A stretch of DNA of 64,000 nt, taken from assembly GCF_020171525.1 (NCBI RefSeq), contig NZ_JAIVAI010000001.1, forward strand, positions 1,426,001 through 1,490,000. The letters are read 5' to 3'. This DNA comes from Halobacillus yeomjeoni (GTDB lineage Bacteria > Bacillota > Bacilli > Bacillales > Halobacillaceae). The notes below the pieces were generated by a model that saw only the letters and a list, made by a program, of their open reading frames with translations, made no database searches and was not told the DNA's origin. Shown here one piece after another: positions 1 to 64,000 of the stretch. Position 1 is the stretch's first letter. The number at the start of each line of letters is the position of its first letter. The position numbers and the translations under genes are program-made.

Positions 1-790
1 CTCCGTGCGTCCCTGGAAGCCATGCCGCAACCATTCCTGCAACTTCACCTTCAGCGACAGACTGCCACATCGGTCCGTTGTCAAGTGGTGTAATCGTCAC
101 GTCAAATCCTTGCTGCATCAATACTTGCGCTACCACGTTTGTTGAAGCAATTTCAGAATCCCAGTTGACGAAGACCAATTCAACTTCAGTACCTTCTACT
201 TTATCCGTACCTTTCGTCCATTCATCTACTTTATCCTGGTTATTTTCGATCCACTTCTTAGCTGCTTCCTCTTCACTCATACCTTCGTTGATATCAAGCA
301 TGACTGACTGCATATCATCTGCTGTCCATTGGAATTGATCAAGAATTTGATAAGCATTCGGCTTATCTTCTTCAAGACCTTTTCTTACCATTGTCTTGAT
401 CTGCTCTTCTCCACCAAAGACACCGTTTGGATCTTCAAGGTATTTAAGGTCATATTTTGCAAATTTCCAGTGTGGAGTCCAGCCTGTTACAACGATCGGT
501 TCTTCATTTTCAACAGCTTCACCTAATGCGGTAGCCATTGCACCTGAAGAAGAAGTAGATACTTCCCAGCCAGCCAAGCTATCGTATTCTTCAACAGCTT
601 TTTGTGCTGATTTAACGACTCCTGCTCCAGCCTCGATCCCAGTGATTTCGTAATTCATTTCTTCACTGGCGCTTTTTTCTTCCTTTGCTCCTGAATCGGC
701 TTCCTCCTCTGAAGAACCGCATCCTGCAGCAATTAAAGTCAAAGATAATCCGGCTGCTACGCCTAGACGCTTCCAATCAAAGTTAAACAT
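1..790 (-). CDS. opuAC: Glycine betaine ABC transporter substrate-binding lipoprotein OpuAC (partial)
   Basis: This is the extracytoplasmic receptor that binds glycine betaine and delivers it to the OpuAA/OpuAB importer. About 263 codons lie in the window and the C-terminus runs off the left edge. The N-terminus is a lipoprotein signal with a lipobox AAGC (Cys24) after a hydrophobic stretch, followed by a Glu/Ser-rich linker. The mature part contains GWTPHWKF, the Trp-containing segment typical of the quaternary-amine receptor fold. It is the last gene of opuAA-AB-AC, 73 bp after opuAB, with the ribosome site AGGGGAGAG in front of the ATG. Family assignment is secure from the operon context; choline-type substrates cannot be excluded. 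Confidence 0.93.
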   Translation of the reverse strand, partial: MFNFDWKRLGVAAGLSLTLIAAGCGSSEEEADSGAKEEKSASEEMNYEITGIEAGAGVVKSAQKAVEEYDSLAGWEVSTSSSGAMATALGEAVENEEPIVVTGWTPHWKFAKYDLKYLEDPNGVFGGEEQIKTMVRKGLEEDKPNAYQILDQFQWTADDMQSVMLDINEGMSEEEAAKKWIENNQDKVDEWTKGTDKVEGTEVELVFVNWDSEIASTNVVAQVLMQQGFDVTITPLDNGPMWQSVAEGEVAGMVAAWLPGTHG

Positions 791-818
791 GTAAATCTCT
801 CCCCTTATTATTTATATC

Positions 819-850
819 AAAGGAAAAAGAGGGTGACCTCCCTTTCCTTT
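819..850 (-). promoter_or_regulatory. Intercistronic stem-loop between opuAB and opuAC
   Basis: Read on the minus strand, AAAGGAAA and TTTCCTTT pair around an inner GGG/CCC stem. No U-run follows, so it is unlikely to be a full terminator. Its position before the receptor gene suggests an mRNA-stabilising or processing element that raises receptor output over the membrane subunits. That role is inference. Confidence 0.4.
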
Positions 851-863
851 CATCCCATTAAAA

Positions 864-1709
864 TTAATCGCCACGTTGTGTATTCAAGTTCTGGGTGAAT
901 CGATCGATGATGATGGCCAGGATTACAATACCAAGGCCGGCAACAAAGCCTGTACCTACGTCTGCTCGCTGTAAACCTGTAATAACTGTTTGTCCAAGGC
1001 CTTTAGCACCGATCATTGAAGCGATGACAACCATTGAAAGAGCAAGCATGACGGTTTGGTTGATTCCAGCCATGATCGTTTTCTTCGCCATTGGCAATTG
1101 AACTTTGAATAACTTCTGAACCCCGGTCGTTCCAAATGAATCGGAGGCCTCAATCAATTCATGAGACACTTGACGGATCCCTAAGTTTGTAAAACGAACG
1201 GTCGGTGGTGTAGCGAAGATTACGGACGCTGCAACCCCCGGAACCATACCGATACTGAAGAATGCAACTGCCGGAATCAGATAGACGAAAGCCGGCATCG
1301 TCTGCATGAAGTCCAAAATAGGCGTCAGAATTGTTTCAGCTAATTTGCTTTTCGCCATCCAGATACCAAACGGTACTCCGATAATGACGGAGATCAAACT
1401 GGCAAAGATGACAAGAGTGAACGTGTTCATCAATTCTGCCCAGAGCTCCTGGTTGGCAATGAACCAAAGACCAATCACGGAAAAAGCAGTCAAACCAAAC
1501 TTTTTTCCTGAGACGAAGAAAGCAAGAACTCCGACTATGAGAATGAATAACCAAATCGGAATGCTCATCAGCCATTCCTCAGCGAACATTTCAATGAAAT
1601 CGCCGAAATCATTTTTTATAAAATCAAATAAAAATTCAAATGTATCCGTAACCCAGTCTGTGGCGGCGGATATCCATTCCGCCATAGGAATCTTAGGAAT
1701 CAGACCCAT
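864..1709 (-). CDS. opuAB: Glycine betaine ABC transporter permease OpuAB
   Basis: This is the membrane permease of the OpuA betaine importer (281 aa). Hydrophobic segments occur from about residue 50 onward, and the binding-protein-dependent permease domain occupies the C-terminal two thirds. It includes an EAA-type cytoplasmic loop ([20 protein letters not shown]) that couples to the ATPase. The N-terminus carries an amphipathic extension ([18 protein letters not shown]), as in OpuAB/ProW proteins. It overlaps the 3' end of opuAA by 17 bp and its ribosome site GAGGTG lies inside opuAA, so the two are translationally coupled. Confidence 0.95.
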
Positions 1710-2895
1710 TTAAGTTCACCTCACTTCCAGCTAGTGCAGCAATGACTGCTCCTTTGACAATAATCCCTTTCAGTTTGCCGTCTTCAATAACAGCAACCGG
1801 CACAGGAGCATCATGAATCAATTCAAAGATTTCGTTCATAGATGTATCTTTAGATGCTTTTGGAATATCCGTGCGTAATATTCCTTTCAACTCTTTCACA
1901 TCTTTTTTAGCTGCTTCAGACACATCTTCAGCAGTGACATATCCATGCAGGTTCCTTTTAGCATCTGTCACATAAATCGTAGATAGTCCTTCCTTACGCA
2001 TACGCTCAAGAGCTGTCCTAGGACCATGCTTTTCAATATCTACCGTTTCAGGTCGCTTCATGATATGTTCAGCTGTCAATACTTTGGAACGATCGACATC
2101 TTCAACGAACTTCTCTACATAATCGTTCGCTGGATTCACCAAAATTTCTTCCGGCGTTCCGATTTGGACGATTTTACCGTCTTTCATCAATGCGATACGG
2201 TCCCCGATTCTCAAAGCTTCATCCAAATCGTGGGTGATGAATAGAATTGTCTTTTTCATCGTCTCTTGAAGCTCTAACAGCTCGTCCTGCATTTCTTTAC
2301 GAATCAGAGGATCGAGTGCTGAGAACGCTTCGTCCATTAACAGGACCTCAGGGTCATTGGCCAGTGCACGGGCAAGTCCTACCCTTTGCTGCATTCCGCC
2401 TGACAATTGACGAGGAAATTGGTTGATGTATCCTCCGAGCCCTACCATCTCCAATGATTCTTTCGCTCGCTTTTTACGTTCTTCTTTATTTACACCTTGC
2501 ACCTCAAGACCGAATTCGGCATTTTCCAAAATCGTACGGTGTGGAAACAAGGCGAATTTTTGGAATACCATGCTCAATTTTTCACGGCGAACTTTACGAA
2601 GATTCTGGCTGTCCATCTTCGCTAAATCCTGTCCATCGATATAAACGCTGCCCTCAGTCGGTTCAATCAATCGGTTGACCAAACGGACAAGCGTAGATTT
2701 ACCACTTCCGGACAATCCCATAATGACGAAAATTTCTCCTTCTTCAACATCAAAGGATGCACGGTTTACCCCGACCGTATTCCCTGTTTTTTCTAGTATT
2801 TCTTCTTTTGATAAACCTTCATCCAGATATTTGGTCGCTTTTTTAGCCTGTTTCCCAAAGATCTTGGATAAGTTTTCTACTTGGATGATCGGCAA
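1693..2895 (-). CDS. opuAA: Glycine betaine ABC transporter ATPase OpuAA
   Basis: This is the ATPase that powers betaine uptake (400 aa). The Walker A motif GLSGSGKST, signature LSGGMQQR and Walker B with DEAFSALDP are all present. The C-terminal roughly 120 residues form a tandem CBS module ([11 protein letters not shown] onward), which in OpuA-type ATPases senses ionic strength or nucleotides. A TTG start at 2895 is preferred: AGAGGTGAG sits just upstream of it, whereas the upstream GTG at 2904 would be part of that ribosome site. It is the first gene of the opuA operon and is divergent from a GbsR-like gene. Confidence 0.95.
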
Positions 2896-3035
2896 AAGTC
2901 TCACCTCTTATTTTTTCTTATTATGCTGCGTAACGTTCTTGTTTTATCCGAACTCGTTCAAGCACCTTTATTACTGTAACCTATTTGTAATAAAAAGTTC
3001 AAACGATAAATTCTTTAATTCAAGAACAAAAAATA

Positions 3036-3055
3036 CGTACAGTTTAAACTGTACG
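3036..3055. promoter_or_regulatory. 20-bp perfect palindrome, candidate operator of the opuA/GbsR-like pair
   Basis: The arms CGTACAGTTT and AAACTGTACG form an uninterrupted 20-bp palindrome. It lies about 140 bp upstream of the opuAA start and 125 bp upstream of the divergent GbsR-like gene. It is the only strong symmetric element in that region. Because the adjacent gene encodes a dimeric MarR/GbsR-type protein, the likely reading is its operator (inference). Confidence 0.55.
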
Positions 3056-3179
3056 AAGTTGAGTTATGAAAATGCTTTTCCTTACGTCTGTTTCCTTCGA
3101 TATACTCCTTTATCGTCTATTTTTAATAAAATCCAAAATATAGTAATCTAGCCTTAGACTTGTTGAAGAGGAGGATCTT

Positions 3180-3695
3180 ATGGTTCTAAAAGATCACCAC
3201 ACTATTGAAGATATTCACACGAAAGTCATACACGAATTTTCTAAAACACTTGAAATGTTCGGTCTATCTCCATCAGATGCCCGCCTTTTCGTTACCCTCT
3301 ACATCAATCGGGACCCTATGACTTTAGATGAGATGAGTGATGCTCTTGGAAAGAGTAAAACATCCATGAGTACAGGAGTACGAAGCCTGGTTGATCAAGG
3401 ACTCGTTGAACGTGTTTGGAAGAAAGGAGTCCGTAAAGACCTGTATCAGGCGAATGAAAACTTATATAAAAACTTCATGTCATCCTATATTAAGAAATGG
3501 CATTCGGCTACTAACGAACAAGAACAATCATTAAGATCGATTGAAGTCCAGCTCAAAGACCGCTGTCAGGAAATCTCAAAGGAAAAACAAATGGAAGTTG
3601 CTGATAGTTTGTATCATCGTATCGAGGATATGATCGGTTTTCATGATCTAATCTCAGGAGCATTCAATGAAATGAACCCTGAAAAAAATAAGTAA
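3180..3695 (+). CDS. GbsR/MarR-family transcriptional regulator next to opuA
   Basis: This is a 171-aa winged-helix regulator of the GbsR family, whose characterised members repress choline/betaine genes and sense choline or betaine. The DNA-binding region is around residues 40-90 (DEMSDALGKSKTSMSTGVRSL, then the wing KKGVRKDLY). The C-terminal half is predicted helical and probably mediates dimerisation and effector binding. The start follows GAGGAGG. It is divergent from opuAA and isolated by its own terminator, the layout of a local regulator of the betaine importer. It is a paralogue of the gene at 10095-10658. Which compatible solute it senses is not visible. Confidence 0.85.
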   Translation: MVLKDHHTIEDIHTKVIHEFSKTLEMFGLSPSDARLFVTLYINRDPMTLDEMSDALGKSKTSMSTGVRSLVDQGLVERVWKKGVRKDLYQANENLYKNFMSSYIKKWHSATNEQEQSLRSIEVQLKDRCQEISKEKQMEVADSLYHRIEDMIGFHDLISGAFNEMNPEKNK

Positions 3696-3700
3696 TAAAA

Positions 3701-3736
3701 GAAAGTCCAGTTCTTCAGAAGAATCTGGACTTTTTT
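3701..3736 (+). terminator. Intrinsic terminator of the GbsR-like gene
   Basis: The stem AGTCCAGTTCTT / AAGAATCTGGACT is followed by a T-run directly downstream of the stop codon. Confidence 0.85.
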
Positions 3737-3889
3737 AATATACTATTTCAGAACATTATCTCTTGAATTTTCAGCGAATATTATTATCATTATAGTAAGT
3801 GGACAAATTGACCATACACCTGTCTATTCCTCATAAATCGCAACTAACCTATTTCTTGAACTTAAGACTACCTAAAGAAGGTGAGATGA

Positions 3890-4462
3890 ATGAAGGATAA
3901 AGTCTCTAAACAGGAGGCTATATTTTACAGCCACAAGATGGCTCAATTATCAAAAGCTCTTTGGAAGGCCATCGAGAAAGATTGGCAGGAGTGGATCAAG
4001 CCTTTCCAATTGAACATCAATGAACACCATATCTTATGGATCGCTTACCACTTGAAGGGAGCAAGCGTCTCCGAAATTTCGAAATTCGGGGTCATGCATG
4101 TTTCCACAGCTTTCAATTTCTCGAAAAAGTTGGAAGAACGAGGACTTCTTCAATTTTCCAAAAGAGAAAATGATAAGCGGAACACCTATGTTGAATTGAC
4201 AAATGAAGGCGTGGAGTTATTAGAAGCTACCCTCCATGAATATGAACCAGAGGAAAGTTCAGTCCTTCAAGGCGCACTACCCATGACAGAAATGTATGGA
4301 AAACTTCCAGAATTCTTGGATTTGTCTGCTCTGATCAAGGAGATTTATGGTGATGAGTATATAGAGATTCTTGAACGTTCCTTAAATAATATAGAAAACG
4401 AAAACGCTATCCAGCAACCTACCGATATAGAAACGTATAAGAAACAATCCAAATCATCATAA
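3890..4462 (+). CDS. hpr: Transition-state regulator Hpr (ScoC), MarR family
   Basis: This is a 190-aa MarR-type repressor that in B. subtilis restrains extracellular protease and sporulation genes at the end of growth. The helix-turn-helix is around residues 55-90 ([26 protein letters not shown]), followed by the wing [15 protein letters not shown]. Length and N-terminal sequence ([22 protein letters not shown]) fit Hpr well. The ribosome site AAGGTGAG precedes the ATG. It is monocistronic and convergent with yhaI, the same neighbourhood as in B. subtilis. The acidic, Asn/Gln-rich tail is variable in this family. Confidence 0.93.
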
Positions 4463-4469
4463 ACATTGT

Positions 4470-4511
4470 AAAACCCCTATTTCAAATGGTTCTTTTGAAA
4501 TAGGGGTTTTA
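4470..4511. terminator. Bidirectional terminator between hpr and yhaI
   Basis: A strong hairpin (AAAACCCCTATTTCAAA paired with TTTGAAATAGGGGTTTT) has A and T runs on both sides, so it can serve both convergent genes. Confidence 0.9.
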
Positions 4512-4841
4512 CTCTTCGCTTAACTCCTTCAATTTTTTCATCAAATCAGGGTAATACCCTTCCCTCTCCAAAGCAGAAATAGTTTGTTGAACGGGCAGCT
4601 TATATGGAAGCATGCCGGCAAAATGAATCAACAACGTTTCATGATGGAGAAGTCCGTCTTCAATCTCTTTTTGATAAGTGGAATCCAAATTTTCAAGGAG
4701 CTGCATCGTATGATGATATTCTTCCTCAGTAATTCCACTTTCAATGACTAGTTTTTTGAATGGGTACTTCTTCATTTCCTCTATATTCAATAGAAGCTGC
4801 AGTTGAAAAATGAAGGCTGCACAAGGATTTTCTTTTTTCAC
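4509..4841 (-). CDS. yhaI: YhaI-like DUF1878 protein
   Basis: This is a soluble protein of about 110 aa resembling B. subtilis YhaI (DUF1878), of unknown function. It is predicted all-helical, with the segment YPFKKLVIESGITEEEY characteristic of the family. The GTG start at 4841 is chosen because GGAGGG lies six bases upstream. The longer reading from 4874 would run through what looks like a -10 box (TATAAT). It is next to hpr, as in B. subtilis. No catalytic motif is visible. Confidence 0.75.
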   Translation of the reverse strand: MKKENPCAAFIFQLQLLLNIEEMKKYPFKKLVIESGITEEEYHHTMQLLENLDSTYQKEIEDGLLHHETLLIHFAGMLPYKLPVQQTISALEREGYYPDLMKKLKELSEE

Positions 4842-4860
4842 AATATTCCCTCCACAATCT

Positions 4861-4891
4861 ATTATAACAGCCACGTTTCATGTCACGTCAA
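4861..4891 (-). promoter_or_regulatory. Promoter of yhaI
   Basis: On the minus strand TTGACG and TATAAT are separated by 19 bp, with TATAAT about 20 bp upstream of the GTG start. The spacing is slightly long, so the -35 assignment is tentative. Confidence 0.5.
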
Positions 4892-5080
4892 TTCCCGAAA
4901 TGACGGTTTAGAAGTCAAGTTTATTTTTTCTGTAAAACCTATTGCTTTTTCTTGTGAAAGGTACTATGATTTCACATGTGCGCGTTACTTCTATAGAAAA
5001 CCATTAATAATGAATATTACTATCATAGCGATATTTCCTATAAAATCACAGTACTTTCTGCAGTAAAGGGGGATTCTCTC

Positions 5081-5632
5081 ATGATGAATTGCTGGAAATC
5101 AGTGAACATCAATAAAGAATTCGGTCTCAATCGCGTTTACTTGATGTCGTTTTTGACTGGACTTTTGTCCTTTCTACTGTTATATCTACCATTTGCCATG
5201 CTGCATGGAACGCACGATATGAATGATCATGGTTTCTTACCATTGCTTGTCATTCTATTCTGTCTTCCTTCCATGCACCGTTTAATGCATATATTGCCAT
5301 TAGCGCTGTTTTACAAAAAATTCAAAGTAAACTTCAAGTTCAAAAAACGGTTCGTACCGACTTTCACTTATCAATGCAAATCTAAATTATCTAAAAAGAC
5401 ATCCATCATCATGGCGCTTGCTCCGACCGTATTCATTACTATGCCGGCGTTGGTCATGAGCCTTGTCTTCCCACATTACTTCGCATACTTGATTTTGTTT
5501 GCTGCAGTGAATATCGGACTGTCTTTTTCAGACTTTCTATACTTGAATCATTTTGCAAAAGCTCCAAGGAAATGTGTTATTGAAAATGCAAAAGAAGGCT
5601 ACGATATACTCATACAACAAAGAGAAGCATAG
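5081..5632 (+). CDS. DUF3267 membrane protein
   Basis: This is a 183-aa protein with four likely membrane segments (about residues 20-45, 52-75, 108-130 and 133-155). It matches the DUF3267 family, in which some members resemble membrane metalloproteases. The family HExxH-type motif is not present here: the central segment reads SMHRLMHILP, so any protease activity is doubtful. The ribosome site AAAGGGGG precedes two adjacent ATG codons, either of which could be used. It lies between yhaI and prsA, a conserved location in Bacillaceae. Function unknown. Confidence 0.75.
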   Translation: MMNCWKSVNINKEFGLNRVYLMSFLTGLLSFLLLYLPFAMLHGTHDMNDHGFLPLLVILFCLPSMHRLMHILPLALFYKKFKVNFKFKKRFVPTFTYQCKSKLSKKTSIIMALAPTVFITMPALVMSLVFPHYFAYLILFAAVNIGLSFSDFLYLNHFAKAPRKCVIENAKEGYDILIQQREA

Positions 5633-5645
5633 ATTTCACCTTCAT

Positions 5646-5679
5646 AAACAGCGCTCCAGATCAGGAACGCTGTTTTTTT
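5646..5679 (+). terminator. Terminator after the DUF3267 gene
   Basis: AACAGCG and CGCTGTT pair and are followed by a run of seven T. Confidence 0.8.
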
Positions 5680-5764
5680 CTTCTTCCTTTGTTTCGTTCT
5701 TCTGTTCATCTACCTAAAATTTTGATAAAGTAGTTTCATAGGGAATAAAGGAGGTTTCTTCATC

Positions 5765-5947
5765 ATGGCAATCGGATTTATCTTGTATGCATTAGTGATC
5801 TTATTCGTGTTCAATTCACTCACTCATTCCTTATGCTTGAAAACCAAGATGTCGAATGAAAAGCAGACACGCGTTTTCCGGACAATCAATGTCCTAATTA
5901 CGATCTTACTCATATCTTCATATGTGGAAGTGCTGAATACACTATAA
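5765..5947 (+). CDS. Small membrane protein of unknown function
   Basis: This is a 60-aa protein preceded by a strong ribosome site (AAAGGAGG) and followed by its own terminator. It has two likely membrane helices (residues 3-19 and 39-56) joined by a short basic loop (KTKMSNEKQTR). I do not recognise the family. The clean expression signals on both sides make it a credible small gene rather than a chance ORF. Confidence 0.6.
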   Translation: MAIGFILYALVILFVFNSLTHSLCLKTKMSNEKQTRVFRTINVLITILLISSYVEVLNTL

Positions 5948-5952
5948 AGCAG

Positions 5953-5989
5953 CAGGCTTGGTTGAATACCCTCAACCAAGCCTGTTTTA
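5953..5989 (+). terminator. Terminator after the 60-aa membrane protein gene
   Basis: A 13-bp stem (CAGGCTTGGTTGA / TCAACCAAGCCTG) is followed by TTTT. Confidence 0.85.
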
Positions 5990-6173
5990 GTTATCCCATC
6001 CATGACGTGTTTCCGCTCCTCAACCATATCCACGATGAGGCTCATAGGTCCTCTTCCATATTTTCCGTCTTCTCTGTGGAATACATGAGGCAAATTATGT
6101 TATATTAACTCATGGGCTGAAAGAAGACCTCTACGTCAGGAAAATCATACTATTGTTTAGGAGTGTAACTTTT

Positions 6174-7058
6174 ATGAAGAAACTAGCAATTACGGCTGCT
6201 CTTGCAGCAAGCGTATTTACACTATCTGCTTGTTCATCCAATGCAGACGAATCAGAAACGGTCGTTGAAACTAATGGTGGAGAAGTAACCAAAGAAGAGT
6301 TCTACCAAGAACTTAAAAAAGAGAGCGGCGAAAAAGTACTACAACAACTAGTCATGAAAGAAGTCCTTTCTGCTAAGTATGATGTATCTGATGAAGCCGT
6401 ACAAAAAGAACTGGATACACTGAAAGAACAATATGGCGATCAATTCGAATCCGTACTTAAGCAAAGCGGATTCTCAAGCGAAGAGCAGTTCAAAGAAACA
6501 ATCCGCTTCAGCTTGCTGCAGGAAAAAGCAGCTTCCGAAGATATTGATATCAGTGAAGAAGCGATGAAAGATTACTATGAGCGAATGAAAACAGAAGTAG
6601 AAGCTTCTCATATTCTTGTCAAAGATGAAGAGACTGCAAAAGAAGTTAAGCAAAAACTTGAAGATGGTGCTTCCTTTGAAGAGATGGCTAAAGAGTACTC
6701 TCAAGATGGTTCTTCTCAAAAAGGCGGACAGCTTGGTTACTTCGGACCAGGAAAAATGGCTCCAGAATTTGAAAAGGCCGCTTATAACACTGAAGTAGGT
6801 ACAGTAAGTGAGCCAGTAAAAACACAATTCGGCTACCACTTGATCAAAGTAACGGACAAGCGTGATGTCGAAGATGTAAAACCATACGAAGAAGCAAAAT
6901 CTGAAATCAAGCGAACGTTGATCAGCCAGAAGGTCGATCAGCAGCAGCTTCAGCAAAAACTGGATCAAATCATGAAAGAAGCCGAGGTTGATGTGAAGAT
7001 CGAAGAATATAAAGATCTCTTCAAGCAGCCAGAAGCTGAAAAATCAGAAGAGAAATAA
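6174..7058 (+). CDS. prsA: Extracytoplasmic foldase lipoprotein PrsA
   Basis: PrsA is a membrane-anchored peptidyl-prolyl isomerase that folds secreted proteins outside the membrane (294 aa). The signal peptide ends in the lipobox LSAC. A parvulin (PPIC) domain spans about residues 135-230, visible as EASHILVKDEETA, GGQLGYFGPGKM and FGYHLIKV. Charged helical flanks form the chaperone arms. The ATG at 6174 is chosen because AGGAGTG lies just upstream and the signal peptide then begins MKKLAI; an upstream in-frame start at 6153 has no ribosome site. It is monocistronic and convergent with yhaL, as in B. subtilis. Confidence 0.95.
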   Translation: MKKLAITAALAASVFTLSACSSNADESETVVETNGGEVTKEEFYQELKKESGEKVLQQLVMKEVLSAKYDVSDEAVQKELDTLKEQYGDQFESVLKQSGFSSEEQFKETIRFSLLQEKAASEDIDISEEAMKDYYERMKTEVEASHILVKDEETAKEVKQKLEDGASFEEMAKEYSQDGSSQKGGQLGYFGPGKMAPEFEKAAYNTEVGTVSEPVKTQFGYHLIKVTDKRDVEDVKPYEEAKSEIKRTLISQKVDQQQLQQKLDQIMKEAEVDVKIEEYKDLFKQPEAEKSEEK

Positions 7059-7073
7059 TCGATTGAAATAGAG

Positions 7074-7102
7074 AAAGCCAGGTGATTCGATCACCTGGCT
7101 TT
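7074..7102. terminator. Bidirectional terminator between prsA and yhaL
   Basis: A perfect 12-bp stem (AAAGCCAGGTGA / TCACCTGGCTTT) with loop TTCGA lies between the two stop codons. Confidence 0.85.
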
Positions 7103-7299
7103 CATTTTGTTCCTGCCAATTCTTTCTTTTCTCTACGTTCCTTCTCTTCCGCTATCCGGTTGATATAGACTTGACCTTCTCGTTCAATGAATTGCTGTTC
7201 CAGATGATGTTCTGCTTTCATCGCGCGTAACGCCATATAACCACTCAAGAAAATGAAAAGAATACAGAAAAACACCCAGATCGGGATGCCAAATAACAT
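7102..7299 (-). CDS. yhaL: YhaL-like small membrane protein
   Basis: This is a 65-aa protein with one N-terminal membrane helix (IPIWVFFCILFIFLSGYMAL) and a charged cytoplasmic tail containing EREGQVYINRI. It resembles the spore-associated YhaL family. Position between prsA and yhaM matches the B. subtilis order. AGGGAGGAA lies upstream of the ATG. Its molecular role is not known. Confidence 0.72.
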   Translation of the reverse strand: MLFGIPIWVFFCILFIFLSGYMALRAMKAEHHLEQQFIEREGQVYINRIAEEKERREKKELAGTK

Positions 7300-7368
7300 A
7301 GAGAGTTCCTCCCTGTTCCATTTGTTTCTATCTTATGTAGGAACCTCTTCATATATGAACAAGCCTTA

Positions 7369-8631
7369 TCAAGCCCCCCCTTCCCGCTTATCCAATCTAG
7401 TGAACATCCAAACATAAATCAACGCTCCGCACATAGCGAAAAAACCGAGCAGAAGAAAGGTCATCGTGTAATTCAGGTAATTAGAAACGATCAAACTGAC
7501 AGGAGCAAGCAATCGTCCGATTGTAAATCTAAGGGAGGCTGCTGAAAAATACTGCCCTCTCATATCCTCCGGAGCCAGTTTTGAAACGAAACTCTCTTGT
7601 ATTCCTACTACCATCAACTCAGCGAATGTAAATATGGCCATAGCTAAGAGGAAAATCCAAATACTTTGAGTCAATCCATAAAGCGTGATTCCTACCGCAT
7701 AAAAAACGCATGAAAGGATGAAAACTCTCTTCTCTTTGAACTGGTTCATCCACTTCGTAACAATAACCGTGAATAAGGCGACCAGTAAACCGTTTTCTGC
7801 CAGTACGAGACCGAAAGCCTGCTCTCCTGTCAATGTGAGCGACCAATTGCCAATCTCAAACAGTTTTTGTTTATCAATGACTTCACTTGTATAAACAGCA
7901 ATCAGCAGATCCAGCTGCATGAAGGTTTGAGCTACAAAGATTCCTGCAACGATGAAAAGCAGGAATGTACGGTCCTTGGCGATGACACGATAGGCACTCA
8001 ACTCCTCCCAAATCGCAGTAATTGCGCCTTTCCCTTTCTCTTTCACACGTTCCTTGACCGTAATGGTCTCTTCAAGGAAATAAGCAAGGACTCCAGCCAA
8101 AATTGCCGTAATGACCGCTCCTGCGATAAGCATCTCGAAACGATATGTATAAAAGACGACACTCCCAATAACCGGGCCTATCACGACAGCGATATTGATT
8201 GAAGTATAAAACACTGCGAACACATCAGCTCTATGTTTCTCAGAAACTACATCTGCAATCATTGCATGGGATGCCGGCCAGTAAAACGCACCGAATACCC
8301 CTAATAAACTGAATGATACGAACGTCAATGCCGGTGAATCCATCCAGGGAGAGTTCGCCGCTGCGAATAAAACAAAAGTGACACTCTCACCGATGGCAGC
8401 AAAAACCATCATTTTCTTTCTTCCGAAACGGTCTGCGCAATACCCGCCGATCAAACTGGCGACGACCGAAAAGGCCTGGGATAACACCAGCAATAGACCG
8501 GCATAATCTTTACCGAATGACCGTTCAAAATAGATGGTCATAAAGGGGAAAAACATCCAAAACAGGATGTTGATTGCCCCTTCCCCGTATAATCGGATCT
8601 TTAAATTCCGATCCCACTCTCTCCATTTCAT
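7369..8631 (-). CDS. Major facilitator superfamily drug-efflux-type transporter
   Basis: This is a 420-aa protein with about 12 membrane segments. The MFS signature loop between helices 2 and 3 is present (GGYCADRFGRKKMM). The family is proton-driven drug:H+ antiporters. A large insert follows the central loop (about residues 245-275, TSEVIDKQKLFEIGNW). The start has GGAG upstream. It begins 20 bp after yhaM on the same strand, so the two are probably cotranscribed; this companion is not part of the B. subtilis yhaM operon as I recall it. The substrate cannot be read from sequence. Confidence 0.85.
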   Translation of the reverse strand: MKWREWDRNLKIRLYGEGAINILFWMFFPFMTIYFERSFGKDYAGLLLVLSQAFSVVASLIGGYCADRFGRKKMMVFAAIGESVTFVLFAAANSPWMDSPALTFVSFSLLGVFGAFYWPASHAMIADVVSEKHRADVFAVFYTSINIAVVIGPVIGSVVFYTYRFEMLIAGAVITAILAGVLAYFLEETITVKERVKEKGKGAITAIWEELSAYRVIAKDRTFLLFIVAGIFVAQTFMQLDLLIAVYTSEVIDKQKLFEIGNWSLTLTGEQAFGLVLAENGLLVALFTVIVTKWMNQFKEKRVFILSCVFYAVGITLYGLTQSIWIFLLAMAIFTFAELMVVGIQESFVSKLAPEDMRGQYFSAASLRFTIGRLLAPVSLIVSNYLNYTMTFLLLGFFAMCGALIYVWMFTRLDKREGGA

Positions 8632-8651
8632 TTCTCTATCTCCTATGACTG

Positions 8652-9596
8652 TTATTCTTCAAATGTAGGTTTGTAAAAAGCTCTTTGTTCCATCGGGAAA
8701 ATCTTTTCCGTAAACTCTCCCGGTCCAATCTTATCCAATGCCCGATTCAACATGTTCATTCTCGCATCAAGCATGTCGATGTGATGAAGGACTTCTGCTT
8801 CACGAATCAAAGGAGGCCGCGGACTGCCCCACTCCAGTTTTCCATGATGGCTGAGGACCATATGCTGTAGGGCTGTGACCTCTTCCCCTTCAATCTGTAA
8901 TTGTTCAGCAGTCATACGGATTTCTTCCATCATCAGCGGAATATGTCCAATCAGCTTTCCTTCCATCGTGTAAGATGGCGAAGTTGCATTCGACAATTCA
9001 CGCAGCTTTCCAAGATCATGAAGAATGACACCTGCATAAAGGAGATCCTTATTCAACTCAGGGTATAATTCAATGATCTGCTTCGCCAGGCGCAGCATGG
9101 AAACGATATGATGAGCAAGTCCTGAGACATATTCATGATGATTCCTAACTGCTGCCGGATAGCTTAAGAGCGCTTCTTGATGTTGTTTCACCAGCTGGCG
9201 TGTAATCCGTTGTATCTTTGGATTTTTCATTTCAAAAATAGCTTCTGTGATTTTTTCCATAAGCTCTTCTTTTTCAACTGGAGCTTTTTCAATGAAGTCA
9301 GAAGGAAATACGCCATCAGTTGGCTGAGAAGGTCGAATACTGTGGATTTTCAATTGTGGCTTATTCCTGAATTGACCGACCTCTCCTGAAACTTTGACAA
9401 GTTCTCCCTGCTGAAAAACTTTTTCATCCTCATTACTCGCTTCCCATAGCTTTGCATCAATTTCGCCTGTCTGATCACTCAATAGGAAAGATAAAAACGG
9501 CTTTCCATTGCTTGCGACGCTTTTGGAAACAGTCTTTATCAGTAAGTAGTGATCGAATGTATCTCCAATCTGGTAGTTGGCTATGCCTTTTTTCAA
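8652..9596 (-). CDS. yhaM: 3'-5' exoribonuclease YhaM
   Basis: YhaM is a manganese-dependent 3'-5' exonuclease acting on RNA and single-stranded DNA (314 aa). An N-terminal OB-fold (about residues 8-90) is followed by an HD phosphohydrolase domain with the metal motif HDLGK (His193-Asp194) and downstream LSHHGKLEWGSP. The TTG start at 9596 is chosen because GAGGTGAG sits directly upstream and the protein then begins KKGIANYQIGD, aligning with known YhaM N-termini. The ATG at 9614 lacks a ribosome site. In B. subtilis it follows yhaN; here it is split off by a gbsR-type gene and two repeats. Confidence 0.95.
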   Translation of the reverse strand: MKKGIANYQIGDTFDHYLLIKTVSKSVASNGKPFLSFLLSDQTGEIDAKLWEASNEDEKVFQQGELVKVSGEVGQFRNKPQLKIHSIRPSQPTDGVFPSDFIEKAPVEKEELMEKITEAIFEMKNPKIQRITRQLVKQHQEALLSYPAAVRNHHEYVSGLAHHIVSMLRLAKQIIELYPELNKDLLYAGVILHDLGKLRELSNATSPSYTMEGKLIGHIPLMMEEIRMTAEQLQIEGEEVTALQHMVLSHHGKLEWGSPRPPLIREAEVLHHIDMLDARMNMLNRALDKIGPGEFTEKIFPMEQRAFYKPTFEE

Positions 9597-9680
9597 TAGA
9601 CTCACCTCTGACATTAAAAATAGTAGATTTGCTTTTTTTATCGTCTCTCAATTATATTTACTGTTCATTCCTTTTTGTCA

Positions 9681-9922
9681 GGCTCTGTTATTGCTTGGTG
9701 TTGTTATTACACATGTGAGCTCATATCAGCTCTTTCTGTCCGTGAATTTGTGTGAGGCAGCCTTTTAGAATGACTTCCTTTCCGCGGGGTACCGTGAGCA
9801 CGGAAAGCGGACTGTCTTCCCTGCCGTCCCATGCTCTGAGTAAATAACGGACGGACACCTATCCCCGGGCGGGGGCTATTCAGTAATCCCTTAAAATATC
9901 AACAACAGACTTTAACAGAACC
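9681..9922 (-). mobile_element. MITE-like repeat copy A (242 bp, internally deleted)
   Basis: The ends are GGCTCTGTTA at the left and TTAACAGAACC at the right, imperfect inverted repeats of each other. The interior shares long stretches with copy B (10793-11138), including TTGCTTGGTGTTGTTATT, ACATGTGAGCTCATAT, CCTTTTAGAATGAC and AAAGCGGACTGT. It lacks the central GAGACCCCGG hairpin block, so it looks like a deletion derivative. No target-site duplication is recognisable. Orientation is called minus relative to copy E. Confidence 0.75.
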
Positions 9923-10017
9923 AATAATAGAAACGTATCCCCATTAATTTATTCCCTGAATTACAAGGTAAAAAAACGACGGGTTCTTTAAATTACCATT
10001 TTTTTAGACGGGAACCT

Positions 10018-10088
10018 AAAAAAGCTGTCCCGCACCCTCTATACGTCTATGATACTACGCATAAGAAGGGAGGAACAGCTTTTCGGCC
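10018..10088 (-). terminator. Probable terminator of the second gbsR-type gene
   Basis: On the minus strand AAAAGCTGTTCC and GGGACAGCTTTT form a long imperfect stem ending in T6. The loop is large, which lowers confidence. Confidence 0.5.
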
Positions 10089-10094
10089 AAACAT

Positions 10095-10658
10095 CTATTT
10101 TGGCGGTTTTTTCTGATCGATTTTTGGCACATAGTTGAATATTTCTCCAGACTCGACCACATGGATGAAGTTCAGTAACCAACGATAATAATTTTGAGCA
10201 TATTCCAAACGCTCAATATCCTTATTGATTTTTTCTTTTAAGGAATCATCATCCGTCTCTTCTTTTAAATTCTCCAATTCATGGATGGTTTCATCTGCCT
10301 CTTCAATATTCGTCTCCGTATGATGCCTCCAGCGACTTCCAAACAAAGAAGTAAAGGATTTATACCAATCTTCTTCAGACTTGTACAAATCCTTGCGCAC
10401 TCCTTTTTTAAAAGAAGGCTCAACCATCTTCATGTCTGATAACGCACGCACACCGGTAGACATACTGGTTTTACTCATTTCAAGAGCATCCCGCATGTCA
10501 TCCAAAGTCATAGGATCCTCGGAAAAATAAAGCACCCCGTATAATCTGCCGATGGATGGCGTGACCCCATATAAGCTCATATTTTTTGCTATCACTTGAA
10601 TAAATTGTTCAATCGTTTCTTCGTAATGTTCCCAATCATTTTTCTTCTCTTCAGGCAA
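10095..10658 (-). CDS. gbsR: GbsR-type choline/betaine-responsive transcriptional regulator
   Basis: This is a 187-aa regulator closely resembling GbsR, which represses choline uptake and betaine synthesis genes in Bacillaceae. Conserved features are SLYGVTPSIGRLYGVLYF, the helix-turn-helix with MSKTSMSTGVRAL, the wing KKGVRKDLYK and the C-terminal YYRWLLNFIHVVESGEIF, which belongs to the effector pocket region in GbsR. A TTG start follows GGAGGG. There is no gbsA/gbsB or choline transporter next to it; instead it is bracketed by repeat copies A and B between yhaM and yhaN. Its targets therefore probably lie elsewhere. Confidence 0.88.
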   Translation of the reverse strand: MPEEKKNDWEHYEETIEQFIQVIAKNMSLYGVTPSIGRLYGVLYFSEDPMTLDDMRDALEMSKTSMSTGVRALSDMKMVEPSFKKGVRKDLYKSEEDWYKSFTSLFGSRWRHHTETNIEEADETIHELENLKEETDDDSLKEKINKDIERLEYAQNYYRWLLNFIHVVESGEIFNYVPKIDQKKPPK

Positions 10659-10698
10659 TGGAAACCCTCCAATTGCTTTATCATCAAATAATCTTAAA

Positions 10699-10718
10699 AC
10701 ATTTTACCATTAAAATGT
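10699..10718. promoter_or_regulatory. Inverted repeat upstream of gbsR
   Basis: ACATTTTA and TAAAATGT are separated by CCAT, about 40 bp upstream of the TTG start. It could be an autoregulatory operator or simply an AT-rich promoter element. It does not match the 20-bp palindrome near opuA. Confidence 0.35.
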
Positions 10719-10792
10719 CTGTTTTGCGAATCCTCTCTTAAACTCTGTTCCCTGCAAACCTGCATCTACCGAGAGATGTGTATTTATTATTT

Positions 10793-11138
10793 GGCTCTTT
10801 TATTGCTTGGTGTTGTTATTTCACATGTGAGCTCATATTCACACTTTCTGTCCTGAAATTTGTATGAGGCGGCCTTTTAGAATGACTCCCTTTCCGTGGG
10901 GGACCGTTACACCAACTACGAACGGAATGTTAGGGGAAACAGGTAGACTCCTGCAGGAAAGGGAATAAGGTGAGACCCCGGAGAACGAAGTTCGAGGAGA
11001 CTAAAGCGTCCCCCGCGGAAAGCGGACTGTTTTTCCCTGATATCCCATGCTCAGAGTAAATAAAGGACTGCACACCTAATCCCAGACAGGGAATATTCAG
11101 TAATTGTTTAAAATATCAACACAGACTCTAACAGAGCC
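10793..11138 (-). mobile_element. MITE-like repeat copy B (346 bp) with perfect 8-bp target duplication
   Basis: The element begins GGCTCTTTTA and ends TCTAACAGAGCC. It is flanked on both sides by TATTATTT, a perfect 8-bp target-site duplication. The interior is the most complete copy in the window and contains the hairpin block AGACTCCTGCAGG, GGTGAGACCCCGG, GAACGAAGTTC and CCGCGGAAAGCGG. No ORF of transposase character exists, so it would need a transposase supplied in trans. Confidence 0.88.
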
Positions 11139-11154
11139 TATTATTTAGGTGAAT

Positions 11155-14067
11155 TCAACGAGACAAAAGAATGGAATGTGCATCAGAGAATTCATCGACC
11201 AGCTCGTTTCTGAAACTGAAAAGAATGATTTGGTGATGACGGGATAACTCTCCAATAAGCTCATACATTTCTTTCAGACGATAACGATCAAAATGTACAA
11301 AGGCATCATCGATGATAAAAGGGAGATTCATTTGATCAGCCATCGTTTCACCTAAAGCGAATCGGAAGGATACATACAATTGATCCTTTGTCCCTCTGGA
11401 AAGCTCCTCGGTATAAAAAATCCGTCCTCTTTCATCCTCGACCGACACCCCCGCGTTTTCACCACTAAAGTGAATTCGTTGATATCGATCGAGGGTCAAC
11501 TTTTTAAAGTTGTATTCTGCTTTCTCTATGACTGCCGGTAAGTAAAGACGTTTGTATTGTTCCTTCGTCTTTTTAAGAATCTCTCTGGCCACTTGATATT
11601 TGGCCCATTCCTTCGCTTCTTCCTTCAGCATGGACTTTTCCATTTCATATCGATGAATCAGCTCCGAATGCTGTTCTGATTTTTCCAATTGATCGATTAC
11701 CGTCTTTATGTCTGATAATCTTTGCTGGTATTCACGAAGTCTTTTCTCTGTCTGGTCGATCTCCCCCTGTAAAGAGGCTGACTCCATCCGTACAGCTGAT
11801 TCGTCCGGGACCTTCTCCCAGACCGAAAAGAATTCTTGTTCATCTCTGGATAAAAGGCTCTTCACCTGCTGCTGCAATTGTTTCGACATCTCGAGCGTTT
11901 GCTGATATTCTTCATAACTTTGAAGTTTCCGGTAAAATTCCTCCTCAGAATCCACCCCTGCCATAGCAAATAGTTGTTTTCGCTTCTCTTCATACGGATG
12001 GATTTGCAGCAGGACATCATTCAACTTTTCTTCATGATTTTTCAATTGCAGAGAAAGACGCTCCATTTGTTCAGCTTTATTATTCTGTTCTGTCCACCAT
12101 TCTATGAGTTGTTTCCAACATTCATCGGCTGATTCCTCAGTTTTCCCCCTGCCGAAGTGCTGACAGAACTGAGTTAATTCATCCTCCATCTTATGCATTT
12201 TGAATTCATAATCCTTGATTTCTGCATTCAAATGTAAGTATTCTTCATTTCTCTGCTGTGCTTGGATCAATAAATGATATAACTCTGTCCAATGTCTGAC
12301 AGGCAGAGAAGCGAGAAAAGGATAATGGCTTACCTGCTCCTCTAGCCTTGCTTCCAACCTGCGACGTCGTTGAGATAAATTCCTTCTCTTTTCTTCGAGG
12401 CGTATCTCCTCCTGCCGCCAATACTTCCTTTGATCTTTCATATGATTAAGATGTGACTTTTCATTTTCATATTTCTGCACCATTCTTCTGGCATCCTCTA
12501 AACTCTTTTCTGCAGGAACTTGGGTTACATTTTGTTTTTGCACATCAGGCAACCCTTTGATTTTTCGATGTTTTTGAAATGCCCAATATGCGGCTCCCAC
12601 TCCAATAAGAGTCGCTAAATAGCCAAGACTCGGATTCGATGAAAACCAGGCCATCCCCCATCCAGCTCCTATCAATACTACTGTGAACACCAGCCATTGA
12701 TTTCTTTGTTGCTTGAGTTCCAGAGCATTTTGCGGACGCCCGGAAGCTGCCATTTCATATGCATGGTCGATTTGGTTTGTGTAGGTCCGCAGCTCTGAGT
12801 CACTAATCATTTCTTTTTGAGCAGTGTCCAACCGTTCTTCCAATTTCATGATCTCATTATCAGCTTCAGACTCTTGCTCTATCAATCGTTGTTCCTCTTG
12901 CTCTGTTTCTTTTTTCTCCTCCCTCAACTCTCTCCATGTCTCTTCTATGTAAAAAGGAAAGGGGTATTCTTGTAACTCTTCTTCATCAATCGGTATACTC
13001 ATCTTTTTAATATCTTGATCCAGTTGGTGATAGATGTCTTGAGCACGGGCTTTCAACTGTTCAAGGGTATGCTTTGCTTTATCAAAGGAATCCTTTCGAT
13101 CCAATAAAGATTGCGCTTGATTCAAAAGCTCTTCATCAGTTTTATGACTCTCAAACCTGGATAACTCTTGTTCAATCTCTCTTTTATTCATAGTCAACTG
13201 ATGTTTCTCACTCTCAAGGGGCAAAAGTCGATCTTTCAAATTCTGATACCTTTCCCTTCCTTCAGGAGGAAAATCAGAAGTGGATTCTACCTCTCCAAGC
13301 TTTGCTTTCGCTTGGTGGTACTCAGAAATCACTGATATTGATTTCAACAATTGCTCATAGCTGAACCAGAGTCTTTGACTTTCTTTCAACTTATCTTCCA
13401 TTTGAGTGATTTCTGCTATGCAGCCTTCTTTGGAATCCAAAAGGGTCTGATAGTTGTATTCATTCTTCTCTGCAGTATTCTTATCTCTGTTCGTTTTTTC
13501 AACTTCATTTAATCGCTGATTGATTTTAGGATTTTTTCCTTTAGGTTTGAATCGGTCATTGATTTGTTTCTCCAGCCAATTTTCCGTTTCATAGATCCGA
13601 TCAGAGCCTGTCATCCCTATGCTCATCAATGCTTCTCCTAAATGGTGACCAGAGAGCTGCTGTATTTCCATCAAATCTTCGGCACTGAAGCTGAAAATAG
13701 ACTGATACACTTCCCGGCTTGTTCCTTTCAGTAAATGACTAAGCCAACCCTCATCCATGACTTCACCGTTCTCCGACTGACAAACCGCTTTTCCGTTATT
13801 CCGATTATCAATCCTCTCAATAGTCAAACGTCCGTACTCAGAAGTCGATACAATCAAACGCCCCCCTAAACTCCCACCGGATTTAGGCAAGTAAAGGTCC
13901 CGCTTTTTTGATGGTAATCCAAATAGAATATAGAGGATGAACTGACGGAGTGTAGACTTTCCAGCTTCATTTTCACCAGTAATGACATTAATATTTTCTT
14001 CTTCAACGTGGATGGTATGATCTTTCCACTTCCCAAAACCATAGATATTCATCTCAATAATCTTCAT
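11155..14067 (-). CDS. yhaN: SbcC/Rad50-like ATPase YhaN
   Basis: This is a large AAA-type DNA repair ATPase (970 aa) that pairs with the nuclease YhaO. The N-terminal Walker A motif GENEAGKST is at about residues 31-39. Long coiled-coil arms follow, interrupted by a hydrophobic hairpin near residues 450-490 (VFTVVLIGAGWGMAWF, then a second segment), which is typical of YhaN and suggests membrane association. The C-terminus has the signature LSRGTKDQLY and Walker B PFIIDDAFVHFD. Its start overlaps the yhaO stop by 4 bp (ATGA), indicating translational coupling. Copy B of the repeat begins immediately downstream. Confidence 0.93.
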   Translation of the reverse strand: MKIIEMNIYGFGKWKDHTIHVEEENINVITGENEAGKSTLRQFILYILFGLPSKKRDLYLPKSGGSLGGRLIVSTSEYGRLTIERIDNRNNGKAVCQSENGEVMDEGWLSHLLKGTSREVYQSIFSFSAEDLMEIQQLSGHHLGEALMSIGMTGSDRIYETENWLEKQINDRFKPKGKNPKINQRLNEVEKTNRDKNTAEKNEYNYQTLLDSKEGCIAEITQMEDKLKESQRLWFSYEQLLKSISVISEYHQAKAKLGEVESTSDFPPEGRERYQNLKDRLLPLESEKHQLTMNKREIEQELSRFESHKTDEELLNQAQSLLDRKDSFDKAKHTLEQLKARAQDIYHQLDQDIKKMSIPIDEEELQEYPFPFYIEETWRELREEKKETEQEEQRLIEQESEADNEIMKLEERLDTAQKEMISDSELRTYTNQIDHAYEMAASGRPQNALELKQQRNQWLVFTVVLIGAGWGMAWFSSNPSLGYLATLIGVGAAYWAFQKHRKIKGLPDVQKQNVTQVPAEKSLEDARRMVQKYENEKSHLNHMKDQRKYWRQEEIRLEEKRRNLSQRRRRLEARLEEQVSHYPFLASLPVRHWTELYHLLIQAQQRNEEYLHLNAEIKDYEFKMHKMEDELTQFCQHFGRGKTEESADECWKQLIEWWTEQNNKAEQMERLSLQLKNHEEKLNDVLLQIHPYEEKRKQLFAMAGVDSEEEFYRKLQSYEEYQQTLEMSKQLQQQVKSLLSRDEQEFFSVWEKVPDESAVRMESASLQGEIDQTEKRLREYQQRLSDIKTVIDQLEKSEQHSELIHRYEMEKSMLKEEAKEWAKYQVAREILKKTKEQYKRLYLPAVIEKAEYNFKKLTLDRYQRIHFSGENAGVSVEDERGRIFYTEELSRGTKDQLYVSFRFALGETMADQMNLPFIIDDAFVHFDRYRLKEMYELIGELSRHHQIILFSFRNELVDEFSDAHSILLSR

Positions 14068-15314
14068 GAATGATTATCCTCTCTCATCAATAGCTGTTCA
14101 ATCGCGACCCGTTTCGCATCTTCTTTTACTTCTTTCATCTCTTCTTTCGTAAGGACAGATAAGTATTTAGATGCTTTTCTATGTTGAAATAAAGGGGAAA
14201 TCCATTCTTCTATTTCTTCTTCGGTGACTTCATCGGCTCCTTTGACTAATTCTCCGGCAAAGTGCTGGCTTCGGATCAATTCCTCTTCATCCCAGACAGG
14301 CTGCTCTGAAATCATTACTCGGTCTATCCAAATCCATTCTTCTTCAAAATTTTCACCTTCATTGACGATCTCGACCCATTCTTCAAGAATGCCTTCACTA
14401 TCCCATTTGTTCAAAATCCCAGAAGATGAAACGAGTTCAACACTCAGTACCACAGAAGAATTCGTATGACTGATTTGCTGCTTTGCATTCTCAAAAATGG
14501 ATTCCAAATCTTTGGGGGAGGATACTCCTTCGCAGGAAACCGTGACTTCTTCATAAACAAAACTTTGAAGTGGGAGAAAAGTGAGGTTCCATTCCTCACC
14601 ATTATGTTCGACCAGGTAACACCCTTTTTCCCCCGACTCTTTTCTCGAACGGCCCTGAATGTTCCCTGGATATACAACCGGTGGAAGATGGGACAATGTT
14701 TGACGTTGGTGAATATGTCCGAGTGCCCAGTAATCCATGTTCCGCTCATATAATTCCTCCATCTTAAAAGGAGCATAAACATCATGGTCCGTGTTCGTCT
14801 CCAAACTTCCATGAAGAAGAGCGATATGAAACATTGGATCTTCTTCTTTTCGATACTCTTGTACTTTTCGCTCACGCACTGCCCGATTTTCAAAGCTGAA
14901 CCCATATAAATTGGCTTTATGTATGCCACCTTTCCAATATGAAAACCGCTCAACCTCTTCGGTCTGGAATACATGTACATTCTCCGGGTAATCAATCGGA
15001 TACCTGTTCCCTTTGACATAATCATGATTTCCGTGACTCACATAGACAGGAATCCCTTTTTTACATAACTTTTTAAAACCATCCCTCAAGTGAACCTGAG
15101 CTTTTAAACTTCTTATGGATTCATTAAAGAGATCCCCGACAATCAATACGAAGTCCACATCGTAATACAAAGCCTGATCGATTAACCGGTCGAAAGCTTC
15201 AAAGGTACTTGACCTCATCTGCTTTAGCAGGCGTTCCGGTAAATGGCTTTTACTTTTGAATAAGCTGTCCAAGTGTAAATCTGCGCTATGGATGAAACGC
15301 AAGGTGTCTCCCAT
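14064..15314 (-). CDS. yhaO: SbcD-like metallophosphoesterase YhaO
   Basis: This is the nuclease subunit partner of YhaN (416 aa). The calcineurin-like phosphoesterase motifs are in order: HSADLHLD, GDLFNE, HGNHDY, HGS and ALGHIHQRQ. The ATG at 15314 is preferred because the domain begins at once (MGDTLRFIHSADLH) and GGATGGAG lies upstream; earlier in-frame starts up to 15404 would extend into the promoter and LexA-like box. It forms an operon with yhaN. The C-terminal 130 residues are acidic and family-specific. Confidence 0.93.
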   Translation of the reverse strand: MGDTLRFIHSADLHLDSLFKSKSHLPERLLKQMRSSTFEAFDRLIDQALYYDVDFVLIVGDLFNESIRSLKAQVHLRDGFKKLCKKGIPVYVSHGNHDYVKGNRYPIDYPENVHVFQTEEVERFSYWKGGIHKANLYGFSFENRAVRERKVQEYRKEEDPMFHIALLHGSLETNTDHDVYAPFKMEELYERNMDYWALGHIHQRQTLSHLPPVVYPGNIQGRSRKESGEKGCYLVEHNGEEWNLTFLPLQSFVYEEVTVSCEGVSSPKDLESIFENAKQQISHTNSSVVLSVELVSSSGILNKWDSEGILEEWVEIVNEGENFEEEWIWIDRVMISEQPVWDEEELIRSQHFAGELVKGADEVTEEEIEEWISPLFQHRKASKYLSVLTKEEMKEVKEDAKRVAIEQLLMREDNHS

Positions 15315-15365
15315 GATTACATGCTCCATTCTTTCCTTTTTCTTCATTTTATCAAAGCTCCATAA

Positions 15366-15379
15366 CGAATGCACGTTCG
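15366..15379 (-). promoter_or_regulatory. LexA (SOS) box-like operator upstream of yhaO-yhaN
   Basis: On the minus strand CGAACGTGCATTCG matches 12 of 14 positions of the Bacillus LexA consensus (CGAAC-N4-GTTYC type). It lies just upstream of TGATAAAAT, an extended -10-like sequence about 30 bp before the yhaO start. From memory, yhaO is in the B. subtilis SOS regulon, which agrees with the site. Confidence 0.6.
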
Positions 15380-15390
15380 CTTTTACACAC

Positions 15391-15420
15391 AAAAAAACCC
15401 CCATCTATAAAAGATGGAGA
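15391..15420 (-). terminator. Terminator of the yhaQ-yhaP operon
   Basis: On the minus strand CTCCATC / GATGGGGG form a short stem with loop TTTTATA, followed by T7. Confidence 0.7.
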
Positions 15421-15445
15421 GAAATATAATTGTAAGATAAGCATA

Positions 15446-16699
15446 TCATCCTTCTTTTTTAGATAGCTGCAGAGCGGTTTTCATATCTTTCAACGAGGAG
15501 GACTTTCCATACATCAGTACGCCTCCACGATAAATTCTGGCCCCGAGCAACCCCAATCCGATCACCGATGCTGATAGCATGAACAGGGATAGAACAATCT
15601 CCCACAAAGGGACATCCAGCATACCTACACGTAAAAACATGATCAATGGCGTGAAGAAAGGGAAGTAAGAACTGATAGTAATAAACTTAGCATCAGGAGA
15701 ATTCAATCCAAACATAGCTATAAGAAAAGCAGCCACCACCATCATCATCATCGGGGCAACGATTTGCTGTGCATCTTCCAGTCTGCTGACCAGCGAACCG
15801 AGCGTTGCTGCAAGAGTTGCATACAGTAAGTACCCCAGTAAAAAGAAGACGACAGCATACACGACCGTGCTCCCCTGTATATCAAGCAAACCGAATGACT
15901 CCAATAACGAACCATCACTAGAATCTCTGCTCTGCTGGATTCCAAAATAACCAGCTATAAGAAAAATCGAAAATTGAGTCAATCCCAAAAGAGCAATCCC
16001 TATGATTTTCGCAAACATTTGTGAAACTGGAGATACACTCGATATTAAAATTTCCATGACTCGACTCGATTTTTCAGTCGCTACTTCTGTCGAAATCATA
16101 TTTCCATACATCATAACGGAAAAGTACATTAAAAACAGCATGATATAGACAAGTCCACGCGTTTGATCCAGTTCCTCAGCTGATTTCGCGTTCTCTTCCA
16201 AAGCTACGAGTTGAAAAGAAACAGGAGAGGAAATCTGCTGTATAACGGATGCGTCGATATTTGAACGTTCCGTAACCGTGACCGCCTTCACTTGCTGAAG
16301 AGCTTGTTGTATAGGTCTGCTTTCTTCTGTGCTGGCAATCTGTTCAGCATAATACGTTCCTTCAGGAAGGCCTTCTTCTCCTTCTTCCAGTTGGACGACC
16401 GAATGAAAACCACCCTTCTTAACCTCTTCCTTTGCCTCTTCCAAACCGCCGGAAAACATCTGTAATGACAGCTCATCCTCGGTCGCTAAGTTCTGTTTCA
16501 AAGCTGAAAACCATTGCTCTTGATCAGTAAGTACAGCAACCGTTTTTCCATCATCCTCACCGGTGAATGCATCAATGATCGACTGCAAATTGGATAAAGT
16601 GAAAATGAGAGCTATTGTAATCAGGGTAGTGATGAGGAATGATTTTGACTTCACTCGATTTTTATATGTATGCCCCATCATGACAAAAAATTTACTCAT
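15446..16699 (-). CDS. yhaP: ABC-2 type exporter permease YhaP
   Basis: This is the membrane subunit of a NatAB-like exporter (417 aa). One N-terminal helix (residues 21-38) is followed by an extracytoplasmic domain of about 140 residues and five further helices, the ABC-2 NatB-type arrangement. The ATG at 16699 (MSKFFVMMGHTYKNRVKSK) matches YhaP N-termini and overlaps the yhaQ stop by 8 bp; the upstream start at 16732 is not needed. NatAB relatives extrude sodium. A Na+ substrate would suit a halotolerant host but is not shown by sequence. Confidence 0.88.
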   Translation of the reverse strand: MSKFFVMMGHTYKNRVKSKSFLITTLITIALIFTLSNLQSIIDAFTGEDDGKTVAVLTDQEQWFSALKQNLATEDELSLQMFSGGLEEAKEEVKKGGFHSVVQLEEGEEGLPEGTYYAEQIASTEESRPIQQALQQVKAVTVTERSNIDASVIQQISSPVSFQLVALEENAKSAEELDQTRGLVYIMLFLMYFSVMMYGNMISTEVATEKSSRVMEILISSVSPVSQMFAKIIGIALLGLTQFSIFLIAGYFGIQQSRDSSDGSLLESFGLLDIQGSTVVYAVVFFLLGYLLYATLAATLGSLVSRLEDAQQIVAPMMMMVVAAFLIAMFGLNSPDAKFITISSYFPFFTPLIMFLRVGMLDVPLWEIVLSLFMLSASVIGLGLLGARIYRGGVLMYGKSSSLKDMKTALQLSKKEG

Positions 16700-17591
16700 A
16701 GGAAGCCCCCACTTTCTCGATGAAAATATCATTCAAGGTCGGTTCCTCGAGGTCGAATGTACGGATAAACCCTTTATCTCCCAGCGCACTAAAAACGGTT
16801 TGGGACACTTCTTCATTCATGACCTGCAGTTCACACCCGCCAGGCATTGATTTATATTTATTCACCCCAGGGAGGTCTTCCAAAAAGTTCGTTTCAAAGT
16901 CAGCGCGGACCTTTATATTTTTCTTTCCAAAAGAACGTTTGATATCACTTAGATGTCCACCCACGACCGGACTGCCATGATGAAGAATACAGACGTTTTC
17001 ACACAACTCTTCAACATGTTCCATCCGGTGGGAAGAGAAGACTATGGATGTTCCCCTTTCCTTAAGTTCAACCACTGCTTCTTTAAGCATCTCTACATTG
17101 ACAGGGTCCAGTCCAGAAAAAGGCTCGTCTAAAATAAGCAGCTTCGGTTTGTGGATGACAGCAGAAATAAATTGTATTTTTTGCTGATTTCCTTTTGATA
17201 ACTCCTCTACTTTTTTATTTTTATATTCTGGGACTTTGAACTTTTCCAGCCAATCATTCATCTCTTTCAACGCATCCGACTTGGACATCCCACGGAGTTT
17301 CGCTAAATAAATAAGCTGCTCCTGGACTTTCAGCTTTGGATACAATCCTCTTTCCTCAGGTAAATAACCGATCAAATGACTTTGACCATACCCCACTTCG
17401 CCCCCGTTCCATGAAATTTCTCCTTCTGTCTGATCGATCAAACCTAAAATCATACGAAAGGTCGTCGTTTTTCCTGCTCCATTCGCTCCTAAAAACCCGA
17501 AAATCTGCTTCTCGGGAATTTCCAATGATAATTGATCAACTGCCGTAAATGAATTGAACTTTTTCGTTACGTTCCTTAGACGTAATGTCAT
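16692..17591 (-). CDS. yhaQ: ABC exporter ATPase YhaQ
   Basis: This is the ATPase subunit partnering YhaP (299 aa). Walker A is GANGAGKTT, the signature is LSKGNQQK and Walker B is LLILDEPFSGLDP, followed by the switch SSHRMEHVEE. The C-terminal regulatory region (after residue 215) resembles that of NatA-type ATPases. The ATG at 17591 follows GGAGAG and gives MTLRLRNVTKKF, matching the family start. It is the first gene of yhaQ-yhaP. Confidence 0.92.
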   Translation of the reverse strand: MTLRLRNVTKKFNSFTAVDQLSLEIPEKQIFGFLGANGAGKTTTFRMILGLIDQTEGEISWNGGEVGYGQSHLIGYLPEERGLYPKLKVQEQLIYLAKLRGMSKSDALKEMNDWLEKFKVPEYKNKKVEELSKGNQQKIQFISAVIHKPKLLILDEPFSGLDPVNVEMLKEAVVELKERGTSIVFSSHRMEHVEELCENVCILHHGSPVVGGHLSDIKRSFGKKNIKVRADFETNFLEDLPGVNKYKSMPGGCELQVMNEEVSQTVFSALGDKGFIRTFDLEEPTLNDIFIEKVGASYE

Positions 17592-17730
17592 AAGATCTCT
17601 CCTCTCTTCTCTAAATACGCAGACCGTGAAAAAATGTTTCATTTTTTTGATAAATTTTAAATATAGGCAGGAATTTCAATCTTCCATCCCAAAATTAAAT
17701 AAATGAACACCTATTCAGGGAGGGGCATCA

Positions 17731-17916
17731 ATGAAAAAATACTACTTAACTGTATTCGAGAAAGACGGAACAAATGTATTAGATGAAACCTTTGAAGCAG
17801 AGAATGACGATCAAGCGAAAGAAATCGGTCAAGAGAAGCTTGAAGAAAAAGGTTTCAGTCATCATACACACCGATGTGCAGCCCCGGAAGGGCATCTTGT
17901 TCTTTTTCATAGGTAA
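17731..17916 (+). CDS. yhzD: YhzD-like small protein
   Basis: This is a 61-aa soluble protein with the pattern YYLTVFEKDGTN, an acidic helix (DDQAKEIGQEKLEEKGF) and C-terminal HTHRC...LVLFHR. It resembles the YhzD family of Bacillaceae and sits where yhzD is found, between yhaQ and yhaR. GGGAGGGG precedes the ATG. Function unknown; the conserved His and Cys near the C-terminus could bind metal (speculative). Confidence 0.7.
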   Translation: MKKYYLTVFEKDGTNVLDETFEAENDDQAKEIGQEKLEEKGFSHHTHRCAAPEGHLVLFHR

Positions 17917-17929
17917 AGAAAATGACCTA

Positions 17930-17962
17930 AAAAAAGTCGCGCCTGTCAGCGCGACTTTTTTC
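17930..17962. terminator. Bidirectional terminator between yhzD and yhaR
   Basis: AAAAAAGTCGCGC and GCGCGACTTTTTT form a perfect stem with loop CTGTCA. Confidence 0.9.
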
Positions 17963-18731
17963 ATTTGCCTTTGAAGTTCGGTTTTCTTTTTTCCAGAAAT
18001 GCTTCAACACCTTCGCGGTGATCTTCAGACTGAGTCAATTTCCACTGGGTTTGCCGCTCTTTTGAAAGGTATTGCAGCAACTTATCCAAGTGATACTGAT
18101 GATATATCTTCTTAGTAGCGATCATAGACTGAAGAGGTTTTTGACTCCACTTTTCAGCCATAGCTTCTGCAGATTTTTGAACAGGATTCTCTACAATGAT
18201 ATCGATCAATTTATAACCATGCGCTGTTTCCGCATCCATTTTTTGTCCTTCCCAGGCAAAGTGCTTGGCTTGATGAGTCCCCAGCCGCTCCTGGAGCCAG
18301 AAGTGTCCTCCTCCATCAGGAGCTAAACCGATGCCGATGAAATTCATGGATAAAACAGCGTCTTTCTCAGCAATTACATAGTCAGCGGCAAGTGCAATAC
18401 TCAGACCCAGCCCTACGACCGGACCATGCAGCGCCGAAATGACAATCTTAGGCATGGTGTACAAAGTAGTGACAATATGTTCGATATCATCCATGACCTG
18501 ATCATAAACTTTCGGATCTTTCACTTCCTGCATCATGCGGAGATCTCCTCCTGCACAGAAGCCATCTCCATCTCCCGAAAGAAGCAAGATGGACGCATCC
18601 ATTTCTTGTACTTTTTGGACCGCTTCTGAAAACTCTCTCAACAAAGCAGCATCCAGTGCGTTGTACTTTTCCCCTCTGGCGATTTTCAAATGGACAAAGC
18701 TCGGGTGCTCTTCTATCTTGAAGTGTTTCAT
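17961..18731 (-). CDS. yhaR: Enoyl-CoA hydratase/isomerase family protein YhaR
   Basis: This is a 256-aa crotonase-fold enzyme. The CoA-binding start KIARGEKYNALDAAL and the oxyanion-hole segments (LLLSGDGDGFCAGGDLRMM and ALHGPVVGLGLSIALAADYVIA) are intact. In the canonical hydratase the two catalytic Glu lie near GxxxxxG loops; here the second loop reads GIGLAPDGGGHFWL, with Asp-Gly at the position of a catalytic acid. Isomerase or other crotonase chemistry is therefore possible. It has its own ribosome site (AAAGGAG) and is monocistronic. The exact substrate is unknown. Confidence 0.88.
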   Translation of the reverse strand: MKHFKIEEHPSFVHLKIARGEKYNALDAALLREFSEAVQKVQEMDASILLLSGDGDGFCAGGDLRMMQEVKDPKVYDQVMDDIEHIVTTLYTMPKIVISALHGPVVGLGLSIALAADYVIAEKDAVLSMNFIGIGLAPDGGGHFWLQERLGTHQAKHFAWEGQKMDAETAHGYKLIDIIVENPVQKSAEAMAEKWSQKPLQSMIATKKIYHQYHLDKLLQYLSKERQTQWKLTQSEDHREGVEAFLEKRKPNFKGK

Positions 18732-18821
18732 CGTTTATGCTCCTTTTACAGAAATTCTCTTTTTGTACTTTTTCTGCAAAAAGAGACGCTTTTCCTGCAA
18801 AAAACGGCTTAAAAAAACAAA

Positions 18822-18845
18822 AAACCACCCTTAACAGGGTGGTTT
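18822..18845 (-). terminator. Terminator of yheA
   Basis: AAACCACCC and GGGTGGTTT pair around TTAACA, and the minus strand continues with a T-run. Confidence 0.85.
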
Positions 18846-18860
18846 CGATGAATCATTCAA

Positions 18861-19220
18861 TTATTGTTGAGGCTCTTCCGGGTTACCGTAAAGCTCTTCA
18901 AGTGGCTTTGTGATGATGCGGCTGATGTCGTTGATTACAGTGTTCAAGCGCTGCTCTTCTTCCATCAGCTTAGAGATTTGGTCGTGCTGCTGTACAGTTT
19001 CTACAACTTTACGAGCTTGCTCTACTTCTTCTTCAGAAATTTCTTCACCTTGCATTTGTTTCTGCTGAAGTGTGATTTGAGTTTGACGGAAATCATCAAA
19101 CATTTTCTTTGCGATTTCATCGTTCATGACAGCTTCATAAGCTTCTTTCAAGCCTTGGAATTCTTCACTGTTACGAATCGCTTTTTCTAAGTCATATGCG
19201 TTATCATATAGGTTTGCCAT
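18861..19220 (-). CDS. yheA: YheA, YlbF/YmcA-family helical protein
   Basis: This is a 119-aa, entirely helical protein of the UPF0342 group, distantly related to YlbF and YmcA. The core reads RNSEEFQGLKEAYEAVMND and FDDFRQTQITLQQKQMQGE. YlbF and YmcA work with YaaT in RNase Y-dependent mRNA maturation; whether YheA takes part is unknown. AGGAGG precedes the ATG. It lies immediately downstream of yheB on the same strand, as in B. subtilis. Confidence 0.9.
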   Translation of the reverse strand: MANLYDNAYDLEKAIRNSEEFQGLKEAYEAVMNDEIAKKMFDDFRQTQITLQQKQMQGEEISEEEVEQARKVVETVQQHDQISKLMEEEQRLNTVINDISRIITKPLEELYGNPEEPQQ

Positions 19221-19305
19221 AAAATTTAGTACCTCCTAGTAATATCGTTCTTTGACTCCATCCCCACTATAACAAACTAACGGAATCATGTATAGGAAAG
19301 AGGAT

Positions 19306-20442
19306 TTATCCGAAAAATAGCACAATTATTCCCTGTAGAAGACCGATGATTCCTCCAAGAAGAGCTCCAAGATAAGTGATCATCTTGAACTCACGGCGTG
19401 AAATACCAAGCACCATCTCTTCCACTCGTCCGACATGGAACGCTTCAACTTCCTCTTGAACTATTTCAGCTAAATGCATGGAGTCCATCATACTTTCAAT
19501 TTTAGATGATAGAAGTACGATGGATTCATTTACCAACCGTGGGACCCATTGCTGGATGATGTGATTCCTGTAAGGACCCGTCCAGTCTTTTACGGACTTG
19601 GATAACCAAGCTTCTATAGGCAGGGATTTAGCGACCGTCCGTCCCAACGCTTCCCCGACAGTGATGCTCTTCAACTTTTCTTCATAGAAGCCCACCGGCT
19701 GTTTTAATAACTGCTCAAGTTCCGATTTCAACATTCCCCTGAGCCAGTATTTCATTTCATCATCTGAAATGTAACGGATCATGGCAGGATAGATTCTCTC
19801 CGTTAATCCATCGGGGCCTAAAAAGGAGGAAATCATATTTCCTAAAAAACCTTGATTGTCCAAATAATTTTCAATAAGTGCAGTCACTTTGCGTTTTCCT
19901 TCAGCACTTTGAAAATATCTCATCACACTATCGTGAATGTAATCGGCCAGCCGATCTGAGCCTTCTTCCACTTTGTCTCTCCATTCTTCCGACAAAAGAG
20001 ATTCCAATGTCGAATGACGATGTTCACTCAACATAGAGTGAAAACGTTTCTCCACCCATTCAGAGACATATTTCTCTATTTGCTCACTTGAAAGCTTAGG
20101 ATTCATTGTTGAAAGGAGACTTTCGATGGTTTTCGGGTGGTCGAGCCACTCTTCTATCTCCTTTTGTGCCCAAGCTGTCATTTGGGTGTGAAACTGCGGG
20201 CGTTCCAATTTACGACGAAGCCCTTCAGGTGTCAAAAGATGATTCACAACCATGCGCCCCAGCTGCTTTGCTAATTCATTCTGACGTTTAGGAATTAAAC
20301 CCGGTGTAAAAGGTAGTCGGAAACGTCCTATATAAAGAGCCCGGTATGGACGAAAAAGCATTTTGATCGCCAGTGAATTCGTCAAACCGCCAATCAAAGC
20401 ACCGATTGAGATCATCAGGAGTAATAAGATAAAAACATTCAT
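19306..20442 (-). CDS. yheB: DUF445 membrane protein YheB
   Basis: This is a 378-aa protein with membrane helices at both ends (residues 3-25, MISIGALIGGLTNSLAIKMLF, and about 355-377) and a long helical soluble domain between them, the DUF445 layout. The motifs GGLTNSLAIKMLFRPY and PFTPGLIPKRQNELAKQLGRMV are highly conserved. B. subtilis YheB has been linked to spore surroundings, but its mechanism is not known. GAGGTATATGT precedes the start. It is probably cotranscribed with yheA. Confidence 0.9.
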   Translation of the reverse strand: MNVFILLLLMISIGALIGGLTNSLAIKMLFRPYRALYIGRFRLPFTPGLIPKRQNELAKQLGRMVVNHLLTPEGLRRKLERPQFHTQMTAWAQKEIEEWLDHPKTIESLLSTMNPKLSSEQIEKYVSEWVEKRFHSMLSEHRHSTLESLLSEEWRDKVEEGSDRLADYIHDSVMRYFQSAEGKRKVTALIENYLDNQGFLGNMISSFLGPDGLTERIYPAMIRYISDDEMKYWLRGMLKSELEQLLKQPVGFYEEKLKSITVGEALGRTVAKSLPIEAWLSKSVKDWTGPYRNHIIQQWVPRLVNESIVLLSSKIESMMDSMHLAEIVQEEVEAFHVGRVEEMVLGISRREFKMITYLGALLGGIIGLLQGIIVLFFG

Positions 20443-20570
20443 ACATATACCTCTTTCTAGTCAGCCTGTAACAAGTATAATGGAATTCATTTATGCCTGC
20501 CACTTCCCTTCCTTTATGTCGACATTGAATTTAAAGATCAGGACAACATAAAGGAAAGGAGGTGGCTAAA

Positions 20571-20741
20571 ATGAAAAGAGATGACAAAAAGCAAGTCCCG
20601 GAAGGTAAAGATAAATATGAACTTGATGTCGATCGCATGATCAATGAAGGTATGGGCGGAGGAACGGTACGCTCCGTTTATGGCCGCGAACAGATCGGGG
20701 AAGTACACGAAATCCCTGAACAACCTGAGCGGGATAGATAA
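20571..20741 (+). CDS. Small soluble protein (56 aa) of unknown function
   Basis: This short ORF starts with ATG directly after the strong ribosome site AAAGGAGG and ends at a TAA followed by a hairpin terminator. The product is very hydrophilic (MKRDDKKQVPEGKDKYELDV start) with a Gly-rich centre MGGGTVRS and a Glu/Pro-rich tail. No family is recognised. It lies between the divergent yheB and the convergent CsoR-type gene. The expression signals make it a likely real gene. Confidence 0.65.
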   Translation: MKRDDKKQVPEGKDKYELDVDRMINEGMGGGTVRSVYGREQIGEVHEIPEQPERDR

Positions 20742-20743
20742 AA

Positions 20744-20775
20744 AGAATGCTGTCTCGAAAAGAGACAGCATTCTT
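20744..20775. terminator. Terminator between the 56-aa gene and the CsoR/CstR-type gene
   Basis: A 13-bp stem (AGAATGCTGTCTC / GAGACAGCATTCT) has a better T-run on the minus strand, so it mainly serves the repressor gene. Confidence 0.85.
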
Positions 20776-20785
20776 ACTTATATAA

Positions 20786-21067
20786 TCAACGACTTTTAAC
20801 GATCATTTGAACGGCTTCATTAATTAATTCTTCAGCCGATCCGCCTTCTTCTTGAGCTTCTTTGATACAGCTCTCCAAATTTCTAGCTACAATATAGCCG
20901 ATCGCTCGATCCATCGCCGTGCGTGCTGCTGATAGTTGAGTAATGACATCTTTACAATCTTTTTCTTCTTCCATCATTTTCAGAACCCCACGGACTTGTC
21001 CTTCTATACGTTTCAAACGGTTTTTAGTTTCCTGGCCGTACAAACTGCTGTTTTTCACTTCATCCAT
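20786..21067 (-). CDS. CsoR/CstR-family repressor (CstR-like residue pattern)
   Basis: This is a 93-aa all-helical DUF156 repressor. The core RLKRIEGQVRGVLKMMEEEKDCKD is typical. Copper-sensing CsoR proteins use Cys-His-Cys; here the cysteines of KDCKD and LESC are present, but the intervening His is Asn (ARNLESC). That is the pattern of the persulfide sensor CstR. The ATG at 21067 follows AAAGGAG; the longer reading to 21196 would run into the divergent gene. No copper pump, rhodanese or persulfide dioxygenase is adjacent, so targets are probably elsewhere. The sensing specificity is inferred from residues only. Confidence 0.82.
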   Translation of the reverse strand: MDEVKNSSLYGQETKNRLKRIEGQVRGVLKMMEEEKDCKDVITQLSAARTAMDRAIGYIVARNLESCIKEAQEEGGSAEELINEAVQMIVKSR

Positions 21068-21124
21068 TATTGATGCTCCTTTCGTCATAACTACAGCGAA
21101 AGATTTTGCCTGAAGATGACTATG

Positions 21125-21140
21125 TACTATCATAATAGTA
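21125..21140. promoter_or_regulatory. Inverted repeat between the CstR-like and PucR-like genes
   Basis: TACTAT and ATAGTA are separated by CATA in the roughly 100-bp divergent promoter region. It could be an operator or a -10 element (CATAAT). It lacks the GC-rich centre usual for CsoR/CstR operators. Confidence 0.3.
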
Positions 21141-21167
21141 AAAATTGCATTGAAAAGGAAGTTATAC

Positions 21168-22064
21168 ATGTCTATCATTAGCCAATTACAGACCATTTAC
21201 CCATCCATGATCGTAGCAAAACCGGAAGAAATGAATAACCCTGCTGGTTATTTATGGTACCAAACACCTTCCGGAGAGAAAATCGCCATCCTAAAAGATG
21301 ACATTAAAAAGAGGGATACAGATATCTTAAATGTATTCCTCCAACCACTAATCGTAGAGAACGCCACAGAAACAGCAAGGGAAAAGTCATGGATGGAGTT
21401 TTTGGAAAGAAAAAAGACGAAGCTGTCCTTAGACCCACCAATGAAATACCGTTTCGTGTTCTTTTCGATCGCAGAGCTTCCTGCTGACCGGGACTCGTTT
21501 CAAGATGCGTTTCAATCGTTGTTTCCCCGGAGAATGCCCTTGGTATGGGTGACAGACACATCAGGGTTGATCATAGAAGAAATTATGACTTCTGAACAGG
21601 AAACTCTTTCTTTCGAAGAAATCATCGATGTATTGATGAGTGACTTTTACACCAAAATACGCTTCTATCTCAGTGAGTTTTCAACTGTTATCCAAGAAGC
21701 TCCCGCCATTTATGATTGGTCAAAGAAATGTCATCATGTGGCAGAAAAGTATAGATTCGCATCGGTTATAACTTACAATGATCTTCTGCCATACCTTTAC
21801 CTTGACGCTCTTCCACAAGATGATTGGAATAATATCCATAGAATTTTCTTCAAGGGGATGGATGGCGACCAGGATCTTCTGCACACCATCAAAGTGTTTT
21901 TGGAATCCGGATCGAACGCTACTCTTGCCTCCAAACAGCTCTATATGCATAGAAACAGCTTACAGTACAGAGTCGACAAGTTTATCGAACGGACGGGGAT
22001 TGATATCAAGAGATTCGATCAAGCAATCATTACTTACTTAGCTTTACTTAGATTGGATAGTTGA
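21168..22064 (+). CDS. yxkF: PucR-type helix-turn-helix protein upstream of msmX
   Basis: This is a 298-aa protein whose C-terminal 60 residues are a PucR/CdaR-type helix-turn-helix (LLHTIKVFLESGSNATLASKQLYMHRNSLQYRVDKF). The N-terminal 230 residues are a divergent sensory region with no recognisable cofactor motif. The ATG at 21168 follows AAGGAAG. It lies directly upstream of msmX; I recall the yxkF-msmX pairing from B. subtilis, so the symbol is tentative. It may control the shared sugar-import ATPase or another carbohydrate system. Confidence 0.7.
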   Translation: MSIISQLQTIYPSMIVAKPEEMNNPAGYLWYQTPSGEKIAILKDDIKKRDTDILNVFLQPLIVENATETAREKSWMEFLERKKTKLSLDPPMKYRFVFFSIAELPADRDSFQDAFQSLFPRRMPLVWVTDTSGLIIEEIMTSEQETLSFEEIIDVLMSDFYTKIRFYLSEFSTVIQEAPAIYDWSKKCHHVAEKYRFASVITYNDLLPYLYLDALPQDDWNNIHRIFFKGMDGDQDLLHTIKVFLESGSNATLASKQLYMHRNSLQYRVDKFIERTGIDIKRFDQAIITYLALLRLDS

Positions 22065-22078
22065 ATAAGACAGCTTAT

Positions 22079-22113
22079 GACAAAGTGCACAAACGATATT
22101 TGTGCACTTTGTC
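22079..22113 (+). repeat. Perfect 15-bp hairpin between the PucR-like gene and msmX
   Basis: GACAAAGTGCACAAA and TTTGTGCACTTTGTC are exact inverted repeats with the 5-base loop CGATA. It starts 14 bp after the PucR-like stop and lies about 80 bp before the msmX start. There is no T-run, so it may be a weak terminator, a processing site or an operator. Confidence 0.7.
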
Positions 22114-22190
22114 CATTTACTGCCCCCTCTCATTTCGGTACACTGAATCCAGAGTTGAAAACGATTTCACTTACACAGGGGGATATTCAA

Positions 22191-23288
22191 ATGGCTGAAA
22201 TTAAATTGAAAAATATTGATAAAGTATATGATAAGAAAGTAAAAGCAGTTGATGACTTCAACTTGGACATCGACGATAAGGAGTTTATCGTATTTGTCGG
22301 ACCTTCCGGGTGTGGTAAATCTACGACCCTTCGTATGATTGCCGGACTTGAAGAAATTACAAGCGGAGACTTCATGATTGATGACCAACGCATGAATGAG
22401 GTTGCACCTAAAGATCGTGACATCGCAATGGTTTTCCAGAACTATGCACTTTATCCTCACATGAATGTTTACGACAACATGGCATTCGGATTGAAGCTTC
22501 GTAAAATGGATAAATCTGAAATTGACCGTCGTGTGAAAAATGCTGCGAACATCCTTGGCTTGGAAGCTTTGCTTGATCGTAAGCCGAAAGCTCTTTCCGG
22601 TGGTCAGAGACAGCGTGTAGCACTAGGCCGTGCGATTGTACGTGACGCAAAAGTGTTCTTGATGGACGAGCCACTTTCCAACCTTGATGCGAAGCTGCGG
22701 GTGCAAATGCGTGCAGAGATTCAAAAACTACACCAGCGCCTTCAAACGACAACCATTTACGTAACCCACGACCAAACAGAAGCGATGACAATGGCGACAC
22801 GTCTAGTCGTTATGAAGGACGGGGTTATCCAGCAAGTAGGTGCACCAAAAGATGTATATGATAAACCAGAAAATGTTTTCGTAGGCGGATTTATCGGTTC
22901 TCCAGCGATGAACTTCCTGAACGGTACGCTTGGCGAAGGGCATATTGAAATCGGTGACATCAAAATTGCCGTACCTGAAGGCAAGATGAAACCTCTTCGT
23001 GAACAAAATTACATCGGAAAAGAAGTCATTCTCGGTGTGCGTCCTGAAGACATGCATGATGAGCCGGTCTTCATCGATGCCAACCAGGATAAGAAAATCA
23101 CAGCACATATCGAAGTGGCTGAGTTGATGGGATCTGAGTCGTATTTATACACCAAGTTGAATGACCAGGAATTCATCGCACGTGTAGATTCACGCACAGA
23201 TATCCAGGGCGGTGAAGAAATTGATCTGGCGATTGATATGAACAAGGTACACTTCTTTGATATCGATACGGAAGAACGTATCCGCTAA
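22191..23288 (+). CDS. msmX: Multi-sugar ABC importer ATPase MsmX
   Basis: MsmX is the shared ATPase that energises several oligosaccharide importers (365 aa). Walker [10 protein letters not shown], signature LSGGQRQR, Walker [14 protein letters not shown] and the switch His in YVTHDQTEA are all present. The C-terminal 120 residues form the TOBE/OB regulatory domain ([13 protein letters not shown]). The ATG at 22191 follows GGGGGAT; the open frame extends upstream to 22077 through the 15-bp hairpin, but no ribosome site supports it. No permease genes are adjacent, as expected for a multitask ATPase. Confidence 0.93.
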
Positions 23289-23305
23289 ATGGAATAAAAG
23301 AAGAT

Positions 23306-23332
23306 GAAGCGCAGCTATAATAGCTGCGCTTC
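23306..23332. terminator. Bidirectional terminator after msmX
   Basis: A perfect 12-bp stem (GAAGCGCAGCTA / TAGCTGCGCTTC) lies between convergent genes. Confidence 0.85.
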
Positions 23333-23334
23333 TT

Positions 23335-23568
23335 TCATGATGATATGTCATTCAATCCACAATCTTCACAGACGAATAAATGGACACATTCATTAGTAAG
23401 AGAGGAATCCAAGTCACCATCGACAAGATCTGTCCATTTTTGATCCAAGTAAGGACTGTAATCATCTAAATAATCGGTGACTCTTCCCTGGTCTCTCATC
23501 GTTCCTTCACACCTCGGACAAACCCTTTCACTCTCTCCCCATCCGTTACATACTCCACATTCATGCAT
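23335..23568 (-). CDS. Small zinc-finger-like protein
   Basis: This is a 77-aa acidic protein with two CxxC pairs at the N-terminus (CGVC at 4-7 and CPRC at 17-20, in CNGWGESERVCPRC, reminiscent of DnaJ zinc ribbons) and a third near the C-terminus (CEDC). The segment between them is rich in Asp and Tyr. The pattern predicts one or two structural zinc sites. I do not recognise a named family. It ends at the terminator shared with msmX. Confidence 0.65.
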   Translation of the reverse strand: MHECGVCNGWGESERVCPRCEGTMRDQGRVTDYLDDYSPYLDQKWTDLVDGDLDSSLTNECVHLFVCEDCGLNDISS

Positions 23569-23633
23569 CGATTACACTTCTTTCAATAAAATAAGGAGAA
23601 AGGGCGCACCCTTCCTCCTTCGTCACACGTATT

Positions 23634-23846
23634 TTATTTTTGTCCGTACTGTTGTCCACCGAACTGTTGTTCAGCCATTTGTACAAGACGCTTAGTGATT
23701 TCTCCACCTACAGAACCGTTAGCACGTGCTGTAGAATCTGGACCAAGCTGTACGCCGAACTCTTGTGCGATTTCGTATTTCATTTGGTCTAGAGCTTGTT
23801 GAACACCAGGTACAACTAACTCGTTTGAACTGTTGTTGTTAGCCAT
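23634..23846 (-). CDS. Alpha/beta-type small acid-soluble spore protein
   Basis: This is a 70-aa DNA-binding protein that coats and protects spore DNA. Both family signatures are intact: the germination-protease region [13 protein letters not shown] and the DNA-binding [14 protein letters not shown]. The ribosome site AGGAGGTGAG is very strong. It is monocistronic and should be transcribed in the forespore by sigma-G; I could not assign a confident sigma-G box. It could be called sspA or sspB, but the paralogue cannot be fixed. Confidence 0.95.
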
Positions 23847-23965
23847 GTTGTCTCACCTCCTGTGTAATCGTAGTATGAGTCGGTCCACTTATTTTTATGA
23901 CTAAAAATTTAATGGTAATTATTGGAGGTTTTTTTCCAGACTCTACGGCTGACAAAAACGTTCAA

Positions 23966-25357
23966 TTATTTTGCATTCGGTTTGGTCATTGCTTCAGGAT
24001 CGACATATTCTTCAAACTGTTCTTCTGTCAAAATTCCAAGCTCTACAGCTGTCTCTTTCAACGTCTGATCCCTGTCAAACGCGGTTTTTGCAATTTTAGC
24101 TGCATTTTCATATCCGATGTGCGGATTCAATGCTGTAACAAGCATGAGAGAATCACGTAAATATTTTTCAATTTGTTCGTGGTTCGGTTCCATACCACTT
24201 ACACAACGCTCATCGAATGAAATCATGCTGTCAGCCAGAATTTGAGCAGATTGCAGGAAGTTATAAGCGATGACCGGCTTGAAAACATTCAACTCAAAAT
24301 TCCCCTGACTTGCAGCAAAGCCGATGGAAGCATCATTTCCCATGACTTGTGCAGCAACCATCGTAACCGCTTCGCTTTGTGTCGGGTTTACTTTCCCAGG
24401 CATGATTGAACTTCCAGGCTCATTGGCAGGGATCGTGATTTCACCGATGCCGCAGCGTGGACCGCTGGCCAGCCAGCGCACATCATTGGCAATCTTCATC
24501 AAGTCAGCAGCGAGAGCCTTCAATGCTCCATGAGTGTGAACAAGTTCATCATGAGACGTCAGTGCGTGGAACTTATTCGGAGCGGATATGAAATTCTTCC
24601 CTGTATATTCGTTTATTTTACTAACGACTTGTTCGGAAAAGTCGACATGGGCATTCAAACCGGTACCTACAGCCGTCCCTCCAATTGCAAGTTCTTTTAC
24701 GTAATGCACACTCTCTTTGAGCATGTTTTCGGTTTTTTCAAGCATCCGGTGCCAGCCGCTGATTTCCTGCCCAAGCGTAAGCGGCGTAGCATCTTGTAAG
24801 TGTGTACGACCGATTTTTACGATTTCGTTAAACGCTTCCATTTTTTCTTTTAATGTATCTTTCAACTGAGTCAATGCCGGTAATACGACATCCTCAACTT
24901 TTTGAACGGATGCCACATGCATCGCTGTCGGGTAAGTATCATTGGAACTTTGAGATTTGTTCACATCGTCATTTGGGTGCAGACGCACATCACTACCCTT
25001 ATCTTTTAGCCACATGTTTCCTACATAGGCAATCACTTCGTTGACGTTCATATTGGATTGCGTTCCGCTTCCCGTCTGCCATACGACTAATGGAAAGTGC
25101 TCTTCCAATTCACCAGAAAGGATCTGATCAGCGGCATACTCAATAGCTTCAGCTTTTTCCTTCTCCAATAAACCTAGTTCATGATTCGCCAGGGCAGCAC
25201 TTTTTTTCAGGATTGCAAACCCTTCAATGACCTCTTTCGGCATTTTTTCATCACCGATCGGGAAGTTTTGTTTACTTCTTTGTGTTTGGGCTCCCCAGTA
25301 CTTTTCGCTCGGTACCTTTATTTCACCTATCGTATCTTTTTCAATGCGGTAATCCAT
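23966..25357 (-). CDS. fumC: Class II fumarate hydratase
   Basis: This is the TCA-cycle fumarase that interconverts fumarate and L-malate (463 aa, tetrameric, iron-independent). The superfamily signature [13 protein letters not shown] is intact, as are [13 protein letters not shown] (substrate site) and [10 protein letters not shown] with the catalytic His. The length equals that of B. subtilis CitG. The ATG follows AAGGGAGG. It is monocistronic and divergent from the short transcription unit at 25471-25651. Confidence 0.97.
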
Positions 25358-25445
25358 TAAAAAAATCCTCCCTTGATTAGATCAATACATGCATGTTCAT
25401 TGTATCAAGAATCATGGGAACAATCATCAACAGCTTTCTTTCAAT

Positions 25446-25467
25446 TTTGACATTTTTTATTGTCAAA
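25446..25467. promoter_or_regulatory. Inverted repeat in the fumC / small-RNA divergent region
   Basis: TTTGACA and TGTCAAA flank an 8-bp AT spacer, directly upstream of the plus-strand promoter at 25471. The symmetry suggests an operator. The regulator is unknown. Confidence 0.4.
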
Positions 25468-25470
25468 CTA

Positions 25471-25499
25471 TTTACACTTTTCAGATAATGTAGTATATT
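25471..25499 (+). promoter_or_regulatory. Sigma-A promoter of the short transcription unit
   Basis: TTTACA and TATATT are separated by exactly 17 bp. Confidence 0.7.
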
Positions 25500-25505
25500 A
25501 ATATC

Positions 25506-25651
25506 AATAACAAGGAAGGAGGCAAAAACCTAGACTACATAAATGAAAGGAGTGGCGCATCAGTAAGTCAACGTTTTTGCTTGATCTTTCAAAGGGTAAA
25601 TAAAGGTGGTAAAGGAGAGGGCCTTTCAAGGAAAAGGTTCTCTTCTTTTTT
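25506..25651 (+). ncRNA. Candidate small RNA or leader transcript (about 145 nt)
   Basis: The stretch runs from the promoter at 25471-25499 to an intrinsic terminator at 25614-25651 and contains no convincing ORF. It holds four purine-rich, Shine-Dalgarno-like motifs (AAGGAAGGAGG, GAAAGGAGTGG, AAAGGTGG, AAAGGAGAGG). The first two are followed by no usable start, or only by an ATG opening a 7-codon peptide (MKGVAHQ). A base-pairing regulatory RNA or a tiny-peptide mRNA are both possible. Nothing in it matches a riboswitch class known to me. Confidence 0.4.
25614..25651 (+). terminator. Terminator of the short transcription unit
   Basis: GGAGAGGGCCTTT pairs with AAAGGTTCTCTTC (with G-U pairs) around a short loop and is followed by T6. 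Confidence 0.7.
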
Positions 25652-25684
25652 GGTTTTTCCTTCCATCTGGGAACGCTGAAGGGC

Positions 25685-25717
25685 AAGATTCTGTTCTATC
25701 GGAGAATCCTTGTTTTT
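25685..25717 (+). terminator. Second terminator-like hairpin downstream
   Basis: AAGATTCT and AGAATCCTT pair with one bulge and are followed by TTGTTTTT. It may back up the previous terminator. Confidence 0.4.
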
Positions 25718-25799
25718 AACAGAACATAACAATCAGTAAGAAATTCACAGAAAAAATCCACGGCTGGTATATAATGAAAATAAACCGGAGGTGTTGGAA

Positions 25800-26714
25800 T
25801 TGCCGAACATTTGGACACATATTTTATTTGTTGACGAGCTTTGTACACGTCTGAATCGATATGACTTGATAAAAACGGCAGGCCCTTGTCTGCATATGGG
25901 TGCCCAGGGACCTGATCCCTTCTTTTATCACGATTTCTGGCCTTTTAAAGCTGGAAAAAATGTAGAAGATGTAGGAATGAGATTACATACAGAAAAATGC
26001 GGATTAGTGCTGCTGGATATGATTGAGCGGGGAGCATCTGAAAAAAATAAACTGCAGGCCTTCATCCTCGGTTTCGTCAGTCACCACATCCTTGATCGTC
26101 ACACCCATCCTTATATCCACTTTCACTCAGGCTATGAAGAGAACAAACATCAGAAACTTGAAGTATTGATTGATACCCTGATGCTTGCTCGATACATGAA
26201 AAAGCAAACGTGGAAGTCCCCTGTCCACAAACAAATCAAACTGGGTGGAAATAGAAAGTTAATCTCTGGATTTATGATGACGGTTCTGGATCAACATTTC
26301 CCAGAAATGATGACCTCCTACCCTCCTGGCTTCATAGAGCAATCCTACAAAGATATGGAGATGGCTCAACGTATTCTTTATGATCCATATGGATGGAAAA
26401 ACAAGTGGTTCGGGGAAATGGTCTCTTCTTTTTCACATCAGCCTGTAAAAGGGACTGCTGATTATTTGAACATTCAGAGGAATGCATGGAAACATTCAGC
26501 CACAAATGAAGAACGATTCGAATCCTTCCTCGATCTATATGAAACTGCACTCCAAGAAGGTGAACAACTCTTCCACTTGATTCTTGGATATTGGAAGGAC
26601 CTAGACCAAAAGACATTCATGGATATCGAGTCTGTGGTTTCGGATATATCTTATGATACTGGAATGCCTTTAGCAGAAGGGTGGCAGAACAAATGGAGCG
26701 AGCCGATCGTATAA
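25800..26714 (+). CDS. Zinc-dependent phospholipase C-like protein
   Basis: This is a 304-aa protein of the Zn-dependent phospholipase C fold. The family pattern is visible in PNIWTHILFVDE, GAQGPDPFFYHDF, FILGFVSHHILDRHTHPYIHF and the later HQKLEVLIDTLM, supplying several His and Asp metal ligands. No signal peptide is present, so the protein is likely cytoplasmic, unlike secreted B. cereus PLC. The TTG start at 25800 is chosen because GGAGG lies 8 bp upstream and the mature-like PNIWTH then follows. TATAAT at about 25771 may be its -10 box. The substrate is unknown. Confidence 0.8.
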   Translation: MPNIWTHILFVDELCTRLNRYDLIKTAGPCLHMGAQGPDPFFYHDFWPFKAGKNVEDVGMRLHTEKCGLVLLDMIERGASEKNKLQAFILGFVSHHILDRHTHPYIHFHSGYEENKHQKLEVLIDTLMLARYMKKQTWKSPVHKQIKLGGNRKLISGFMMTVLDQHFPEMMTSYPPGFIEQSYKDMEMAQRILYDPYGWKNKWFGEMVSSFSHQPVKGTADYLNIQRNAWKHSATNEERFESFLDLYETALQEGEQLFHLILGYWKDLDQKTFMDIESVVSDISYDTGMPLAEGWQNKWSEPIV

Positions 26715-26718
26715 AAAA

Positions 26719-26740
26719 AGAGGGCGTTATATGCCCTCTT
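26719..26740. terminator. Bidirectional terminator
   Basis: AAGAGGGC and GCCCTCTT form a stem between convergent stop codons, with an A-run on one side serving as the minus-strand T-run. Confidence 0.85.
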
Positions 26741-26743
26741 CTC

Positions 26744-28039
26744 TTATGTACGTATGATTGTTTTTTGTTCAGGATCAGTGAAATTCTTTGCGTCTTCGAC
26801 TCCTTTTTCAATGTCGACGAACTTCAGTAAAATCATTCCTGCCAGGAAGAAAACGATCAAGGAGAGGATGCCATATCTCCCTGAGCCTGTCATTTGAACG
26901 ACCAATGCAGCAACAAAAGGACCGAACATCGCTGCAAATTTCGAAGAGATGCCGTAAAAACCGAAAAACTCGGCATGACGATCTTCTGGAACCATGCGTC
27001 CAAAAATAGAACGACTCAAGGACTGCGCTCCTCCTTGGACAAACCCTACACATACAGCCAAGATGTAAAAATGAAGTGCTGAAGTCATGAAGTATCCTAA
27101 TATGACGATGATTAAATAAATGAATAAAGCCAACATAAGAGCCCGTTTAGCCGTGATCTTACCAGCCAGCCATCCAAAGAAAAAGGCAAAAGGAATGCCT
27201 ACAAACTGTGTAATCAATAAGGCAGTAATCAAATCCGTTGTTCCGATTCCAAGATCTCTTCCATATATCGTTGCCATTTTTATAATGGTGGAAATGCCGT
27301 CATTGAATAACCAGAAAGCAAATAAAAACAGAAGCAACTGCTTAAAGTTAGGGAGTTCCTTAATGGTTGAACTTACCCTCTTGAATCCAATTTTCATATA
27401 GGAACTGTCCCGCTTCTGGTTCACTTTCTTTTCCTCTTTGATATTTTTCATCAACGGAATGGAGAAAATCAGCCACCATACCCCCACCGAAACAAACGAT
27501 AGTTTTGTCCCTATCAAACCATTTGGGAGCCCGAACCATTCCGGTTTCATTATCATCATCAAGTTGATCGCGAGTAATACTCCCCCGCCGATATAACCGA
27601 AGGCATATCCTCCCGCAGAAACTTTATCAATTTCTTCTTCATCTGCCACTTCCGGTAAAAAAGCGTCATAAAAAATATTGCCACCTGAGAAACCGATCGT
27701 ACCAAGAATTAAAAGGACAGAAGCAAATAAGTAATCCCCTTCACCTACAAAAGCCATCAGTATACTCGCTGTCATTCCCATAAAAGCAAAAAACATCAAG
27801 AACTTCTTCTTTGCTGCTGAAAAATCACTGATCGCTCCAAGAAACGGTGCCAATATCGCTACGATTAAGACGGCAATAGATTGGGAATAACCCCAGTAAC
27901 TGATCGCAAGCGACTCCTTCACTCCTTTGGCTGCGACATCGTAATAAAACACAGGCAGGACAGCAGCCATCATCGTAGTCGCAAAAGCAGAATTGCCGAA
28001 ATCATAAAACATCCAGCTTAGAACGGGTTTCTTTTTCAT
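26744..28039 (-). CDS. UMF1-family MFS transporter
   Basis: This is a 431-aa, 12-helix transporter of the UMF1 (Atg22-like) group. The N-terminal hallmark SWMFYDFGNSAFATTMMAAVLPVFY is characteristic, as are GAISDFSAAKKKFL and FYDAFLPEVADEEEIDKVSAGGYAFGYIGGG. The fungal relative Atg22 exports amino acids from vacuoles; bacterial substrates are not established. The ATG at 28039 follows GGGGG; the upstream ATG at 28057 has no ribosome site. It is monocistronic. Confidence 0.88.
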   Translation of the reverse strand: MKKKPVLSWMFYDFGNSAFATTMMAAVLPVFYYDVAAKGVKESLAISYWGYSQSIAVLIVAILAPFLGAISDFSAAKKKFLMFFAFMGMTASILMAFVGEGDYLFASVLLILGTIGFSGGNIFYDAFLPEVADEEEIDKVSAGGYAFGYIGGGVLLAINLMMIMKPEWFGLPNGLIGTKLSFVSVGVWWLIFSIPLMKNIKEEKKVNQKRDSSYMKIGFKRVSSTIKELPNFKQLLLFLFAFWLFNDGISTIIKMATIYGRDLGIGTTDLITALLITQFVGIPFAFFFGWLAGKITAKRALMLALFIYLIIVILGYFMTSALHFYILAVCVGFVQGGAQSLSRSIFGRMVPEDRHAEFFGFYGISSKFAAMFGPFVAALVVQMTGSGRYGILSLIVFFLAGMILLKFVDIEKGVEDAKNFTDPEQKTIIRT

Positions 28040-28115
28040 AAAAAACCCCCAATTCATGTTATTTTAAATAAGTATAGCATGTACATGTTATTGATATTTG
28101 TTTTTTTAAACCTAA

Positions 28116-28537
28116 GGATCTGTTGAAGTGTATTGTTGATATTTTTTAACGGTGAGTTTTTTGTCAGAGGGTGGGAGAGAAGGGAAAACAGTCCGCTTTC
28201 CGCGGGGAACGCTGAGCCTCCTCGAACTCCGTTCTCCGGGGTCTCACCTTGTTCCTTTTTCCCGCAGGAGTCTCCCTGTTTTCCCTTCTCTCCCATTCAT
28301 AGTTTCGCTTTATAAAGGTATATGATTTTTCCGTTCACCTATTTTGATGAGGTGGCCTTGGAAATGAGGAGACTCCTGTGGGATGAATGTACATCGTGAG
28401 ACCCCGGAAGGCGGAAGCCTGAGGAGACTCACGGTACCCCACTGAAAGCGAGTCATTCTAAAAGGCTGCCTCACACGAATTCAGCGCATGAAAGTACTTT
28501 TGAAAGCTGAATTTACAACACAAGCATTTACAGAGCC
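28116..28537 (+). mobile_element. MITE-like repeat copy C (422 bp), longest copy
   Basis: The left end GGATCTGTTGAAGTG and right end TTTACAGAGCC are imperfect inverted repeats. Inside are two hairpin modules in opposite orientation: AAACAGTCCGCTTTCC through CGCAGGAGTCTCC, and GGAGACTCCTGTGGG through GAAAGCGAGTCATTC. The right part (CATTCTAAAAGGCTGCCTCA) matches copies A and B. No clean target duplication is seen. It occupies the 525-bp gap upstream of an SDR gene. Confidence 0.75.
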
Positions 28538-28564
28538 AAAAATTATTCTCTCAGAGGTGAAGTT

Positions 28565-29185
28565 ATGAAAATTGCAGTATTTGGAGCTACCGGGCGCGTG
28601 GGGGCTAGAGTGGTCAATAAAGCTATGTCAGATGGTCATGAAGTCAAAGCTCTCGTAAGGGATGAAGACAAAGCGAAAGATATCATTCCTGGAGCAGAAC
28701 TAGTGACAGGAGATGTCAAAAACCGCGAAGATATAGAAAATACCTTGAAAGGGTGCGAATGTGTCTTCAGTGGTTTGGGCACAGATAAAACAGACACTCT
28801 TTCTACTTATATCCCTATGGTTATCGATCTAATGAATGAACATGGAATAAAGAGAATCGTCACGATCGGAACCGCTGGAATCTTGAACAGTCGTTTTGAA
28901 GAAGGGAAGTTCCGTTTCCAATCCAATGAATCCAAGCGTAAATTGACGTTTGCGGCAGAAGAACATTTAAAAGTATATCAAGCCCTCAACAAGAGTAGAC
29001 TTGAGTGGACAATCATCTGTCCAACCTACCTGCCTGAAGGTGATTCAGAAGGTGAGGTTCGTTATGAAATCAACTACCTGCCTGAGGGTGGAAAGAAAGT
29101 GACCACAGAAGATACGGCAGAATTTGCTTATCAAGAACTGATTCAAAAACGATTTATTCACCAACGTGTGGGTATATGCTATTAA
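28565..29185 (+). CDS. NAD(P)-binding atypical SDR (YwnB-like)
   Basis: This is a 206-aa Rossmann-fold protein with the nucleotide motif GATGRVGARVV at residues 7-17. A TIGTAG segment follows the central strand. Catalytic YxxxK is replaced in this atypical SDR group, which includes flavin-reductase-like and NmrA-like proteins. The pattern SGLGTDKTD after the fourth strand fits the YwnB-type family. AGAGGTGAAG precedes the ATG. It is monocistronic, just downstream of repeat copy C. The substrate is unknown. Confidence 0.82.
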   Translation: MKIAVFGATGRVGARVVNKAMSDGHEVKALVRDEDKAKDIIPGAELVTGDVKNREDIENTLKGCECVFSGLGTDKTDTLSTYIPMVIDLMNEHGIKRIVTIGTAGILNSRFEEGKFRFQSNESKRKLTFAAEEHLKVYQALNKSRLEWTIICPTYLPEGDSEGEVRYEINYLPEGGKKVTTEDTAEFAYQELIQKRFIHQRVGICY

Positions 29186-29295
29186 AGAGAAACTCCACAC
29201 CAAAATAGGCACATTACATGCCCGAGTTATATCAGACTCCGCTTACTAACCTAAGGTCTCAGGATAAATCAACATTAAAAGAGCAAAGTATAAAT

Positions 29296-29327
29296 AAAAC
29301 CCTTCAATCGCTGGATTGAAGGGTTTT
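29296..29327. terminator. Bidirectional terminator
   Basis: AAAACCCTTCAATC and GATTGAAGGGTTTT form a perfect 14-bp stem with a 4-base loop. Confidence 0.9.
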
Positions 29328-29329
29328 AT

Positions 29330-30181
29330 TTATTCATTATCTGGATACAAACCGAAGAATTCTTCCAAAGTCAATTCTTGTTTGTGTATGTCCGTCGATA
29401 TTTCTTCTCCGACATATCTCAAATGCCATGGTTCATACGTATATCCTGTAATTTCATCTTTACCTTTGGGGTAACGGATTATGAATCCGAATTCATGGGC
29501 ATGCTCAGCAAGCCACGTTCCTTCATCAGTCTGTCGGAAAGACTGGTCGAGTTTGAATGCTAGTTGAGCTGATGTTATATCCATTGCCAAACCAGTCTGA
29601 TGCTCACTCGTTCCAGGTTTTGCAGAGAATGTATTCGCTTTTTCCTCTCCATATTGATTCACATAACCTTGATAAATCGTTTTCTGTCGATCATACGATC
29701 GATAACCTGACGCAGCGACGAGTTCCACTCCATCTTTTTCAGCGGCAGCAAACATTTTTTCAAGAGCCTGGGCAGCTTCAGAGCGCATTTTCTTCTTCGG
29801 TAGATCTTCACTGAAGTAAAAAGGGACATCAGGAATGACTAGATTCGGAGGCATATACCCTTCAGGGAGTTTTCGTTGTTTATTAACGACTACTTGAATG
29901 CTTTCAGGGTTATCGACAACCGTCAATTGATTCTCAGAGTTCTCTTCTTCCTTTGGATCGTTCAAAGGGTTTTCCGGTTGGTTTCCTTCAGCGTCGTTGA
30001 CTTCTTCTTTAGTATTCTCCGTGGAAGACTTGAAAACGGGCTGATTTTTCGATTCTATATTTTTTTCACTTTGTGGTGAGAGTCCGGCCGTCTTCTCTTC
30101 TTCATCTACAGGCTGGACAATCGAACATCCTGCTAAACTCAGGCTGAGGATGGCAGTGCTGATATAAAGTCTTTTTCTCAT
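29330..30181 (-). CDS. LdcB/VanY-type D-Ala-D-Ala carboxypeptidase lipoprotein
   Basis: This is a 283-aa surface-anchored peptidase that trims peptidoglycan stem peptides. The signal peptide ends with lipobox LAGC (Cys19). A Glu/Asn/Lys-rich linker to about residue 95 precedes the M15B domain. Zinc and catalytic residues are seen in SGYRSYDRQ, SEHQTGLAMD (His and Asp ligands) and EPWHLRYVG (Glu and His). AAAGGT lies upstream of the ATG. It is monocistronic. Members cut D,D or L,D bonds, and the sequence does not tell which. Confidence 0.9.
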   Translation of the reverse strand: MRKRLYISTAILSLSLAGCSIVQPVDEEEKTAGLSPQSEKNIESKNQPVFKSSTENTKEEVNDAEGNQPENPLNDPKEEENSENQLTVVDNPESIQVVVNKQRKLPEGYMPPNLVIPDVPFYFSEDLPKKKMRSEAAQALEKMFAAAEKDGVELVAASGYRSYDRQKTIYQGYVNQYGEEKANTFSAKPGTSEHQTGLAMDITSAQLAFKLDQSFRQTDEGTWLAEHAHEFGFIIRYPKGKDEITGYTYEPWHLRYVGEEISTDIHKQELTLEEFFGLYPDNE

Positions 30182-30279
30182 AATCGTACCTTTCTCCCGA
30201 TGTTAGTATACGTACAATATAACATTAAAAGGAAGAAGATGTATATGAGAGGTTTTCACTGTCTTCGGATAGTAGACGC

Positions 30280-30306
30280 AAAAAAAGCCACTGCTTGGCA
30301 GTGGCT
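30280..30306 (-). terminator. Terminator of the IDEAL-domain gene
   Basis: AGCCACTGC / GCAGTGGCT with loop TTG is followed on the minus strand by T6. Confidence 0.85.
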
Positions 30307-30314
30307 GTCATTTA

Positions 30315-30560
30315 TTATTTGGATCCTACATAAAGCTGGAATTCTTTACTTAAGCGTTCAAACTCTTCACGATCGTTATTATCAATCGCTGAGTTGATCT
30401 TTTCATCAAAACGCTTCTTATTGAATTGGAAGCTCATTTCATCCAAAAACAAACGCGAGGCTAAGCGGATTCCATAAGACAACTCTCTTTTCGCGGTAAT
30501 CTTTTTACCTTTATAATCGGGGTCGCGACGAATGACATATACCATCTTTTGCTTTCTCAT
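30315..30560 (-). CDS. Small IDEAL-domain protein
   Basis: This is an 81-aa basic protein. The C-terminal segment INSAIDNNDREEFERLSKEFQLY fits the short IDEAL motif found in Bacillus proteins such as ComK relatives, YpiB and YozD. The N-terminus (MVYVIRRDPDYKGKKITAKRELSYG) is not recognised. GGGGGTAA precedes the ATG. IDEAL motifs probably mediate protein contacts; no enzymatic residues are visible. Confidence 0.7.
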   Translation of the reverse strand: MRKQKMVYVIRRDPDYKGKKITAKRELSYGIRLASRLFLDEMSFQFNKKRFDEKINSAIDNNDREEFERLSKEFQLYVGSK

Positions 30561-30775
30561 GAGATTACCCCCTTCATGCTTTTTTTCATTATGACGGATT
30601 TAAACTATTAAAGCAACAAGTTTTCTGAATATTTAGTAATATATTTCCCATATTTCTATTTTTTAAACCTCAAATCCACTGATACCAAGCATTCAGCTTA
30701 TATTTCATATGTATTCTACTCTATTGAAAGATATTCTATTTGTTTTGATATTGAATACTATTTAAGAGACAAAAG

Positions 30776-30814
30776 AAAAACCACGCACATTTCTTAGAAA
30801 CATGCGTGGTTTTT
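30776..30814 (-). terminator. Terminator of wrbA
   Basis: AAAAACCACGCA and TGCGTGGTTTTT form the stem around a 15-base loop. Confidence 0.85.
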
Positions 30815-30820
30815 GATATG

Positions 30821-31438
30821 TTATTCACCTGTGAATTTTGAAGCTACCTCCAACGTACGGTTCACTTGATGATAGACAGCAGCTTTTGCAGCTTCTTCAT
30901 CATCTTTGATGTTCGCTTCACCGTCTACACTTACACTCGTTCCATAAGGATTTCCTCCAGCACCAAAAATCGCATCATTCGTATAACCCGGAGCAGCGAT
31001 GATCGCTCCCCAGTGGAACATCGTCGTGTATAAATTCAATAATGTCGCTTCCTGACCTCCATGAGGGTTTTGGGCGGAAGTCATAGCACTCACAACTTTG
31101 TTGATCAGCTTCCCTTGGAACCATAACCCACCTGACTGGTCTAAGTATTGTTTCAGTTGTGCCGGCACGTTACCAAATCTTGTAGGGGCACTGAATATAA
31201 TGGCATCGGCCCAGTCCAAGTCATCGACTTTAGCTTCCGGTACAGTATCTTTTGTAGCCAGATAATGTTCCTTCCAAGCCGGGTTCTGCTCCATCGCTTC
31301 CATTGGTGCTGTTTCAGGGACACGGGCAAGTTTCACTTCAGCGCCTGCTTCGCGGGCTGCATCTTCAGCCCATTGAGCCATTTTGTAATTCGTTCCAGTG
31401 GAACTGTAATAGACGATTGCCAACTTTACATTAGACAT
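30821..31438 (-). CDS. wrbA: WrbA-type NAD(P)H:quinone oxidoreductase
   Basis: This is a 205-aa flavodoxin-fold enzyme that reduces quinones by two electrons, avoiding semiquinone radicals. The FMN phosphate loop YYSSTGTNYKMA and the isoalloxazine segments SAPTRFGNVPAQLKQYLD and SAQNPHGGQE are typical of WrbA. The second ATG (31438) is preferred at the proper distance from GGAGAG; a TTG three bases earlier is an alternative. It is monocistronic. The 265 bp upstream to the divergent CDF gene hold promoters but no recognisable operator. Confidence 0.9.
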   Translation of the reverse strand: MSNVKLAIVYYSSTGTNYKMAQWAEDAAREAGAEVKLARVPETAPMEAMEQNPAWKEHYLATKDTVPEAKVDDLDWADAIIFSAPTRFGNVPAQLKQYLDQSGGLWFQGKLINKVVSAMTSAQNPHGGQEATLLNLYTTMFHWGAIIAAPGYTNDAIFGAGGNPYGTSVSVDGEANIKDDEEAAKAAVYHQVNRTLEVASKFTGE

Positions 31439-31703
31439 CAAAAAATCTCTCCTTTTTTATAGTGTTGCATAAAACTAAATTGCAATTCACTTTCCTTGTA
31501 TTCCCTGGATGAACAATTTCAAACTTAAGAATATTGTATTCGAGATATTAAGTAATAGTCTTACAGCTTTTGTTTGCATGGGTGCAAACAATCTTGCCTC
31601 GACCAATCAATGTGTATATGGAAAGTAATTTTTCTCTAGACTTAAATGGACCCGCTTTGGTAAGCTTTATCAAGTTGAATAAGATGATTCGGGGGTTCTT
31701 CAT

Positions 31704-32573
31704 ATGAGCGAGTATGAAAAATTGAAATTGGGAGAGAAAGGCGCCTGGGTAAGCATCATCGCCTATATCGTTTTAGCTTCCGTCAAGCTATCCATAGCCT
31801 ATTGGGGAAACTCGGAAGCACTCAGGGCCGATGGTTTGAATAACACAACTGATGTTATAGCCTCGATTGCAGTACTGGTCGGCTTGAAAATATCCCGTAA
31901 ACCACCAGATGCAGATCACCATTATGGACATTTTCGCGCTGAGACGATCGCTTCCTTGATTGCTGCCTTCATTATGATGACCGTTGGGTTTGAAGTCATT
32001 ATCGGAACTATTCAAGACATCATCAACGGGCATACAGAACAGCCTTCATTAATTACTGCCTGGACTGCGCTTGCAGCTGCAGTCGTCATGTATTTTGTAT
32101 ACCGCTATAATTTGAATTTATCCAAAAAAGTCGACAGCGCAGGGCTCTATGCTGCCGCACAGGATAACCGCTCGGATGCCCTTGTCAGTATCGGTGCCGC
32201 TATCGGTATTTTTGGTGCTCAATATGGAGCTTTCTGGTTGGATCCTCTGGCTGGTCTCCTAGTAGGTGTCATCATCTGTAAAACAGCTTGGGAGATTTTT
32301 AAAGACTCCACTCACAGTTTGACGGATGGGTACGACGAAAAAGATATTGAGGCCATCAAAGAAACGATTGCCAGCCATCCTGATGTGTTGGCCGTCATTG
32401 ATGTGAAAGCCCGGCTTCAGGGGAACCAAACACTCCTTGAGGCAACCATTCACGTTAACCCCCGCATTACCATACAACAAGGTCATGAGATTACCGATGA
32501 AGTAGAAGTAATGCTTGAGCAGGAGCGGGGAATAAAGTATGCCCATATCCATGTTGAACCTTTTTCCAAATAG
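31704..32573 (+). CDS. Cation diffusion facilitator (MneS/YeaB-like)
   Basis: This is a 289-aa metal exporter with six membrane helices and a C-terminal cytoplasmic dimerisation domain (about residues 210-289). Metal-site residues appear as DGLNNTTD in helix 2 and DNRSD in helix 5. The NxxTD form rather than the HxxxD of zinc exporters fits manganese-type CDF proteins such as B. subtilis MneS (YeaB). HHYGH lies in the loop after helix 2. A GGGGG ribosome site precedes the ATG. Manganese as substrate is inferred from the motif only. Confidence 0.85.
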   Translation: MSEYEKLKLGEKGAWVSIIAYIVLASVKLSIAYWGNSEALRADGLNNTTDVIASIAVLVGLKISRKPPDADHHYGHFRAETIASLIAAFIMMTVGFEVIIGTIQDIINGHTEQPSLITAWTALAAAVVMYFVYRYNLNLSKKVDSAGLYAAAQDNRSDALVSIGAAIGIFGAQYGAFWLDPLAGLLVGVIICKTAWEIFKDSTHSLTDGYDEKDIEAIKETIASHPDVLAVIDVKARLQGNQTLLEATIHVNPRITIQQGHEITDEVEVMLEQERGIKYAHIHVEPFSK

Positions 32574-32640
32574 CTTAAAAAGAAACTTTCACCATACAAT
32601 TACATGCTTTGCCGCTGGAGTTAAACCAGCCATGCTATAT

Positions 32641-32687
32641 AAAAAACCCGATCACTGGAGTCATGATGCCCAGGTGATCGGGTTTTA
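32641..32687. terminator. Terminator between the CDF and GNAT genes
   Basis: AAAACCCGATCAC and GGTGATCGGGTTTT pair between convergent genes. Confidence 0.85.
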
Positions 32688-32688
32688 T

Positions 32689-33219
32689 TTAGAAATTATT
32701 CAATAAAGTATCAATATCTTTCCAGCCATAAGCCGTTTCTTCATAAGTCCCTTGACCGATTGTCACTTTTTCAGCTTCAACTGGTACAGCTCCTAATTTC
32801 GTATAGAAAGTATTGGAAGGATTCTGAGTCAGAACCCAGACAAGTAACGATTCATATCCAGCTTCTTTCATCCCCTGCGCAAAAGTTTGGATCATTTTGG
32901 CTCCATACCCACGGCCTTGATAGTCATCTAATAAATAAATCGCATAGATCTCACCATCATAACTGTAATTCTTTGTCCGTTCTTTTCCTCCAGAAACGAA
33001 ACCGACGACCTCTTCTTCGTCATTTTCTATGACATAAGCGATTTGACCATTTACAGGCTTTTTCAAAACCGTTTCCCAAAGAGCGATACGATTTTCCAGA
33101 GTGATGTTACTTAAATCTTTTTCGTCAATTAAATCTTTATATGTAGACTTCCAACTGCTTAAATGGATATTGGCAATCGTTTCGGCGTCTTCGAATTTAG
33201 CAGATCTGACTTTAGGCAT
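32689..33219 (-). CDS. GNAT-family N-acetyltransferase
   Basis: This is a 176-aa acetyltransferase. The acetyl-CoA motif A is IYLLDDYQGRGYGAKMIQTF (pyrophosphate loop QGRGYG). The N-terminal pattern VRSAKFEDAETIANIHLSSWKSTYKDL is common in small-molecule GNATs. The ATG at 33219 is favoured because GGGGG is about 9 bp upstream; the ATG at 33225 is too close. It is monocistronic, between two terminators. The acceptor substrate is unknown. Confidence 0.85.
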   Translation of the reverse strand: MPKVRSAKFEDAETIANIHLSSWKSTYKDLIDEKDLSNITLENRIALWETVLKKPVNGQIAYVIENDEEEVVGFVSGGKERTKNYSYDGEIYAIYLLDDYQGRGYGAKMIQTFAQGMKEAGYESLLVWVLTQNPSNTFYTKLGAVPVEAEKVTIGQGTYEETAYGWKDIDTLLNNF

Positions 33220-33268
33220 TCTCATCTTCCCCCTTGTACCAGCTTACTTACATTTTAACAGAAAAAAA

Positions 33269-33288
33269 GGCACCCCGCTCGAGGTACC
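33269..33288 (-). terminator. Terminator of the Gly-rich repeat gene
   Basis: GGTACCTC / GAGC loop / GGGGTGCC (minus strand, with G-U pairs) is followed by T7. Confidence 0.75.
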
Positions 33289-33299
33289 ATTTTTTTTTA

Positions 33300-33848
33300 T
33301 TAACACTGAAAGCTGTCGATTTTATCCGTATCAAACCCGGTGTAAACCCAGCGCTGTTGGCGTCGTCTCCAACGATAACCTGCTACAGATGTTCTACCGA
33401 TAAAGACAGGGAAGAACCAGAAGCTGCGCCCGTTCTCTAACCGCACCCATGTATAACGGTACAAGCATCCGTATAAAGATCCTGGATCGACCGCATAAAC
33501 ATCGGGACCTCCCCAACCTTTTCCTTTGCCTTTACCTTTCCCTTTTCCCTTACCTGGTGGAGGTGGCAGTTGACCACCTGGCCCTTGACCATAGCCACCA
33601 GGGGACCACGGCCATTGACCGTAACCGCCCGGGCCTTTACCATAGCCTCCGCCGCCAAAATAACCGCCTGGACCCTGACCATAACCTCCGCCACCAAAAA
33701 AACCGCCTGGACCCTGGCCATAGCCTCCGCCACCAAAAAAACCGCCTGGACCCTGGCCATAGCCTCCGCCACCAAAATAGCCGCCTGGACCCTGGCCATA
33801 GCCTCCTCCGAAAAACTGTCCGAACGGGAAGCCTTGTTGTCTGTACAT
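33300..33848 (-). CDS. Glycine/tyrosine-rich tandem-repeat protein
   Basis: This is a 182-aa low-complexity protein. Residues 13-76 are five tandem units of the form FGGGGYGQGPGG[FY]. A Pro-rich bridge (QLPPPPG) and a (GK)n tract at about 99-113 follow. The C-terminal 65 residues are folded-looking, with YGCLYRYTWVRLENGRSFWFFPVF. There is no signal peptide and no membrane helix. The ATG at 33848 gives MYRQQGFPFGQFF; the upstream open frame to 33980 has no better signal. Composition resembles spore-coat or surface adhesion proteins, but this is a guess. It sits downstream of azlCD with its own terminator. Confidence 0.7.
   Translation of the reverse strand: MYRQQGFPFGQFFGGGYGQGPGGYFGGGGYGQGPGGFFGGGGYGQGPGGFFGGGGYGQGPGGYFGGGGYGKGPGGYGQWPWSPGGYGQGPGGQLPPPPGKGKGKGKGKGKGWGGPDVYAVDPGSLYGCLYRYTWVRLENGRSFWFFPVFIGRTSVAGYRWRRRQQRWVYTGFDTDKIDSFQC
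33621..33812 (-). repeat. 39-bp tandem repeat inside the Gly-rich gene
   Basis: Five near-identical 39-bp units (one of 36 bp) encode the 13-residue repeat. The middle units are almost identical at the DNA level, suggesting recent slippage or expansion. Confidence 0.9.
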
Positions 33849-33910
33849 GACGATCAAATCCTTTCCCGGAAGTATCTTTATAAGGTATGCAAATGTTGGG
33901 TGTTTGTTGA

Positions 33911-34201
33911 TTACAAAGTCAGAACGAACACGGAGATGATCGCCCCTCCAACAACCAGGATGATGTGCAGATTCAGCCATGCAAGTAATATGGCTGCCAT
34001 ACCTGCTATGACTCCAATCTGTGGGGCGTCAGGTTTGACACTCATGATACCCGGAAAAATCAGCGCACCTAAGGCAGCATAAGGAATGGCATTCAGCCAG
34101 CGATCCACCCACTTCGGAAACTTGATGAAATCAATAATGACAGCCGGCAGGAACCGGGGAATGGCTGTAACGACTGCCATTCCAATAATCATCCAAATCA
34201 T
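33911..34201 (-). CDS. azlD: AzlD-type branched-chain amino acid exporter subunit
   Basis: This is a 96-aa membrane protein with three to four helices, the small subunit of AzlCD-type amino acid efflux systems. The motifs TAIPRFLPA and WLNAIPYAALGALIFPGI are characteristic. Its start overlaps the azlC stop by 4 bp (ATGA), so the pair is translationally coupled. Characterised AzlCD pairs export branched-chain amino acids or analogues; the exact substrate here is open. Confidence 0.9.
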   Translation of the reverse strand: MIWMIIGMAVVTAIPRFLPAVIIDFIKFPKWVDRWLNAIPYAALGALIFPGIMSVKPDAPQIGVIAGMAAILLAWLNLHIILVVGGAIISVFVLTL

Positions 34202-34935
34202 GCGTCTTCCCCCTCTTCATTCATAATCCATATCCCGCTCATACCTCCAAGTAAGGTTCCAAGTACGATTGCCCAGCCTTGGCTCATACCTAAGGACTGC
34301 AGGAACGTGTTGATCCCAATAGCAATTAGAGCGATGATGGCAATTTTGTGTTCTTTTTTTATAGAAGGAAGCAATAAACCGATAAACATCGCATAAAGCG
34401 CTATACCCATACTTTCACTAAGACGCTCAGGCATGACATCGCCCAATAAACCTCCGACCAGAGAGCCTCCGACCCATGAAGCATAAGCAGTCAATATTAA
34501 AGAAGCATAAAACCAAGATGCATAGTCTTCCTTTGCTTCTTTACGATAAAGTGCAGACATCGTGAATGTCTCATCCGTCAACCCAAGTGTTAAGGGGATT
34601 TTTGCCCTTAAAGCGATGTTCTTCAATCGGTTAACAAAAGATAGACTCATTACGAAGTGACGAAAGTTCAAAACGAACGTAGCGGTAATGATTTCAATAA
34701 ACCCTGTTCCTGCAGCAACCATACCGACAGCTAAAAATTGAGCAGCCCCTGCAAAAACAAAAACACTCATCATCGTCAATTCCAAAATGGATAACCCTGA
34801 ATTATTGGCCAGGACTCCATAAGTGAGAGCAATTGGTAAATAACCCACCATGATCGGCAACCCTGCAAAAATACCTTTCTTAACCATATGTAGTCGATTT
34901 ATTTCTTCCATTCTTTTATACGCATGAGTTTCCAA
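34198..34935 (-). CDS. azlC: AzlC-type amino acid exporter large subunit
   Basis: This is a 245-aa membrane protein with about seven helices. The family core GLPIMVGYLPIALTYGVLANNSGLS and VFAGAAQFLAVGM are intact, as is FVLNFRHFVMSLS. The start is TTG at 34935 behind a very strong GGAGGGGG; an internal ATG (MEEINRL) is possible. It is cotranscribed with azlD and divergent from the T-box/NhaC unit. Confidence 0.9.
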   Translation of the reverse strand: METHAYKRMEEINRLHMVKKGIFAGLPIMVGYLPIALTYGVLANNSGLSILELTMMSVFVFAGAAQFLAVGMVAAGTGFIEIITATFVLNFRHFVMSLSFVNRLKNIALRAKIPLTLGLTDETFTMSALYRKEAKEDYASWFYASLILTAYASWVGGSLVGGLLGDVMPERLSESMGIALYAMFIGLLLPSIKKEHKIAIIALIAIGINTFLQSLGMSQGWAIVLGTLLGGMSGIWIMNEEGEDA

Positions 34936-35014
34936 ACCGCTCCCCCTCCCATTAAATTTCCACCATTATACTCACATGTAGAAGTTTTTGAAAAGACGTG
35001 GGAACAAAAAATGG

Positions 35015-35043
35015 TTGACAGTATCAAAAAAATCTCATATTAT
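35015..35043 (+). promoter_or_regulatory. Sigma-A promoter of the T-box/NhaC unit
   Basis: TTGACA and TATTAT are separated by 17 bp, about 30 bp before the T-box stem I. Confidence 0.85.
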
Positions 35044-35074
35044 AACGACATACACTTCATTACTTAAAAGCGTT

Positions 35075-35297
35075 TAAGCAAAAAAGAATAAGAGCATCAT
35101 GAATGCCGAAGTAAAAAGCGGGTGCGCAGCCGTAGAGACCGGGTGGATGGTGAAAACCCGGGCAGCCTGCTTTTGAATTACAGCATTCCATAGAACAATG
35201 ATGCAACGGATAAATGAGTGGGTATTTTCAATACCAACCAGGGTGGTACCGCGGAGCAACAGCTTCGTCCCTTTTTCAGGGATGAAGCTGTTTTTAT
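35075..35297 (+). promoter_or_regulatory. T-box riboswitch, tyrosine-type specifier (UAC)
   Basis: The leader contains the diagnostic T-box sequence AGGGTGGTACCGCGG (35240-35254). An intrinsic terminator follows (35258-35296: AACAGCTTCGTCCC / GGGATGAAGCTGTT then T-run). At the base of stem I, GAATGC (35101-35106) pairs with GCATTC (35183-35188). The specifier loop has GAAGTA on the 5' side and GAATTACA on the 3' side. The codon TAC at 35179-35181 followed by A occupies the specifier position. Uncharged tRNA-Tyr is therefore predicted to antiterminate and switch on the transporter gene. Confidence 0.9.
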
Positions 35298-35316
35298 TTA
35301 TTAAGGGGGAATCTTC

Positions 35317-36729
35317 ATGTTACACCTACAACCAAAAAAACTGCCAACGGTCCTGGAAGCGAGTTTAATCCTCCTATTGACCGTCTCACTCATAAGTTTT
35401 TTCATCATTGAAATGCAGAGTGTTCCGCACGTTCCTATTCTGCTTGGGATATTTATCATGCTCAGCTATGGAGCCATTAAAAAAATGTCATTCGAACATT
35501 TACAACGCGGAATGGTCCAGGGGGCTCAAACCGGAATCGGAGCAGTCTTATTGTTTTTCCTGATCGGTATCTTAATCTCAAGCTGGATGGCCAGCGGAAC
35601 GATCCCGGCATTGATGAACGTTGCCTTTTCCTTGGCAGGCGGCCCTTGGTTCTTAGCTATCACCTTCGCAGTCACAGCCTTAGTCGGAATAGCCTTAGGC
35701 AGTTCCTTCACAACAGCTGCCACTGTAGGGGTAGCGCTGATGGGCGTCGGTCAGACGATGGATGTTTCCTTAGCTATGATTGCAGGAGCCGTCGTATCCG
35801 GTGCATTCTTCGGCGATAAAATGTCCCCACTTTCTGATACGACTAACCTTGCTTCAACGGTGGTTGGGGTAGATTTATTCGATCATATTAAAAATATGGC
35901 GTGGACGACGATTCCAGCTTTCGTCATTACGTTCATCCTTTTTGCTTTTTTATCACCGGACCAACAGAGTGGGTCAGAAAAACTGGCTTCCTTCCAGAAT
36001 AATTTGGTTGAAACCGGCTTGATCCACTGGACTTCCTGGCTTCCTATTATTGTTCTTGTTCTTCTTACGATCAATAAACGTCCGGCTTTTCTATCCCTTG
36101 CCATCAGCAGTCTCACTGCAACCTTAATTGCAGGCTTCAGAGGGGTGATGGATTGGTCAGCGCTTTGGGGGACTTGGTTCAATGGCTATACTGCTGAAAC
36201 GAACAGTGAAGCTGTAAATCAGCTTCTTTCCCGCGGAGGAATGAACAGCATGTTGTTCACTGTTTCACTGGTCCTGTTAGCTCTCACACTTGGCGGTTTA
36301 TTTTTCGCAACCGGTGTGATTCCAGCCATATTGAAAAAAGTTCAACAAAGCCTCAATTCCGTACGGTCAGCCACTGTGACGACAGCTCTCACGGCCATAG
36401 GCATCAATATCGCAATAGGCGAGCAGTACCTTTCTATTTTACTAACGGGCGAAGCATACAAAAGCGCTTATCAAAAAGCGAAGCTGGCCCGCAAAAACTT
36501 ATCCCGGACGCTTGAGGACGCTGGCACGGTAATCAACCCGTTGGTTCCGTGGAGTGTGTGTGGAGTGTTCTTGTCAGGTGTACTCGGTGTCCCTGTACTT
36601 GAATATTTACCATTTGCGTTTTTCTGCCTGCTTTCTCCATTGTTGACCATTTTGTTCGGGTGGACTGGAAAAACGATGACACCCAGTACAGAAGATCATG
36701 TCCAGCCACTGAAACAAGCAAACGGATAA
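35317..36729 (+). CDS. NhaC-family transporter, probable tyrosine-responsive permease
   Basis: This is a 470-aa membrane protein with about 11-12 helices, in the NhaC Na+/H+ antiporter family. Hallmarks include GIALGSSFTTAATVGVALMGVG, SGAFFGDKMSPLSDTTNLAS and GEQYLSILLTGEAY. Family annotation says sodium/proton antiport, but the T-box upstream responds to tRNA-Tyr. Control by an amino acid starvation switch argues for amino acid (tyrosine) transport, perhaps sodium-coupled. AAGGGGG precedes the ATG. The gene is monocistronic and terminated at 36730-36760. Confidence 0.9.
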   Translation: MLHLQPKKLPTVLEASLILLLTVSLISFFIIEMQSVPHVPILLGIFIMLSYGAIKKMSFEHLQRGMVQGAQTGIGAVLLFFLIGILISSWMASGTIPALMNVAFSLAGGPWFLAITFAVTALVGIALGSSFTTAATVGVALMGVGQTMDVSLAMIAGAVVSGAFFGDKMSPLSDTTNLASTVVGVDLFDHIKNMAWTTIPAFVITFILFAFLSPDQQSGSEKLASFQNNLVETGLIHWTSWLPIIVLVLLTINKRPAFLSLAISSLTATLIAGFRGVMDWSALWGTWFNGYTAETNSEAVNQLLSRGGMNSMLFTVSLVLLALTLGGLFFATGVIPAILKKVQQSLNSVRSATVTTALTAIGINIAIGEQYLSILLTGEAYKSAYQKAKLARKNLSRTLEDAGTVINPLVPWSVCGVFLSGVLGVPVLEYLPFAFFCLLSPLLTILFGWTGKTMTPSTEDHVQPLKQANG

Positions 36730-36760
36730 AAAAGATGCCCCAAGGAGGGCATCTTTTTTT
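36730..36760 (+). terminator. Terminator of the NhaC-family gene
   Basis: AAAGATGCCC and GGGCATCTTT pair around CAAGGA, followed by a T-run. Confidence 0.88.
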
Positions 36761-36813
36761 GTTTGGCTTTCTTTTATCTCATTCTATTTTTCGATGTCTG
36801 CTTCTCTCATCTA

Positions 36814-37581
36814 TCATGAATGCAGGATGCTCGAAATCTTATCGAGGCCTTCCAGCAGTCTCGGGCTGGGTCTGCAGAACAAAGATTCTTCCAAAACATG
36901 GATGCGGTCAGATTTGACCGCATCTACATCCTCCCAACCAGGACGTTTACGAATCAATTCAGGATTCATTTTCTCTTCTTTTACACCCACCCAGACCATA
37001 CAGATATGGTCTGGGTTCCGTTTTCTCACTTCTTCCCAGTCCGTTTGCACACTAGCTTCTTCACGATCACGAAAAATGTTCCATCCCCCTGCCAGCTCAC
37101 TGATTTCAGTCAACCAATTCGTACCTCCAGGCGTGAAGATCGGCTTTGGCCACCACTCCCAATACAATGAAGGTTTATGAGAAGTGGATTGTACTCTATT
37201 ATGGTAATCTTCAATCTGCTTCAAGAACCCTTCCGCCTTTTCCACCCCTAGTGCTCCTTCACCAATCGCTTCACCCACTCTCTTAATATCCTCAGATATT
37301 TCATAGAGACTGTTCGGGTTTAATATAATATAGGGCAAGCCTTTCTTCTTCAGTCCATCAATGTTCTTATCCATACCCGGAACCGATAAAGAAGCCAGCA
37401 CCAAATCGGGGTTCAGACTAGCAACATGATCGATATCTATCGATAAGTCAGGGCCTACTTTAGGCAGCTGTTTCACTTCCTCCGGGAAGTCAGAATAGTT
37501 GTCGACACCAACCAACAAGTGGGTTTTACCCAGATAAGCGACAACTTCAGTATTACTTGGACAAATCGACACGATTCTCAT
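36814..37581 (-). CDS. BtuF-like substrate-binding-domain protein without signal peptide
   Basis: This is a 255-aa protein with the class III solute-binding fold used for vitamin B12, heme and siderophore receptors: RIVSICPSNTEVVAYLG, then VGPDLSIDIDHVASLNPDLVLAS and ELAGGWNIF. The ATG at 37581 sits behind a perfect AAAGGAGG, and the protein begins directly with the domain. There is no signal peptide or lipobox. It is therefore probably cytoplasmic and not a classical ABC receptor. No permease or ATPase gene is adjacent. Ligand unknown. Confidence 0.82.
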   Translation of the reverse strand: MRIVSICPSNTEVVAYLGKTHLLVGVDNYSDFPEEVKQLPKVGPDLSIDIDHVASLNPDLVLASLSVPGMDKNIDGLKKKGLPYIILNPNSLYEISEDIKRVGEAIGEGALGVEKAEGFLKQIEDYHNRVQSTSHKPSLYWEWWPKPIFTPGGTNWLTEISELAGGWNIFRDREEASVQTDWEEVRKRNPDHICMVWVGVKEEKMNPELIRKRPGWEDVDAVKSDRIHVLEESLFCRPSPRLLEGLDKISSILHS

Positions 37582-37667
37582 ATCCCCACCTCCTTTTTCT
37601 GAATTGTCTGATGTTTCATTTTCTTTCATTATAGCTTATATTTAAAGTAGGTAAAACGGAGAAAGGG

Positions 37668-38495
37668 ATGAGCTTAGTGACGACCACATTACTAGATACT
37701 TCTAAAGGGATCGTGGAATTTTCTTATAGAGGTGTTGGACCGGCAGTCCTTTTGATCAAGGGAGGGCATTCAACTCGCGAGACTGAGTTTTCTCACAGCA
37801 GTCTGATTTATGAAGGCTTCTCTCTCCTTACGGTTTCAAGACCAGGATATGATTATACAGAACGATCCACTGGAAAGACTCCTGTAGAGTTTGCAGATAC
37901 GATTATTGAAGTGTTGGATCATTTGAATATTGAAAGAGTGAACGTGATCGCTATCTCTACCGCCGGCCCCACGGGGCTTGCCTTAGCTGCATTTTATCCA
38001 GAACGTGTATCGAAACTGATCATGGAAGCTGCAGAGACAACAAGCAGGATGGATGAAGAAGGCAATAAATTGTTATCCACTCCCACTGAGCGGATACTCT
38101 TGAGCAGTTTAAGGCAGCTGCTCAAACTGTTCCCTGACGTCGCCATGAAGCATTTGTTGAATAAGTGGACAACTGAGGATGCCGAAGATTACCTTGAAAA
38201 GTTATCACCGAATGACCGACGTTTCATATATGACTTACTTGATACCTCCCGCAGCGGAAAGGGAATTCTCCCAAAAGGGGAACAAACGGATTTTGATATT
38301 GGTCATCTTGAAACGCCTGTCCTGGGTATGTACTCGCAAAAAGATAAAAAAGTGCAATACACCCATGCATTGCTGTTGAAGTCTTTGGTTCCGGACTGCG
38401 AAATTTTCGAAGTCGATGCTGACAGTCACTTGATTTGGATCGGTAAAGATGCTCGTCAAGTTTGGGATAAGCGATTGGAATTTTTGACTCAATAA
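37668..38495 (+). CDS. Alpha/beta hydrolase
   Basis: This is a 275-aa alpha/beta hydrolase-fold protein. The nucleophile elbow is AISTAGPTG (Ser in an AxSxxG variant of GxSxG). The oxyanion region is LLIKGGHSTRETEF, an acidic residue is likely in GMYSQKDKKV, and the catalytic His is in DADSHLIWIG. The start follows AAAGGG. The next gene begins 21 bp downstream on the same strand, so they may be cotranscribed. Substrate unknown. Confidence 0.82.
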   Translation: MSLVTTTLLDTSKGIVEFSYRGVGPAVLLIKGGHSTRETEFSHSSLIYEGFSLLTVSRPGYDYTERSTGKTPVEFADTIIEVLDHLNIERVNVIAISTAGPTGLALAAFYPERVSKLIMEAAETTSRMDEEGNKLLSTPTERILLSSLRQLLKLFPDVAMKHLLNKWTTEDAEDYLEKLSPNDRRFIYDLLDTSRSGKGILPKGEQTDFDIGHLETPVLGMYSQKDKKVQYTHALLLKSLVPDCEIFEVDADSHLIWIGKDARQVWDKRLEFLTQ

Positions 38496-38516
38496 CTCTA
38501 TGCGAGGAGAATCATC

Positions 38517-39374
38517 ATGGATAATTTAAGATGCAGACAGATGCTGGATAGGTTCCTGACTTTTTATGATAAAGCTTCCCGGGAAAATGCCGGTTCGGAG
38601 CGCCGATTTGAGCTTTGGAAGCAGCATTACGGGTTTACGTATGTTCCCCCGGGTTATGAACGTGATCAATTAGCCAAGGAAATGCTGGACTACGCTTGGG
38701 ATAAATATTCTCTTGTATATGAAAAGATCAAATACTTTGAATCCGAGCCAATCAAACTCTACGAATTGTTAACGTCCATCAAAGAGACACTGAATTATCA
38801 TGAGCCCATTGATTTAACAGTTTTATATTTTGTAGGGACGTTCGAGACGGATCCCTTCATAATGAAAGAAAATGAACAGTATACACTTTGTTTCCCTGTG
38901 GAAGTAGAGTGGAGCGACTATAAGTTGATCCAAGAACTTACGAGGGTCGTCCATTGTTGCAAATCCGGACTGGCACCCAGTCAAACCCGTACTCTAGGTC
39001 AATTGATTTTCCAGGAAGGAATAGGTTTGCACACTGCAAGAGCCATTATGGAGGATAAAAAAGGATCCGGCATAGAACTTTTTTGGAACCATGAAAAATG
39101 TACCAAAGAGCCGAACCGGATCATGATGAATATCATCCCTCACCTGAATCGGACAGATTACCAAGCCTTGTACTCTTTTACAAAAGGCACTGGTGCTTCT
39201 GGTTACGAAAAAGAAGCGAATTATACCGGCTGGATTTTGATCAAATATTTACTAACCCAAGGAAAGAACCTCAGTGAACTAGCAGCTATACCGAATACAG
39301 AAGTGGACCGATATATTGAAAACTCTTTATACTCGCTGTTGAACCATGCCTACCTGACTCAACCTCAAGAGTAA
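38517..39374 (+). CDS. Degenerate gluzincin-like protein of unknown function
   Basis: This is a 285-aa soluble protein I cannot assign to a named family. Around residues 140-190 it reads LIQELTRVVHCC and, 20 residues later, LIFQEGIGLHTAR. This spacing resembles zinc peptidases with HExxH followed by a downstream Glu (as in YjaZ/DUF2268-type proteins). Both His of HExxH are replaced (QELTR), so a catalytic zinc site is unlikely. GAGGAGAA precedes the ATG. It probably forms an operon with the hydrolase upstream. Confidence 0.6.
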   Translation: MDNLRCRQMLDRFLTFYDKASRENAGSERRFELWKQHYGFTYVPPGYERDQLAKEMLDYAWDKYSLVYEKIKYFESEPIKLYELLTSIKETLNYHEPIDLTVLYFVGTFETDPFIMKENEQYTLCFPVEVEWSDYKLIQELTRVVHCCKSGLAPSQTRTLGQLIFQEGIGLHTARAIMEDKKGSGIELFWNHEKCTKEPNRIMMNIIPHLNRTDYQALYSFTKGTGASGYEKEANYTGWILIKYLLTQGKNLSELAAIPNTEVDRYIENSLYSLLNHAYLTQPQE

Positions 39375-39556
39375 GTAAAACTTTTTTGGTACGGGGCTTT
39401 CATTTGTTTTATCCATCTGTTATACTTTAGTTAATTATTGTTGTTCGAAGCAATTCAGATAAGATTAAGTGTTTGAAAGCATGTCGTCTTGATTGAATTA
39501 AAGAGCAAGAATAGTAATACAATGTGGATTACGATCCACGCAGGAGGTTTTTGTAC

Positions 39557-39754
39557 ATGGTTGAAGGTACAGTAAAATGGTTTAACGCAGAAAAAGGATT
39601 CGGATTTATCGAGGTAGAAGGTCAAGACGACGTATTCGTACACTTCTCTGCTATCCAAGAAGAAGGATTCAAATCCCTAGAAGAAGGTCAAGTTGTAACT
39701 TTCGAAATCGAAGAAGGACAACGCGGACCACAAGCTGCTAACGTTCAAAAGTAA
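39557..39754 (+). CDS. Cold shock protein (CspA/CspB family)
   Basis: This is a 65-aa single OB-fold RNA chaperone. The RNP1 (KGFGFI) and RNP2 (VFVHF) motifs are intact. The ATG at 39557 follows AGGAGG; the frame is open further upstream to 39524 but without support. The gap of about 180 bp after the previous gene presumably holds a long 5' leader, as in other csp genes, where structure controls cold induction. Several csp paralogues are usual in Bacillaceae, so no letter is assigned. Confidence 0.95.
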
Positions 39755-39776
39755 GAACAATAGATCAGCTATAAAG

Positions 39777-39814
39777 AAAACGCCGGTTTCATTTTATGAA
39801 ACCGGCGTTTTTTG
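39777..39814 (+). terminator. Terminator of the cold shock gene
   Basis: AAAACGCCGGTTTCA and TGAAACCGGCGTTTTTT form a strong stem. Confidence 0.92.
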
Positions 39815-39852
39815 TATATTCATCTCTACTTTCCATCACTTAAAGCCAACCA

Positions 39853-39880
39853 AAAAAAAGCCAGGGGTGAAACCCTGGCT
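39853..39880 (-). terminator. Terminator of the methionine aminopeptidase gene
   Basis: AGCCAGGG and CCCTGGCT pair, with T8 on the minus strand. Confidence 0.85.
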
Positions 39881-39886
39881 TCCCTT

Positions 39887-40639
39887 CTATTCTTCCTGCT
39901 CAGTCAAAATGACCGGACCGTCTTTTGTAATCGCAACGGTGTGCTCGTATTGAGCCGATAGTGTTCCATCAACTGTTCGTGCAGTCCAGTTGTTTTCATC
40001 CATCCGGCTTTCCCAAGAACCGATGTTAAGCATTGGCTCAATGGTAATGACCATACCTTCCTTCAGACGTGCACCTTTGCCGGCTTCACCGAAATGTGGG
40101 ATATATGGATCCTCGTGAATCGACTCTCCAATGCCATGACCAGTGAAGTCTTTGACGACTGAATACCCTTCTGCTTCGGCATAAGACTGGATGGCATGAC
40201 CGATGTCTCCGATACGATTCCCTACTTTAGCCTGCTCGATACCCTTATATAAGGAAGTCTTGGTTACATCCATCAGCTTTTGAGCTTCTTCGCTGATTTC
40301 TCCCACAGCATGTGTCCAGGCAGAATCTGCTAATGCGCCATTCAAGTTGACTACCATATCAATCGTTACGATATCCCCTTGTTCCAGCTTTTCTTTACGA
40401 GGGAATCCGTGGCAGATTTCATCATTAATAGAGGCGCAGGTAGTAAATTCATATCCCTGGTAGCCTTTCTGCTCCCCTGTCGCGCCGCGTTCAGCCAAAT
40501 ATTTCTCCACGAAATTTTCAATTTCCATAGTGGTCACACCTGGTTTAATGAATGAGCGGAGCTCTTTATGAACACCAGCCAACAGCTTACCGGCTTCATG
40601 CATTAACTCTATTTCACGCTTACTTTTACGTTTGATCAT
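39887..40639 (-). CDS. map: Type I methionine aminopeptidase, second copy (YflG/MapB-like)
   Basis: This enzyme removes N-terminal Met from nascent proteins (250 aa). The five metal ligands of the pita-bread fold are present: Asp in VTIDMVV, Asp in LADSAWT, His in FTGHGIGES, Glu in ITIEPML and Glu in QYEHTVA. It is a stand-alone gene, not in the ribosomal protein cluster where the main map gene of Bacillaceae lies, so it is likely the auxiliary copy (YflG/MapB type). The ATG at 40639 is preferred; an ATG at 40648 is very close to its ribosome site. Confidence 0.92.
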   Translation of the reverse strand: MIKRKSKREIELMHEAGKLLAGVHKELRSFIKPGVTTMEIENFVEKYLAERGATGEQKGYQGYEFTTCASINDEICHGFPRKEKLEQGDIVTIDMVVNLNGALADSAWTHAVGEISEEAQKLMDVTKTSLYKGIEQAKVGNRIGDIGHAIQSYAEAEGYSVVKDFTGHGIGESIHEDPYIPHFGEAGKGARLKEGMVITIEPMLNIGSWESRMDENNWTARTVDGTLSAQYEHTVAITKDGPVILTEQEE

Positions 40640-40730
40640 ATTGTTCATTCCTTTCCTACTATCTATGTTCTCCTATATATCGTCCCTTTGTATGATATCG
40701 AAAAAACAGCCGAACGACTACCCTGTATCT

Positions 40731-41285
40731 TTAATCAAGCTCTCTGATGACCCGCGCAGGGTTACCTGCTACAACCACTTTGGGTGGAACATCCTTTGTT
40801 ACCACAGCACCTGCACCAATGATTGCCTGATCTCCGATTGTAACCCCTGGATTGATGACTGCACTTCCTCCAATCCAGACATCATCACCAATCTTAACGG
40901 GTTTGCCGTATTCAAGTCCATTGTTTCTGATTTCACGTTCAACAGGATGAGTAGCGGTATAAATCTGAACACTCGGTCCTATGAGCACCCTTTTCCCAAA
41001 GTGTATGGGACATACATCTAAAAATACACAGTTGAAATTCGCATAGAACTCTTCTCCTAAATGTATATTCGTGCCGTAATCACAATAAAAAGGCGGCTCA
41101 ATTTTACAATCGCCCTCGATTGTACCGAGCAGATCTCCCAAAAGTTGATTTCTATAGTGTTCTTCAGCGTCCTTGGTTTGATTAAGGGAAAACATGATCT
41201 GTCTTGCTCGGGAGCGCTCATGAACCAATTCTTCATCGGTTGGATTATAAAGCTCTCCAGATAACATTTTCTCTTTTTCAGTCAT
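40731..41285 (-). CDS. maa: Maltose O-acetyltransferase family protein
   Basis: This is a 184-aa left-handed beta-helix acetyltransferase. The N-terminal Mac domain ([29 protein letters not shown] region) is followed by hexapeptide repeats ([33 protein letters not shown]). The catalytic His is in TATHPVE. Such enzymes acetylate maltose, glucose or other sugars with acetyl-CoA. AAGGTG precedes the ATG. The gene is monocistronic. Confidence 0.9.
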
Positions 41286-41373
41286 ACTTACACCTTCTTT
41301 ATTCTTATTTCTTCTTTCTTTACTTTACCATAGTTTTTCGCTAGTCTTAGAACAACGTAAAGGAGAGATGGAG

Positions 41374-41874
41374 ATGCAGACGAGAGAACTGACAGGTAAA
41401 GATGCTGAAAGCTACTATGAATTGCGGTTGGAAGCCTTATTGAACAATCCGGACAGTTTTATCACTACATACGAACAGGAAAAACAAAAACCCGATCCTA
41501 TCAAGACCACTGCGGAGCGTTTAGACTCACACACTTCCCGCACATTCGGTTTGTTTGAAGATGAAAAATTATGCGGCGTGGTCACGTTAGTAAAAGAAAC
41601 TCACCCAAAGTTTGCCCACAAAGCCACCATCGTAGCCATGTATGTGACCCCGGAATGCAGAAGAAAAAGTGGAGCTGCAACGCTTCTGCAGTCATTGATC
41701 AACTTTGCCAGAGGGATCAACTTAGAAGTGCTCCACCTCAGTGTTGTTACAGAAAACCAACCGGCTAGAGCCTTATACGAGCAAGCAGGTTTCCGACCGT
41801 ACGGTTTAGAAAGAAAAGCCATCAAGCTTCCTGGACGATATTTAGATGAAGAGCATATGGAACTCTTTCTATGA
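41374..41874 (+). CDS. GNAT-family N-acetyltransferase
   Basis: This is a 166-aa acetyltransferase. Motif A is AMYVTPECRRKSGAATLLQSLI; the pyrophosphate loop is CRRKSGA rather than the usual Q/RxxGxG/A. Motif B is LSVVTENQPARALYEQAGFRPYG. The second ATG (41374) lies at a good distance from AAAGGAG; the first, at 41368, is too near. The gene is monocistronic. Substrate unknown. Confidence 0.85.
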   Translation: MQTRELTGKDAESYYELRLEALLNNPDSFITTYEQEKQKPDPIKTTAERLDSHTSRTFGLFEDEKLCGVVTLVKETHPKFAHKATIVAMYVTPECRRKSGAATLLQSLINFARGINLEVLHLSVVTENQPARALYEQAGFRPYGLERKAIKLPGRYLDEEHMELFL

Positions 41875-41935
41875 GAACCTTTCTAACAGGCCCTGTTAAA
41901 AAGAGGATTTGATCTATTATTTTATGCAGTAAAAA

Positions 41936-41971
41936 AAGGATCGTTGGGGCGTAATCCCCTAACGATCCTTT
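41936..41971. terminator. Bidirectional terminator
   Basis: AAAGGATCGTTGGGG and CCCCTAACGATCCTTT pair around CGTAAT between convergent genes. Confidence 0.9.
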
Positions 41972-41982
41972 ATGTAAAGAAG

Positions 41983-42192
41983 TTATCCTCCGAAGAAGAG
42001 ATCGAGAATGTCTCCTGACCTGGAGACATCCTGCCGGTAAAACTCGGAGTAACCGCAATTACCACAAGAGACAACAGTAAAATTGTTATTCTGTACATCA
42101 AACATCTTCGAAAGTCCAGAGCCAGTCATTGAGACATCCTTTTGTTCGGCATCCGTACTTCCACACTTGATACATCCCTCTCCGTTCACCAA
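41983..42192 (-). CDS. Zinc-ribbon protein (DUF2082-like)
   Basis: This is a 69-aa protein with two CxxC knuckles (CIKC at residues 7-10, CGNC at 43-46) separated by a beta-rich segment, KMFDVQNNNFTVVSCGNCGYSEFY. This is a rubredoxin-like zinc ribbon of the DUF2082 type, thought to bind nucleic acid. AAGGAGGGG precedes the start. It ends in LDLFFGG. No partner gene is evident. Confidence 0.8.
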   Translation of the reverse strand: MVNGEGCIKCGSTDAEQKDVSMTGSGLSKMFDVQNNNFTVVSCGNCGYSEFYRQDVSRSGDILDLFFGG

Positions 42193-42227
42193 ACCCCTCC
42201 TTATAAAACTTCTGTTTCTATCCGATT

Positions 42228-42647
42228 TTATTTAACAATCATGACAGGACAATTTGCTCGTTTGGCCACTTTATGACTGACACTTCCAAGGACCATCTCT
42301 TGTAAAGTATTCAACCCACGACTTCCGATGATGACAATGTCGAATTCATTTTCATTAGCATGTTGGACGATGGAAGGTCCCGGCTCTCCATGTTGAATCT
42401 CCACATGATAAGGTACATTTCTTTCCTCGAGTAATTCCTCTATGGGTGAAAGGCGCTTATGACGAAGCTGATCGACCATTCCTTGATCTCCCTCTGATAA
42501 GACATCGGACTTCGCTTGTTCCCGGTCGATTACATAAATGATCGTCACTTCACCATCGCCTTGAAGCAAAGCGAGCTCCGCAGCCCGTTCTGCTGTGCGA
42601 ACCGAATGTTCAGAGCCATCTGCAGCTAACAAAATGTTTTTATACAT
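42228..42647 (-). CDS. Universal stress protein (UspA family)
   Basis: This is a 139-aa ATP-binding-type USP. The nucleotide motif is intact as GSRGLNTLQEMVLGSVSHKV (G-2x-G-9x-G-S), along with N-terminal ILLAADGSEHS. It may respond to stress or starvation. AGGGGGATC precedes the ATG. It is next to but divergent from a SulP transporter, a combination often seen with USPs. Confidence 0.92.
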   Translation of the reverse strand: MYKNILLAADGSEHSVRTAERAAELALLQGDGEVTIIYVIDREQAKSDVLSEGDQGMVDQLRHKRLSPIEELLEERNVPYHVEIQHGEPGPSIVQHANENEFDIVIIGSRGLNTLQEMVLGSVSHKVAKRANCPVMIVK

Positions 42648-42846
42648 AAGATCCCCCTGTCTTTCTTATCTCTGACCATTTTACCATGTTCCACGTTTCC
42701 TATGTAAACTAAACGTAAAAATTACCATTCGTCTGTATTTTTGACGAATTTGTGATTTTGATGTCTACAAAGAAGATAAAACAAGCATATCGAAGTATAT
42801 AGATAATTTATCCGCTTACATGACGTTATGCCTAATTCGAATTGAG

Positions 42847-42855
42847 TGATATAAT
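42847..42855 (+). promoter_or_regulatory. Extended -10 promoter of the SulP gene
   Basis: TGATATAAT is an extended -10 box. No good -35 hexamer lies 17 bp upstream, as is usual for extended -10 promoters. Confidence 0.55.
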
Positions 42856-42880
42856 TTGCTTCGTTCTTGCCGGATTTTAG

Positions 42881-42899
42881 CGCTGTTTTGGACAGCGCA
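42881..42899 (+). promoter_or_regulatory. Hairpin in the SulP leader
   Basis: GCGCTGT and ACAGCGC pair around TTTGG, about 20 bp before the ribosome site. It has no T-run and may affect translation or mRNA stability. Confidence 0.4.
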
Positions 42900-42929
42900 G
42901 TTTCAAAAAGTAAAGAAAGAGGTGCGCAA

Positions 42930-44390
42930 TTGAACACACAAACAATTAAACAACAATGGTTCGGGAACGTAAAAAACGATACGCTTTCAGGCATGGTCGT
43001 CGCAATGGCACTCATCCCTGAAGCGATCGCTTTCTCTATCATCGCTGGAGTCGACCCCATGGTAGGTTTGTACGCTTCCTTCTGTATCGCCGTCGTTATT
43101 GCATTTATGGGTGGCCGTCCTGGGATGATCTCAGCAGCAACCGGTGCCATGGCCTTATTGATGGTAACACTCGTCAAAGATCATGGTTTGGAGTATTTAC
43201 TGGCTGCTACGATTTTAACCGGAATTATTCAGTTCGTCTTAGGCGCGTTGAAAATCGGCCAGTTCATGAAATTCATTCCACGTTCTGTCATGGTAGGATT
43301 CGTGAACGCGCTAGCTATTTTGATTTTCACATCACAACTTCCTCACTTTGTGGGTGCAGGATGGATGATGTATGCAATGGTCGCAGGTTCATTAGCCATT
43401 ATCTATATACTCCCAAGATTTACGAAAGCTGTTCCTTCTCCACTTGTCGCCATTATTATTATGACGATTGTAGTGATTACGACAGGAACGGATATGAAAA
43501 CTGTAGGAGATATGGGAGAGCTTTCAAGCACATTACCAATCTTCTTATTACCGGATATTCCATTGACCTTCCAAACACTTGAAATCATCTTCCCGATTTC
43601 ACTAGCTCTAGCTTTCGTTGGTTTGCTTGAGTCCTTATTGACCGCTCAAATTGTAGATGACATGACCGATACTGTCAGTGACAAAAACAAAGAAGCGCGT
43701 GGACAAGGTGTAGCAAACGTCGTCTCCGGCTTCTTCGGAGGTATGGCAGGCTGTGCTATGATCGGACAATCCGTCATCAACGTTTCATCCGGAGGACGAG
43801 GCCGTCTTTCTACATTGATCGCAGGAATTTTCATGATGCTCCTGATCATTGTGTTCAACGACCTTCTCGTTCAAATTCCGATGGGAGTTCTAGTGGGAGT
43901 CATGGTTATGGTATCGATTGGAACTTTTGATTGGAGCTCATTGACGAAGTTCAACAAAGCGCCGATTACAGATTCCGTCGTCATGGTTGTTACTGTCGGG
44001 ACGGTAGTCAAAACGCACGATTTATCCAAAGGTGTTCTAGCAGGCGTGATTTTGAGTGCAATCTTCTTCGTTGCAAAGATATCCAAAGTTTATGTAGATG
44101 AAACATTTGAAAAAGAAACGATGAAGATGGTTTACAATGTCAGTGGACAAGTATTCTTCGCTTCAACTGATAATCTGCTGAAGCATTTCGACTTCAACAT
44201 TGAAGCGAAACAAGTTGAAATCAACTTCTCGAATGCTCACATATGGGATGATTCCGCAGTTGCTGCTATAGATAAACTTGTTTTGAAATTCAAAGAGAAT
44301 GATATAGATGTCAAAGTGGTTGGATTAAATAAAGACAGCTCACAACTCATGAAACGTCTCGCAGCAAATGCTACGGTATCCAATCATTAA
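42930..44390 (+). CDS. SulP-family anion transporter
   Basis: This is a 486-aa transporter with about 11-12 membrane segments followed by a C-terminal STAS domain (from about residue 400, [17 protein letters not shown]). Bacterial SulP proteins carry sulfate, bicarbonate or dicarboxylates with sodium or protons. The hallmark [25 protein letters not shown] is highly conserved and resembles YbaR-type members. A TTG start at 42930 is chosen because GAGGTG precedes it and the homologous N-terminus begins near TIKQQWFGN; the open frame starts at 42867. STAS domains are regulatory. Confidence 0.9.
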
Positions 44391-44394
44391 ATTA

Positions 44395-44434
44395 AAAAGA
44401 GTGATTCTCATATTATTGAGAATCACTCTTTTTT
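44395..44434. terminator. Terminator between the SulP and GNAT genes
   Basis: AAAAAGAGTGATTCTCA and TGAGAATCACTCTTTTTT form a perfect stem. Confidence 0.9.
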
Positions 44435-44973
44435 CACTCTACCCATTCATCTTTCAAAACACTATAAACGACAGAGTCCCTCCACGTTCCGTTCAACAAA
44501 ATCTCCTGCCGCAACACTCCCTCTTTCACCATCCCCACTTTTTCCAAAACTCTGCAGGATGCAACATTTTCAGGTAAACAGTGTGCACTGACACGATGTA
44601 GGTTTTGTTGAAAGAAACAATAATCAAGCATCAATTGGAGGGCTTCTGTCCCATATCCTTTCCCCCAATGTTCGTGGTGGATAATGAACCCTAGTTCCCC
44701 CACCCCGTCCCAATCTTTGATGTTCAATTCGATATTTCCTACAATCTGTTCCATTTGTTTATCCACGATGACAAATACGAAACGGCTCCGGAACTTTATG
44801 TTGCGATCCCGTATGGCCTGAGTGACAAAAAAACGAGAATCAGCTTCGGTGTTCGGACCCCATGGTTGATATTTACACGCTTCTTTGTTGGAAGCATAGA
44901 CATGCAGATCCTCCCAATCCTCTAAAACCAATTCTCTCATATATATTCTACTGTTCTCTTCAAGAATCTCCAT
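44434..44973 (-). CDS. RimJ/RimL-type GNAT acetyltransferase
   Basis: This is a 179-aa protein of the RimJ/RimL group that acetylates protein N-termini or small molecules. It starts LEENSRIYMRELVLEDWEDLHVYASNKEACKY. Motif A is ELGFIIHHEHWGKGYGTEALQLML, and NVASCRVLEKVGMVKEG is motif B. GAGAGG precedes the ATG. It is monocistronic. The biological target is not evident. Confidence 0.87.
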   Translation of the reverse strand: MEILEENSRIYMRELVLEDWEDLHVYASNKEACKYQPWGPNTEADSRFFVTQAIRDRNIKFRSRFVFVIVDKQMEQIVGNIELNIKDWDGVGELGFIIHHEHWGKGYGTEALQLMLDYCFFQQNLHRVSAHCLPENVASCRVLEKVGMVKEGVLRQEILLNGTWRDSVVYSVLKDEWVE

Positions 44974-45012
44974 TATATACCTCTCAATCGCCAGTTTGCA
45001 CTTAGTACTAGT

Positions 45013-45297
45013 TTATTTTCTGCTGTGATGAAATGCTGTAATCCAAGGCTCAGGAGACTCCTTTACCATGAAAGTACGTACCCCTTTTATGGTATGTAAA
45101 TATAAGAAACCATATGTACCTCCAGATTTCCTATAAGAAGCATCAAAAACTTGCTTCCTCTGAAAAGTCTCAGTCGGTGTCACAATTTTTTCTGGATGTA
45201 AGTCTATAGTAGCTTGTTCCTCATTAAAAAGCTGGCGATTATTCTGTATGACTCTCGTGTTCCAGAATACTCGTTGAGATATGACCACCGCCCTCAT
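45013..45297 (-). CDS. Small protein of unknown function, PH-like C-terminal segment
   Basis: This is a protein of about 94 aa without signal or membrane segment. The C-terminal half (SYRKSGGTYGFLYLHTIKGVRTFMVKESPEPWITAF) has alternating hydrophobic strands and a terminal helix, reminiscent of bacterial PH-like domains. I do not recognise the family. The start is uncertain: ATG at 45297 follows AAAGG closely, and GTG at 45288 is an alternative. The frame stays open to 45354. Confidence 0.55.
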   Translation of the reverse strand: MRAVVISQRVFWNTRVIQNNRQLFNEEQATIDLHPEKIVTPTETFQRKQVFDASYRKSGGTYGFLYLHTIKGVRTFMVKESPEPWITAFHHSRK

Positions 45298-45477
45298 CCT
45301 TTCAAATCGATTTTCACTTAATCTAAGTATAACTAAAGCCCTGCTAAATGTCACATTGTGTAATATTTTGTAGAATTAACTCGAATATGCAGCTTTTCGT
45401 CTTTCAATTACCGTGTATTTGTATTAGGATGATAAGGGTGATTTTTGAACAACCTAAGAATTAATGGAGGCTGGCTT

Positions 45478-46326
45478 ATGAGCGATCGGAATAAAGGAAT
45501 TCTTTTATTATTGATTTCCGCTTTCGGATTTTCGATGATGGCTGCTCTCGTCAAGCTGTCGGGAGACGTTCCAACCGTGCAGAAGACCCTGTTTCGTAAT
45601 GTCGTCTCTGCTGTCATCGCATTCGGATTTGTCATATATAATAAAGAACGCTTATTCGGAAAAAAAGAAAACCAAGTGCTGCTTCTTTCCCGTTCGGCTC
45701 TCGGGACCATCGGCATGGTTTTATTTTTCTATGCCATCGACAACTTGGTCTTATCCGATGCGGACATGCTGAATAAATTGAGCCCATTTTTATTGATTAT
45801 CTTTTCGGCGATTTTCCTGAAAGAAAAAGCAAGACCTTATCAAATCGTTTCTATCATCATTGCATTCATAGGTACCTTATTCATCATCAAGCCTGCCTTT
45901 TCTCTTGAGTTCATACCTTACCTGGCAGGAATCTTTTCAGCAGTTTTTGCAGCTGGTGCCTACACCCTCCTAAGAGTGCTCGGTGATAAAGAAAAGTTTT
46001 ATACGGTGGTGTTTTACTTTTCATTCTTCACTACTGTCACATTGCTTCCTTTCACAATCGCTTTTTATGAACCAATGACCGCTAAGCAGTGGATTTATCT
46101 GCTTTCTGCCGGCGGCTTCGCCACATTGGGTCAATTCGGTTTGACGATTGCATATAAATTTGCACCAGCCAGAGAAATATCCATCTTCTTTTATTCGACC
46201 GTCGTCTATTCTGCATTGATCAGCATCATTTTGTTCGATCAAGTACCGGACTGGTTAAGCATACTCGGATATATCACTATATTTGGTGCTTCCCTTTATA
46301 TGTTTCTTAAAAACAACAAAGAGTAA
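45478..46326 (+). CDS. EamA-family DMT exporter
   Basis: This is a 282-aa transporter with ten membrane helices made of two EamA repeats (about residues 5-130 and 145-280). Such proteins export amino acids, purines or other metabolites. The start ATG at 45478 follows TGGAGG and gives MSDRNKGILLLLISAFGFSMM. The typical conserved glycine/proline positions in FLKEKARPYQIVSIIIAFIGTLFII are present. The gene is monocistronic with its own terminator. Substrate unknown. Confidence 0.88.
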   Translation: MSDRNKGILLLLISAFGFSMMAALVKLSGDVPTVQKTLFRNVVSAVIAFGFVIYNKERLFGKKENQVLLLSRSALGTIGMVLFFYAIDNLVLSDADMLNKLSPFLLIIFSAIFLKEKARPYQIVSIIIAFIGTLFIIKPAFSLEFIPYLAGIFSAVFAAGAYTLLRVLGDKEKFYTVVFYFSFFTTVTLLPFTIAFYEPMTAKQWIYLLSAGGFATLGQFGLTIAYKFAPAREISIFFYSTVVYSALISIILFDQVPDWLSILGYITIFGASLYMFLKNNKE

Positions 46327-46352
46327 AAAGCGTCCTTCTGTGGGCGCTTTTT
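46325..46352 (+). terminator. Terminator of the EamA gene
   Basis: AAAAAGCGTCC and GGGCGCTTTTT pair with one wobble. Confidence 0.8.
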
Positions 46353-46430
46353 ATTTTTCCGGAAACTCTCCATACTAGAAATGATATACTTATACTCTGA
46401 AACAAACTATGTCTGAGGGTGGGGATGAAT

Positions 46431-46949
46431 TTGGGAGAAGTAGTATTGTATATTGCACAAAGCCTGGATGGATACATATCACGAGAAAATGGAGATATTG
46501 ATTGGCTTAGAGATGAACAGGATTACGGATTCGATACATTTTTCGAGAATGTCAACACCGTCATTATGGGGCGGAAAACTTATGAACATATTTTTGAATT
46601 AGCGGAAGAGTTTCCGTACAAGGACAAAGATGTATACGTCGTCAGTCGGATGAAAGAAGGTTATGATGAATATGCAACTTACATACAGCCTGAACAGATA
46701 TCTCCTTTAATTGAAGTCTTGAAAAATGACCAGGACAAAACCATCTGGCTAGTGGGTGGTGCTCAGTTGATCCACCTTTTCATCAGCCTCGGTTTAATAG
46801 ATGAGTTTCAAATTGCCATTCAACCGACGTTAATCGGTAAGGGTATTCCTCTTTTTGAGAAAAACGAGATGGAACAACAACTCGATTTGACCGATGTCAA
46901 TAAATTCGATGACGGTATGTTGATCTTGACCTATAGGAGGTATCAGTAA
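46431..46949 (+). CDS. Dihydrofolate reductase-like (RibD C-terminal domain) protein
   Basis: This is a 172-aa protein of the RibD-C/DHFR superfamily, similar to B. subtilis YyaP/YwjB-type proteins. Motifs are VVLYIAQSLDGYISRENGDIDWL, TVIMGRKTYEHI (NADP-binding) and IWLVGGAQLIHLFISLGLIDEF. The TTG start at 46431 is preferred because GGTGGGG lies six bases upstream; GTG at 46419 and ATG at 46425 overlap that ribosome site. The methyltransferase gene follows within 4 bp, so the two form an operon. Physiological substrate unknown. Confidence 0.82.
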   Translation: MGEVVLYIAQSLDGYISRENGDIDWLRDEQDYGFDTFFENVNTVIMGRKTYEHIFELAEEFPYKDKDVYVVSRMKEGYDEYATYIQPEQISPLIEVLKNDQDKTIWLVGGAQLIHLFISLGLIDEFQIAIQPTLIGKGIPLFEKNEMEQQLDLTDVNKFDDGMLILTYRRYQ

Positions 46950-46952
46950 TCT

Positions 46953-47579
46953 ATGGCTAATTACGAAATCATCAAAAAACAATTGGCGGACGCTTATAAT
47001 AATCAAGCAGATAATAGAAATGAGTCCAGCATCCAAACATGGAAGGTATTCGAGCGACAGGACTTTTTAAATCGGTTGTTACATAATGGAAAGACGAACG
47101 TGCTGGAACTCGGTGCAGGACCAGGCAAAGACAGTAAGTTCTTCCAAGATTCAGGGTTGGATGTCCTTGCCATCGACTTATCCCCGGAAATGGTACAGAA
47201 ATGCAAAGAAAAAGGGCTGAAAGCAGAAGTCATGAGTTTTGATGAACTTTCTTTTGAAGAGAATACCTTCAGTGGAGTGTGGGCATTGAATACACTGCTG
47301 CATGTCCCGAAAGACAACATCACCGCCGTTTTGAACGACATCAAACGCGTGCTTGAACCGGAAGGGTTGTTTTATTTCGGTGTCTATGGAGGAATCGATC
47401 ACGAAGGGGTGTGGGAGAAGGATTTTCATTCCCCGAAACGATTCTTTTCATTTTATCAAGATGAAGAAATCGAGCGGATTTTGAGTGAACACTTTAAAAT
47501 AGATGCATTTCACAAAATTCCTATCAAACATGAAGACGGAGGTCCGACACACTTTCAAGGGTTCATTTTGAAAAAGTAA
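46953..47579 (+). CDS. Class I SAM-dependent methyltransferase
   Basis: This is a 208-aa Rossmann-fold methyltransferase. Motif I is VLELGAGPGKDSKFF, followed by the acidic loop VLAIDLSPEMVQKC, motif SFEENTFSGVWALNTLLHV and the FYFGVYGG strand. The start lies 11 bases after GGAGGT. It is in an operon downstream of the DHFR-like gene, and an LD-carboxypeptidase gene follows 30 bp later. The acceptor molecule cannot be predicted. Confidence 0.87.
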   Translation: MANYEIIKKQLADAYNNQADNRNESSIQTWKVFERQDFLNRLLHNGKTNVLELGAGPGKDSKFFQDSGLDVLAIDLSPEMVQKCKEKGLKAEVMSFDELSFEENTFSGVWALNTLLHVPKDNITAVLNDIKRVLEPEGLFYFGVYGGIDHEGVWEKDFHSPKRFFSFYQDEEIERILSEHFKIDAFHKIPIKHEDGGPTHFQGFILKK

Positions 47580-47609
47580 ATTGACTGCATATAAGGAGGA
47601 TGGATTTTT

Positions 47610-48590
47610 ATGTACCCCGACAAGCTGAAGCAAGGTGACGAAGTAAGGGTCATTTCTCCTGCGGAAAGCTTAACTATGATTGCACCTGATCAAAGAGCGC
47701 TTGCTAAACGGCGGATTGAAAAGCTTGGAGTCTCGGTGACCTTCAGTCAATACGCTGAAGCTGATGACAACCGACTATCCATTCCGATAGAAAAAAGAGT
47801 CCATGACCTTCATGAAGCATTCCGTGACCCTGATGTGAAAATGATTTTGACGACAATTGGCGGGTTCAACAGCAATCAACTCCTGAAATATTTGGATTTC
47901 GATATGATCAAGGATAATCCTAAAATATTGTGTGGCTTCTCCGATATTACCGTATTATCAAATGCTATTTATAAGAAGACGGGGTTAGTCACGTACAGTG
48001 GTCCTCATTATTCTACATTCGGTATGGAAAAAGGAATTGATTATACTTGGGATCACTTCGTTCACATATTCACTGATCAAAAGAATTTGGATATCCATCC
48101 GGCTGACCATTGGAGCGATGACCCTTGGTATATGGATCAGCAAAACCGCACTTTCCATACAAACGAAGGCTATGTAGTATTACAGGAAGGTAAATCCGAA
48201 GGGACTTCAATCGGAGGAAATTTATGTACATTGAATTTACTTCAGGGCACGGAATACATGCCTCCTCTGGAGGATACCATCCTCTTCCTTGAAGATGATG
48301 AAATGACAATTCCCCAAACCTTTGACCGTGATCTCCAATCCCTTCTCCATCAACCGGGTTTTGATAAAGTGAAAGGAATCGTCCTTGGACGGTTTCAAGA
48401 AAAATCAGGTCTTTCTATAGAATTATTGCGTGAAATCATTGAATCCAAGCAGGAGTTGAAAGGTCTACCGATCATTGCACAAGCAAGCTTCGGGCATACC
48501 ACTCCTCAATTCACTTTCCCGATTGGAGGAAAGGTATCGATACAAGCAGGCAGAGACAATGAATGTAAAATTAAAATTATTGAGCATTAG
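47610..48590 (+). CDS. LD-carboxypeptidase (MccF/S66 family)
   Basis: This is a 326-aa serine peptidase of family S66, which cleaves L,D bonds in murein tetrapeptides or, in MccF, detoxifies microcin C. The nucleophile Ser is in LCGFSDITVL. The Glu-His dyad partners are expected in LFLEDDEM and GHTTPQF. The N-terminal strand GDEVRVISPAESL is typical. AAGGAGG precedes the ATG. It is the last gene of a probable three-gene operon. Murein recycling versus peptide-nucleotide immunity cannot be told apart. Confidence 0.88.
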   Translation: MYPDKLKQGDEVRVISPAESLTMIAPDQRALAKRRIEKLGVSVTFSQYAEADDNRLSIPIEKRVHDLHEAFRDPDVKMILTTIGGFNSNQLLKYLDFDMIKDNPKILCGFSDITVLSNAIYKKTGLVTYSGPHYSTFGMEKGIDYTWDHFVHIFTDQKNLDIHPADHWSDDPWYMDQQNRTFHTNEGYVVLQEGKSEGTSIGGNLCTLNLLQGTEYMPPLEDTILFLEDDEMTIPQTFDRDLQSLLHQPGFDKVKGIVLGRFQEKSGLSIELLREIIESKQELKGLPIIAQASFGHTTPQFTFPIGGKVSIQAGRDNECKIKIIEH

Positions 48591-48601
48591 TTTTAAAAAA
48601 A

Positions 48602-48783
48602 GTTCAGTTACTGTAAGATTCACATGTGATTAGGTGAGACCCCGGAAAACGAAGTTTGAGGATGCTAAAGCGGACTGTTTTCCCTTCCCTCCCACACTTT
48701 GGATTAAGAACGGACTGAACCTGCACTCCCATACGAGTAGAATTGTAAGAAATCGTTTGTCAACAACAGCCTCTAACAGAACC
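48602..48783 (-). mobile_element. MITE-like repeat copy D (degenerate)
   Basis: The right end CTCTAACAGAACC matches the family. Inside, TTCACATGTGA, GGTGAGACCCCGGA, AACGAAGTTTGAGGA and AAAGCGGACTGTTTTCCCT match copy B in order. The left end is degenerate and its boundary (about 48602) is approximate. No target duplication is seen, consistent with an old copy. Confidence 0.6.
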
Positions 48784-48794
48784 TTAAGAATAAG

Positions 48795-48845
48795 AAAAGC
48801 AGCTTAGGTCCGTGGTAAATCTCATCAACCTAAGCTGCTTTTTTT
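48795..48845 (-). terminator. Terminator of the YueD-like SDR gene
   Basis: AAAAGCAGCTTAGGT and ACCTAAGCTGCTTTTTT pair around a 20-base loop. Confidence 0.8.
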
Positions 48846-48846
48846 A

Positions 48847-49602
48847 TCAATCTACTAAATCATATAATTTGTACACTTTTCCATTTTCAATGTCCTTGGG
48901 TTGATTGATCAAATCCAACAAGACAGCTGCGACTTGATCAGGTGACCTCAATGCTCCTGAACGTTTCAACTCTTTGAACTTCTCCACTTCAGCAAATTGT
49001 TCTTCACTTGATGAGCGGATTTCCCCTTGCATATCTGTATCCATCACACCTGGACTGAAGGCTAATATAATGTGTCCTTTTCCTTTTTGTTCAAGTGCCA
49101 GTGTTTCCGTAAATCGATTGATGGCTGCTTTTGTACTGCAGTATGTGCTCCATCCATGTACAGCCCTCTCAGCAGCGCCGGATGTGATATTGATCACAGA
49201 CATACGAATATCCCTATCATTCGCTTCTTGTATCAACCGATTGACCATAAGAATCGGTGCCGTCAAATTTACTTGTATATGTTGTTGGACAGCAGATGTC
49301 TCTAAGTTCCCAACTGTATCAATTGGTTCTATCACACCCGCATTGTTGATCAAATATACATAATGGGTGTCATCATGGAAAGCCATCTCTTTCATCTGAT
49401 CAAGACCACTCTCCAAATCATCTGGATTACTCAAATCACATGGAATATGAGTATATTCAACGTTTCTTTGTTCAGCATGTGTTTTCAAGGTTTCATTTTC
49501 ATTGCGTGAAACACCGATGATGTTCACGTTTTTTTCAATCAACTGCCGGGCAATGGATTCCCCCAATCCTCTTGAAGCCCCCGTAACTATCGCATATTGC
49601 AT
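48847..49602 (-). CDS. yueD: YueD-like short-chain dehydrogenase (benzil reductase type)
   Basis: This is a 251-aa classical SDR. The cofactor motif is TGASRGLGESIA, the structural NNAG is LINNAGVIEP, and the catalytic Ser is in NITSGAAERAVHGWSTYCSTKAA with Tyr and Lys as YCSTK. Sequence and length resemble YueD, which reduces benzil stereospecifically. AAGGAGG precedes the ATG. It is monocistronic. The natural substrate is unknown. Confidence 0.87.
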   Translation of the reverse strand: MQYAIVTGASRGLGESIARQLIEKNVNIIGVSRNENETLKTHAEQRNVEYTHIPCDLSNPDDLESGLDQMKEMAFHDDTHYVYLINNAGVIEPIDTVGNLETSAVQQHIQVNLTAPILMVNRLIQEANDRDIRMSVINITSGAAERAVHGWSTYCSTKAAINRFTETLALEQKGKGHIILAFSPGVMDTDMQGEIRSSSEEQFAEVEKFKELKRSGALRSPDQVAAVLLDLINQPKDIENGKVYKLYDLVD

Positions 49603-49775
49603 AATGTAAAACCTCCTTTTCCTAGACTATTCCACTCTTTACATGATTTTAAGCTTTGAAAACCCAACCTTCTCGCGAGAGCCTCCTTAGGACGGATGCG
49701 GCTTCCCTTTACATCTCATAGACCAGCGTATATGATGAATAAAGCACAATTTTGGCCGTATTAAAGGAGTCTGAC

Positions 49776-50411
49776 ATGAAGTACCTTTACTTATTTATCA
49801 TTTATATCGCCGGTCTCGTCGTTTCCAGTCTTGGTCTGGCGCTGATTATTCAATCCGGTTTAGGAGTCGGTCCTGGAGATAGTGTCGCGGTCGGCTTATC
49901 CATGCATTTTCCAATCACAGTAGGAACCGTCATGATCATTGCGTTCGTCATCCTGCTTCTAATCAATGCATGGCTGGAAAGAAAGCGTCCGCAATTCGAA
50001 TCACTGATCCCTATCATCATTCGTGGACGGACGGTCGATATATTTTTATATGGTGTTCTCGAAAATGTAGATTATCAAGTATGGTGGGCACAGTGGGGAA
50101 TTTTCTCACTCGGTTTACTTGCTACTGCCTTAGGTGTAGCCCTTTACCTGCGAACTCCATTCCCCCGCATTCCACTGGACCACTTCATGATGATTATGAA
50201 TGAAAAAACGAATCAATCCAAAAGTTCAGTAAGAATATTCACAGAATCCGGGATGGCGCTGATCGGCTTCCTGTTGGGAGCTCCAGTCGGGTTCGGGACT
50301 CTGATTGTAGCCCTCTTGTTAGGACCTTTGATCCAATGGTCTTTCCAACTTTTCAGACCTGTAGCGAATATATGGTCAAGGCCGCATCAACGGTCTAAAT
50401 CTATACAGTAA
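49776..50411 (+). CDS. YczE/YyaS-like membrane protein
   Basis: This is a 211-aa protein with five membrane helices. The segment SSLGLALIIQSGLGVGPGDSVAVGLS is the hallmark of the YczE/YyaS group. YczE-type proteins affect surfactin production in B. subtilis, but a general function is unknown. The ATG at 49776 follows AAAGGAG; the frame is open to 49752. The gene ends in its own terminator. Confidence 0.82.
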   Translation: MKYLYLFIIYIAGLVVSSLGLALIIQSGLGVGPGDSVAVGLSMHFPITVGTVMIIAFVILLLINAWLERKRPQFESLIPIIIRGRTVDIFLYGVLENVDYQVWWAQWGIFSLGLLATALGVALYLRTPFPRIPLDHFMMIMNEKTNQSKSSVRIFTESGMALIGFLLGAPVGFGTLIVALLLGPLIQWSFQLFRPVANIWSRPHQRSKSIQ

Positions 50412-50413
50412 AG

Positions 50414-50445
50414 CAAGCAAGAACTTCAAGTTCTTGCTTGTTTTA
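50414..50445 (+). terminator. Terminator of the YczE-like gene
   Basis: CAAGCAAGAACT / AGTTCTTGCTTG with loop TCA is followed by TTTT. Confidence 0.88.
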
Positions 50446-50465
50446 TACTCTCATCATGTGCTGCT

Positions 50466-50903
50466 TTATTCTTTGAACTCTAAACGAGTGACTCCTGTTT
50501 CTTCTAATTTCTTTCCGATCTCTTCTTCAATTTCCATACGCTTTTGCATCATTTCTTCTGTCAAAGGAGATTCAATGGTTCCATATTGATCTGCCATACG
50601 CTTTTCAGCTAACTTTTCCACCAGTTTATCCCAGAAGCTGAATTCATCGTACTCTTCAACATACGTATCCAATAGCTGAGCTTCATAATCGACGTCGAGA
50701 TCATGCACTCCTACTTCCTCCTGATGGACGATTTCTTTTTCCATACCTGCTTCTTTGTAGTGAGATAAGACTTGTTCGCGCATATCTTCGAACTCTTCAT
50801 CCAGTTCCATGCGAGTGGAATTCACCATCCACGTACCTAAAAAAATACTTTCAACGAGCTTTTTATATTGATCTTCAGTCAATTCAATATTCACTTTAGA
50901 CAT
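50466..50903 (-). CDS. Hypothetical acidic soluble protein
   Basis: This is a 145-aa protein, strongly acidic and mostly helical (SKVNIELTEDQYKKLVESIFLG start). No known domain is recognised. The ATG at 50903 follows GGAGGG; the open frame continues to 51029 across a terminator hairpin, so the longer form is wrong. It lies downstream of the D-amino-acid transaminase gene but is separated from it by that terminator. The high acidity suits a halotolerant cytoplasm. Confidence 0.72.
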   Translation of the reverse strand: MSKVNIELTEDQYKKLVESIFLGTWMVNSTRMELDEEFEDMREQVLSHYKEAGMEKEIVHQEEVGVHDLDVDYEAQLLDTYVEEYDEFSFWDKLVEKLAEKRMADQYGTIESPLTEEMMQKRMEIEEEIGKKLEETGVTRLEFKE

Positions 50904-50980
50904 CAAGCACCCTCCATGCATTAGTTTATTCCTTGGCATTATAGCACATCCAAAGATGATCGACCCAGTCACAAAACAAA

Positions 50981-51008
50981 AAGCATACCAGCCTGTGCTG
51001 GTATGCTT
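50981..51008 (-). terminator. Terminator of the D-amino-acid transaminase gene
   Basis: AAGCATACCAGC and GCTGGTATGCTT pair around CTGT, followed by a T-run on the minus strand. Confidence 0.9.
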
Positions 51009-51025
51009 CGGGACAAATGAGAGTA

Positions 51026-51913
51026 TCAAGCTGACAAATCTTCAGCAAAGATCGATTCTTTTTTCGTAATTCCTGCATCTCTCTCATAACATTTTTGCAG
51101 CGTTCGTGTGAGTTGACCAGGGCGGCCGTTACCGATGACTTGCTGATCAACTTTCAAAACGGGCATGACTTCGGAGGTACTGCTGGTTAAAAACACTTCG
51201 TCAGCATCTTGGAAGTCTTCTATACGGAAAGCCTCTTCAATAAAATCAATGTTTTCATCCTTACAGAATTCTTCAATCCTCATTCTTACACATCCATGAA
51301 GGATATTCTTTTTAGCAGGATGAGTATAAACCTTACCGCCCCGCACAAGGTATACGTTTGAAGAACTGCATTCTGTCACCTCACCGTCTTTATGAAGGAC
51401 AGCTTCATAACAACCTTCCTCTTTAGCTGCCTGCTTCGCCATGACATTAGGGAGAAGATTCAAGCTTTTTATATAACACCAATCCCACCGGACATCAGGA
51501 TGAGTGATTGCTGTCACACCATCCAGCATGGCATCTTTCGACCTCGGTAAGTCTTTGACATAGGCATACAAGTTCGCTTTCGTTTCAGAAGGGAATGCAT
51601 GATCACGGGGGGCGGAACCTCTCGTCATTTGCAGGTAGACTTTAGCATCACCTTTTACCTTGTTCAATTCGAGCAGTTCATCGAGTTGTTCATAAAGCTC
51701 TTTTTTAGTGTAAGGGACATCGATTTTAACAGCTTCTGCAGAACGGTAAAAACGCTCTACATGCTCTTTAATCAAGTAATAAGATCCTCCGTAAACACGA
51801 ATCACTTCATAAATTCCATCACCGAATTGTAAACCACGTTCCTCAAATGGATAGCGAAGATCATTCTGACGTACAAACTCACTTTCTGTTAACACGTGAT
51901 CATATATTGTCAT
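51026..51913 (-). CDS. dat: D-amino-acid transaminase
   Basis: This PLP enzyme makes D-glutamate or D-alanine for cell wall synthesis (295 aa, fold type IV). The Schiff-base lysine is Lys149 in WDWCYIKSLNLLPN. The phosphate-binding end SSSNVYLV and TSSTSEVMPV are typical of Dat. The active-site Tyr/Arg/His loop reads RGSAPRDHAFP. The ATG at 51913 lies 7 bp from GGGGG; the ATG at 51919 overlaps it. It is monocistronic with its own terminator. Confidence 0.93.
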   Translation of the reverse strand: MTIYDHVLTESEFVRQNDLRYPFEERGLQFGDGIYEVIRVYGGSYYLIKEHVERFYRSAEAVKIDVPYTKKELYEQLDELLELNKVKGDAKVYLQMTRGSAPRDHAFPSETKANLYAYVKDLPRSKDAMLDGVTAITHPDVRWDWCYIKSLNLLPNVMAKQAAKEEGCYEAVLHKDGEVTECSSSNVYLVRGGKVYTHPAKKNILHGCVRMRIEEFCKDENIDFIEEAFRIEDFQDADEVFLTSSTSEVMPVLKVDQQVIGNGRPGQLTRTLQKCYERDAGITKKESIFAEDLSA

Positions 51914-52028
51914 CTTCATCCCCCTTGATGTTCTTTATTTAATTAACGGTTAGTTTATCAAAAAAATCAATGAAGTTGGACGAATAAAGGGAATTTACGT
52001 CGAATATCCGACTATATACCTAAAAACC

Positions 52029-52763
52029 TTATTGAAAATTGGTGGGCCGGTTGGAGACGAGCGTCCCTACATTGATCCCTTTGCATAAGTTCAACATAAC
52101 ATGGGGATGGTTGAAATTGAAAATATGCACCGGGCATCGATGATCCCTGGCTAATAATAAGGCAGACTGATCCATGACTTTTATATTTTGAAGTAAAATA
52201 TCATCATAATTCAGTGTGCTGTATAACTTTACATCAGGATGAGTATTGGGATCTGCGGTGTATACGCCATCTACGCCCTGCTTTGCAACAAGGATGGCGT
52301 CACAATCGAGCTCGACGGCCCGTTGGACAGCCGGATAATCAGTTGTCACAAAAGGCTGACCATTTCCACCAGCTAAAACGACAATATACCCTTTTTGTAA
52401 ATGATGCATCGCTTTCAGGCGGATATAGGGCTCAGCCAATGATGTAATGGGAATGGAAGTCATTACCCTGACTTCCTGCTTCGTTTTACTTTTTAAAACA
52501 CCACGTAACATCAGACTGTTAATGACCGTTCCGATTGTTCCGATGTTATCCGCTTCGACTCGATCGATTCCCCATTCTTCAGCTGTTCTCCCCCTGAAAA
52601 TATTCCCGCCGCCGATAACGATCGCTACCTCCACTCCTTGGTTGACGAGAGATAGAATTTCTTTAGAAATATGATTCAAGCAATCATGGTCAAAATTCTC
52701 ACTGCCTTCTCCTTTTAATGCGCCTCCACTGATTTTCAATAATACCCTTTTATATCTCATCAT
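52029..52763 (-). CDS. pyrH: UMP kinase paralogue, stand-alone
   Basis: This is a 244-aa amino acid kinase-family protein resembling PyrH, which phosphorylates UMP. Core motifs GGGNIFRGR, AEPYIRLKAMHHL and VAKQGVDGVYTADPNTHPD are present. Deviations from canonical PyrH include ISGGAL for LSGEAL in the phosphate loop and TTDYPAVQRA for the usual TTDTAAALRA. The main pyrH of Bacillaceae lies in the rpsB-tsf-pyrH-frr cluster; here no such neighbours exist, so this is likely a second, diverged copy. Either of two adjacent ATG codons fits AAGGAGG. Confidence 0.85.
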   Translation of the reverse strand: MMRYKRVLLKISGGALKGEGSENFDHDCLNHISKEILSLVNQGVEVAIVIGGGNIFRGRTAEEWGIDRVEADNIGTIGTVINSLMLRGVLKSKTKQEVRVMTSIPITSLAEPYIRLKAMHHLQKGYIVVLAGGNGQPFVTTDYPAVQRAVELDCDAILVAKQGVDGVYTADPNTHPDVKLYSTLNYDDILLQNIKVMDQSALLLARDHRCPVHIFNFNHPHVMLNLCKGINVGTLVSNRPTNFQ

Positions 52764-52786
52764 TCGGCCTCCTTCAGTTAAAAAAA

Positions 52787-52811
52787 GAGCATAGACGGCG
52801 TGTCTATGCTC
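52787..52811 (-). terminator. Terminator downstream of the membrane-anchored hypothetical gene
   Basis: GAGCATAGAC and GTCTATGCTC pair, followed on the minus strand by T7. It separates the gene at 52875-53414 from pyrH. Confidence 0.88.
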
Positions 52812-52874
52812 TCAGACGGAATGAAGAACATTGAAAGATATATCATCTGCTCTTCACCCCTTTCTTTGATCAAT

Positions 52875-53414
52875 TTATTTTGACTCCAATTTCACAGTAG
52901 CCTGTGCCACCGGATGTTCATAGGGTTCCGACAGCTTTTCTTTTTGAATGATCGGATAGAAATATACTTCTAAATCCTTCCCATCCTCATGATGAGTGTA
53001 GTCATTCAACTGCACATATTGGAAAGTTGAAAAAGCTCCTTCTTCATTTCCTACAGTTGTTCCATTATACGTTGTTCCATTTGAATCTACGACCTTAACT
53101 AAAAATTGAACCGCACCTTTTTCGCGTTTCCAATTCTTATCGATTTCTTTGACCGGCTCATCTCCACGGTACCAAATACCAAAATAAAGACTGTCGTGAT
53201 TTTGTGAGGTATAAAACCTGGTCAATTGAATGTCAGGGTCTTTTATCTTCATTGCAGAAGCCGTGAGTGGGACAGGATGGTTCTTAGGTTCATCAATCAT
53301 AGGATAGATTTGATCATCTTTCAATTGATTGAACGTCCGGTTTTCTAAATGTAAATAAGACGCGAAAGCAATGACGACAGCAAAACCGACAATAGCTAAG
53401 CGGATTCCCTTCAC
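52875..53414 (-). CDS. Membrane-anchored or secreted hypothetical protein
   Basis: This is a 179-aa protein with one N-terminal hydrophobic segment (GIRLAIVGFAVVIAFASYL) without a clear cleavage site, so it is probably anchored with its domain outside. The rest is beta-rich, with the segments YFGIWYRGDEPVKE and AVQFLVKVVDSNGTTYNGT. I do not recognise a family. The GTG start follows GGGGG. It ends before a strong terminator and is independent of pyrH. Confidence 0.72.
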   Translation of the reverse strand: MKGIRLAIVGFAVVIAFASYLHLENRTFNQLKDDQIYPMIDEPKNHPVPLTASAMKIKDPDIQLTRFYTSQNHDSLYFGIWYRGDEPVKEIDKNWKREKGAVQFLVKVVDSNGTTYNGTTVGNEEGAFSTFQYVQLNDYTHHEDGKDLEVYFYPIIQKEKLSEPYEHPVAQATVKLESK

Positions 53415-53600
53415 GCTCTATTCCCCCATATATTCGAAGCTATCTTGAAAATAAGTATACCAGATATCCCTCTGATAAAATTGACTACTTTTAGCGAATG
53501 TAAGGGGGACGAATGAAACCACACTTATTCAATGGTCTATGAAACAATACGGAACATGATCAAAGTCAAACGGTTTAAGTCTCCGTACCGACCTAAGAAA

Positions 53601-53644
53601 AAAACTGATTCGATCGTCTTAATGTGACGGATCAAATCAGTTTT
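53601..53644 (-). terminator. Terminator of spoVR
   Basis: AAAACTGATT(C)GATC and GGATCAAATCAGTTTT pair around a loop of about 14 bases. Confidence 0.75.
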
Positions 53645-53653
53645 AATGGGCAG

Positions 53654-55063
53654 CTATAAGTATTTCTTCTGGACTTTTTTCCCTCCGAAGCTGAATACGA
53701 CACCGCGGTTTTCCACTTGAGTTTCCATATGGACAGGTCGGCCCCACAATTGATAGACATACGGGAGGACCTTTTCCAAGTAACCGATATCCAGTTCAAC
53801 ATCTTCAAAATGATGCTTCAAATAAAGCTCCCCGCTTTTCACATAATCCCCATCCTGGACTGTGATGTAGGGGAATCCACCATTGACTCTCATCGTGACC
53901 AGCTGATCACGGACAGCCTCGTGATCTTTGTCGGTGATTTTATATTTTTGTCCCTGTTTTTGAAATAAATATAAATCCTCACGTCGGACGAGTTCTTTCG
54001 TTAAATAGTTGCGTATAAAGCTTTGATCCGACTCGATTTCCCGAACCTCAAAGATTTTCTCACGGCCGGAACCCGGCTCAATTCCATGGGACTTCATTTC
54101 ATCTGTCGGGTGATCATAACGCTCTTCAATATCTTCAAAAATTTTCAACCCTAAGTAATAAGGATTCAATTGTGTTTTCGAAGGCTGAACGACGCTCGCA
54201 TTCAATTTTGCGAATTCGATGGCTTCATCACTGGTAAGTTCCATCTCTCTTAAAATTCTGGCATGCCAATAGGAAGCCCATCCTTCGTTCATGATTTTCG
54301 TTTCAAGCTGCGGCCAGAAGTAGAGCATTTCCTCTCTCATCATCGTCAATATATCCCTCTGCCAGTCATCCAATTCACGACTATATTGTTCAATGAACAA
54401 GAGCAAGTCCTTCTCAGGTCGAGGCGGAAATTTCTTTTTCTTTTTGAAAGGCTGTTGTTCTACCGAAGATTCGTCAATATTCCACAAATCGTCGTAAGGG
54501 GTGTGCCGGAGAGGTTCTACACTTTCTTCATCATCCCCGATTGCCCAGGCAAGCTTAGGTCTTACTAAAGAAGGATCGATGTGTTCCTGAATGGCTAAAA
54601 CAGCATCAAGAAACGACTCCACTTCTTCTTTTCCATGTATTTTTTCATAGGCAGCAATGCGCTCTGCTGTGGCCGCCATACTCTCTACCATATCTCTCTT
54701 TGTATTTTGAAAACGGGCATTATTTTTGAAAAAATCACAGTGAGCCAGAACATGAGCGACAATCAATTTATTTTGGATCAAGCTGTTGGAATTCAATAAG
54801 AATGCATAACATGGATTTGAATTGATGACTAATTCATAAATTTTGCTCAATCCTAAATCGTATTGAAGCTTCATTTTGTAATATTGTTTTCCAAAACTCC
54901 AGTGGGAAAAGCGCGTCGGCATTCCATAGGCACCAAATGTATAAATGATATCGTCTGGACAGACTTCGTAACGCATCGGATAAAAATCCAGCCCGAACCC
55001 CTTCGCAATTTCTGTAATTTCCCGGATTGCGTATTCGAGCTTTTTGTGGTCCTGTGGTTTCAA
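53654..55063 (-). CDS. spoVR: SpoVR family protein
   Basis: This is a 469-aa protein of the stage V sporulation protein R family, required for normal spore cortex in B. subtilis. Conserved blocks are [38 protein letters not shown] (read in shorter pieces), [11 protein letters not shown] and [13 protein letters not shown]. The HxxH and EGWASYWH patterns hint at a metal site. A TTG start follows GGAGGGGG. It is monocistronic. Bacillus spoVR is transcribed by sigma-E in the mother cell; I could not place a sigma-E promoter with confidence. Confidence 0.95.
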
Positions 55064-55139
55064 AAGGTCCCCCTCCTTGATAGTCGCTTACATTACTATA
55101 TGAGGAAGGAAGAAGGTTCATGAAAATAGATATAGAACC

Positions 55140-55637
55140 TTAATAGAGAAGTTTGGCCATTATGTATTCATCAACCCACTGGCCATCGACCTTGAGAACC
55201 TCTTTTTTCTTACCTTCTATTTGAAAGCCCACTTTTTCATATAAACGAAGAGCAACGAAATTATGGACCATGACCGTCAGTTCCAACCGGTGTATCTCAT
55301 GCTCCCTTGCCCAATTTTCTAAATGTGTAAAAAGCTCAGTAGCTATACCACGCCCGTGATATTCCTTGAGAACTCCTGTAACCACATGAGCGACATGCTT
55401 ATTCCGTTTAGCACTTCCCCCCATACCCATTACATGGCCTACAAGTTCCCCATTGTGTATGGCGACCAAAATCGTCGAATTGGGCTGGTGGTGAAAGGCT
55501 CTTATCATGGATTTCATTTTCTCACCATCGACAGGCCGCTCTCCTTCCTCATATAATAAAAAATCTGATTCCGATTCCAGTTTTTTTGTTAATGCAACAT
55601 AACCTTCAGCATTTTCCACTTCTATTGGAACAATCAT
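55140..55637 (-). CDS. GNAT-family N-acetyltransferase
   Basis: This is a 165-aa acetyltransferase. Motif A is HVVTGVLKEYHGRGIATELFTHL (HGRGIA pyrophosphate loop), and motif B is LTVMVHNFVALRLYEKVGFQIEG. It resembles ribosomal-protein or polyamine-type GNATs, but the acceptor is unknown. GGGGTG precedes the ATG. It lies just downstream of spoVR in reverse gene order but is transcribed from its own unit on the minus strand. Confidence 0.86.
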   Translation of the reverse strand: MIVPIEVENAEGYVALTKKLESESDFLLYEEGERPVDGEKMKSMIRAFHHQPNSTILVAIHNGELVGHVMGMGGSAKRNKHVAHVVTGVLKEYHGRGIATELFTHLENWAREHEIHRLELTVMVHNFVALRLYEKVGFQIEGKKKEVLKVDGQWVDEYIMAKLLY

Positions 55638-55731
55638 TACAAAGCACCCCTGATAAGTTTCTTTTTATTGTAACGCAAATCCCTCCATAATCCTCCCTTT
55701 TTCTGTATACTGAACCTCAGGTGGTGATTTT

Positions 55732-56445
55732 TTGAATCAAAATGTGAAGAAATCTTATCAAAAGTTGACTTCCCACTATGTCAGGGATGTAGACACTAAA
55801 CCATACAACGCTTACTTAGAACGACCGGCAATGGTGGAAGCTATGCCTCCACTAAAAGATAAACAGGTGCTGGATGCCGGATGCGCCGCTGGATGGTATG
55901 CACAATACATGGCTGAAGAAGGCGCAGTAGTAACAGCTGTCGATTTCAGTCATTCAATGGTGGAAGCTACCCGCAGGAGAACGGAAACTTTGAACGTCAC
56001 AACATTCGTTCATGACATTTCTACACAATTTCCATTAGCTTCTGAAAGTTTAGATGTAATCGTCAGTTCCCTCACCCTTCACTACATCAAAGATTGGGAA
56101 GCTGTTTTTAAAGAATTTGCCCGTCTCTTAAAACCGGGAGGAACTTTGTTATTTTCCACTCACCATCCATTCATGGATTATGATCGTTTTGACGTAGAAA
56201 ATTACTATGACGTTCAATTGCTCAAAGACCAGTGGACGGTAAACGGTGAGAGAGTGCCGATGGAGTTTTACCGCCGTCCTTTGAACCAGATCATCAATTT
56301 GACTATGGATCAATTCAATCTCTCCCGCATCATAGAACCGCTCCCAACGGAGGAATTCAAACACCTTTCACCTCAAAGTTATGAAAAAGTCCGGACCACC
56401 CCGAATTTCATCATTCTGAAAGCAGAAAAACCAGAGGCCCGCTAA
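55732..56445 (+). CDS. Class I SAM-dependent methyltransferase
   Basis: This is a 237-aa methyltransferase. Motif I is VLDAGCAAGWYAQYM, the acidic residue is in AVDFSHSMV, and SLDVIVSSLTLHYIKDW and LKPGGTLLFSTHHPF follow as motifs II-III. UbiE/Methyltransf_11 type. The start is TTG at 55732 behind AGGTGGTG. It is monocistronic, convergent with yhcN and shares its terminator. The substrate is not predictable. Confidence 0.88.
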   Translation: MNQNVKKSYQKLTSHYVRDVDTKPYNAYLERPAMVEAMPPLKDKQVLDAGCAAGWYAQYMAEEGAVVTAVDFSHSMVEATRRRTETLNVTTFVHDISTQFPLASESLDVIVSSLTLHYIKDWEAVFKEFARLLKPGGTLLFSTHHPFMDYDRFDVENYYDVQLLKDQWTVNGERVPMEFYRRPLNQIINLTMDQFNLSRIIEPLPTEEFKHLSPQSYEKVRTTPNFIILKAEKPEAR

Positions 56446-56458
56446 GGCTTCTGGTTTA
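56428..56458. terminator. Bidirectional terminator before yhcN
   Basis: AAACCAGAGGCC and GGCTTCTGGTTT pair with one mismatch around CGCTAA. Confidence 0.75.
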
Positions 56459-56461
56459 TGG

Positions 56462-57001
56462 TTATCTTGCTTCTGGGAACATCCGATCAACCATTTGACC
56501 GAAGTCTTGGAAAAATCCCTGCATCGGTTCTCCGCTTCGTTCATCGTTGATATACGTATTCGTCAAATCGATAAAATCCGGATTTGATGACACATACACA
56601 TTATTGATGTCCTGATCTGTATCTTTCACTGCTTTGGTAATATCTCTTTCGATCTTATCCGTAAGGTCTGCAGCCCCTCGGTTCCTGTCCAACACAGCTG
56701 CTACATATGCGTTATCCCTTGTTTTCAAGACATACGCTTTATCAACACCAGGGACGTTTTTTGTAATGTTCTGCGCAGCAGTTCTTGCCACTTGGTAATT
56801 CGTATTGTGAACCATCCCACGGTCATTATCATATTTGTTGGCACGATCGGTACCTTCGTACATCCGATCCGCCATGCGCTGAAAGCGGGTATTTTGAACA
56901 CCTTCATAATTGCCTTCACCGGTTCCTATTTCCTGCTCTGCCTGACACGCAACCAAAGAAGAAGCAGCTAAAAGACCGATGGCGAACGCTTTCCATTTCA
57001 T
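56462..57001 (-). CDS. yhcN: YhcN/YlaJ-family spore lipoprotein
   Basis: This is a 179-aa lipoprotein found in the inner spore membrane of Bacillus. The signal peptide ends in lipobox LVAC (Cys19). The domain reads ANKYDNDRGMVHNTNYQVARTAAQNITKNVPGVDKAYVLKTRDNAYVAAVLD (in pieces), characteristic of YhcN/YlaJ, followed by KIERDITKAVKDTDQDINNVYVSSNPDF. AAGGAGGAA precedes the ATG. It is probably sigma-G controlled. The exact role in spores or germination is not known. Confidence 0.92.
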   Translation of the reverse strand: MKWKAFAIGLLAASSLVACQAEQEIGTGEGNYEGVQNTRFQRMADRMYEGTDRANKYDNDRGMVHNTNYQVARTAAQNITKNVPGVDKAYVLKTRDNAYVAAVLDRNRGAADLTDKIERDITKAVKDTDQDINNVYVSSNPDFIDLTNTYINDERSGEPMQGFFQDFGQMVDRMFPEAR

Positions 57002-57100
57002 TGTTCATTCCTCCTTAGCAGCTTATTACTAGTATGCTTCTAAGGAATTCAAATATTCTGTGGAGATGGGGTAGTAATATTCGTCAAAATAGGCAAAATA

Positions 57101-57128
57101 AAAAGGCCTTCCCTGTGGAAAGACCTTT
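57101..57128 (-). terminator. Terminator of the 156-aa membrane protein gene
   Basis: AAAGGTCTTTCC / GGAAGGCCTTTT on the minus strand has loop ACAG and is followed by T-rich sequence. Confidence 0.7.
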
Positions 57129-57597
57129 AATTCCCTGCAAACGGCAGGGACCACCATAAGTGGATGAAGAGAATGAATGCCAAAAATGTTCCATTGATGA
57201 ACATCAAAAAAACAGGAAGCACTTTGAAAGCACCTGTGATTTTCGTATAGCTTTTTCTCATGAAAATAAACCCGGTAATAAAAATTATGTATAAGGACAA
57301 AAACCATATCCATTTGTAAGGAGTTGAAGATCGAATTCCGAGCTCAAACCCTAAGGCAAACACTAACCAGGCAGATAAAAATGAGATAATGGAAACAGGA
57401 ACATATTTTTGATCAGTCTCGATATACATGATGGAAACGATCGATGCGACTAATACAAGGCCGCCGATGATTTCAGTGATTAAAATCAAGATATCATGAG
57501 ATGAACCTGACTCGAGAGTGACGAAACTCAAAGTCAAGAACAAGCCAAAAGTGATCACGGCACCTAAATTGGTATACACCCAATGCTTTTCACTCAT
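57127..57597 (-). CDS. Hypothetical membrane protein
   Basis: This is a 156-aa protein with five likely membrane helices (about residues 8-27, 34-57, 65-85, 92-112 and 123-145). No charged functional motif or known domain is recognised. AAAGGGGG precedes the ATG. It is monocistronic, between yhcN and the divergent YhdB-like gene. Confidence 0.7.
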   Translation of the reverse strand: MSEKHWVYTNLGAVITFGLFLTLSFVTLESGSSHDILILITEIIGGLVLVASIVSIMYIETDQKYVPVSIISFLSAWLVFALGFELGIRSSTPYKWIWFLSLYIIFITGFIFMRKSYTKITGAFKVLPVFLMFINGTFLAFILFIHLWWSLPFAGN

Positions 57598-57784
57598 GGC
57601 TATCCCCCTTTCTTTTTCTTCTCTATATCAAAACATTTCCATACCATCATAACAAATTTTTCAAATTGTGCGGAAAAAAACAACAAAACGAGTCGTAATT
57701 TCCCTAACTGTGACGAACTTCCTGATTGTTGATTACCCTCTTCGGTGATACTAAAAACACTCCTTTCAAAAGGAAGTGTAACTG

Positions 57785-58027
57785 ATGAACAATCAGGATT
57801 ATGAAAAAGCATTGCATTTCATGATCTGGGGGCAGTGGGACGACTTACTTGTATTGATGGTAAGGACAAGAGATCATTTTTTATCAAAAAAAATTGAAAC
57901 GTTTCTCCATTCCTGCTATTACCCCAGCAATGAAATTGAAATGCTTGAATCCCATGAAAATTTACTGAATTACCTGGACCATGCACAATCAACCACGCCA
58001 CATTCAAACCTGTATATATTCAGATAA
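57785..58027 (+). CDS. yhdB: Small YhdB-like protein
   Basis: This is an 80-aa soluble protein (MNNQDYEKALHFMIWGQWDDLLVLMVRTRDHFLSKKIETFLHSCYY, given in pieces elsewhere as WDDLLVLMVRTRD and KKIETFLH). It resembles the small YhdB family known near spoVR in Bacillus; the assignment is from memory and tentative. AAGGAAGTG precedes the ATG and a strong terminator follows at 58056. A 70-aa ORF on the opposite strand (57600-57812) has no such signals. Confidence 0.55.
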   Translation: MNNQDYEKALHFMIWGQWDDLLVLMVRTRDHFLSKKIETFLHSCYYPSNEIEMLESHENLLNYLDHAQSTTPHSNLYIFR

Positions 58028-58055
58028 AATACCATCACGATCATGATAAGCAAAT

Positions 58056-58088
58056 AAAAAAGCGAACCAAAACGGTTCGCTTTTTTTA
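58056..58088. terminator. Bidirectional terminator
   Basis: AAAAAGCGAACC and GGTTCGCTTTTT pair around AAAAC between convergent genes. Confidence 0.92.
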
Positions 58089-58089
58089 A

Positions 58090-58815
58090 TTACATTCTTG
58101 GATACTGCTGGATTAATGGGTGAAGCTGTAACTCATCGATGACCATATGCTTTGGAGCCTGTACCATATAGACAATCGCTTCTGCTACATCTTGAACCTT
58201 CAGCCATTCCGCTTTTTCCGGATCTCCCTGGGTGCCATTAGCGAAGTATGTGTCCACCATACCTGGATTCACTGTCCCTACACGGATTCCGTTTCCACGC
58301 ACTTCCTGGGCGAGAGACCCCATAAAGCCTTGAACGGCATATTTCGTTGCTGTATATAAGGATCCACCTTCAGGGATGGTATAGCGGGATACGTCTGAAG
58401 CTACCGTCACAATCGTACCGAAATTCTGCTTCTTCATTAATGGAAGGACTGCTTTACTTGCGAGGAACACGCCTTGAACGTTTACTTCAAACGTTTTTTT
58501 CCATTCTTCAACCGTGACCTCTTCGACAGCCTTGAATCCTCCGATACCGGCATTATTTATGAGGATATCCACTTTTCCATACGCATTTTTGGTTGCTTCC
58601 ACCACATGATTCACATCATCTTCTTTGCAGACATCCGCTGTGAAGGATAAAACGTTGGAATATCCTTTTTCCTCTAATTCTTGTTTCGTTTTATGGACTT
58701 CATCCGAACTTCCTAACAAAGAAAGTTTCACATCATTTTCTGCCAATTGAAAAGCCACTTCTTTTCCAATTCCTCTTGAAGCACCTGTAATGATAGCTAC
58801 CTGTTCCTTAAGCAT
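58090..58815 (-). CDS. Short-chain dehydrogenase/reductase (FabG-like)
   Basis: This is a 241-aa classical SDR. The cofactor motif is TGASRGIGKEVA, NNAG appears in LINNAGIGGF, the catalytic Ser is in TVASDVSRYTIPEGGSLYTATKYAV with YTATK as the Tyr-Lys pair. The length and PGMVDTYF region are like 3-oxoacyl reductases, but isolated SDRs often act on other ketones. AGGAGGAAG precedes the ATG. It starts 14 bp after the yhcX stop on the same strand, so cotranscription with yhcX is likely. Confidence 0.86.
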   Translation of the reverse strand: MLKEQVAIITGASRGIGKEVAFQLAENDVKLSLLGSSDEVHKTKQELEEKGYSNVLSFTADVCKEDDVNHVVEATKNAYGKVDILINNAGIGGFKAVEEVTVEEWKKTFEVNVQGVFLASKAVLPLMKKQNFGTIVTVASDVSRYTIPEGGSLYTATKYAVQGFMGSLAQEVRGNGIRVGTVNPGMVDTYFANGTQGDPEKAEWLKVQDVAEAIVYMVQAPKHMVIDELQLHPLIQQYPRM

Positions 58816-58829
58816 GTTTCTTCCTCCTC

Positions 58830-60392
58830 TTACGTTCGTTCAGGTTTGATTTCTGTTCCAAGTTTATATTTCAATTCAAATAAATCCCTGCGCCGATCTC
58901 TGAGCTGACGGACCGTACCCGACTTTCTTTGACGGCGCAGTATTTCCAAATCCACATCACCGACAACAACGGTCTCGACATTCGGGTTACATTCACCGAT
59001 TATACCATCTCTGGCAAACTCAAAATCAGAAGGAGTGAAAATACCGGATTGAGCATATTGGATGTCCATGTTTTCCACCTGGGTGAGGTTACCGACTGTT
59101 CCGGATATTACTGTATACACTTGGTTCTCAACCGCTCGTGCCTGTGCACAATACCGTACCCGCAAGTACCCTTGTCGATCATCTGTACAGAATGGAACGA
59201 AGATGATATTCGCCCCTTGATCCACAGCAAACCTCGCAAGCTCCGGGAATTGAATGTCATAACATATTTGGATAGCGATCTTACCGCAATCGGTATCAAA
59301 TACTCTCACGGCGTCCCCTGGCTGAATCCCCCACCATGTCCGCTCGTTGGGTGTGACGTGAATTTTATACTGCTTCTCAATGGTCCCATCTCTCCGGAAC
59401 AAGTATGAAATGTTGTATATTTTCTCATCTTCTTCTACAAAATGCGATCCGCCGATGATGTTCACATTGTACCTGACAGCCAGATGGGTGAACATTTCAA
59501 TGTAATCCTCGGTAAACTCAGAAAGACGCCGTACAGCTTTTGAAGGCACTTTTTCATCTAAGAAAGACATCAACTGTGTAGTGAATATTTCAGGGAATAC
59601 GGCAAAATCACTACCATAATCAGAAGCGACATCGACGTAATACTCACATTGTTTCGCAAATTCTTCGAATGAGTCGATATTTTTCATCATGTACTGGATG
59701 ACCATGATCCGGACTGGGTTACTCGTTTTGAAATGACGTTTAGTTCGTGCTCGATAATCAATGTTGTTCCATTCCATTAGTGTGGCATATTTTGATGATT
59801 TCTCATCATCCGGCAAGTAATTCGGGTTGATTCTCATGACTGTGAACCCATTCATGATTTGGAAGGTCAATACAGGATCGTATATGTTTTGATTCCTTAC
59901 TTCCTCCACATATTGTCGGGGAGTCATTTCATTCTCGTATTGATGATAATTAGGGATCCGCCCGCCGATGATGATACTTTTCAAATTCAAGGCAGCCGCC
60001 AATTCTTTACGTGCTTCATAAAGGCGGCGGCCGATTTTCATTCTTCTGAATTCAGGATGCACCATAATTTCAATCCCATAGAGGTTATATCCATCAGGGT
60101 CATGGTTTGTGATATAGCCTTCATCTGTAATATCGTCCCATGTATGTTTATCATCATATTCGTCAAAATTCACAATCAAGCTTGAGCAGCTTCCGATAAT
60201 TTCACCATCATACTCAACAACGAACTGCCCTTCCGGGAACAGTTTCAAATGGCTTTCTAAATGTTCTCTTTTCCAAGGGTCCATGCCTGGAAAACATAAT
60301 TTTTGGAGCTCGAATATCTGTTCAATATCTTGATCCTGCATATTTCGAACGATCATTTTCTTTTCAAATTGCGTCAAATCAATCTTAGACAT
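58830..60392 (-). CDS. yhcX: GNAT-nitrilase fusion protein YhcX
   Basis: This is a 520-aa two-domain protein. Residues 15-200 are a GNAT acetyltransferase domain (VHPEFRRMKIGRRLYEARKELA). Residues 220-500 are a carbon-nitrogen hydrolase (nitrilase) domain with the Glu-Lys-Cys triad: Glu in FAVFPEIFTT, Lys in RDGTIEKQYKIHVTPNE and Cys in IAIQICYDIQFPELAR. The same fusion is known as YhcX in B. subtilis, where an auxin-related amidohydrolase activity has been suggested. The ATG at 60392 is preferred over the GTG at 60413, which has no ribosome site. It leads an operon with the SDR gene. Confidence 0.92.
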   Translation of the reverse strand: MSKIDLTQFEKKMIVRNMQDQDIEQIFELQKLCFPGMDPWKREHLESHLKLFPEGQFVVEYDGEIIGSCSSLIVNFDEYDDKHTWDDITDEGYITNHDPDGYNLYGIEIMVHPEFRRMKIGRRLYEARKELAAALNLKSIIIGGRIPNYHQYENEMTPRQYVEEVRNQNIYDPVLTFQIMNGFTVMRINPNYLPDDEKSSKYATLMEWNNIDYRARTKRHFKTSNPVRIMVIQYMMKNIDSFEEFAKQCEYYVDVASDYGSDFAVFPEIFTTQLMSFLDEKVPSKAVRRLSEFTEDYIEMFTHLAVRYNVNIIGGSHFVEEDEKIYNISYLFRRDGTIEKQYKIHVTPNERTWWGIQPGDAVRVFDTDCGKIAIQICYDIQFPELARFAVDQGANIIFVPFCTDDRQGYLRVRYCAQARAVENQVYTVISGTVGNLTQVENMDIQYAQSGIFTPSDFEFARDGIIGECNPNVETVVVGDVDLEILRRQRKSGTVRQLRDRRRDLFELKYKLGTEIKPERT

Positions 60393-60527
60393 ATCCCATT
60401 CCCACTCCTTCACAAGTTGTCATATCCTGGTTCTATCGTACTCAACGAATCATACTTCTGTCTAGTTATTCCCTATCTTCTCAACAACCCTCTGCCTTAT
60501 GATTGATACTTGTTCCCTTATGTAAAA

Positions 60528-60713
60528 GGCTCTGTTAAAGTCTGTTGTTGATATTTTAAACAATTACTAAATAGTCCTCGTCTGGAATTAGGGGGCCGGT
60601 CTGTTATTCACTCAGAGCATGGGATGGCAGGGAAAACAGTCCGCTTTCCGCGGGGGACGCTTTAGCCTCCTCACCTAGTTCCTTTTTCCTGCAGGAGTCT
60701 ACCTGTCAGAGCC
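60528..60713 (+). mobile_element. MITE-like repeat copy E (186 bp) with perfect 8-bp target duplication
   Basis: The element starts GGCTCTGTTAAAGTC and ends TGTCAGAGCC. It is flanked on both sides by ATGTAAAA, a perfect 8-bp target-site duplication. It is a short deletion derivative that keeps GTTGTTGATATTTTAAACAA, AGAGCATGGGATG, AAACAGTCCGCTTTCCGCGG and TCCTGCAGGAGTCTACCTGT in the order of copy B read in reverse. It fills most of the 386-bp gap upstream of yhcX. Confidence 0.88.
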
Positions 60714-60735
60714 ATGTAAAAAAGCAGATAGAAAA

Positions 60736-60775
60736 TAAAAAAGATCGAGCTGTGAGATTCCTCCCACCGCTCGAC
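60736..60775 (-). terminator. Terminator of the DUF1499 / flavin reductase operon
   Basis: GGTCGAGC and GCTCGATC pair around an 18-base loop, followed on the minus strand by T6. Confidence 0.75.
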
Positions 60776-60778
60776 CCT

Positions 60779-62200
60779 TCACCTGAATTTACTCACATAC
60801 CAACGAATGGCTTTATTAAGGGAACTATCAAACAATTTCTCACGCCAGTATAAATCTGAGGTTTGAGAAACGATATTGTTTCTTGCAGGGTAAGGGTGCA
60901 CGATGTTGGAGAGGCTTTGAAACTTTTTATTCAAGGCCTGTATTGTGCCTACTTCCTGCATCCATTCTCCTGCACCTTCCCCAATTGCATGAGCACCAAC
61001 GATCCTTCCCCGATTGGTTGTCATGATTTTCACAATTCCCTCGGTATTACGTTCAGCCATGAAGCGGTCATTATCAGCTAATTTTGTTTTGAAAGTAAGC
61101 AGTTGGTCCCCATATCTTTGTTTCGCTTCTTTTTCCGTCAACCCTAAATGGTAGATCTCAGGCGCTGTATAGACCACCCAGGGGACTTTCTCATATGAGA
61201 CTTTTCTGGAAAGACCGAACACTGCATTCGAAATGGTCACTTTTCCTTCCATTCCTGCAACATGGGTAAAAGGCATCGACCCGTTACAGTCACCGACAGC
61301 ATAAATATGGCGGAGGTTTGTCCTCAGAGACGCGTCAACATCAATCTTCCCGTTACTTGTTTTCACACCGATTCGATCCAATCCTAATGAACCTATGTTG
61401 GATTTTCGGCCCGTTGCAATCAAAATCTTTTCAGCCTCGATCGTATTGACTTCACCATCTTTGGAATAGGTCACAGCTACCCCTCGACCAGATGCTTCCA
61501 CCTGCTCTACTCTCGAACCTGTTAAAAGATTCAATTCATTTGAAACGATTTTTTCAAGCATTTGAGAGACTTCCTCATCTTCCTTGGATAATACATGGTC
61601 ACTTCCCTCGACTACTGTGACTTCGACACCGAGACGCGCCATCGCTTGAGACAACTCGAGTCCGATGATGCCTCCTCCAATGACGACCATTGATTCCGGC
61701 CGTTTTCTCATATCGAATATCGTTTCATTAGTTAAATAGTCGACTTGATCGACGCCATTGATTGGAGGAATCATAGGGGAAGAGCCAGTTGCTATGACGA
61801 ACCGTTTTGCTGTGATCGTCTCCTGACCAACTTGAAGAGTATGAGCATCAACGAAGCTTGCTTCAGCCTCATAAATGTCGATTCCCAACTCTATGAAACG
61901 CTCTTTTGAATCATGGTTTTGTACATCCTGGACAGCTTCTGACACCCTGTTCATGGCGTTCTCAAATAAACGGTCCCTTTCATTTTCCGGAAGCTGGGAT
62001 ACTTGGTCAGCCTGGTGGACTTCCTTTGCAGCCTGAATCAACGCTTTTGAAGGCATGCAACCGTAATGGAGGCAGTCACCGCCGAGTTCGGGCTTTCTTT
62101 CGATCAAGGCCACGTCAGCTCCAAAACTGGCAGCTCCAGCGGCTACCGTCAAACCACCAGACCCTCCACCGATGACCGCCAACTGATACTCAAAATTCAT
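60779..62200 (-). CDS. Class I pyridine nucleotide-disulfide oxidoreductase (mercuric reductase-like)
   Basis: This is a 473-aa FAD enzyme. The FAD motif is GGGSGGLTVAAGA, the redox-active disulfide is CLHYGC (Cys43-Cys48), the NAD(P) motif is VVIGGGIIGLE, and the second FAD motif is IYAVGDCNGS. The C-terminal dimerisation domain has HPYPARN in place of the usual HAHPT catalytic signature of lipoamide/glutathione reductases. It also lacks the vicinal Cys pair of true MerA. The substrate is therefore open, and a role in mercury resistance is unsupported. It starts by 4-bp overlap with the DUF1499 gene. Confidence 0.88.
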   Translation of the reverse strand: MNFEYQLAVIGGGSGGLTVAAGAASFGADVALIERKPELGGDCLHYGCMPSKALIQAAKEVHQADQVSQLPENERDRLFENAMNRVSEAVQDVQNHDSKERFIELGIDIYEAEASFVDAHTLQVGQETITAKRFVIATGSSPMIPPINGVDQVDYLTNETIFDMRKRPESMVVIGGGIIGLELSQAMARLGVEVTVVEGSDHVLSKEDEEVSQMLEKIVSNELNLLTGSRVEQVEASGRGVAVTYSKDGEVNTIEAEKILIATGRKSNIGSLGLDRIGVKTSNGKIDVDASLRTNLRHIYAVGDCNGSMPFTHVAGMEGKVTISNAVFGLSRKVSYEKVPWVVYTAPEIYHLGLTEKEAKQRYGDQLLTFKTKLADNDRFMAERNTEGIVKIMTTNRGRIVGAHAIGEGAGEWMQEVGTIQALNKKFQSLSNIVHPYPARNNIVSQTSDLYWREKLFDSSLNKAIRWYVSKFR

Positions 62201-62598
62201 GAAGACATTTCCCCTTTTTTATGTGATAGATATAATTCGGAAAATGTCTCCATTCTTTTACGATTGGCTCCAAGATCTGAATAACCGACCCTGGAAGCAG
62301 ATCGAAAATGAACAAGTTGAGCATCTTGATCGAAATAAAATTCGACATCATCCTTGAATCCGATCAACTTAGTTTTGGAAATCACGTGAAAGTAATTTCC
62401 ATCTTCCACCTCTATCGTTGTTCGATCCATTTGATTAAGTATTTGTCTTACATATGTTTTGGTCTCTTCTAAATCTCCGTTGAATGGGAGTGGCTCCAGG
62501 CGCTTTTCCTCATCCGTCTCTTGTGTCGAGACACAATTCGGTGATTTCGGGCATGCAGCCAGTTCACCGTTTTTCACCCCATGGAAGGACTTTGTCAT
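62197..62598 (-). CDS. DUF1499 family protein
   Basis: This is a 133-aa protein of DUF1499. The N-terminal CPKSPNCVSTQ motif is the family hallmark, and the second half has FRSASRVGYSDLGANRKRMETF. No membrane segment is present. GGAGGTATT precedes the ATG. Its stop overlaps the oxidoreductase start (ATGA), so the two proteins are translationally coupled and may act together. Molecular function unknown. Confidence 0.85.
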   Translation of the reverse strand: MTKSFHGVKNGELAACPKSPNCVSTQETDEEKRLEPLPFNGDLEETKTYVRQILNQMDRTTIEVEDGNYFHVISKTKLIGFKDDVEFYFDQDAQLVHFRSASRVGYSDLGANRKRMETFSELYLSHKKGEMSS

Positions 62599-62652
62599 AA
62601 GTGAAAATACCTCCTTTTTCTATACCCTACCTTTATATTCACCGATTTGACA

Positions 62653-62683
62653 ACAAAAAAACACTCCTATGTGTAAGGAGTGT
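62653..62683 (-). terminator. Terminator of the sigI-rsgI operon
   Basis: ACACTCCT and AGGAGTGT pair around ATGTGTA, followed on the minus strand by T7. Confidence 0.88.
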
Positions 62684-62687
62684 AATC

Positions 62688-63737
62688 TTAATTACTATTC
62701 TCTATGTTTTTATGATCGGTGATTCCTTTTTTTATCTGCTTATCAAGTTTCTGCTGTGTTGCTGGTTTATTTTCAGCAGGCGTCGGCACCTCTTCCACAA
62801 TAACCGAACTATTTTTTTCATTTGAGTGAATTTCTTGTTTGGACGGCTTATGTTCTTGAGTGTGATTACTCTTTTTCTTGCTGCTATGCTTCTGCTCTGC
62901 TGATTTTTGGATTTTATCTTTGTATGTCATAACCCGTTGTTTTTCAAGTAAAGACCGGTTGATTTGAATTCCTTTCACCTGAGTGGAAGGATCTTCTTCT
63001 TTATAAAACGATTGAATGATTTCTTTGTCTTTCTCTTTAATCGTTACAGGAACCGGTTCACTTTCCGCTTCTGTTTCATTTTTTTCTTTTATACGGTCTG
63101 CCATGAACTGATTGACGGATTGGTTCTTTTCATTCGCTTTTTGACGAATCTGATCAGGGACAAGGAATGTAGTGACTGACCAGTCAGCGGATTGGTCGAC
63201 TAAGTAAGCCTCCATTTGCTGGGAAACTTGATCGGATTGTATGGTATCTTTGTAGCTGATTCCTATCAATACTTGTTTTTCGGAATTCACATATCCTTGT
63301 TCCTGACTTAAACGTATCAATTCAAAAGCAACCTCAGAGGCATCTTTTTTCTTCCATTTTGTCATCATGGAGACTATTTCACTGGCTTCATCATTTTTAG
63401 GATCGATACCTAATACTTGCATCTTTTCATTGATTTCAAGTTCAACACTGGGGTTGATATCTATATTTACATAAGCATAGGTTTGATTATTTCCATACCA
63501 TGACCAGATTGGAAGGATTGCTAAAAGGAAGGCTAGTGCGACAGCCGCTATTTTATAAGGACTGTTGTGGACCATTTTTGTCCATACCACCCTCATCTTT
63601 GGCTCGGAAATGGATTCGAATTGAACCTCCATTCCCATTTCAGCTCCTTCTATTCGTTTTGCTCGATGGAACTGACCATCATTGGTCATGATAATCATGT
63701 AACGTTTTTTCTGCTCCATAACAATACCTTTTCTCAC
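62688..63737 (-). CDS. rsgI: Anti-sigma-I factor RsgI
   Basis: RsgI binds and inhibits sigma-I and senses the envelope (349 aa). The N-terminal RsgI domain (MRKGIVMEQKKRYMIIMTNDGQF start) lies in the cytoplasm, one membrane helix spans about residues 62-82 (KIAAVALAFLLAILPIW), and the outside part begins with YAYVNIDINPSVELEIN, conserved in RsgI. The outer tail is a long Lys/Glu/Ser-rich region without a carbohydrate-binding domain, unlike clostridial RsgI. The GTG start overlaps the sigI stop (GTGA). Confidence 0.93.
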   Translation of the reverse strand: MRKGIVMEQKKRYMIIMTNDGQFHRAKRIEGAEMGMEVQFESISEPKMRVVWTKMVHNSPYKIAAVALAFLLAILPIWSWYGNNQTYAYVNIDINPSVELEINEKMQVLGIDPKNDEASEIVSMMTKWKKKDASEVAFELIRLSQEQGYVNSEKQVLIGISYKDTIQSDQVSQQMEAYLVDQSADWSVTTFLVPDQIRQKANEKNQSVNQFMADRIKEKNETEAESEPVPVTIKEKDKEIIQSFYKEEDPSTQVKGIQINRSLLEKQRVMTYKDKIQKSAEQKHSSKKKSNHTQEHKPSKQEIHSNEKNSSVIVEEVPTPAENKPATQQKLDKQIKKGITDHKNIENSN

Positions 63738-64000
63738 ACACCCACCCCTTTCAGGTAATCGTTTAAGTAAACATAATCGCCATTAAAGATGAGCACTAGT
63801 GCGATGATGAATTTGCGATTTCTTTCAAGCGTCTTCTTACTGACCTCAACCTTGTCAACCAGGTCCTTGATCGGTAAGCGTCCTTTCTCTAAGACCTTTT
63901 CACGCAGATGTGGATCTTGAAAGACTAGACGAGCGACTTCTACAGCTGACTCCCTTGCATCTCTATGCTTCGGGGACGCTTCAATCAAATCATCAAAGGT
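63734..64000 (-). CDS. sigI: RNA polymerase sigma factor SigI (C-terminal part)
   Basis: Only the last 88 codons are inside the window; the gene continues past the right edge. The visible part reads TFDDLIEASPKHRDARESA and then a region 4-like helix-turn-helix LPIKDLVDKVEVSKKTLERNRKFIIAL, characteristic of SigI. In B. subtilis SigI responds to heat and envelope stress. The stop overlaps the rsgI start by 4 bp, giving strict coupling of the sigma and anti-sigma factors. Confidence 0.92.
   Translation of the reverse strand, partial: TFDDLIEASPKHRDARESAVEVARLVFQDPHLREKVLEKGRLPIKDLVDKVEVSKKTLERNRKFIIALVLIFNGDYVYLNDYLKGVGV

Follow-up and report, generated by a model that had tools for sequence, protein, structure and literature searches.

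A dispersed IS1595-type MITE family with inverted hairpin modules in Halobacillus yeomjeoni

Five intergenic repeats lie in a stretch of 64,000 nucleotides of the Halobacillus yeomjeoni genome (the window, taken at its full length). They are very probably members of a MITE family that both descends from and was moved by IS1595-type insertion sequences, and that carries two inverted and constrained hairpin modules. That the copies are a MITE is near certain. The source of the transposase and the constraint on the modules are taken up separately below.

Window copies and genomic family

All five copies proposed by the first-pass annotation were read at the following coordinates, and their mutual similarity is far above chance (E = 2e-46 for c2 against c5 and 3e-37 for c1 against c2).

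9681..9922, plus strand: copy c1, 242 bp, no target duplication
10785..10792, no strand: left target duplication of c2, 8 bp, TATTATTT
10793..11138, plus strand: copy c2, 346 bp, ends GGCTCTTTTA / TAACAGAGCC
11139..11146, no strand: right target duplication of c2, 8 bp, TATTATTT
28116..28537, minus strand: copy c3, 422 bp, both modules, no duplication
28168..28303, plus strand: hairpin module inside c3, matching model R1 with E = 1.4e-26 (G000:C1:1454168-1454303, window offset 1426000)
48602..48783, plus strand: copy c4, 182 bp, no duplication; truncated, decayed and with a degenerate left end
60520..60527, no strand: left target duplication of c5, 8 bp, ATGTAAAA
60528..60713, minus strand: copy c5, 186 bp, truncated, one partial module
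60714..60721, no strand: right target duplication of c5, 8 bp, ATGTAAAA

Mechanical ORFs (not gene calls) of at least 150 aa cover 79% of the window, and none of at least 90 aa overlaps c1-c5, in keeping with the earlier description of the copies as intergenic and free of a transposase. The two 8-bp duplications it reported, at c2 and c5, are perfect; c1, c3 and c4 have none. Its claim of shared ends holds for the boundaries common to the copies but overlooks the degeneracy of some ends in the window: the left ends of c4 (GTTCAGTTAC) and c3 (GGATCTGTTG), and the right end of c5, which has shrunk to GGCTCTGACA while the left remains IS1595-like (GGCTCTGTTAAAGTCTGTTGTTGATATT).

None of the five is a full, undamaged copy. 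A full element measures about 468-472 bp, and the window copies are decayed or deleted versions of it. As had been surmised, internal deletions underlie differences in size. Copy c1 has lost the stretch between the left portion of module A and the right portion of module B, which are now fused (c1 aligns with positions 3-120 and 349-472 of the full element), while c2 retains module B intact and has lost most of module A (positions 3-116 and 236-471); c4 and c5 are truncated. Copy c3 has diverged, with 78% identity to a full copy over the aligned part.

"Five-copy" thus describes the window and not the genome, where a 22-base end pattern, with up to three mismatches allowed, has 108 matches (none for the reversed pattern). 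BLAST pieces number at least 87 for c2 (with 40 of 126 first-look candidates scored) and at least 105 for c3 (40 of 143). Perfect 8-bp target duplications flank 30 of 61 end-paired elements, as against 0 of 488 in a shifted control; at least seven of the eight bases agree in 37 (control, 1 of 488) and fewer than seven in the other 24, some of the 61 being mispairings, as ends were paired by a nearest-end rule. Duplications of 5-7 or 9-11 bp occur at most once for each length, and the target duplications are 93% AT. Shared boundaries and duplications, together with internal deletions and the missing transposase, bear out the MITE reading.

The hairpin modules

The GC-rich core consists of two inverted copies, A and B, of a hairpin module of about 120 bp. 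The hairpins had been noticed earlier, but not their arrangement as an inverted pair of modules belonging to a covarying repeat of wide occurrence. A covariance model of the module (R1) matches 56 of 61 genomes and 25 of 30 genera, which bears out the first-pass annotation's remark that other Bacillaceae have similar repeats with GAGACCCCGG; the repeat to which this core belongs is spread far more widely than the MITE itself. The module is found across the order, part of its copies lying within an IS1595-type frame. Rfam gave no match at gathering score in the window, and in five relative loci two sub-threshold matches and none at gathering score; no match to the module was found in the phage collection searched.

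Module pairs covary strongly (score 0.465, against 0.172 when shuffled); a weaker measure, which takes in further pair types, was reached by 23 of 500 shuffles. In the 27 full copies of the H. yeomjeoni genome, variation in the modules is about a third of that in the remainder of the element, and 12 compensatory double changes were counted where 0.54 were expected, alongside 97 one-sided changes. Since paired bases change together, the shape of the hairpin seems to matter, and it is likely, though not proved, that selection acts on it.

There is perhaps one chance in a few, however, that the conservation and the paired changes stem from mutational and repair processes (template switching between the two arms, or gene conversion among copies) instead of selection. 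Palindromes can be corrected from arm to arm in a single event. Also in favour of this reading are the scarcity of intermediates among the variant pairs in A1, which are mostly Watson-Crick (880 Watson-Crick, 38 A.C, 16 G.T, 80 other and 1 gap), and the excess of one-sided over paired changes noted above, and at an orthologous site genomes G006 and G002 carry different module types, which suggests exchange. Against it, the spacers of these copies show no homogenisation (22-38% in most bins in G002), invariance also extends to several module columns that are unpaired, and the paired changes in H. yeomjeoni are scattered over nine separate pairs. The surplus of A.C over G.T in A1 hinted at a strand preference of the hairpin, but in the H. 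yeomjeoni copies the one-sided changes (A.C 36, G.T 20) lean the same way in both modules, and, as the modules are mutually inverted, nothing can be concluded about strand.

Selection, if it acts, could act after insertion. On a tentative reading, to which we give about the same modest weight, the hairpin doublet is a functional nucleic-acid element of the whole order Bacillales, borne by IS1595-type MITEs, whose structure is selected once inserted while ends and spacer decay; it would then be domesticated or symbiotic and not neutral debris. Genes around the modules are tandem in 46 cases, convergent in 11 and divergent in 5 in this genome (n = 62), and 28, 11 and 6 elsewhere (n = 45), counts too weak to argue for function. 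One module of 62 here and one of 45 elsewhere lie inside an open frame of at least 150 codons. Three places where G002 carries a module element were compared with up to five relatives, and at each of them some relatives retain the element or nothing but its outer ends; the third place has no trace of it in G007 and G012. The shared sites are old common insertions with internal deletions.

IS1595 and other candidate helpers

The first-pass annotation had listed IS1595, ISL3, IS6 and IS66 as candidate helpers, and of these four IS1595 fits. Against the best of 17 IS1595-family elements in Bacillaceae, the ends of the MITE agree at 27 and 25 of 28 bases, whereas the best matches inside the transposase genes reach only 19 and 17; one MITE end, GGCTCTGTTATTGCTTGGTGTTGTTATT, is less similar to the IS ends than the other. 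Elsewhere, 42 of 60 IS1595 elements examined have ends of the same type and a perfect 8-bp duplication, a result that also holds when the pair of ends is picked by end similarity alone. Their transposase matches NCBIfam NF033547 with E = 2.5e-62; NF033547, PF12762 and the zinc domain NF050000 score over cut-off, and PF12760 below it. Insertion sequences with the same termini thus exist in Bacillaceae, and IS1595 stands as the probable helper.

The H. yeomjeoni genome itself holds only two short transposase relics. One lies in an element of 1,079 bp with the same ends as the MITE and the duplication AATTTTTT, and comprises residues 1-75 of an IS1595 transposase in two broken pieces; the other (L225) has no paired ends. 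No intact IS1595 transposase and no PF12762 match was found in this draft of 15 contigs, 98.5% complete, in which an intact gene could sit in an assembly gap. Of 16 relic loci examined, from 25 given, four, in four other genomes of the genus, combine these ends with perfect duplications, and the other 12 lack that combination. Among 44 genomes of the family, only G031 and G029 have intact transposase genes. In G031 a module-bearing element (L097) has IS1595-type ends and a perfect duplication. The relics and the matching IS1595 elements together point to an IS1595-derived MITE family whose helper has probably been lost from this genome, leaving the family stranded.

Judging from these matches, an IS1595 transposase would have moved the MITE in trans. 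The DDE enzyme would recognise ends of about 27 bp (GGCTCTGTTAAAG..TGTTGATATT), and the element would enter AT-rich intergenic DNA with the making of an 8-bp duplication. Its cargo would be the structured module in two inverted copies, with pairing held by constraint. The module would most likely be a DNA or RNA hairpin that aids persistence, either because mobility requires the structure or because it is useful or harmless behind genes.

It is quite improbable that a RAYT (Y1 transposase) instead moves the modules as REP/BIME-like doublets, the IS1595 ends being incidental. Inverted module pairs occur in 32 of 47 loci, as in REPINs, and Y1_Tnp genes are present in 17 of the 22 genomes from the genus, mostly one to three each, yet none of 10 Y1 loci examined (of 33 places listed) has a module match within 1.5 kb; three of the 10 are strong IS200-like matches. 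G013 and G018 carry the full MITE yet have no Y1_Tnp match. Y1 enzymes are not known to give 8-bp duplications or IS1595-type ends.

Less probable still are ISL3 and IS6, which had also been named as helpers. Both give 8-bp duplications, with ends like GGCTCT or GGNNCTGTT, and their first 10 bases are superficially similar, but the IS1595 ends match over 28 bases. The ISL3 (PF01610) and IS6/IS240 (PF13610) transposases had no match in this genome in searches that were positive in some control genomes, which counts against the two as candidates; as PF12762 is likewise absent, absence alone cannot decide between helpers.

That the copies are unrelated terminator-like sequences is scarcely credible given their shared boundaries and target duplications, even though the hairpins adjoin genes and terminator-like sites are somewhat in excess (4 in 9600-11200, with 1.2 expected, and 2 in 28000-28650, with 1.0). 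At none of those sites is a hairpin of complete module size joined to a T tract, which speaks against a standard terminator.

Known systems and implications

Bacterial MITEs such as Correia/NEMIS, bcr1 and ERIC are short, non-coding, palindromic, multicopy and intergenic, and REPIN/BIME doublets with RAYTs are inverted hairpin pairs at high copy. The present family shares the character of the former, but its helper is assigned to IS1595 and its interior is two inverted covarying modules common across the order. It resembles the latter in its inverted pairs at high copy, but has modules of about 120 bp in an IS1595-type frame, with no RAYT adjacency in 10 loci.

IS1595 insertion sequences (Siguier et al. 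2009, as cited in PMC8101967 and PMC12561309) are like the MITE in ends, AT-rich 8-bp duplications and intergenic preference. The MITE is not itself one of them, as it lacks a DDE transposase with the IS1595 domain and an N-terminal zinc ribbon. Nothing like its hairpin interior was seen in the IS1595 elements examined, save that the module profile matched one IS locus, L145, near 1197-1278, upstream of the transposase gene. No named family was found in print, as the first-pass annotation had held, but Bhal-1 may be the same repeat: a 2008 catalogue (PMC2267715) describes it as 74 bp long, with 36 copies in Bacillus halodurans, intergenic and of conserved structure, and by that description it is like the module in size of the conserved part, bacterial group, place and structure.

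A large repeat family now has a probable helper, IS1595, and paired changes mark the evolution of a single structured hairpin doublet that many genomes of the order carry dozens of times. Should the constraint come into play once the element is inserted, then the repeats have a function for the host; should it bear on mobility, then the interiors of MITEs matter in transposition. The family also offers a setting in which to place the intergenic repeats with GAGACCCCGG that recur in Bacillaceae.

Copies, ends and target duplications

The five copies reported by the first-pass annotation (c1 to c5, at 9681-9922, 10793-11138, 28116-28537, 48602-48783 and 60528-60713) lie at those positions and can be aligned with one another. 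Their placement between genes holds, in that no open frame of 90 or more amino acids overlaps any of them, and the 8-bp duplications claimed for two copies are perfect at c2 and c5 and absent at c1, c3 and c4. The family extends well past the window: one 22-base end motif, allowing up to 3 mismatches, has 108 matches in the H. yeomjeoni genome (G000; 3.27 Mb, 15 contigs), and the reversed motif has none.

Ends from the window and from examined loci of G000 (a part of the genome) were paired by a nearest-end rule, which mispairs some, giving 61 distinct elements (c4 and c5, outside the end pattern, were left out). Perfect 8-bp duplications flank 30 of the 61, as against 0/488 outward-shifted controls, and at least 7 of 8 bases agree in 37 (controls 1/488); duplications of 5-7 or 9-11 bp account for at most one case at each length. 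Full copies measure 468-472 bp. Since paired elements span 104 to 1,129 bp, internal deletion must be common. Further subfamilies (567-581 bp) share the ends but have different interiors:

G000:C1:844910-845490, MITE subfamily L111, same ends, different interior
G000:C1:898180-898756, MITE subfamily L123, same ends, different interior
G000:C3:46857-47423, MITE subfamily L116, same ends, different interior

Both of those inspected, L111 and L116, again contain related GC-rich hairpin modules.

The probable helper transposase

ISL3, IS6 and IS1595 had been among the helpers suggested. Their profiles (PF01610, PF13610 and PF12762) each have no match in G000. For IS1595 there is other evidence. 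Compared with 17 IS1595 elements (the investigator's choice from 81 loci), the MITE ends reach 27/28 and 25/28 bases at best, against 19 and 17 for the best matches within transposase genes. A Pontibacillus plasmid carries a gene annotated as an IS1595 family transposase, a member of NCBIfam NF033547; a scan of genome contigs for its relatives gave 157 loci, of which the best 80 were taken further. From these 80, 59 near-complete elements were selected and examined together with the one on the plasmid. Of the 60, 42 show termini of the form GG(C)T(C/A)TGTTAAA..TGTTGAT on both sides and are flanked by a perfect 8-bp duplication, a count that does not change when end pairs are picked by end similarity alone.

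Within G000, an element of 1,079 bp (G000:C2, L110 1038-2116) has the termini of the family, is flanked by the duplication AATTTTTT and matches the start of the plasmid transposase (88% over 28% of the element's length). A 118-aa open frame in this relic (L110:1358-1711), adjoining a full hairpin module, has no Pfam or NCBIfam match; perhaps it is a passenger gene. The second transposase relic of G000, L225, is not bounded by such ends and a perfect duplication. Across the genus the transposase was found solely in fragments (12 of 22 genomes), and 4 of 16 relic loci inspected (25 in all), in G006, G007, G009 and G013, have MITE-type ends with perfect duplications. Intact genes within the family (44 genomes) were found in G031 (two) and G029 (one).

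Published traits of the IS1595 family agree with these findings: 8-bp duplications, a DDE_Tnp_IS1595 domain and, in all groups but IS1016, an N-terminal zinc finger (PMC8101967), and for ISApl4 A/T-rich 8-bp repeats at mostly non-coding sites (PMC12561309). Judging from the sequences, an IS1595-family transposase most likely moved the MITEs in trans, and the helper would since have decayed in G000.

Two genes with a Y1_Tnp domain, G000:C6:51501-51836 (275-aa frame) and 59436-59762 (198-aa frame), are perhaps RAYT-like; 17 of the 22 genomes in the genus have such matches, and no module was found within 1.5 kb of the first gene.

Spread and history of the hairpin module

The interior of a full MITE consists of two inverted hairpin modules of about 120 bp. 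Among the matches listed, both halves of c2 with their ends occur only in G000, G013 and G018. By DNA similarity the c2 core is found in at least 42 of 61 genomes, and by a covariance model (R1), built from 35 copies out of some of the searched genomes and scored on up to 54 candidates per genome, modules are found in 56 of 61 genomes and 25 of 30 genera. Over 47 loci with module matches, mostly from relatives but with G000 included, 32 have a plus-then-minus pair, 14 have one module only and 1 has two of like orientation; gaps measure 80-669 bp.

Three places in G002, each compared with up to five relatives, are old shared insertions with decayed ends (ACAGAGCC is still discernible at one) and, in some species, internal deletions. 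At one place G006 carries a different module type; at one, G007 and G012 show no trace of the element. At sites orthologous to L336 (L338, L339 and L340), the element survives in some relatives as its outer parts alone, which shows loss of modules through internal deletion. Of 79 modules tested (80 minus one too close to a locus end), 9% and 11% have an IS1595-type end in the two 20-bp bins 80-119 bp outside, where 0.2% is expected; over 20-180 bp, 18 have an over-threshold end and 61 no detectable one. Because of that majority and the mixed G002 places, descent of the whole order-wide repeat from IS1595-type MITEs is something we infer.

No IS1595 MITE with such an interior is described in the literature searched, which had most subscription journals and ISfinder outside its reach, and the passages of PMC8632094 consulted do not mention the repeat. 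In line with the earlier statement, that literature gave no name for the family, but the module may have been recorded before, as Bhal-1 in PMC2267715.

Structure and probable constraint

From 35 diverse copies outside G000 (incomplete ones and those more than 90% alike dropped), aligned on sequence only, RNAalifold predicts 38 pairs, 29 of them with double changes. The covariation score is 0.465, against 0.172 for shuffled alignments (double-change cells 244 against 73; 0/500 shuffles as high) and 0.112-0.136 when partners are slid by 1-3 columns; further pair types number 70 against 64.5, a level reached by 23/500 shuffles. The outer stem is very variable in sequence, yet 87% of its cells are paired. 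Two blocks, CGCTTTCC and GGAGTCT, are near invariant and in part unpaired. At threshold, Rfam has no family in the window. A sub-threshold match to S. aureus tsr24 at L103:1783-1897 (32.6 bits, cut-off 50; E = 4e-4) overlaps a module at 1791-1887.

In 27 near-full G000 copies, the substitution rate is 2.8-3.0% in the modules and 8.2% outside, with private changes at 84/6,539 module letters against 110/4,450 spacer letters (p = 6e-6). Double changes, affecting both partners of a pair, number 12 cells (9 distinct events), all to Watson-Crick pairs and none non-compensatory, where independent uniform change predicts 0.18 + 0.36. Most module changes are nevertheless uncompensated, since 97 cells changed on one side only. 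In 20 G002 copies, differences per 20-bp bin are 1-12% in module 1, 8-17% in module 2 and 13-38% in the spacer (five of seven bins above 22%, one just at 22%); the copies came from the best-scoring R1 matches, a choice that favours conserved module 1 but in which module 2 played no part. Either constraint or homogenisation therefore acts on the modules, and a pattern like that of selection could also arise from template switching or gene conversion. The hairpin doublet is most likely cargo held under structural constraint, which may serve mobility or the host.
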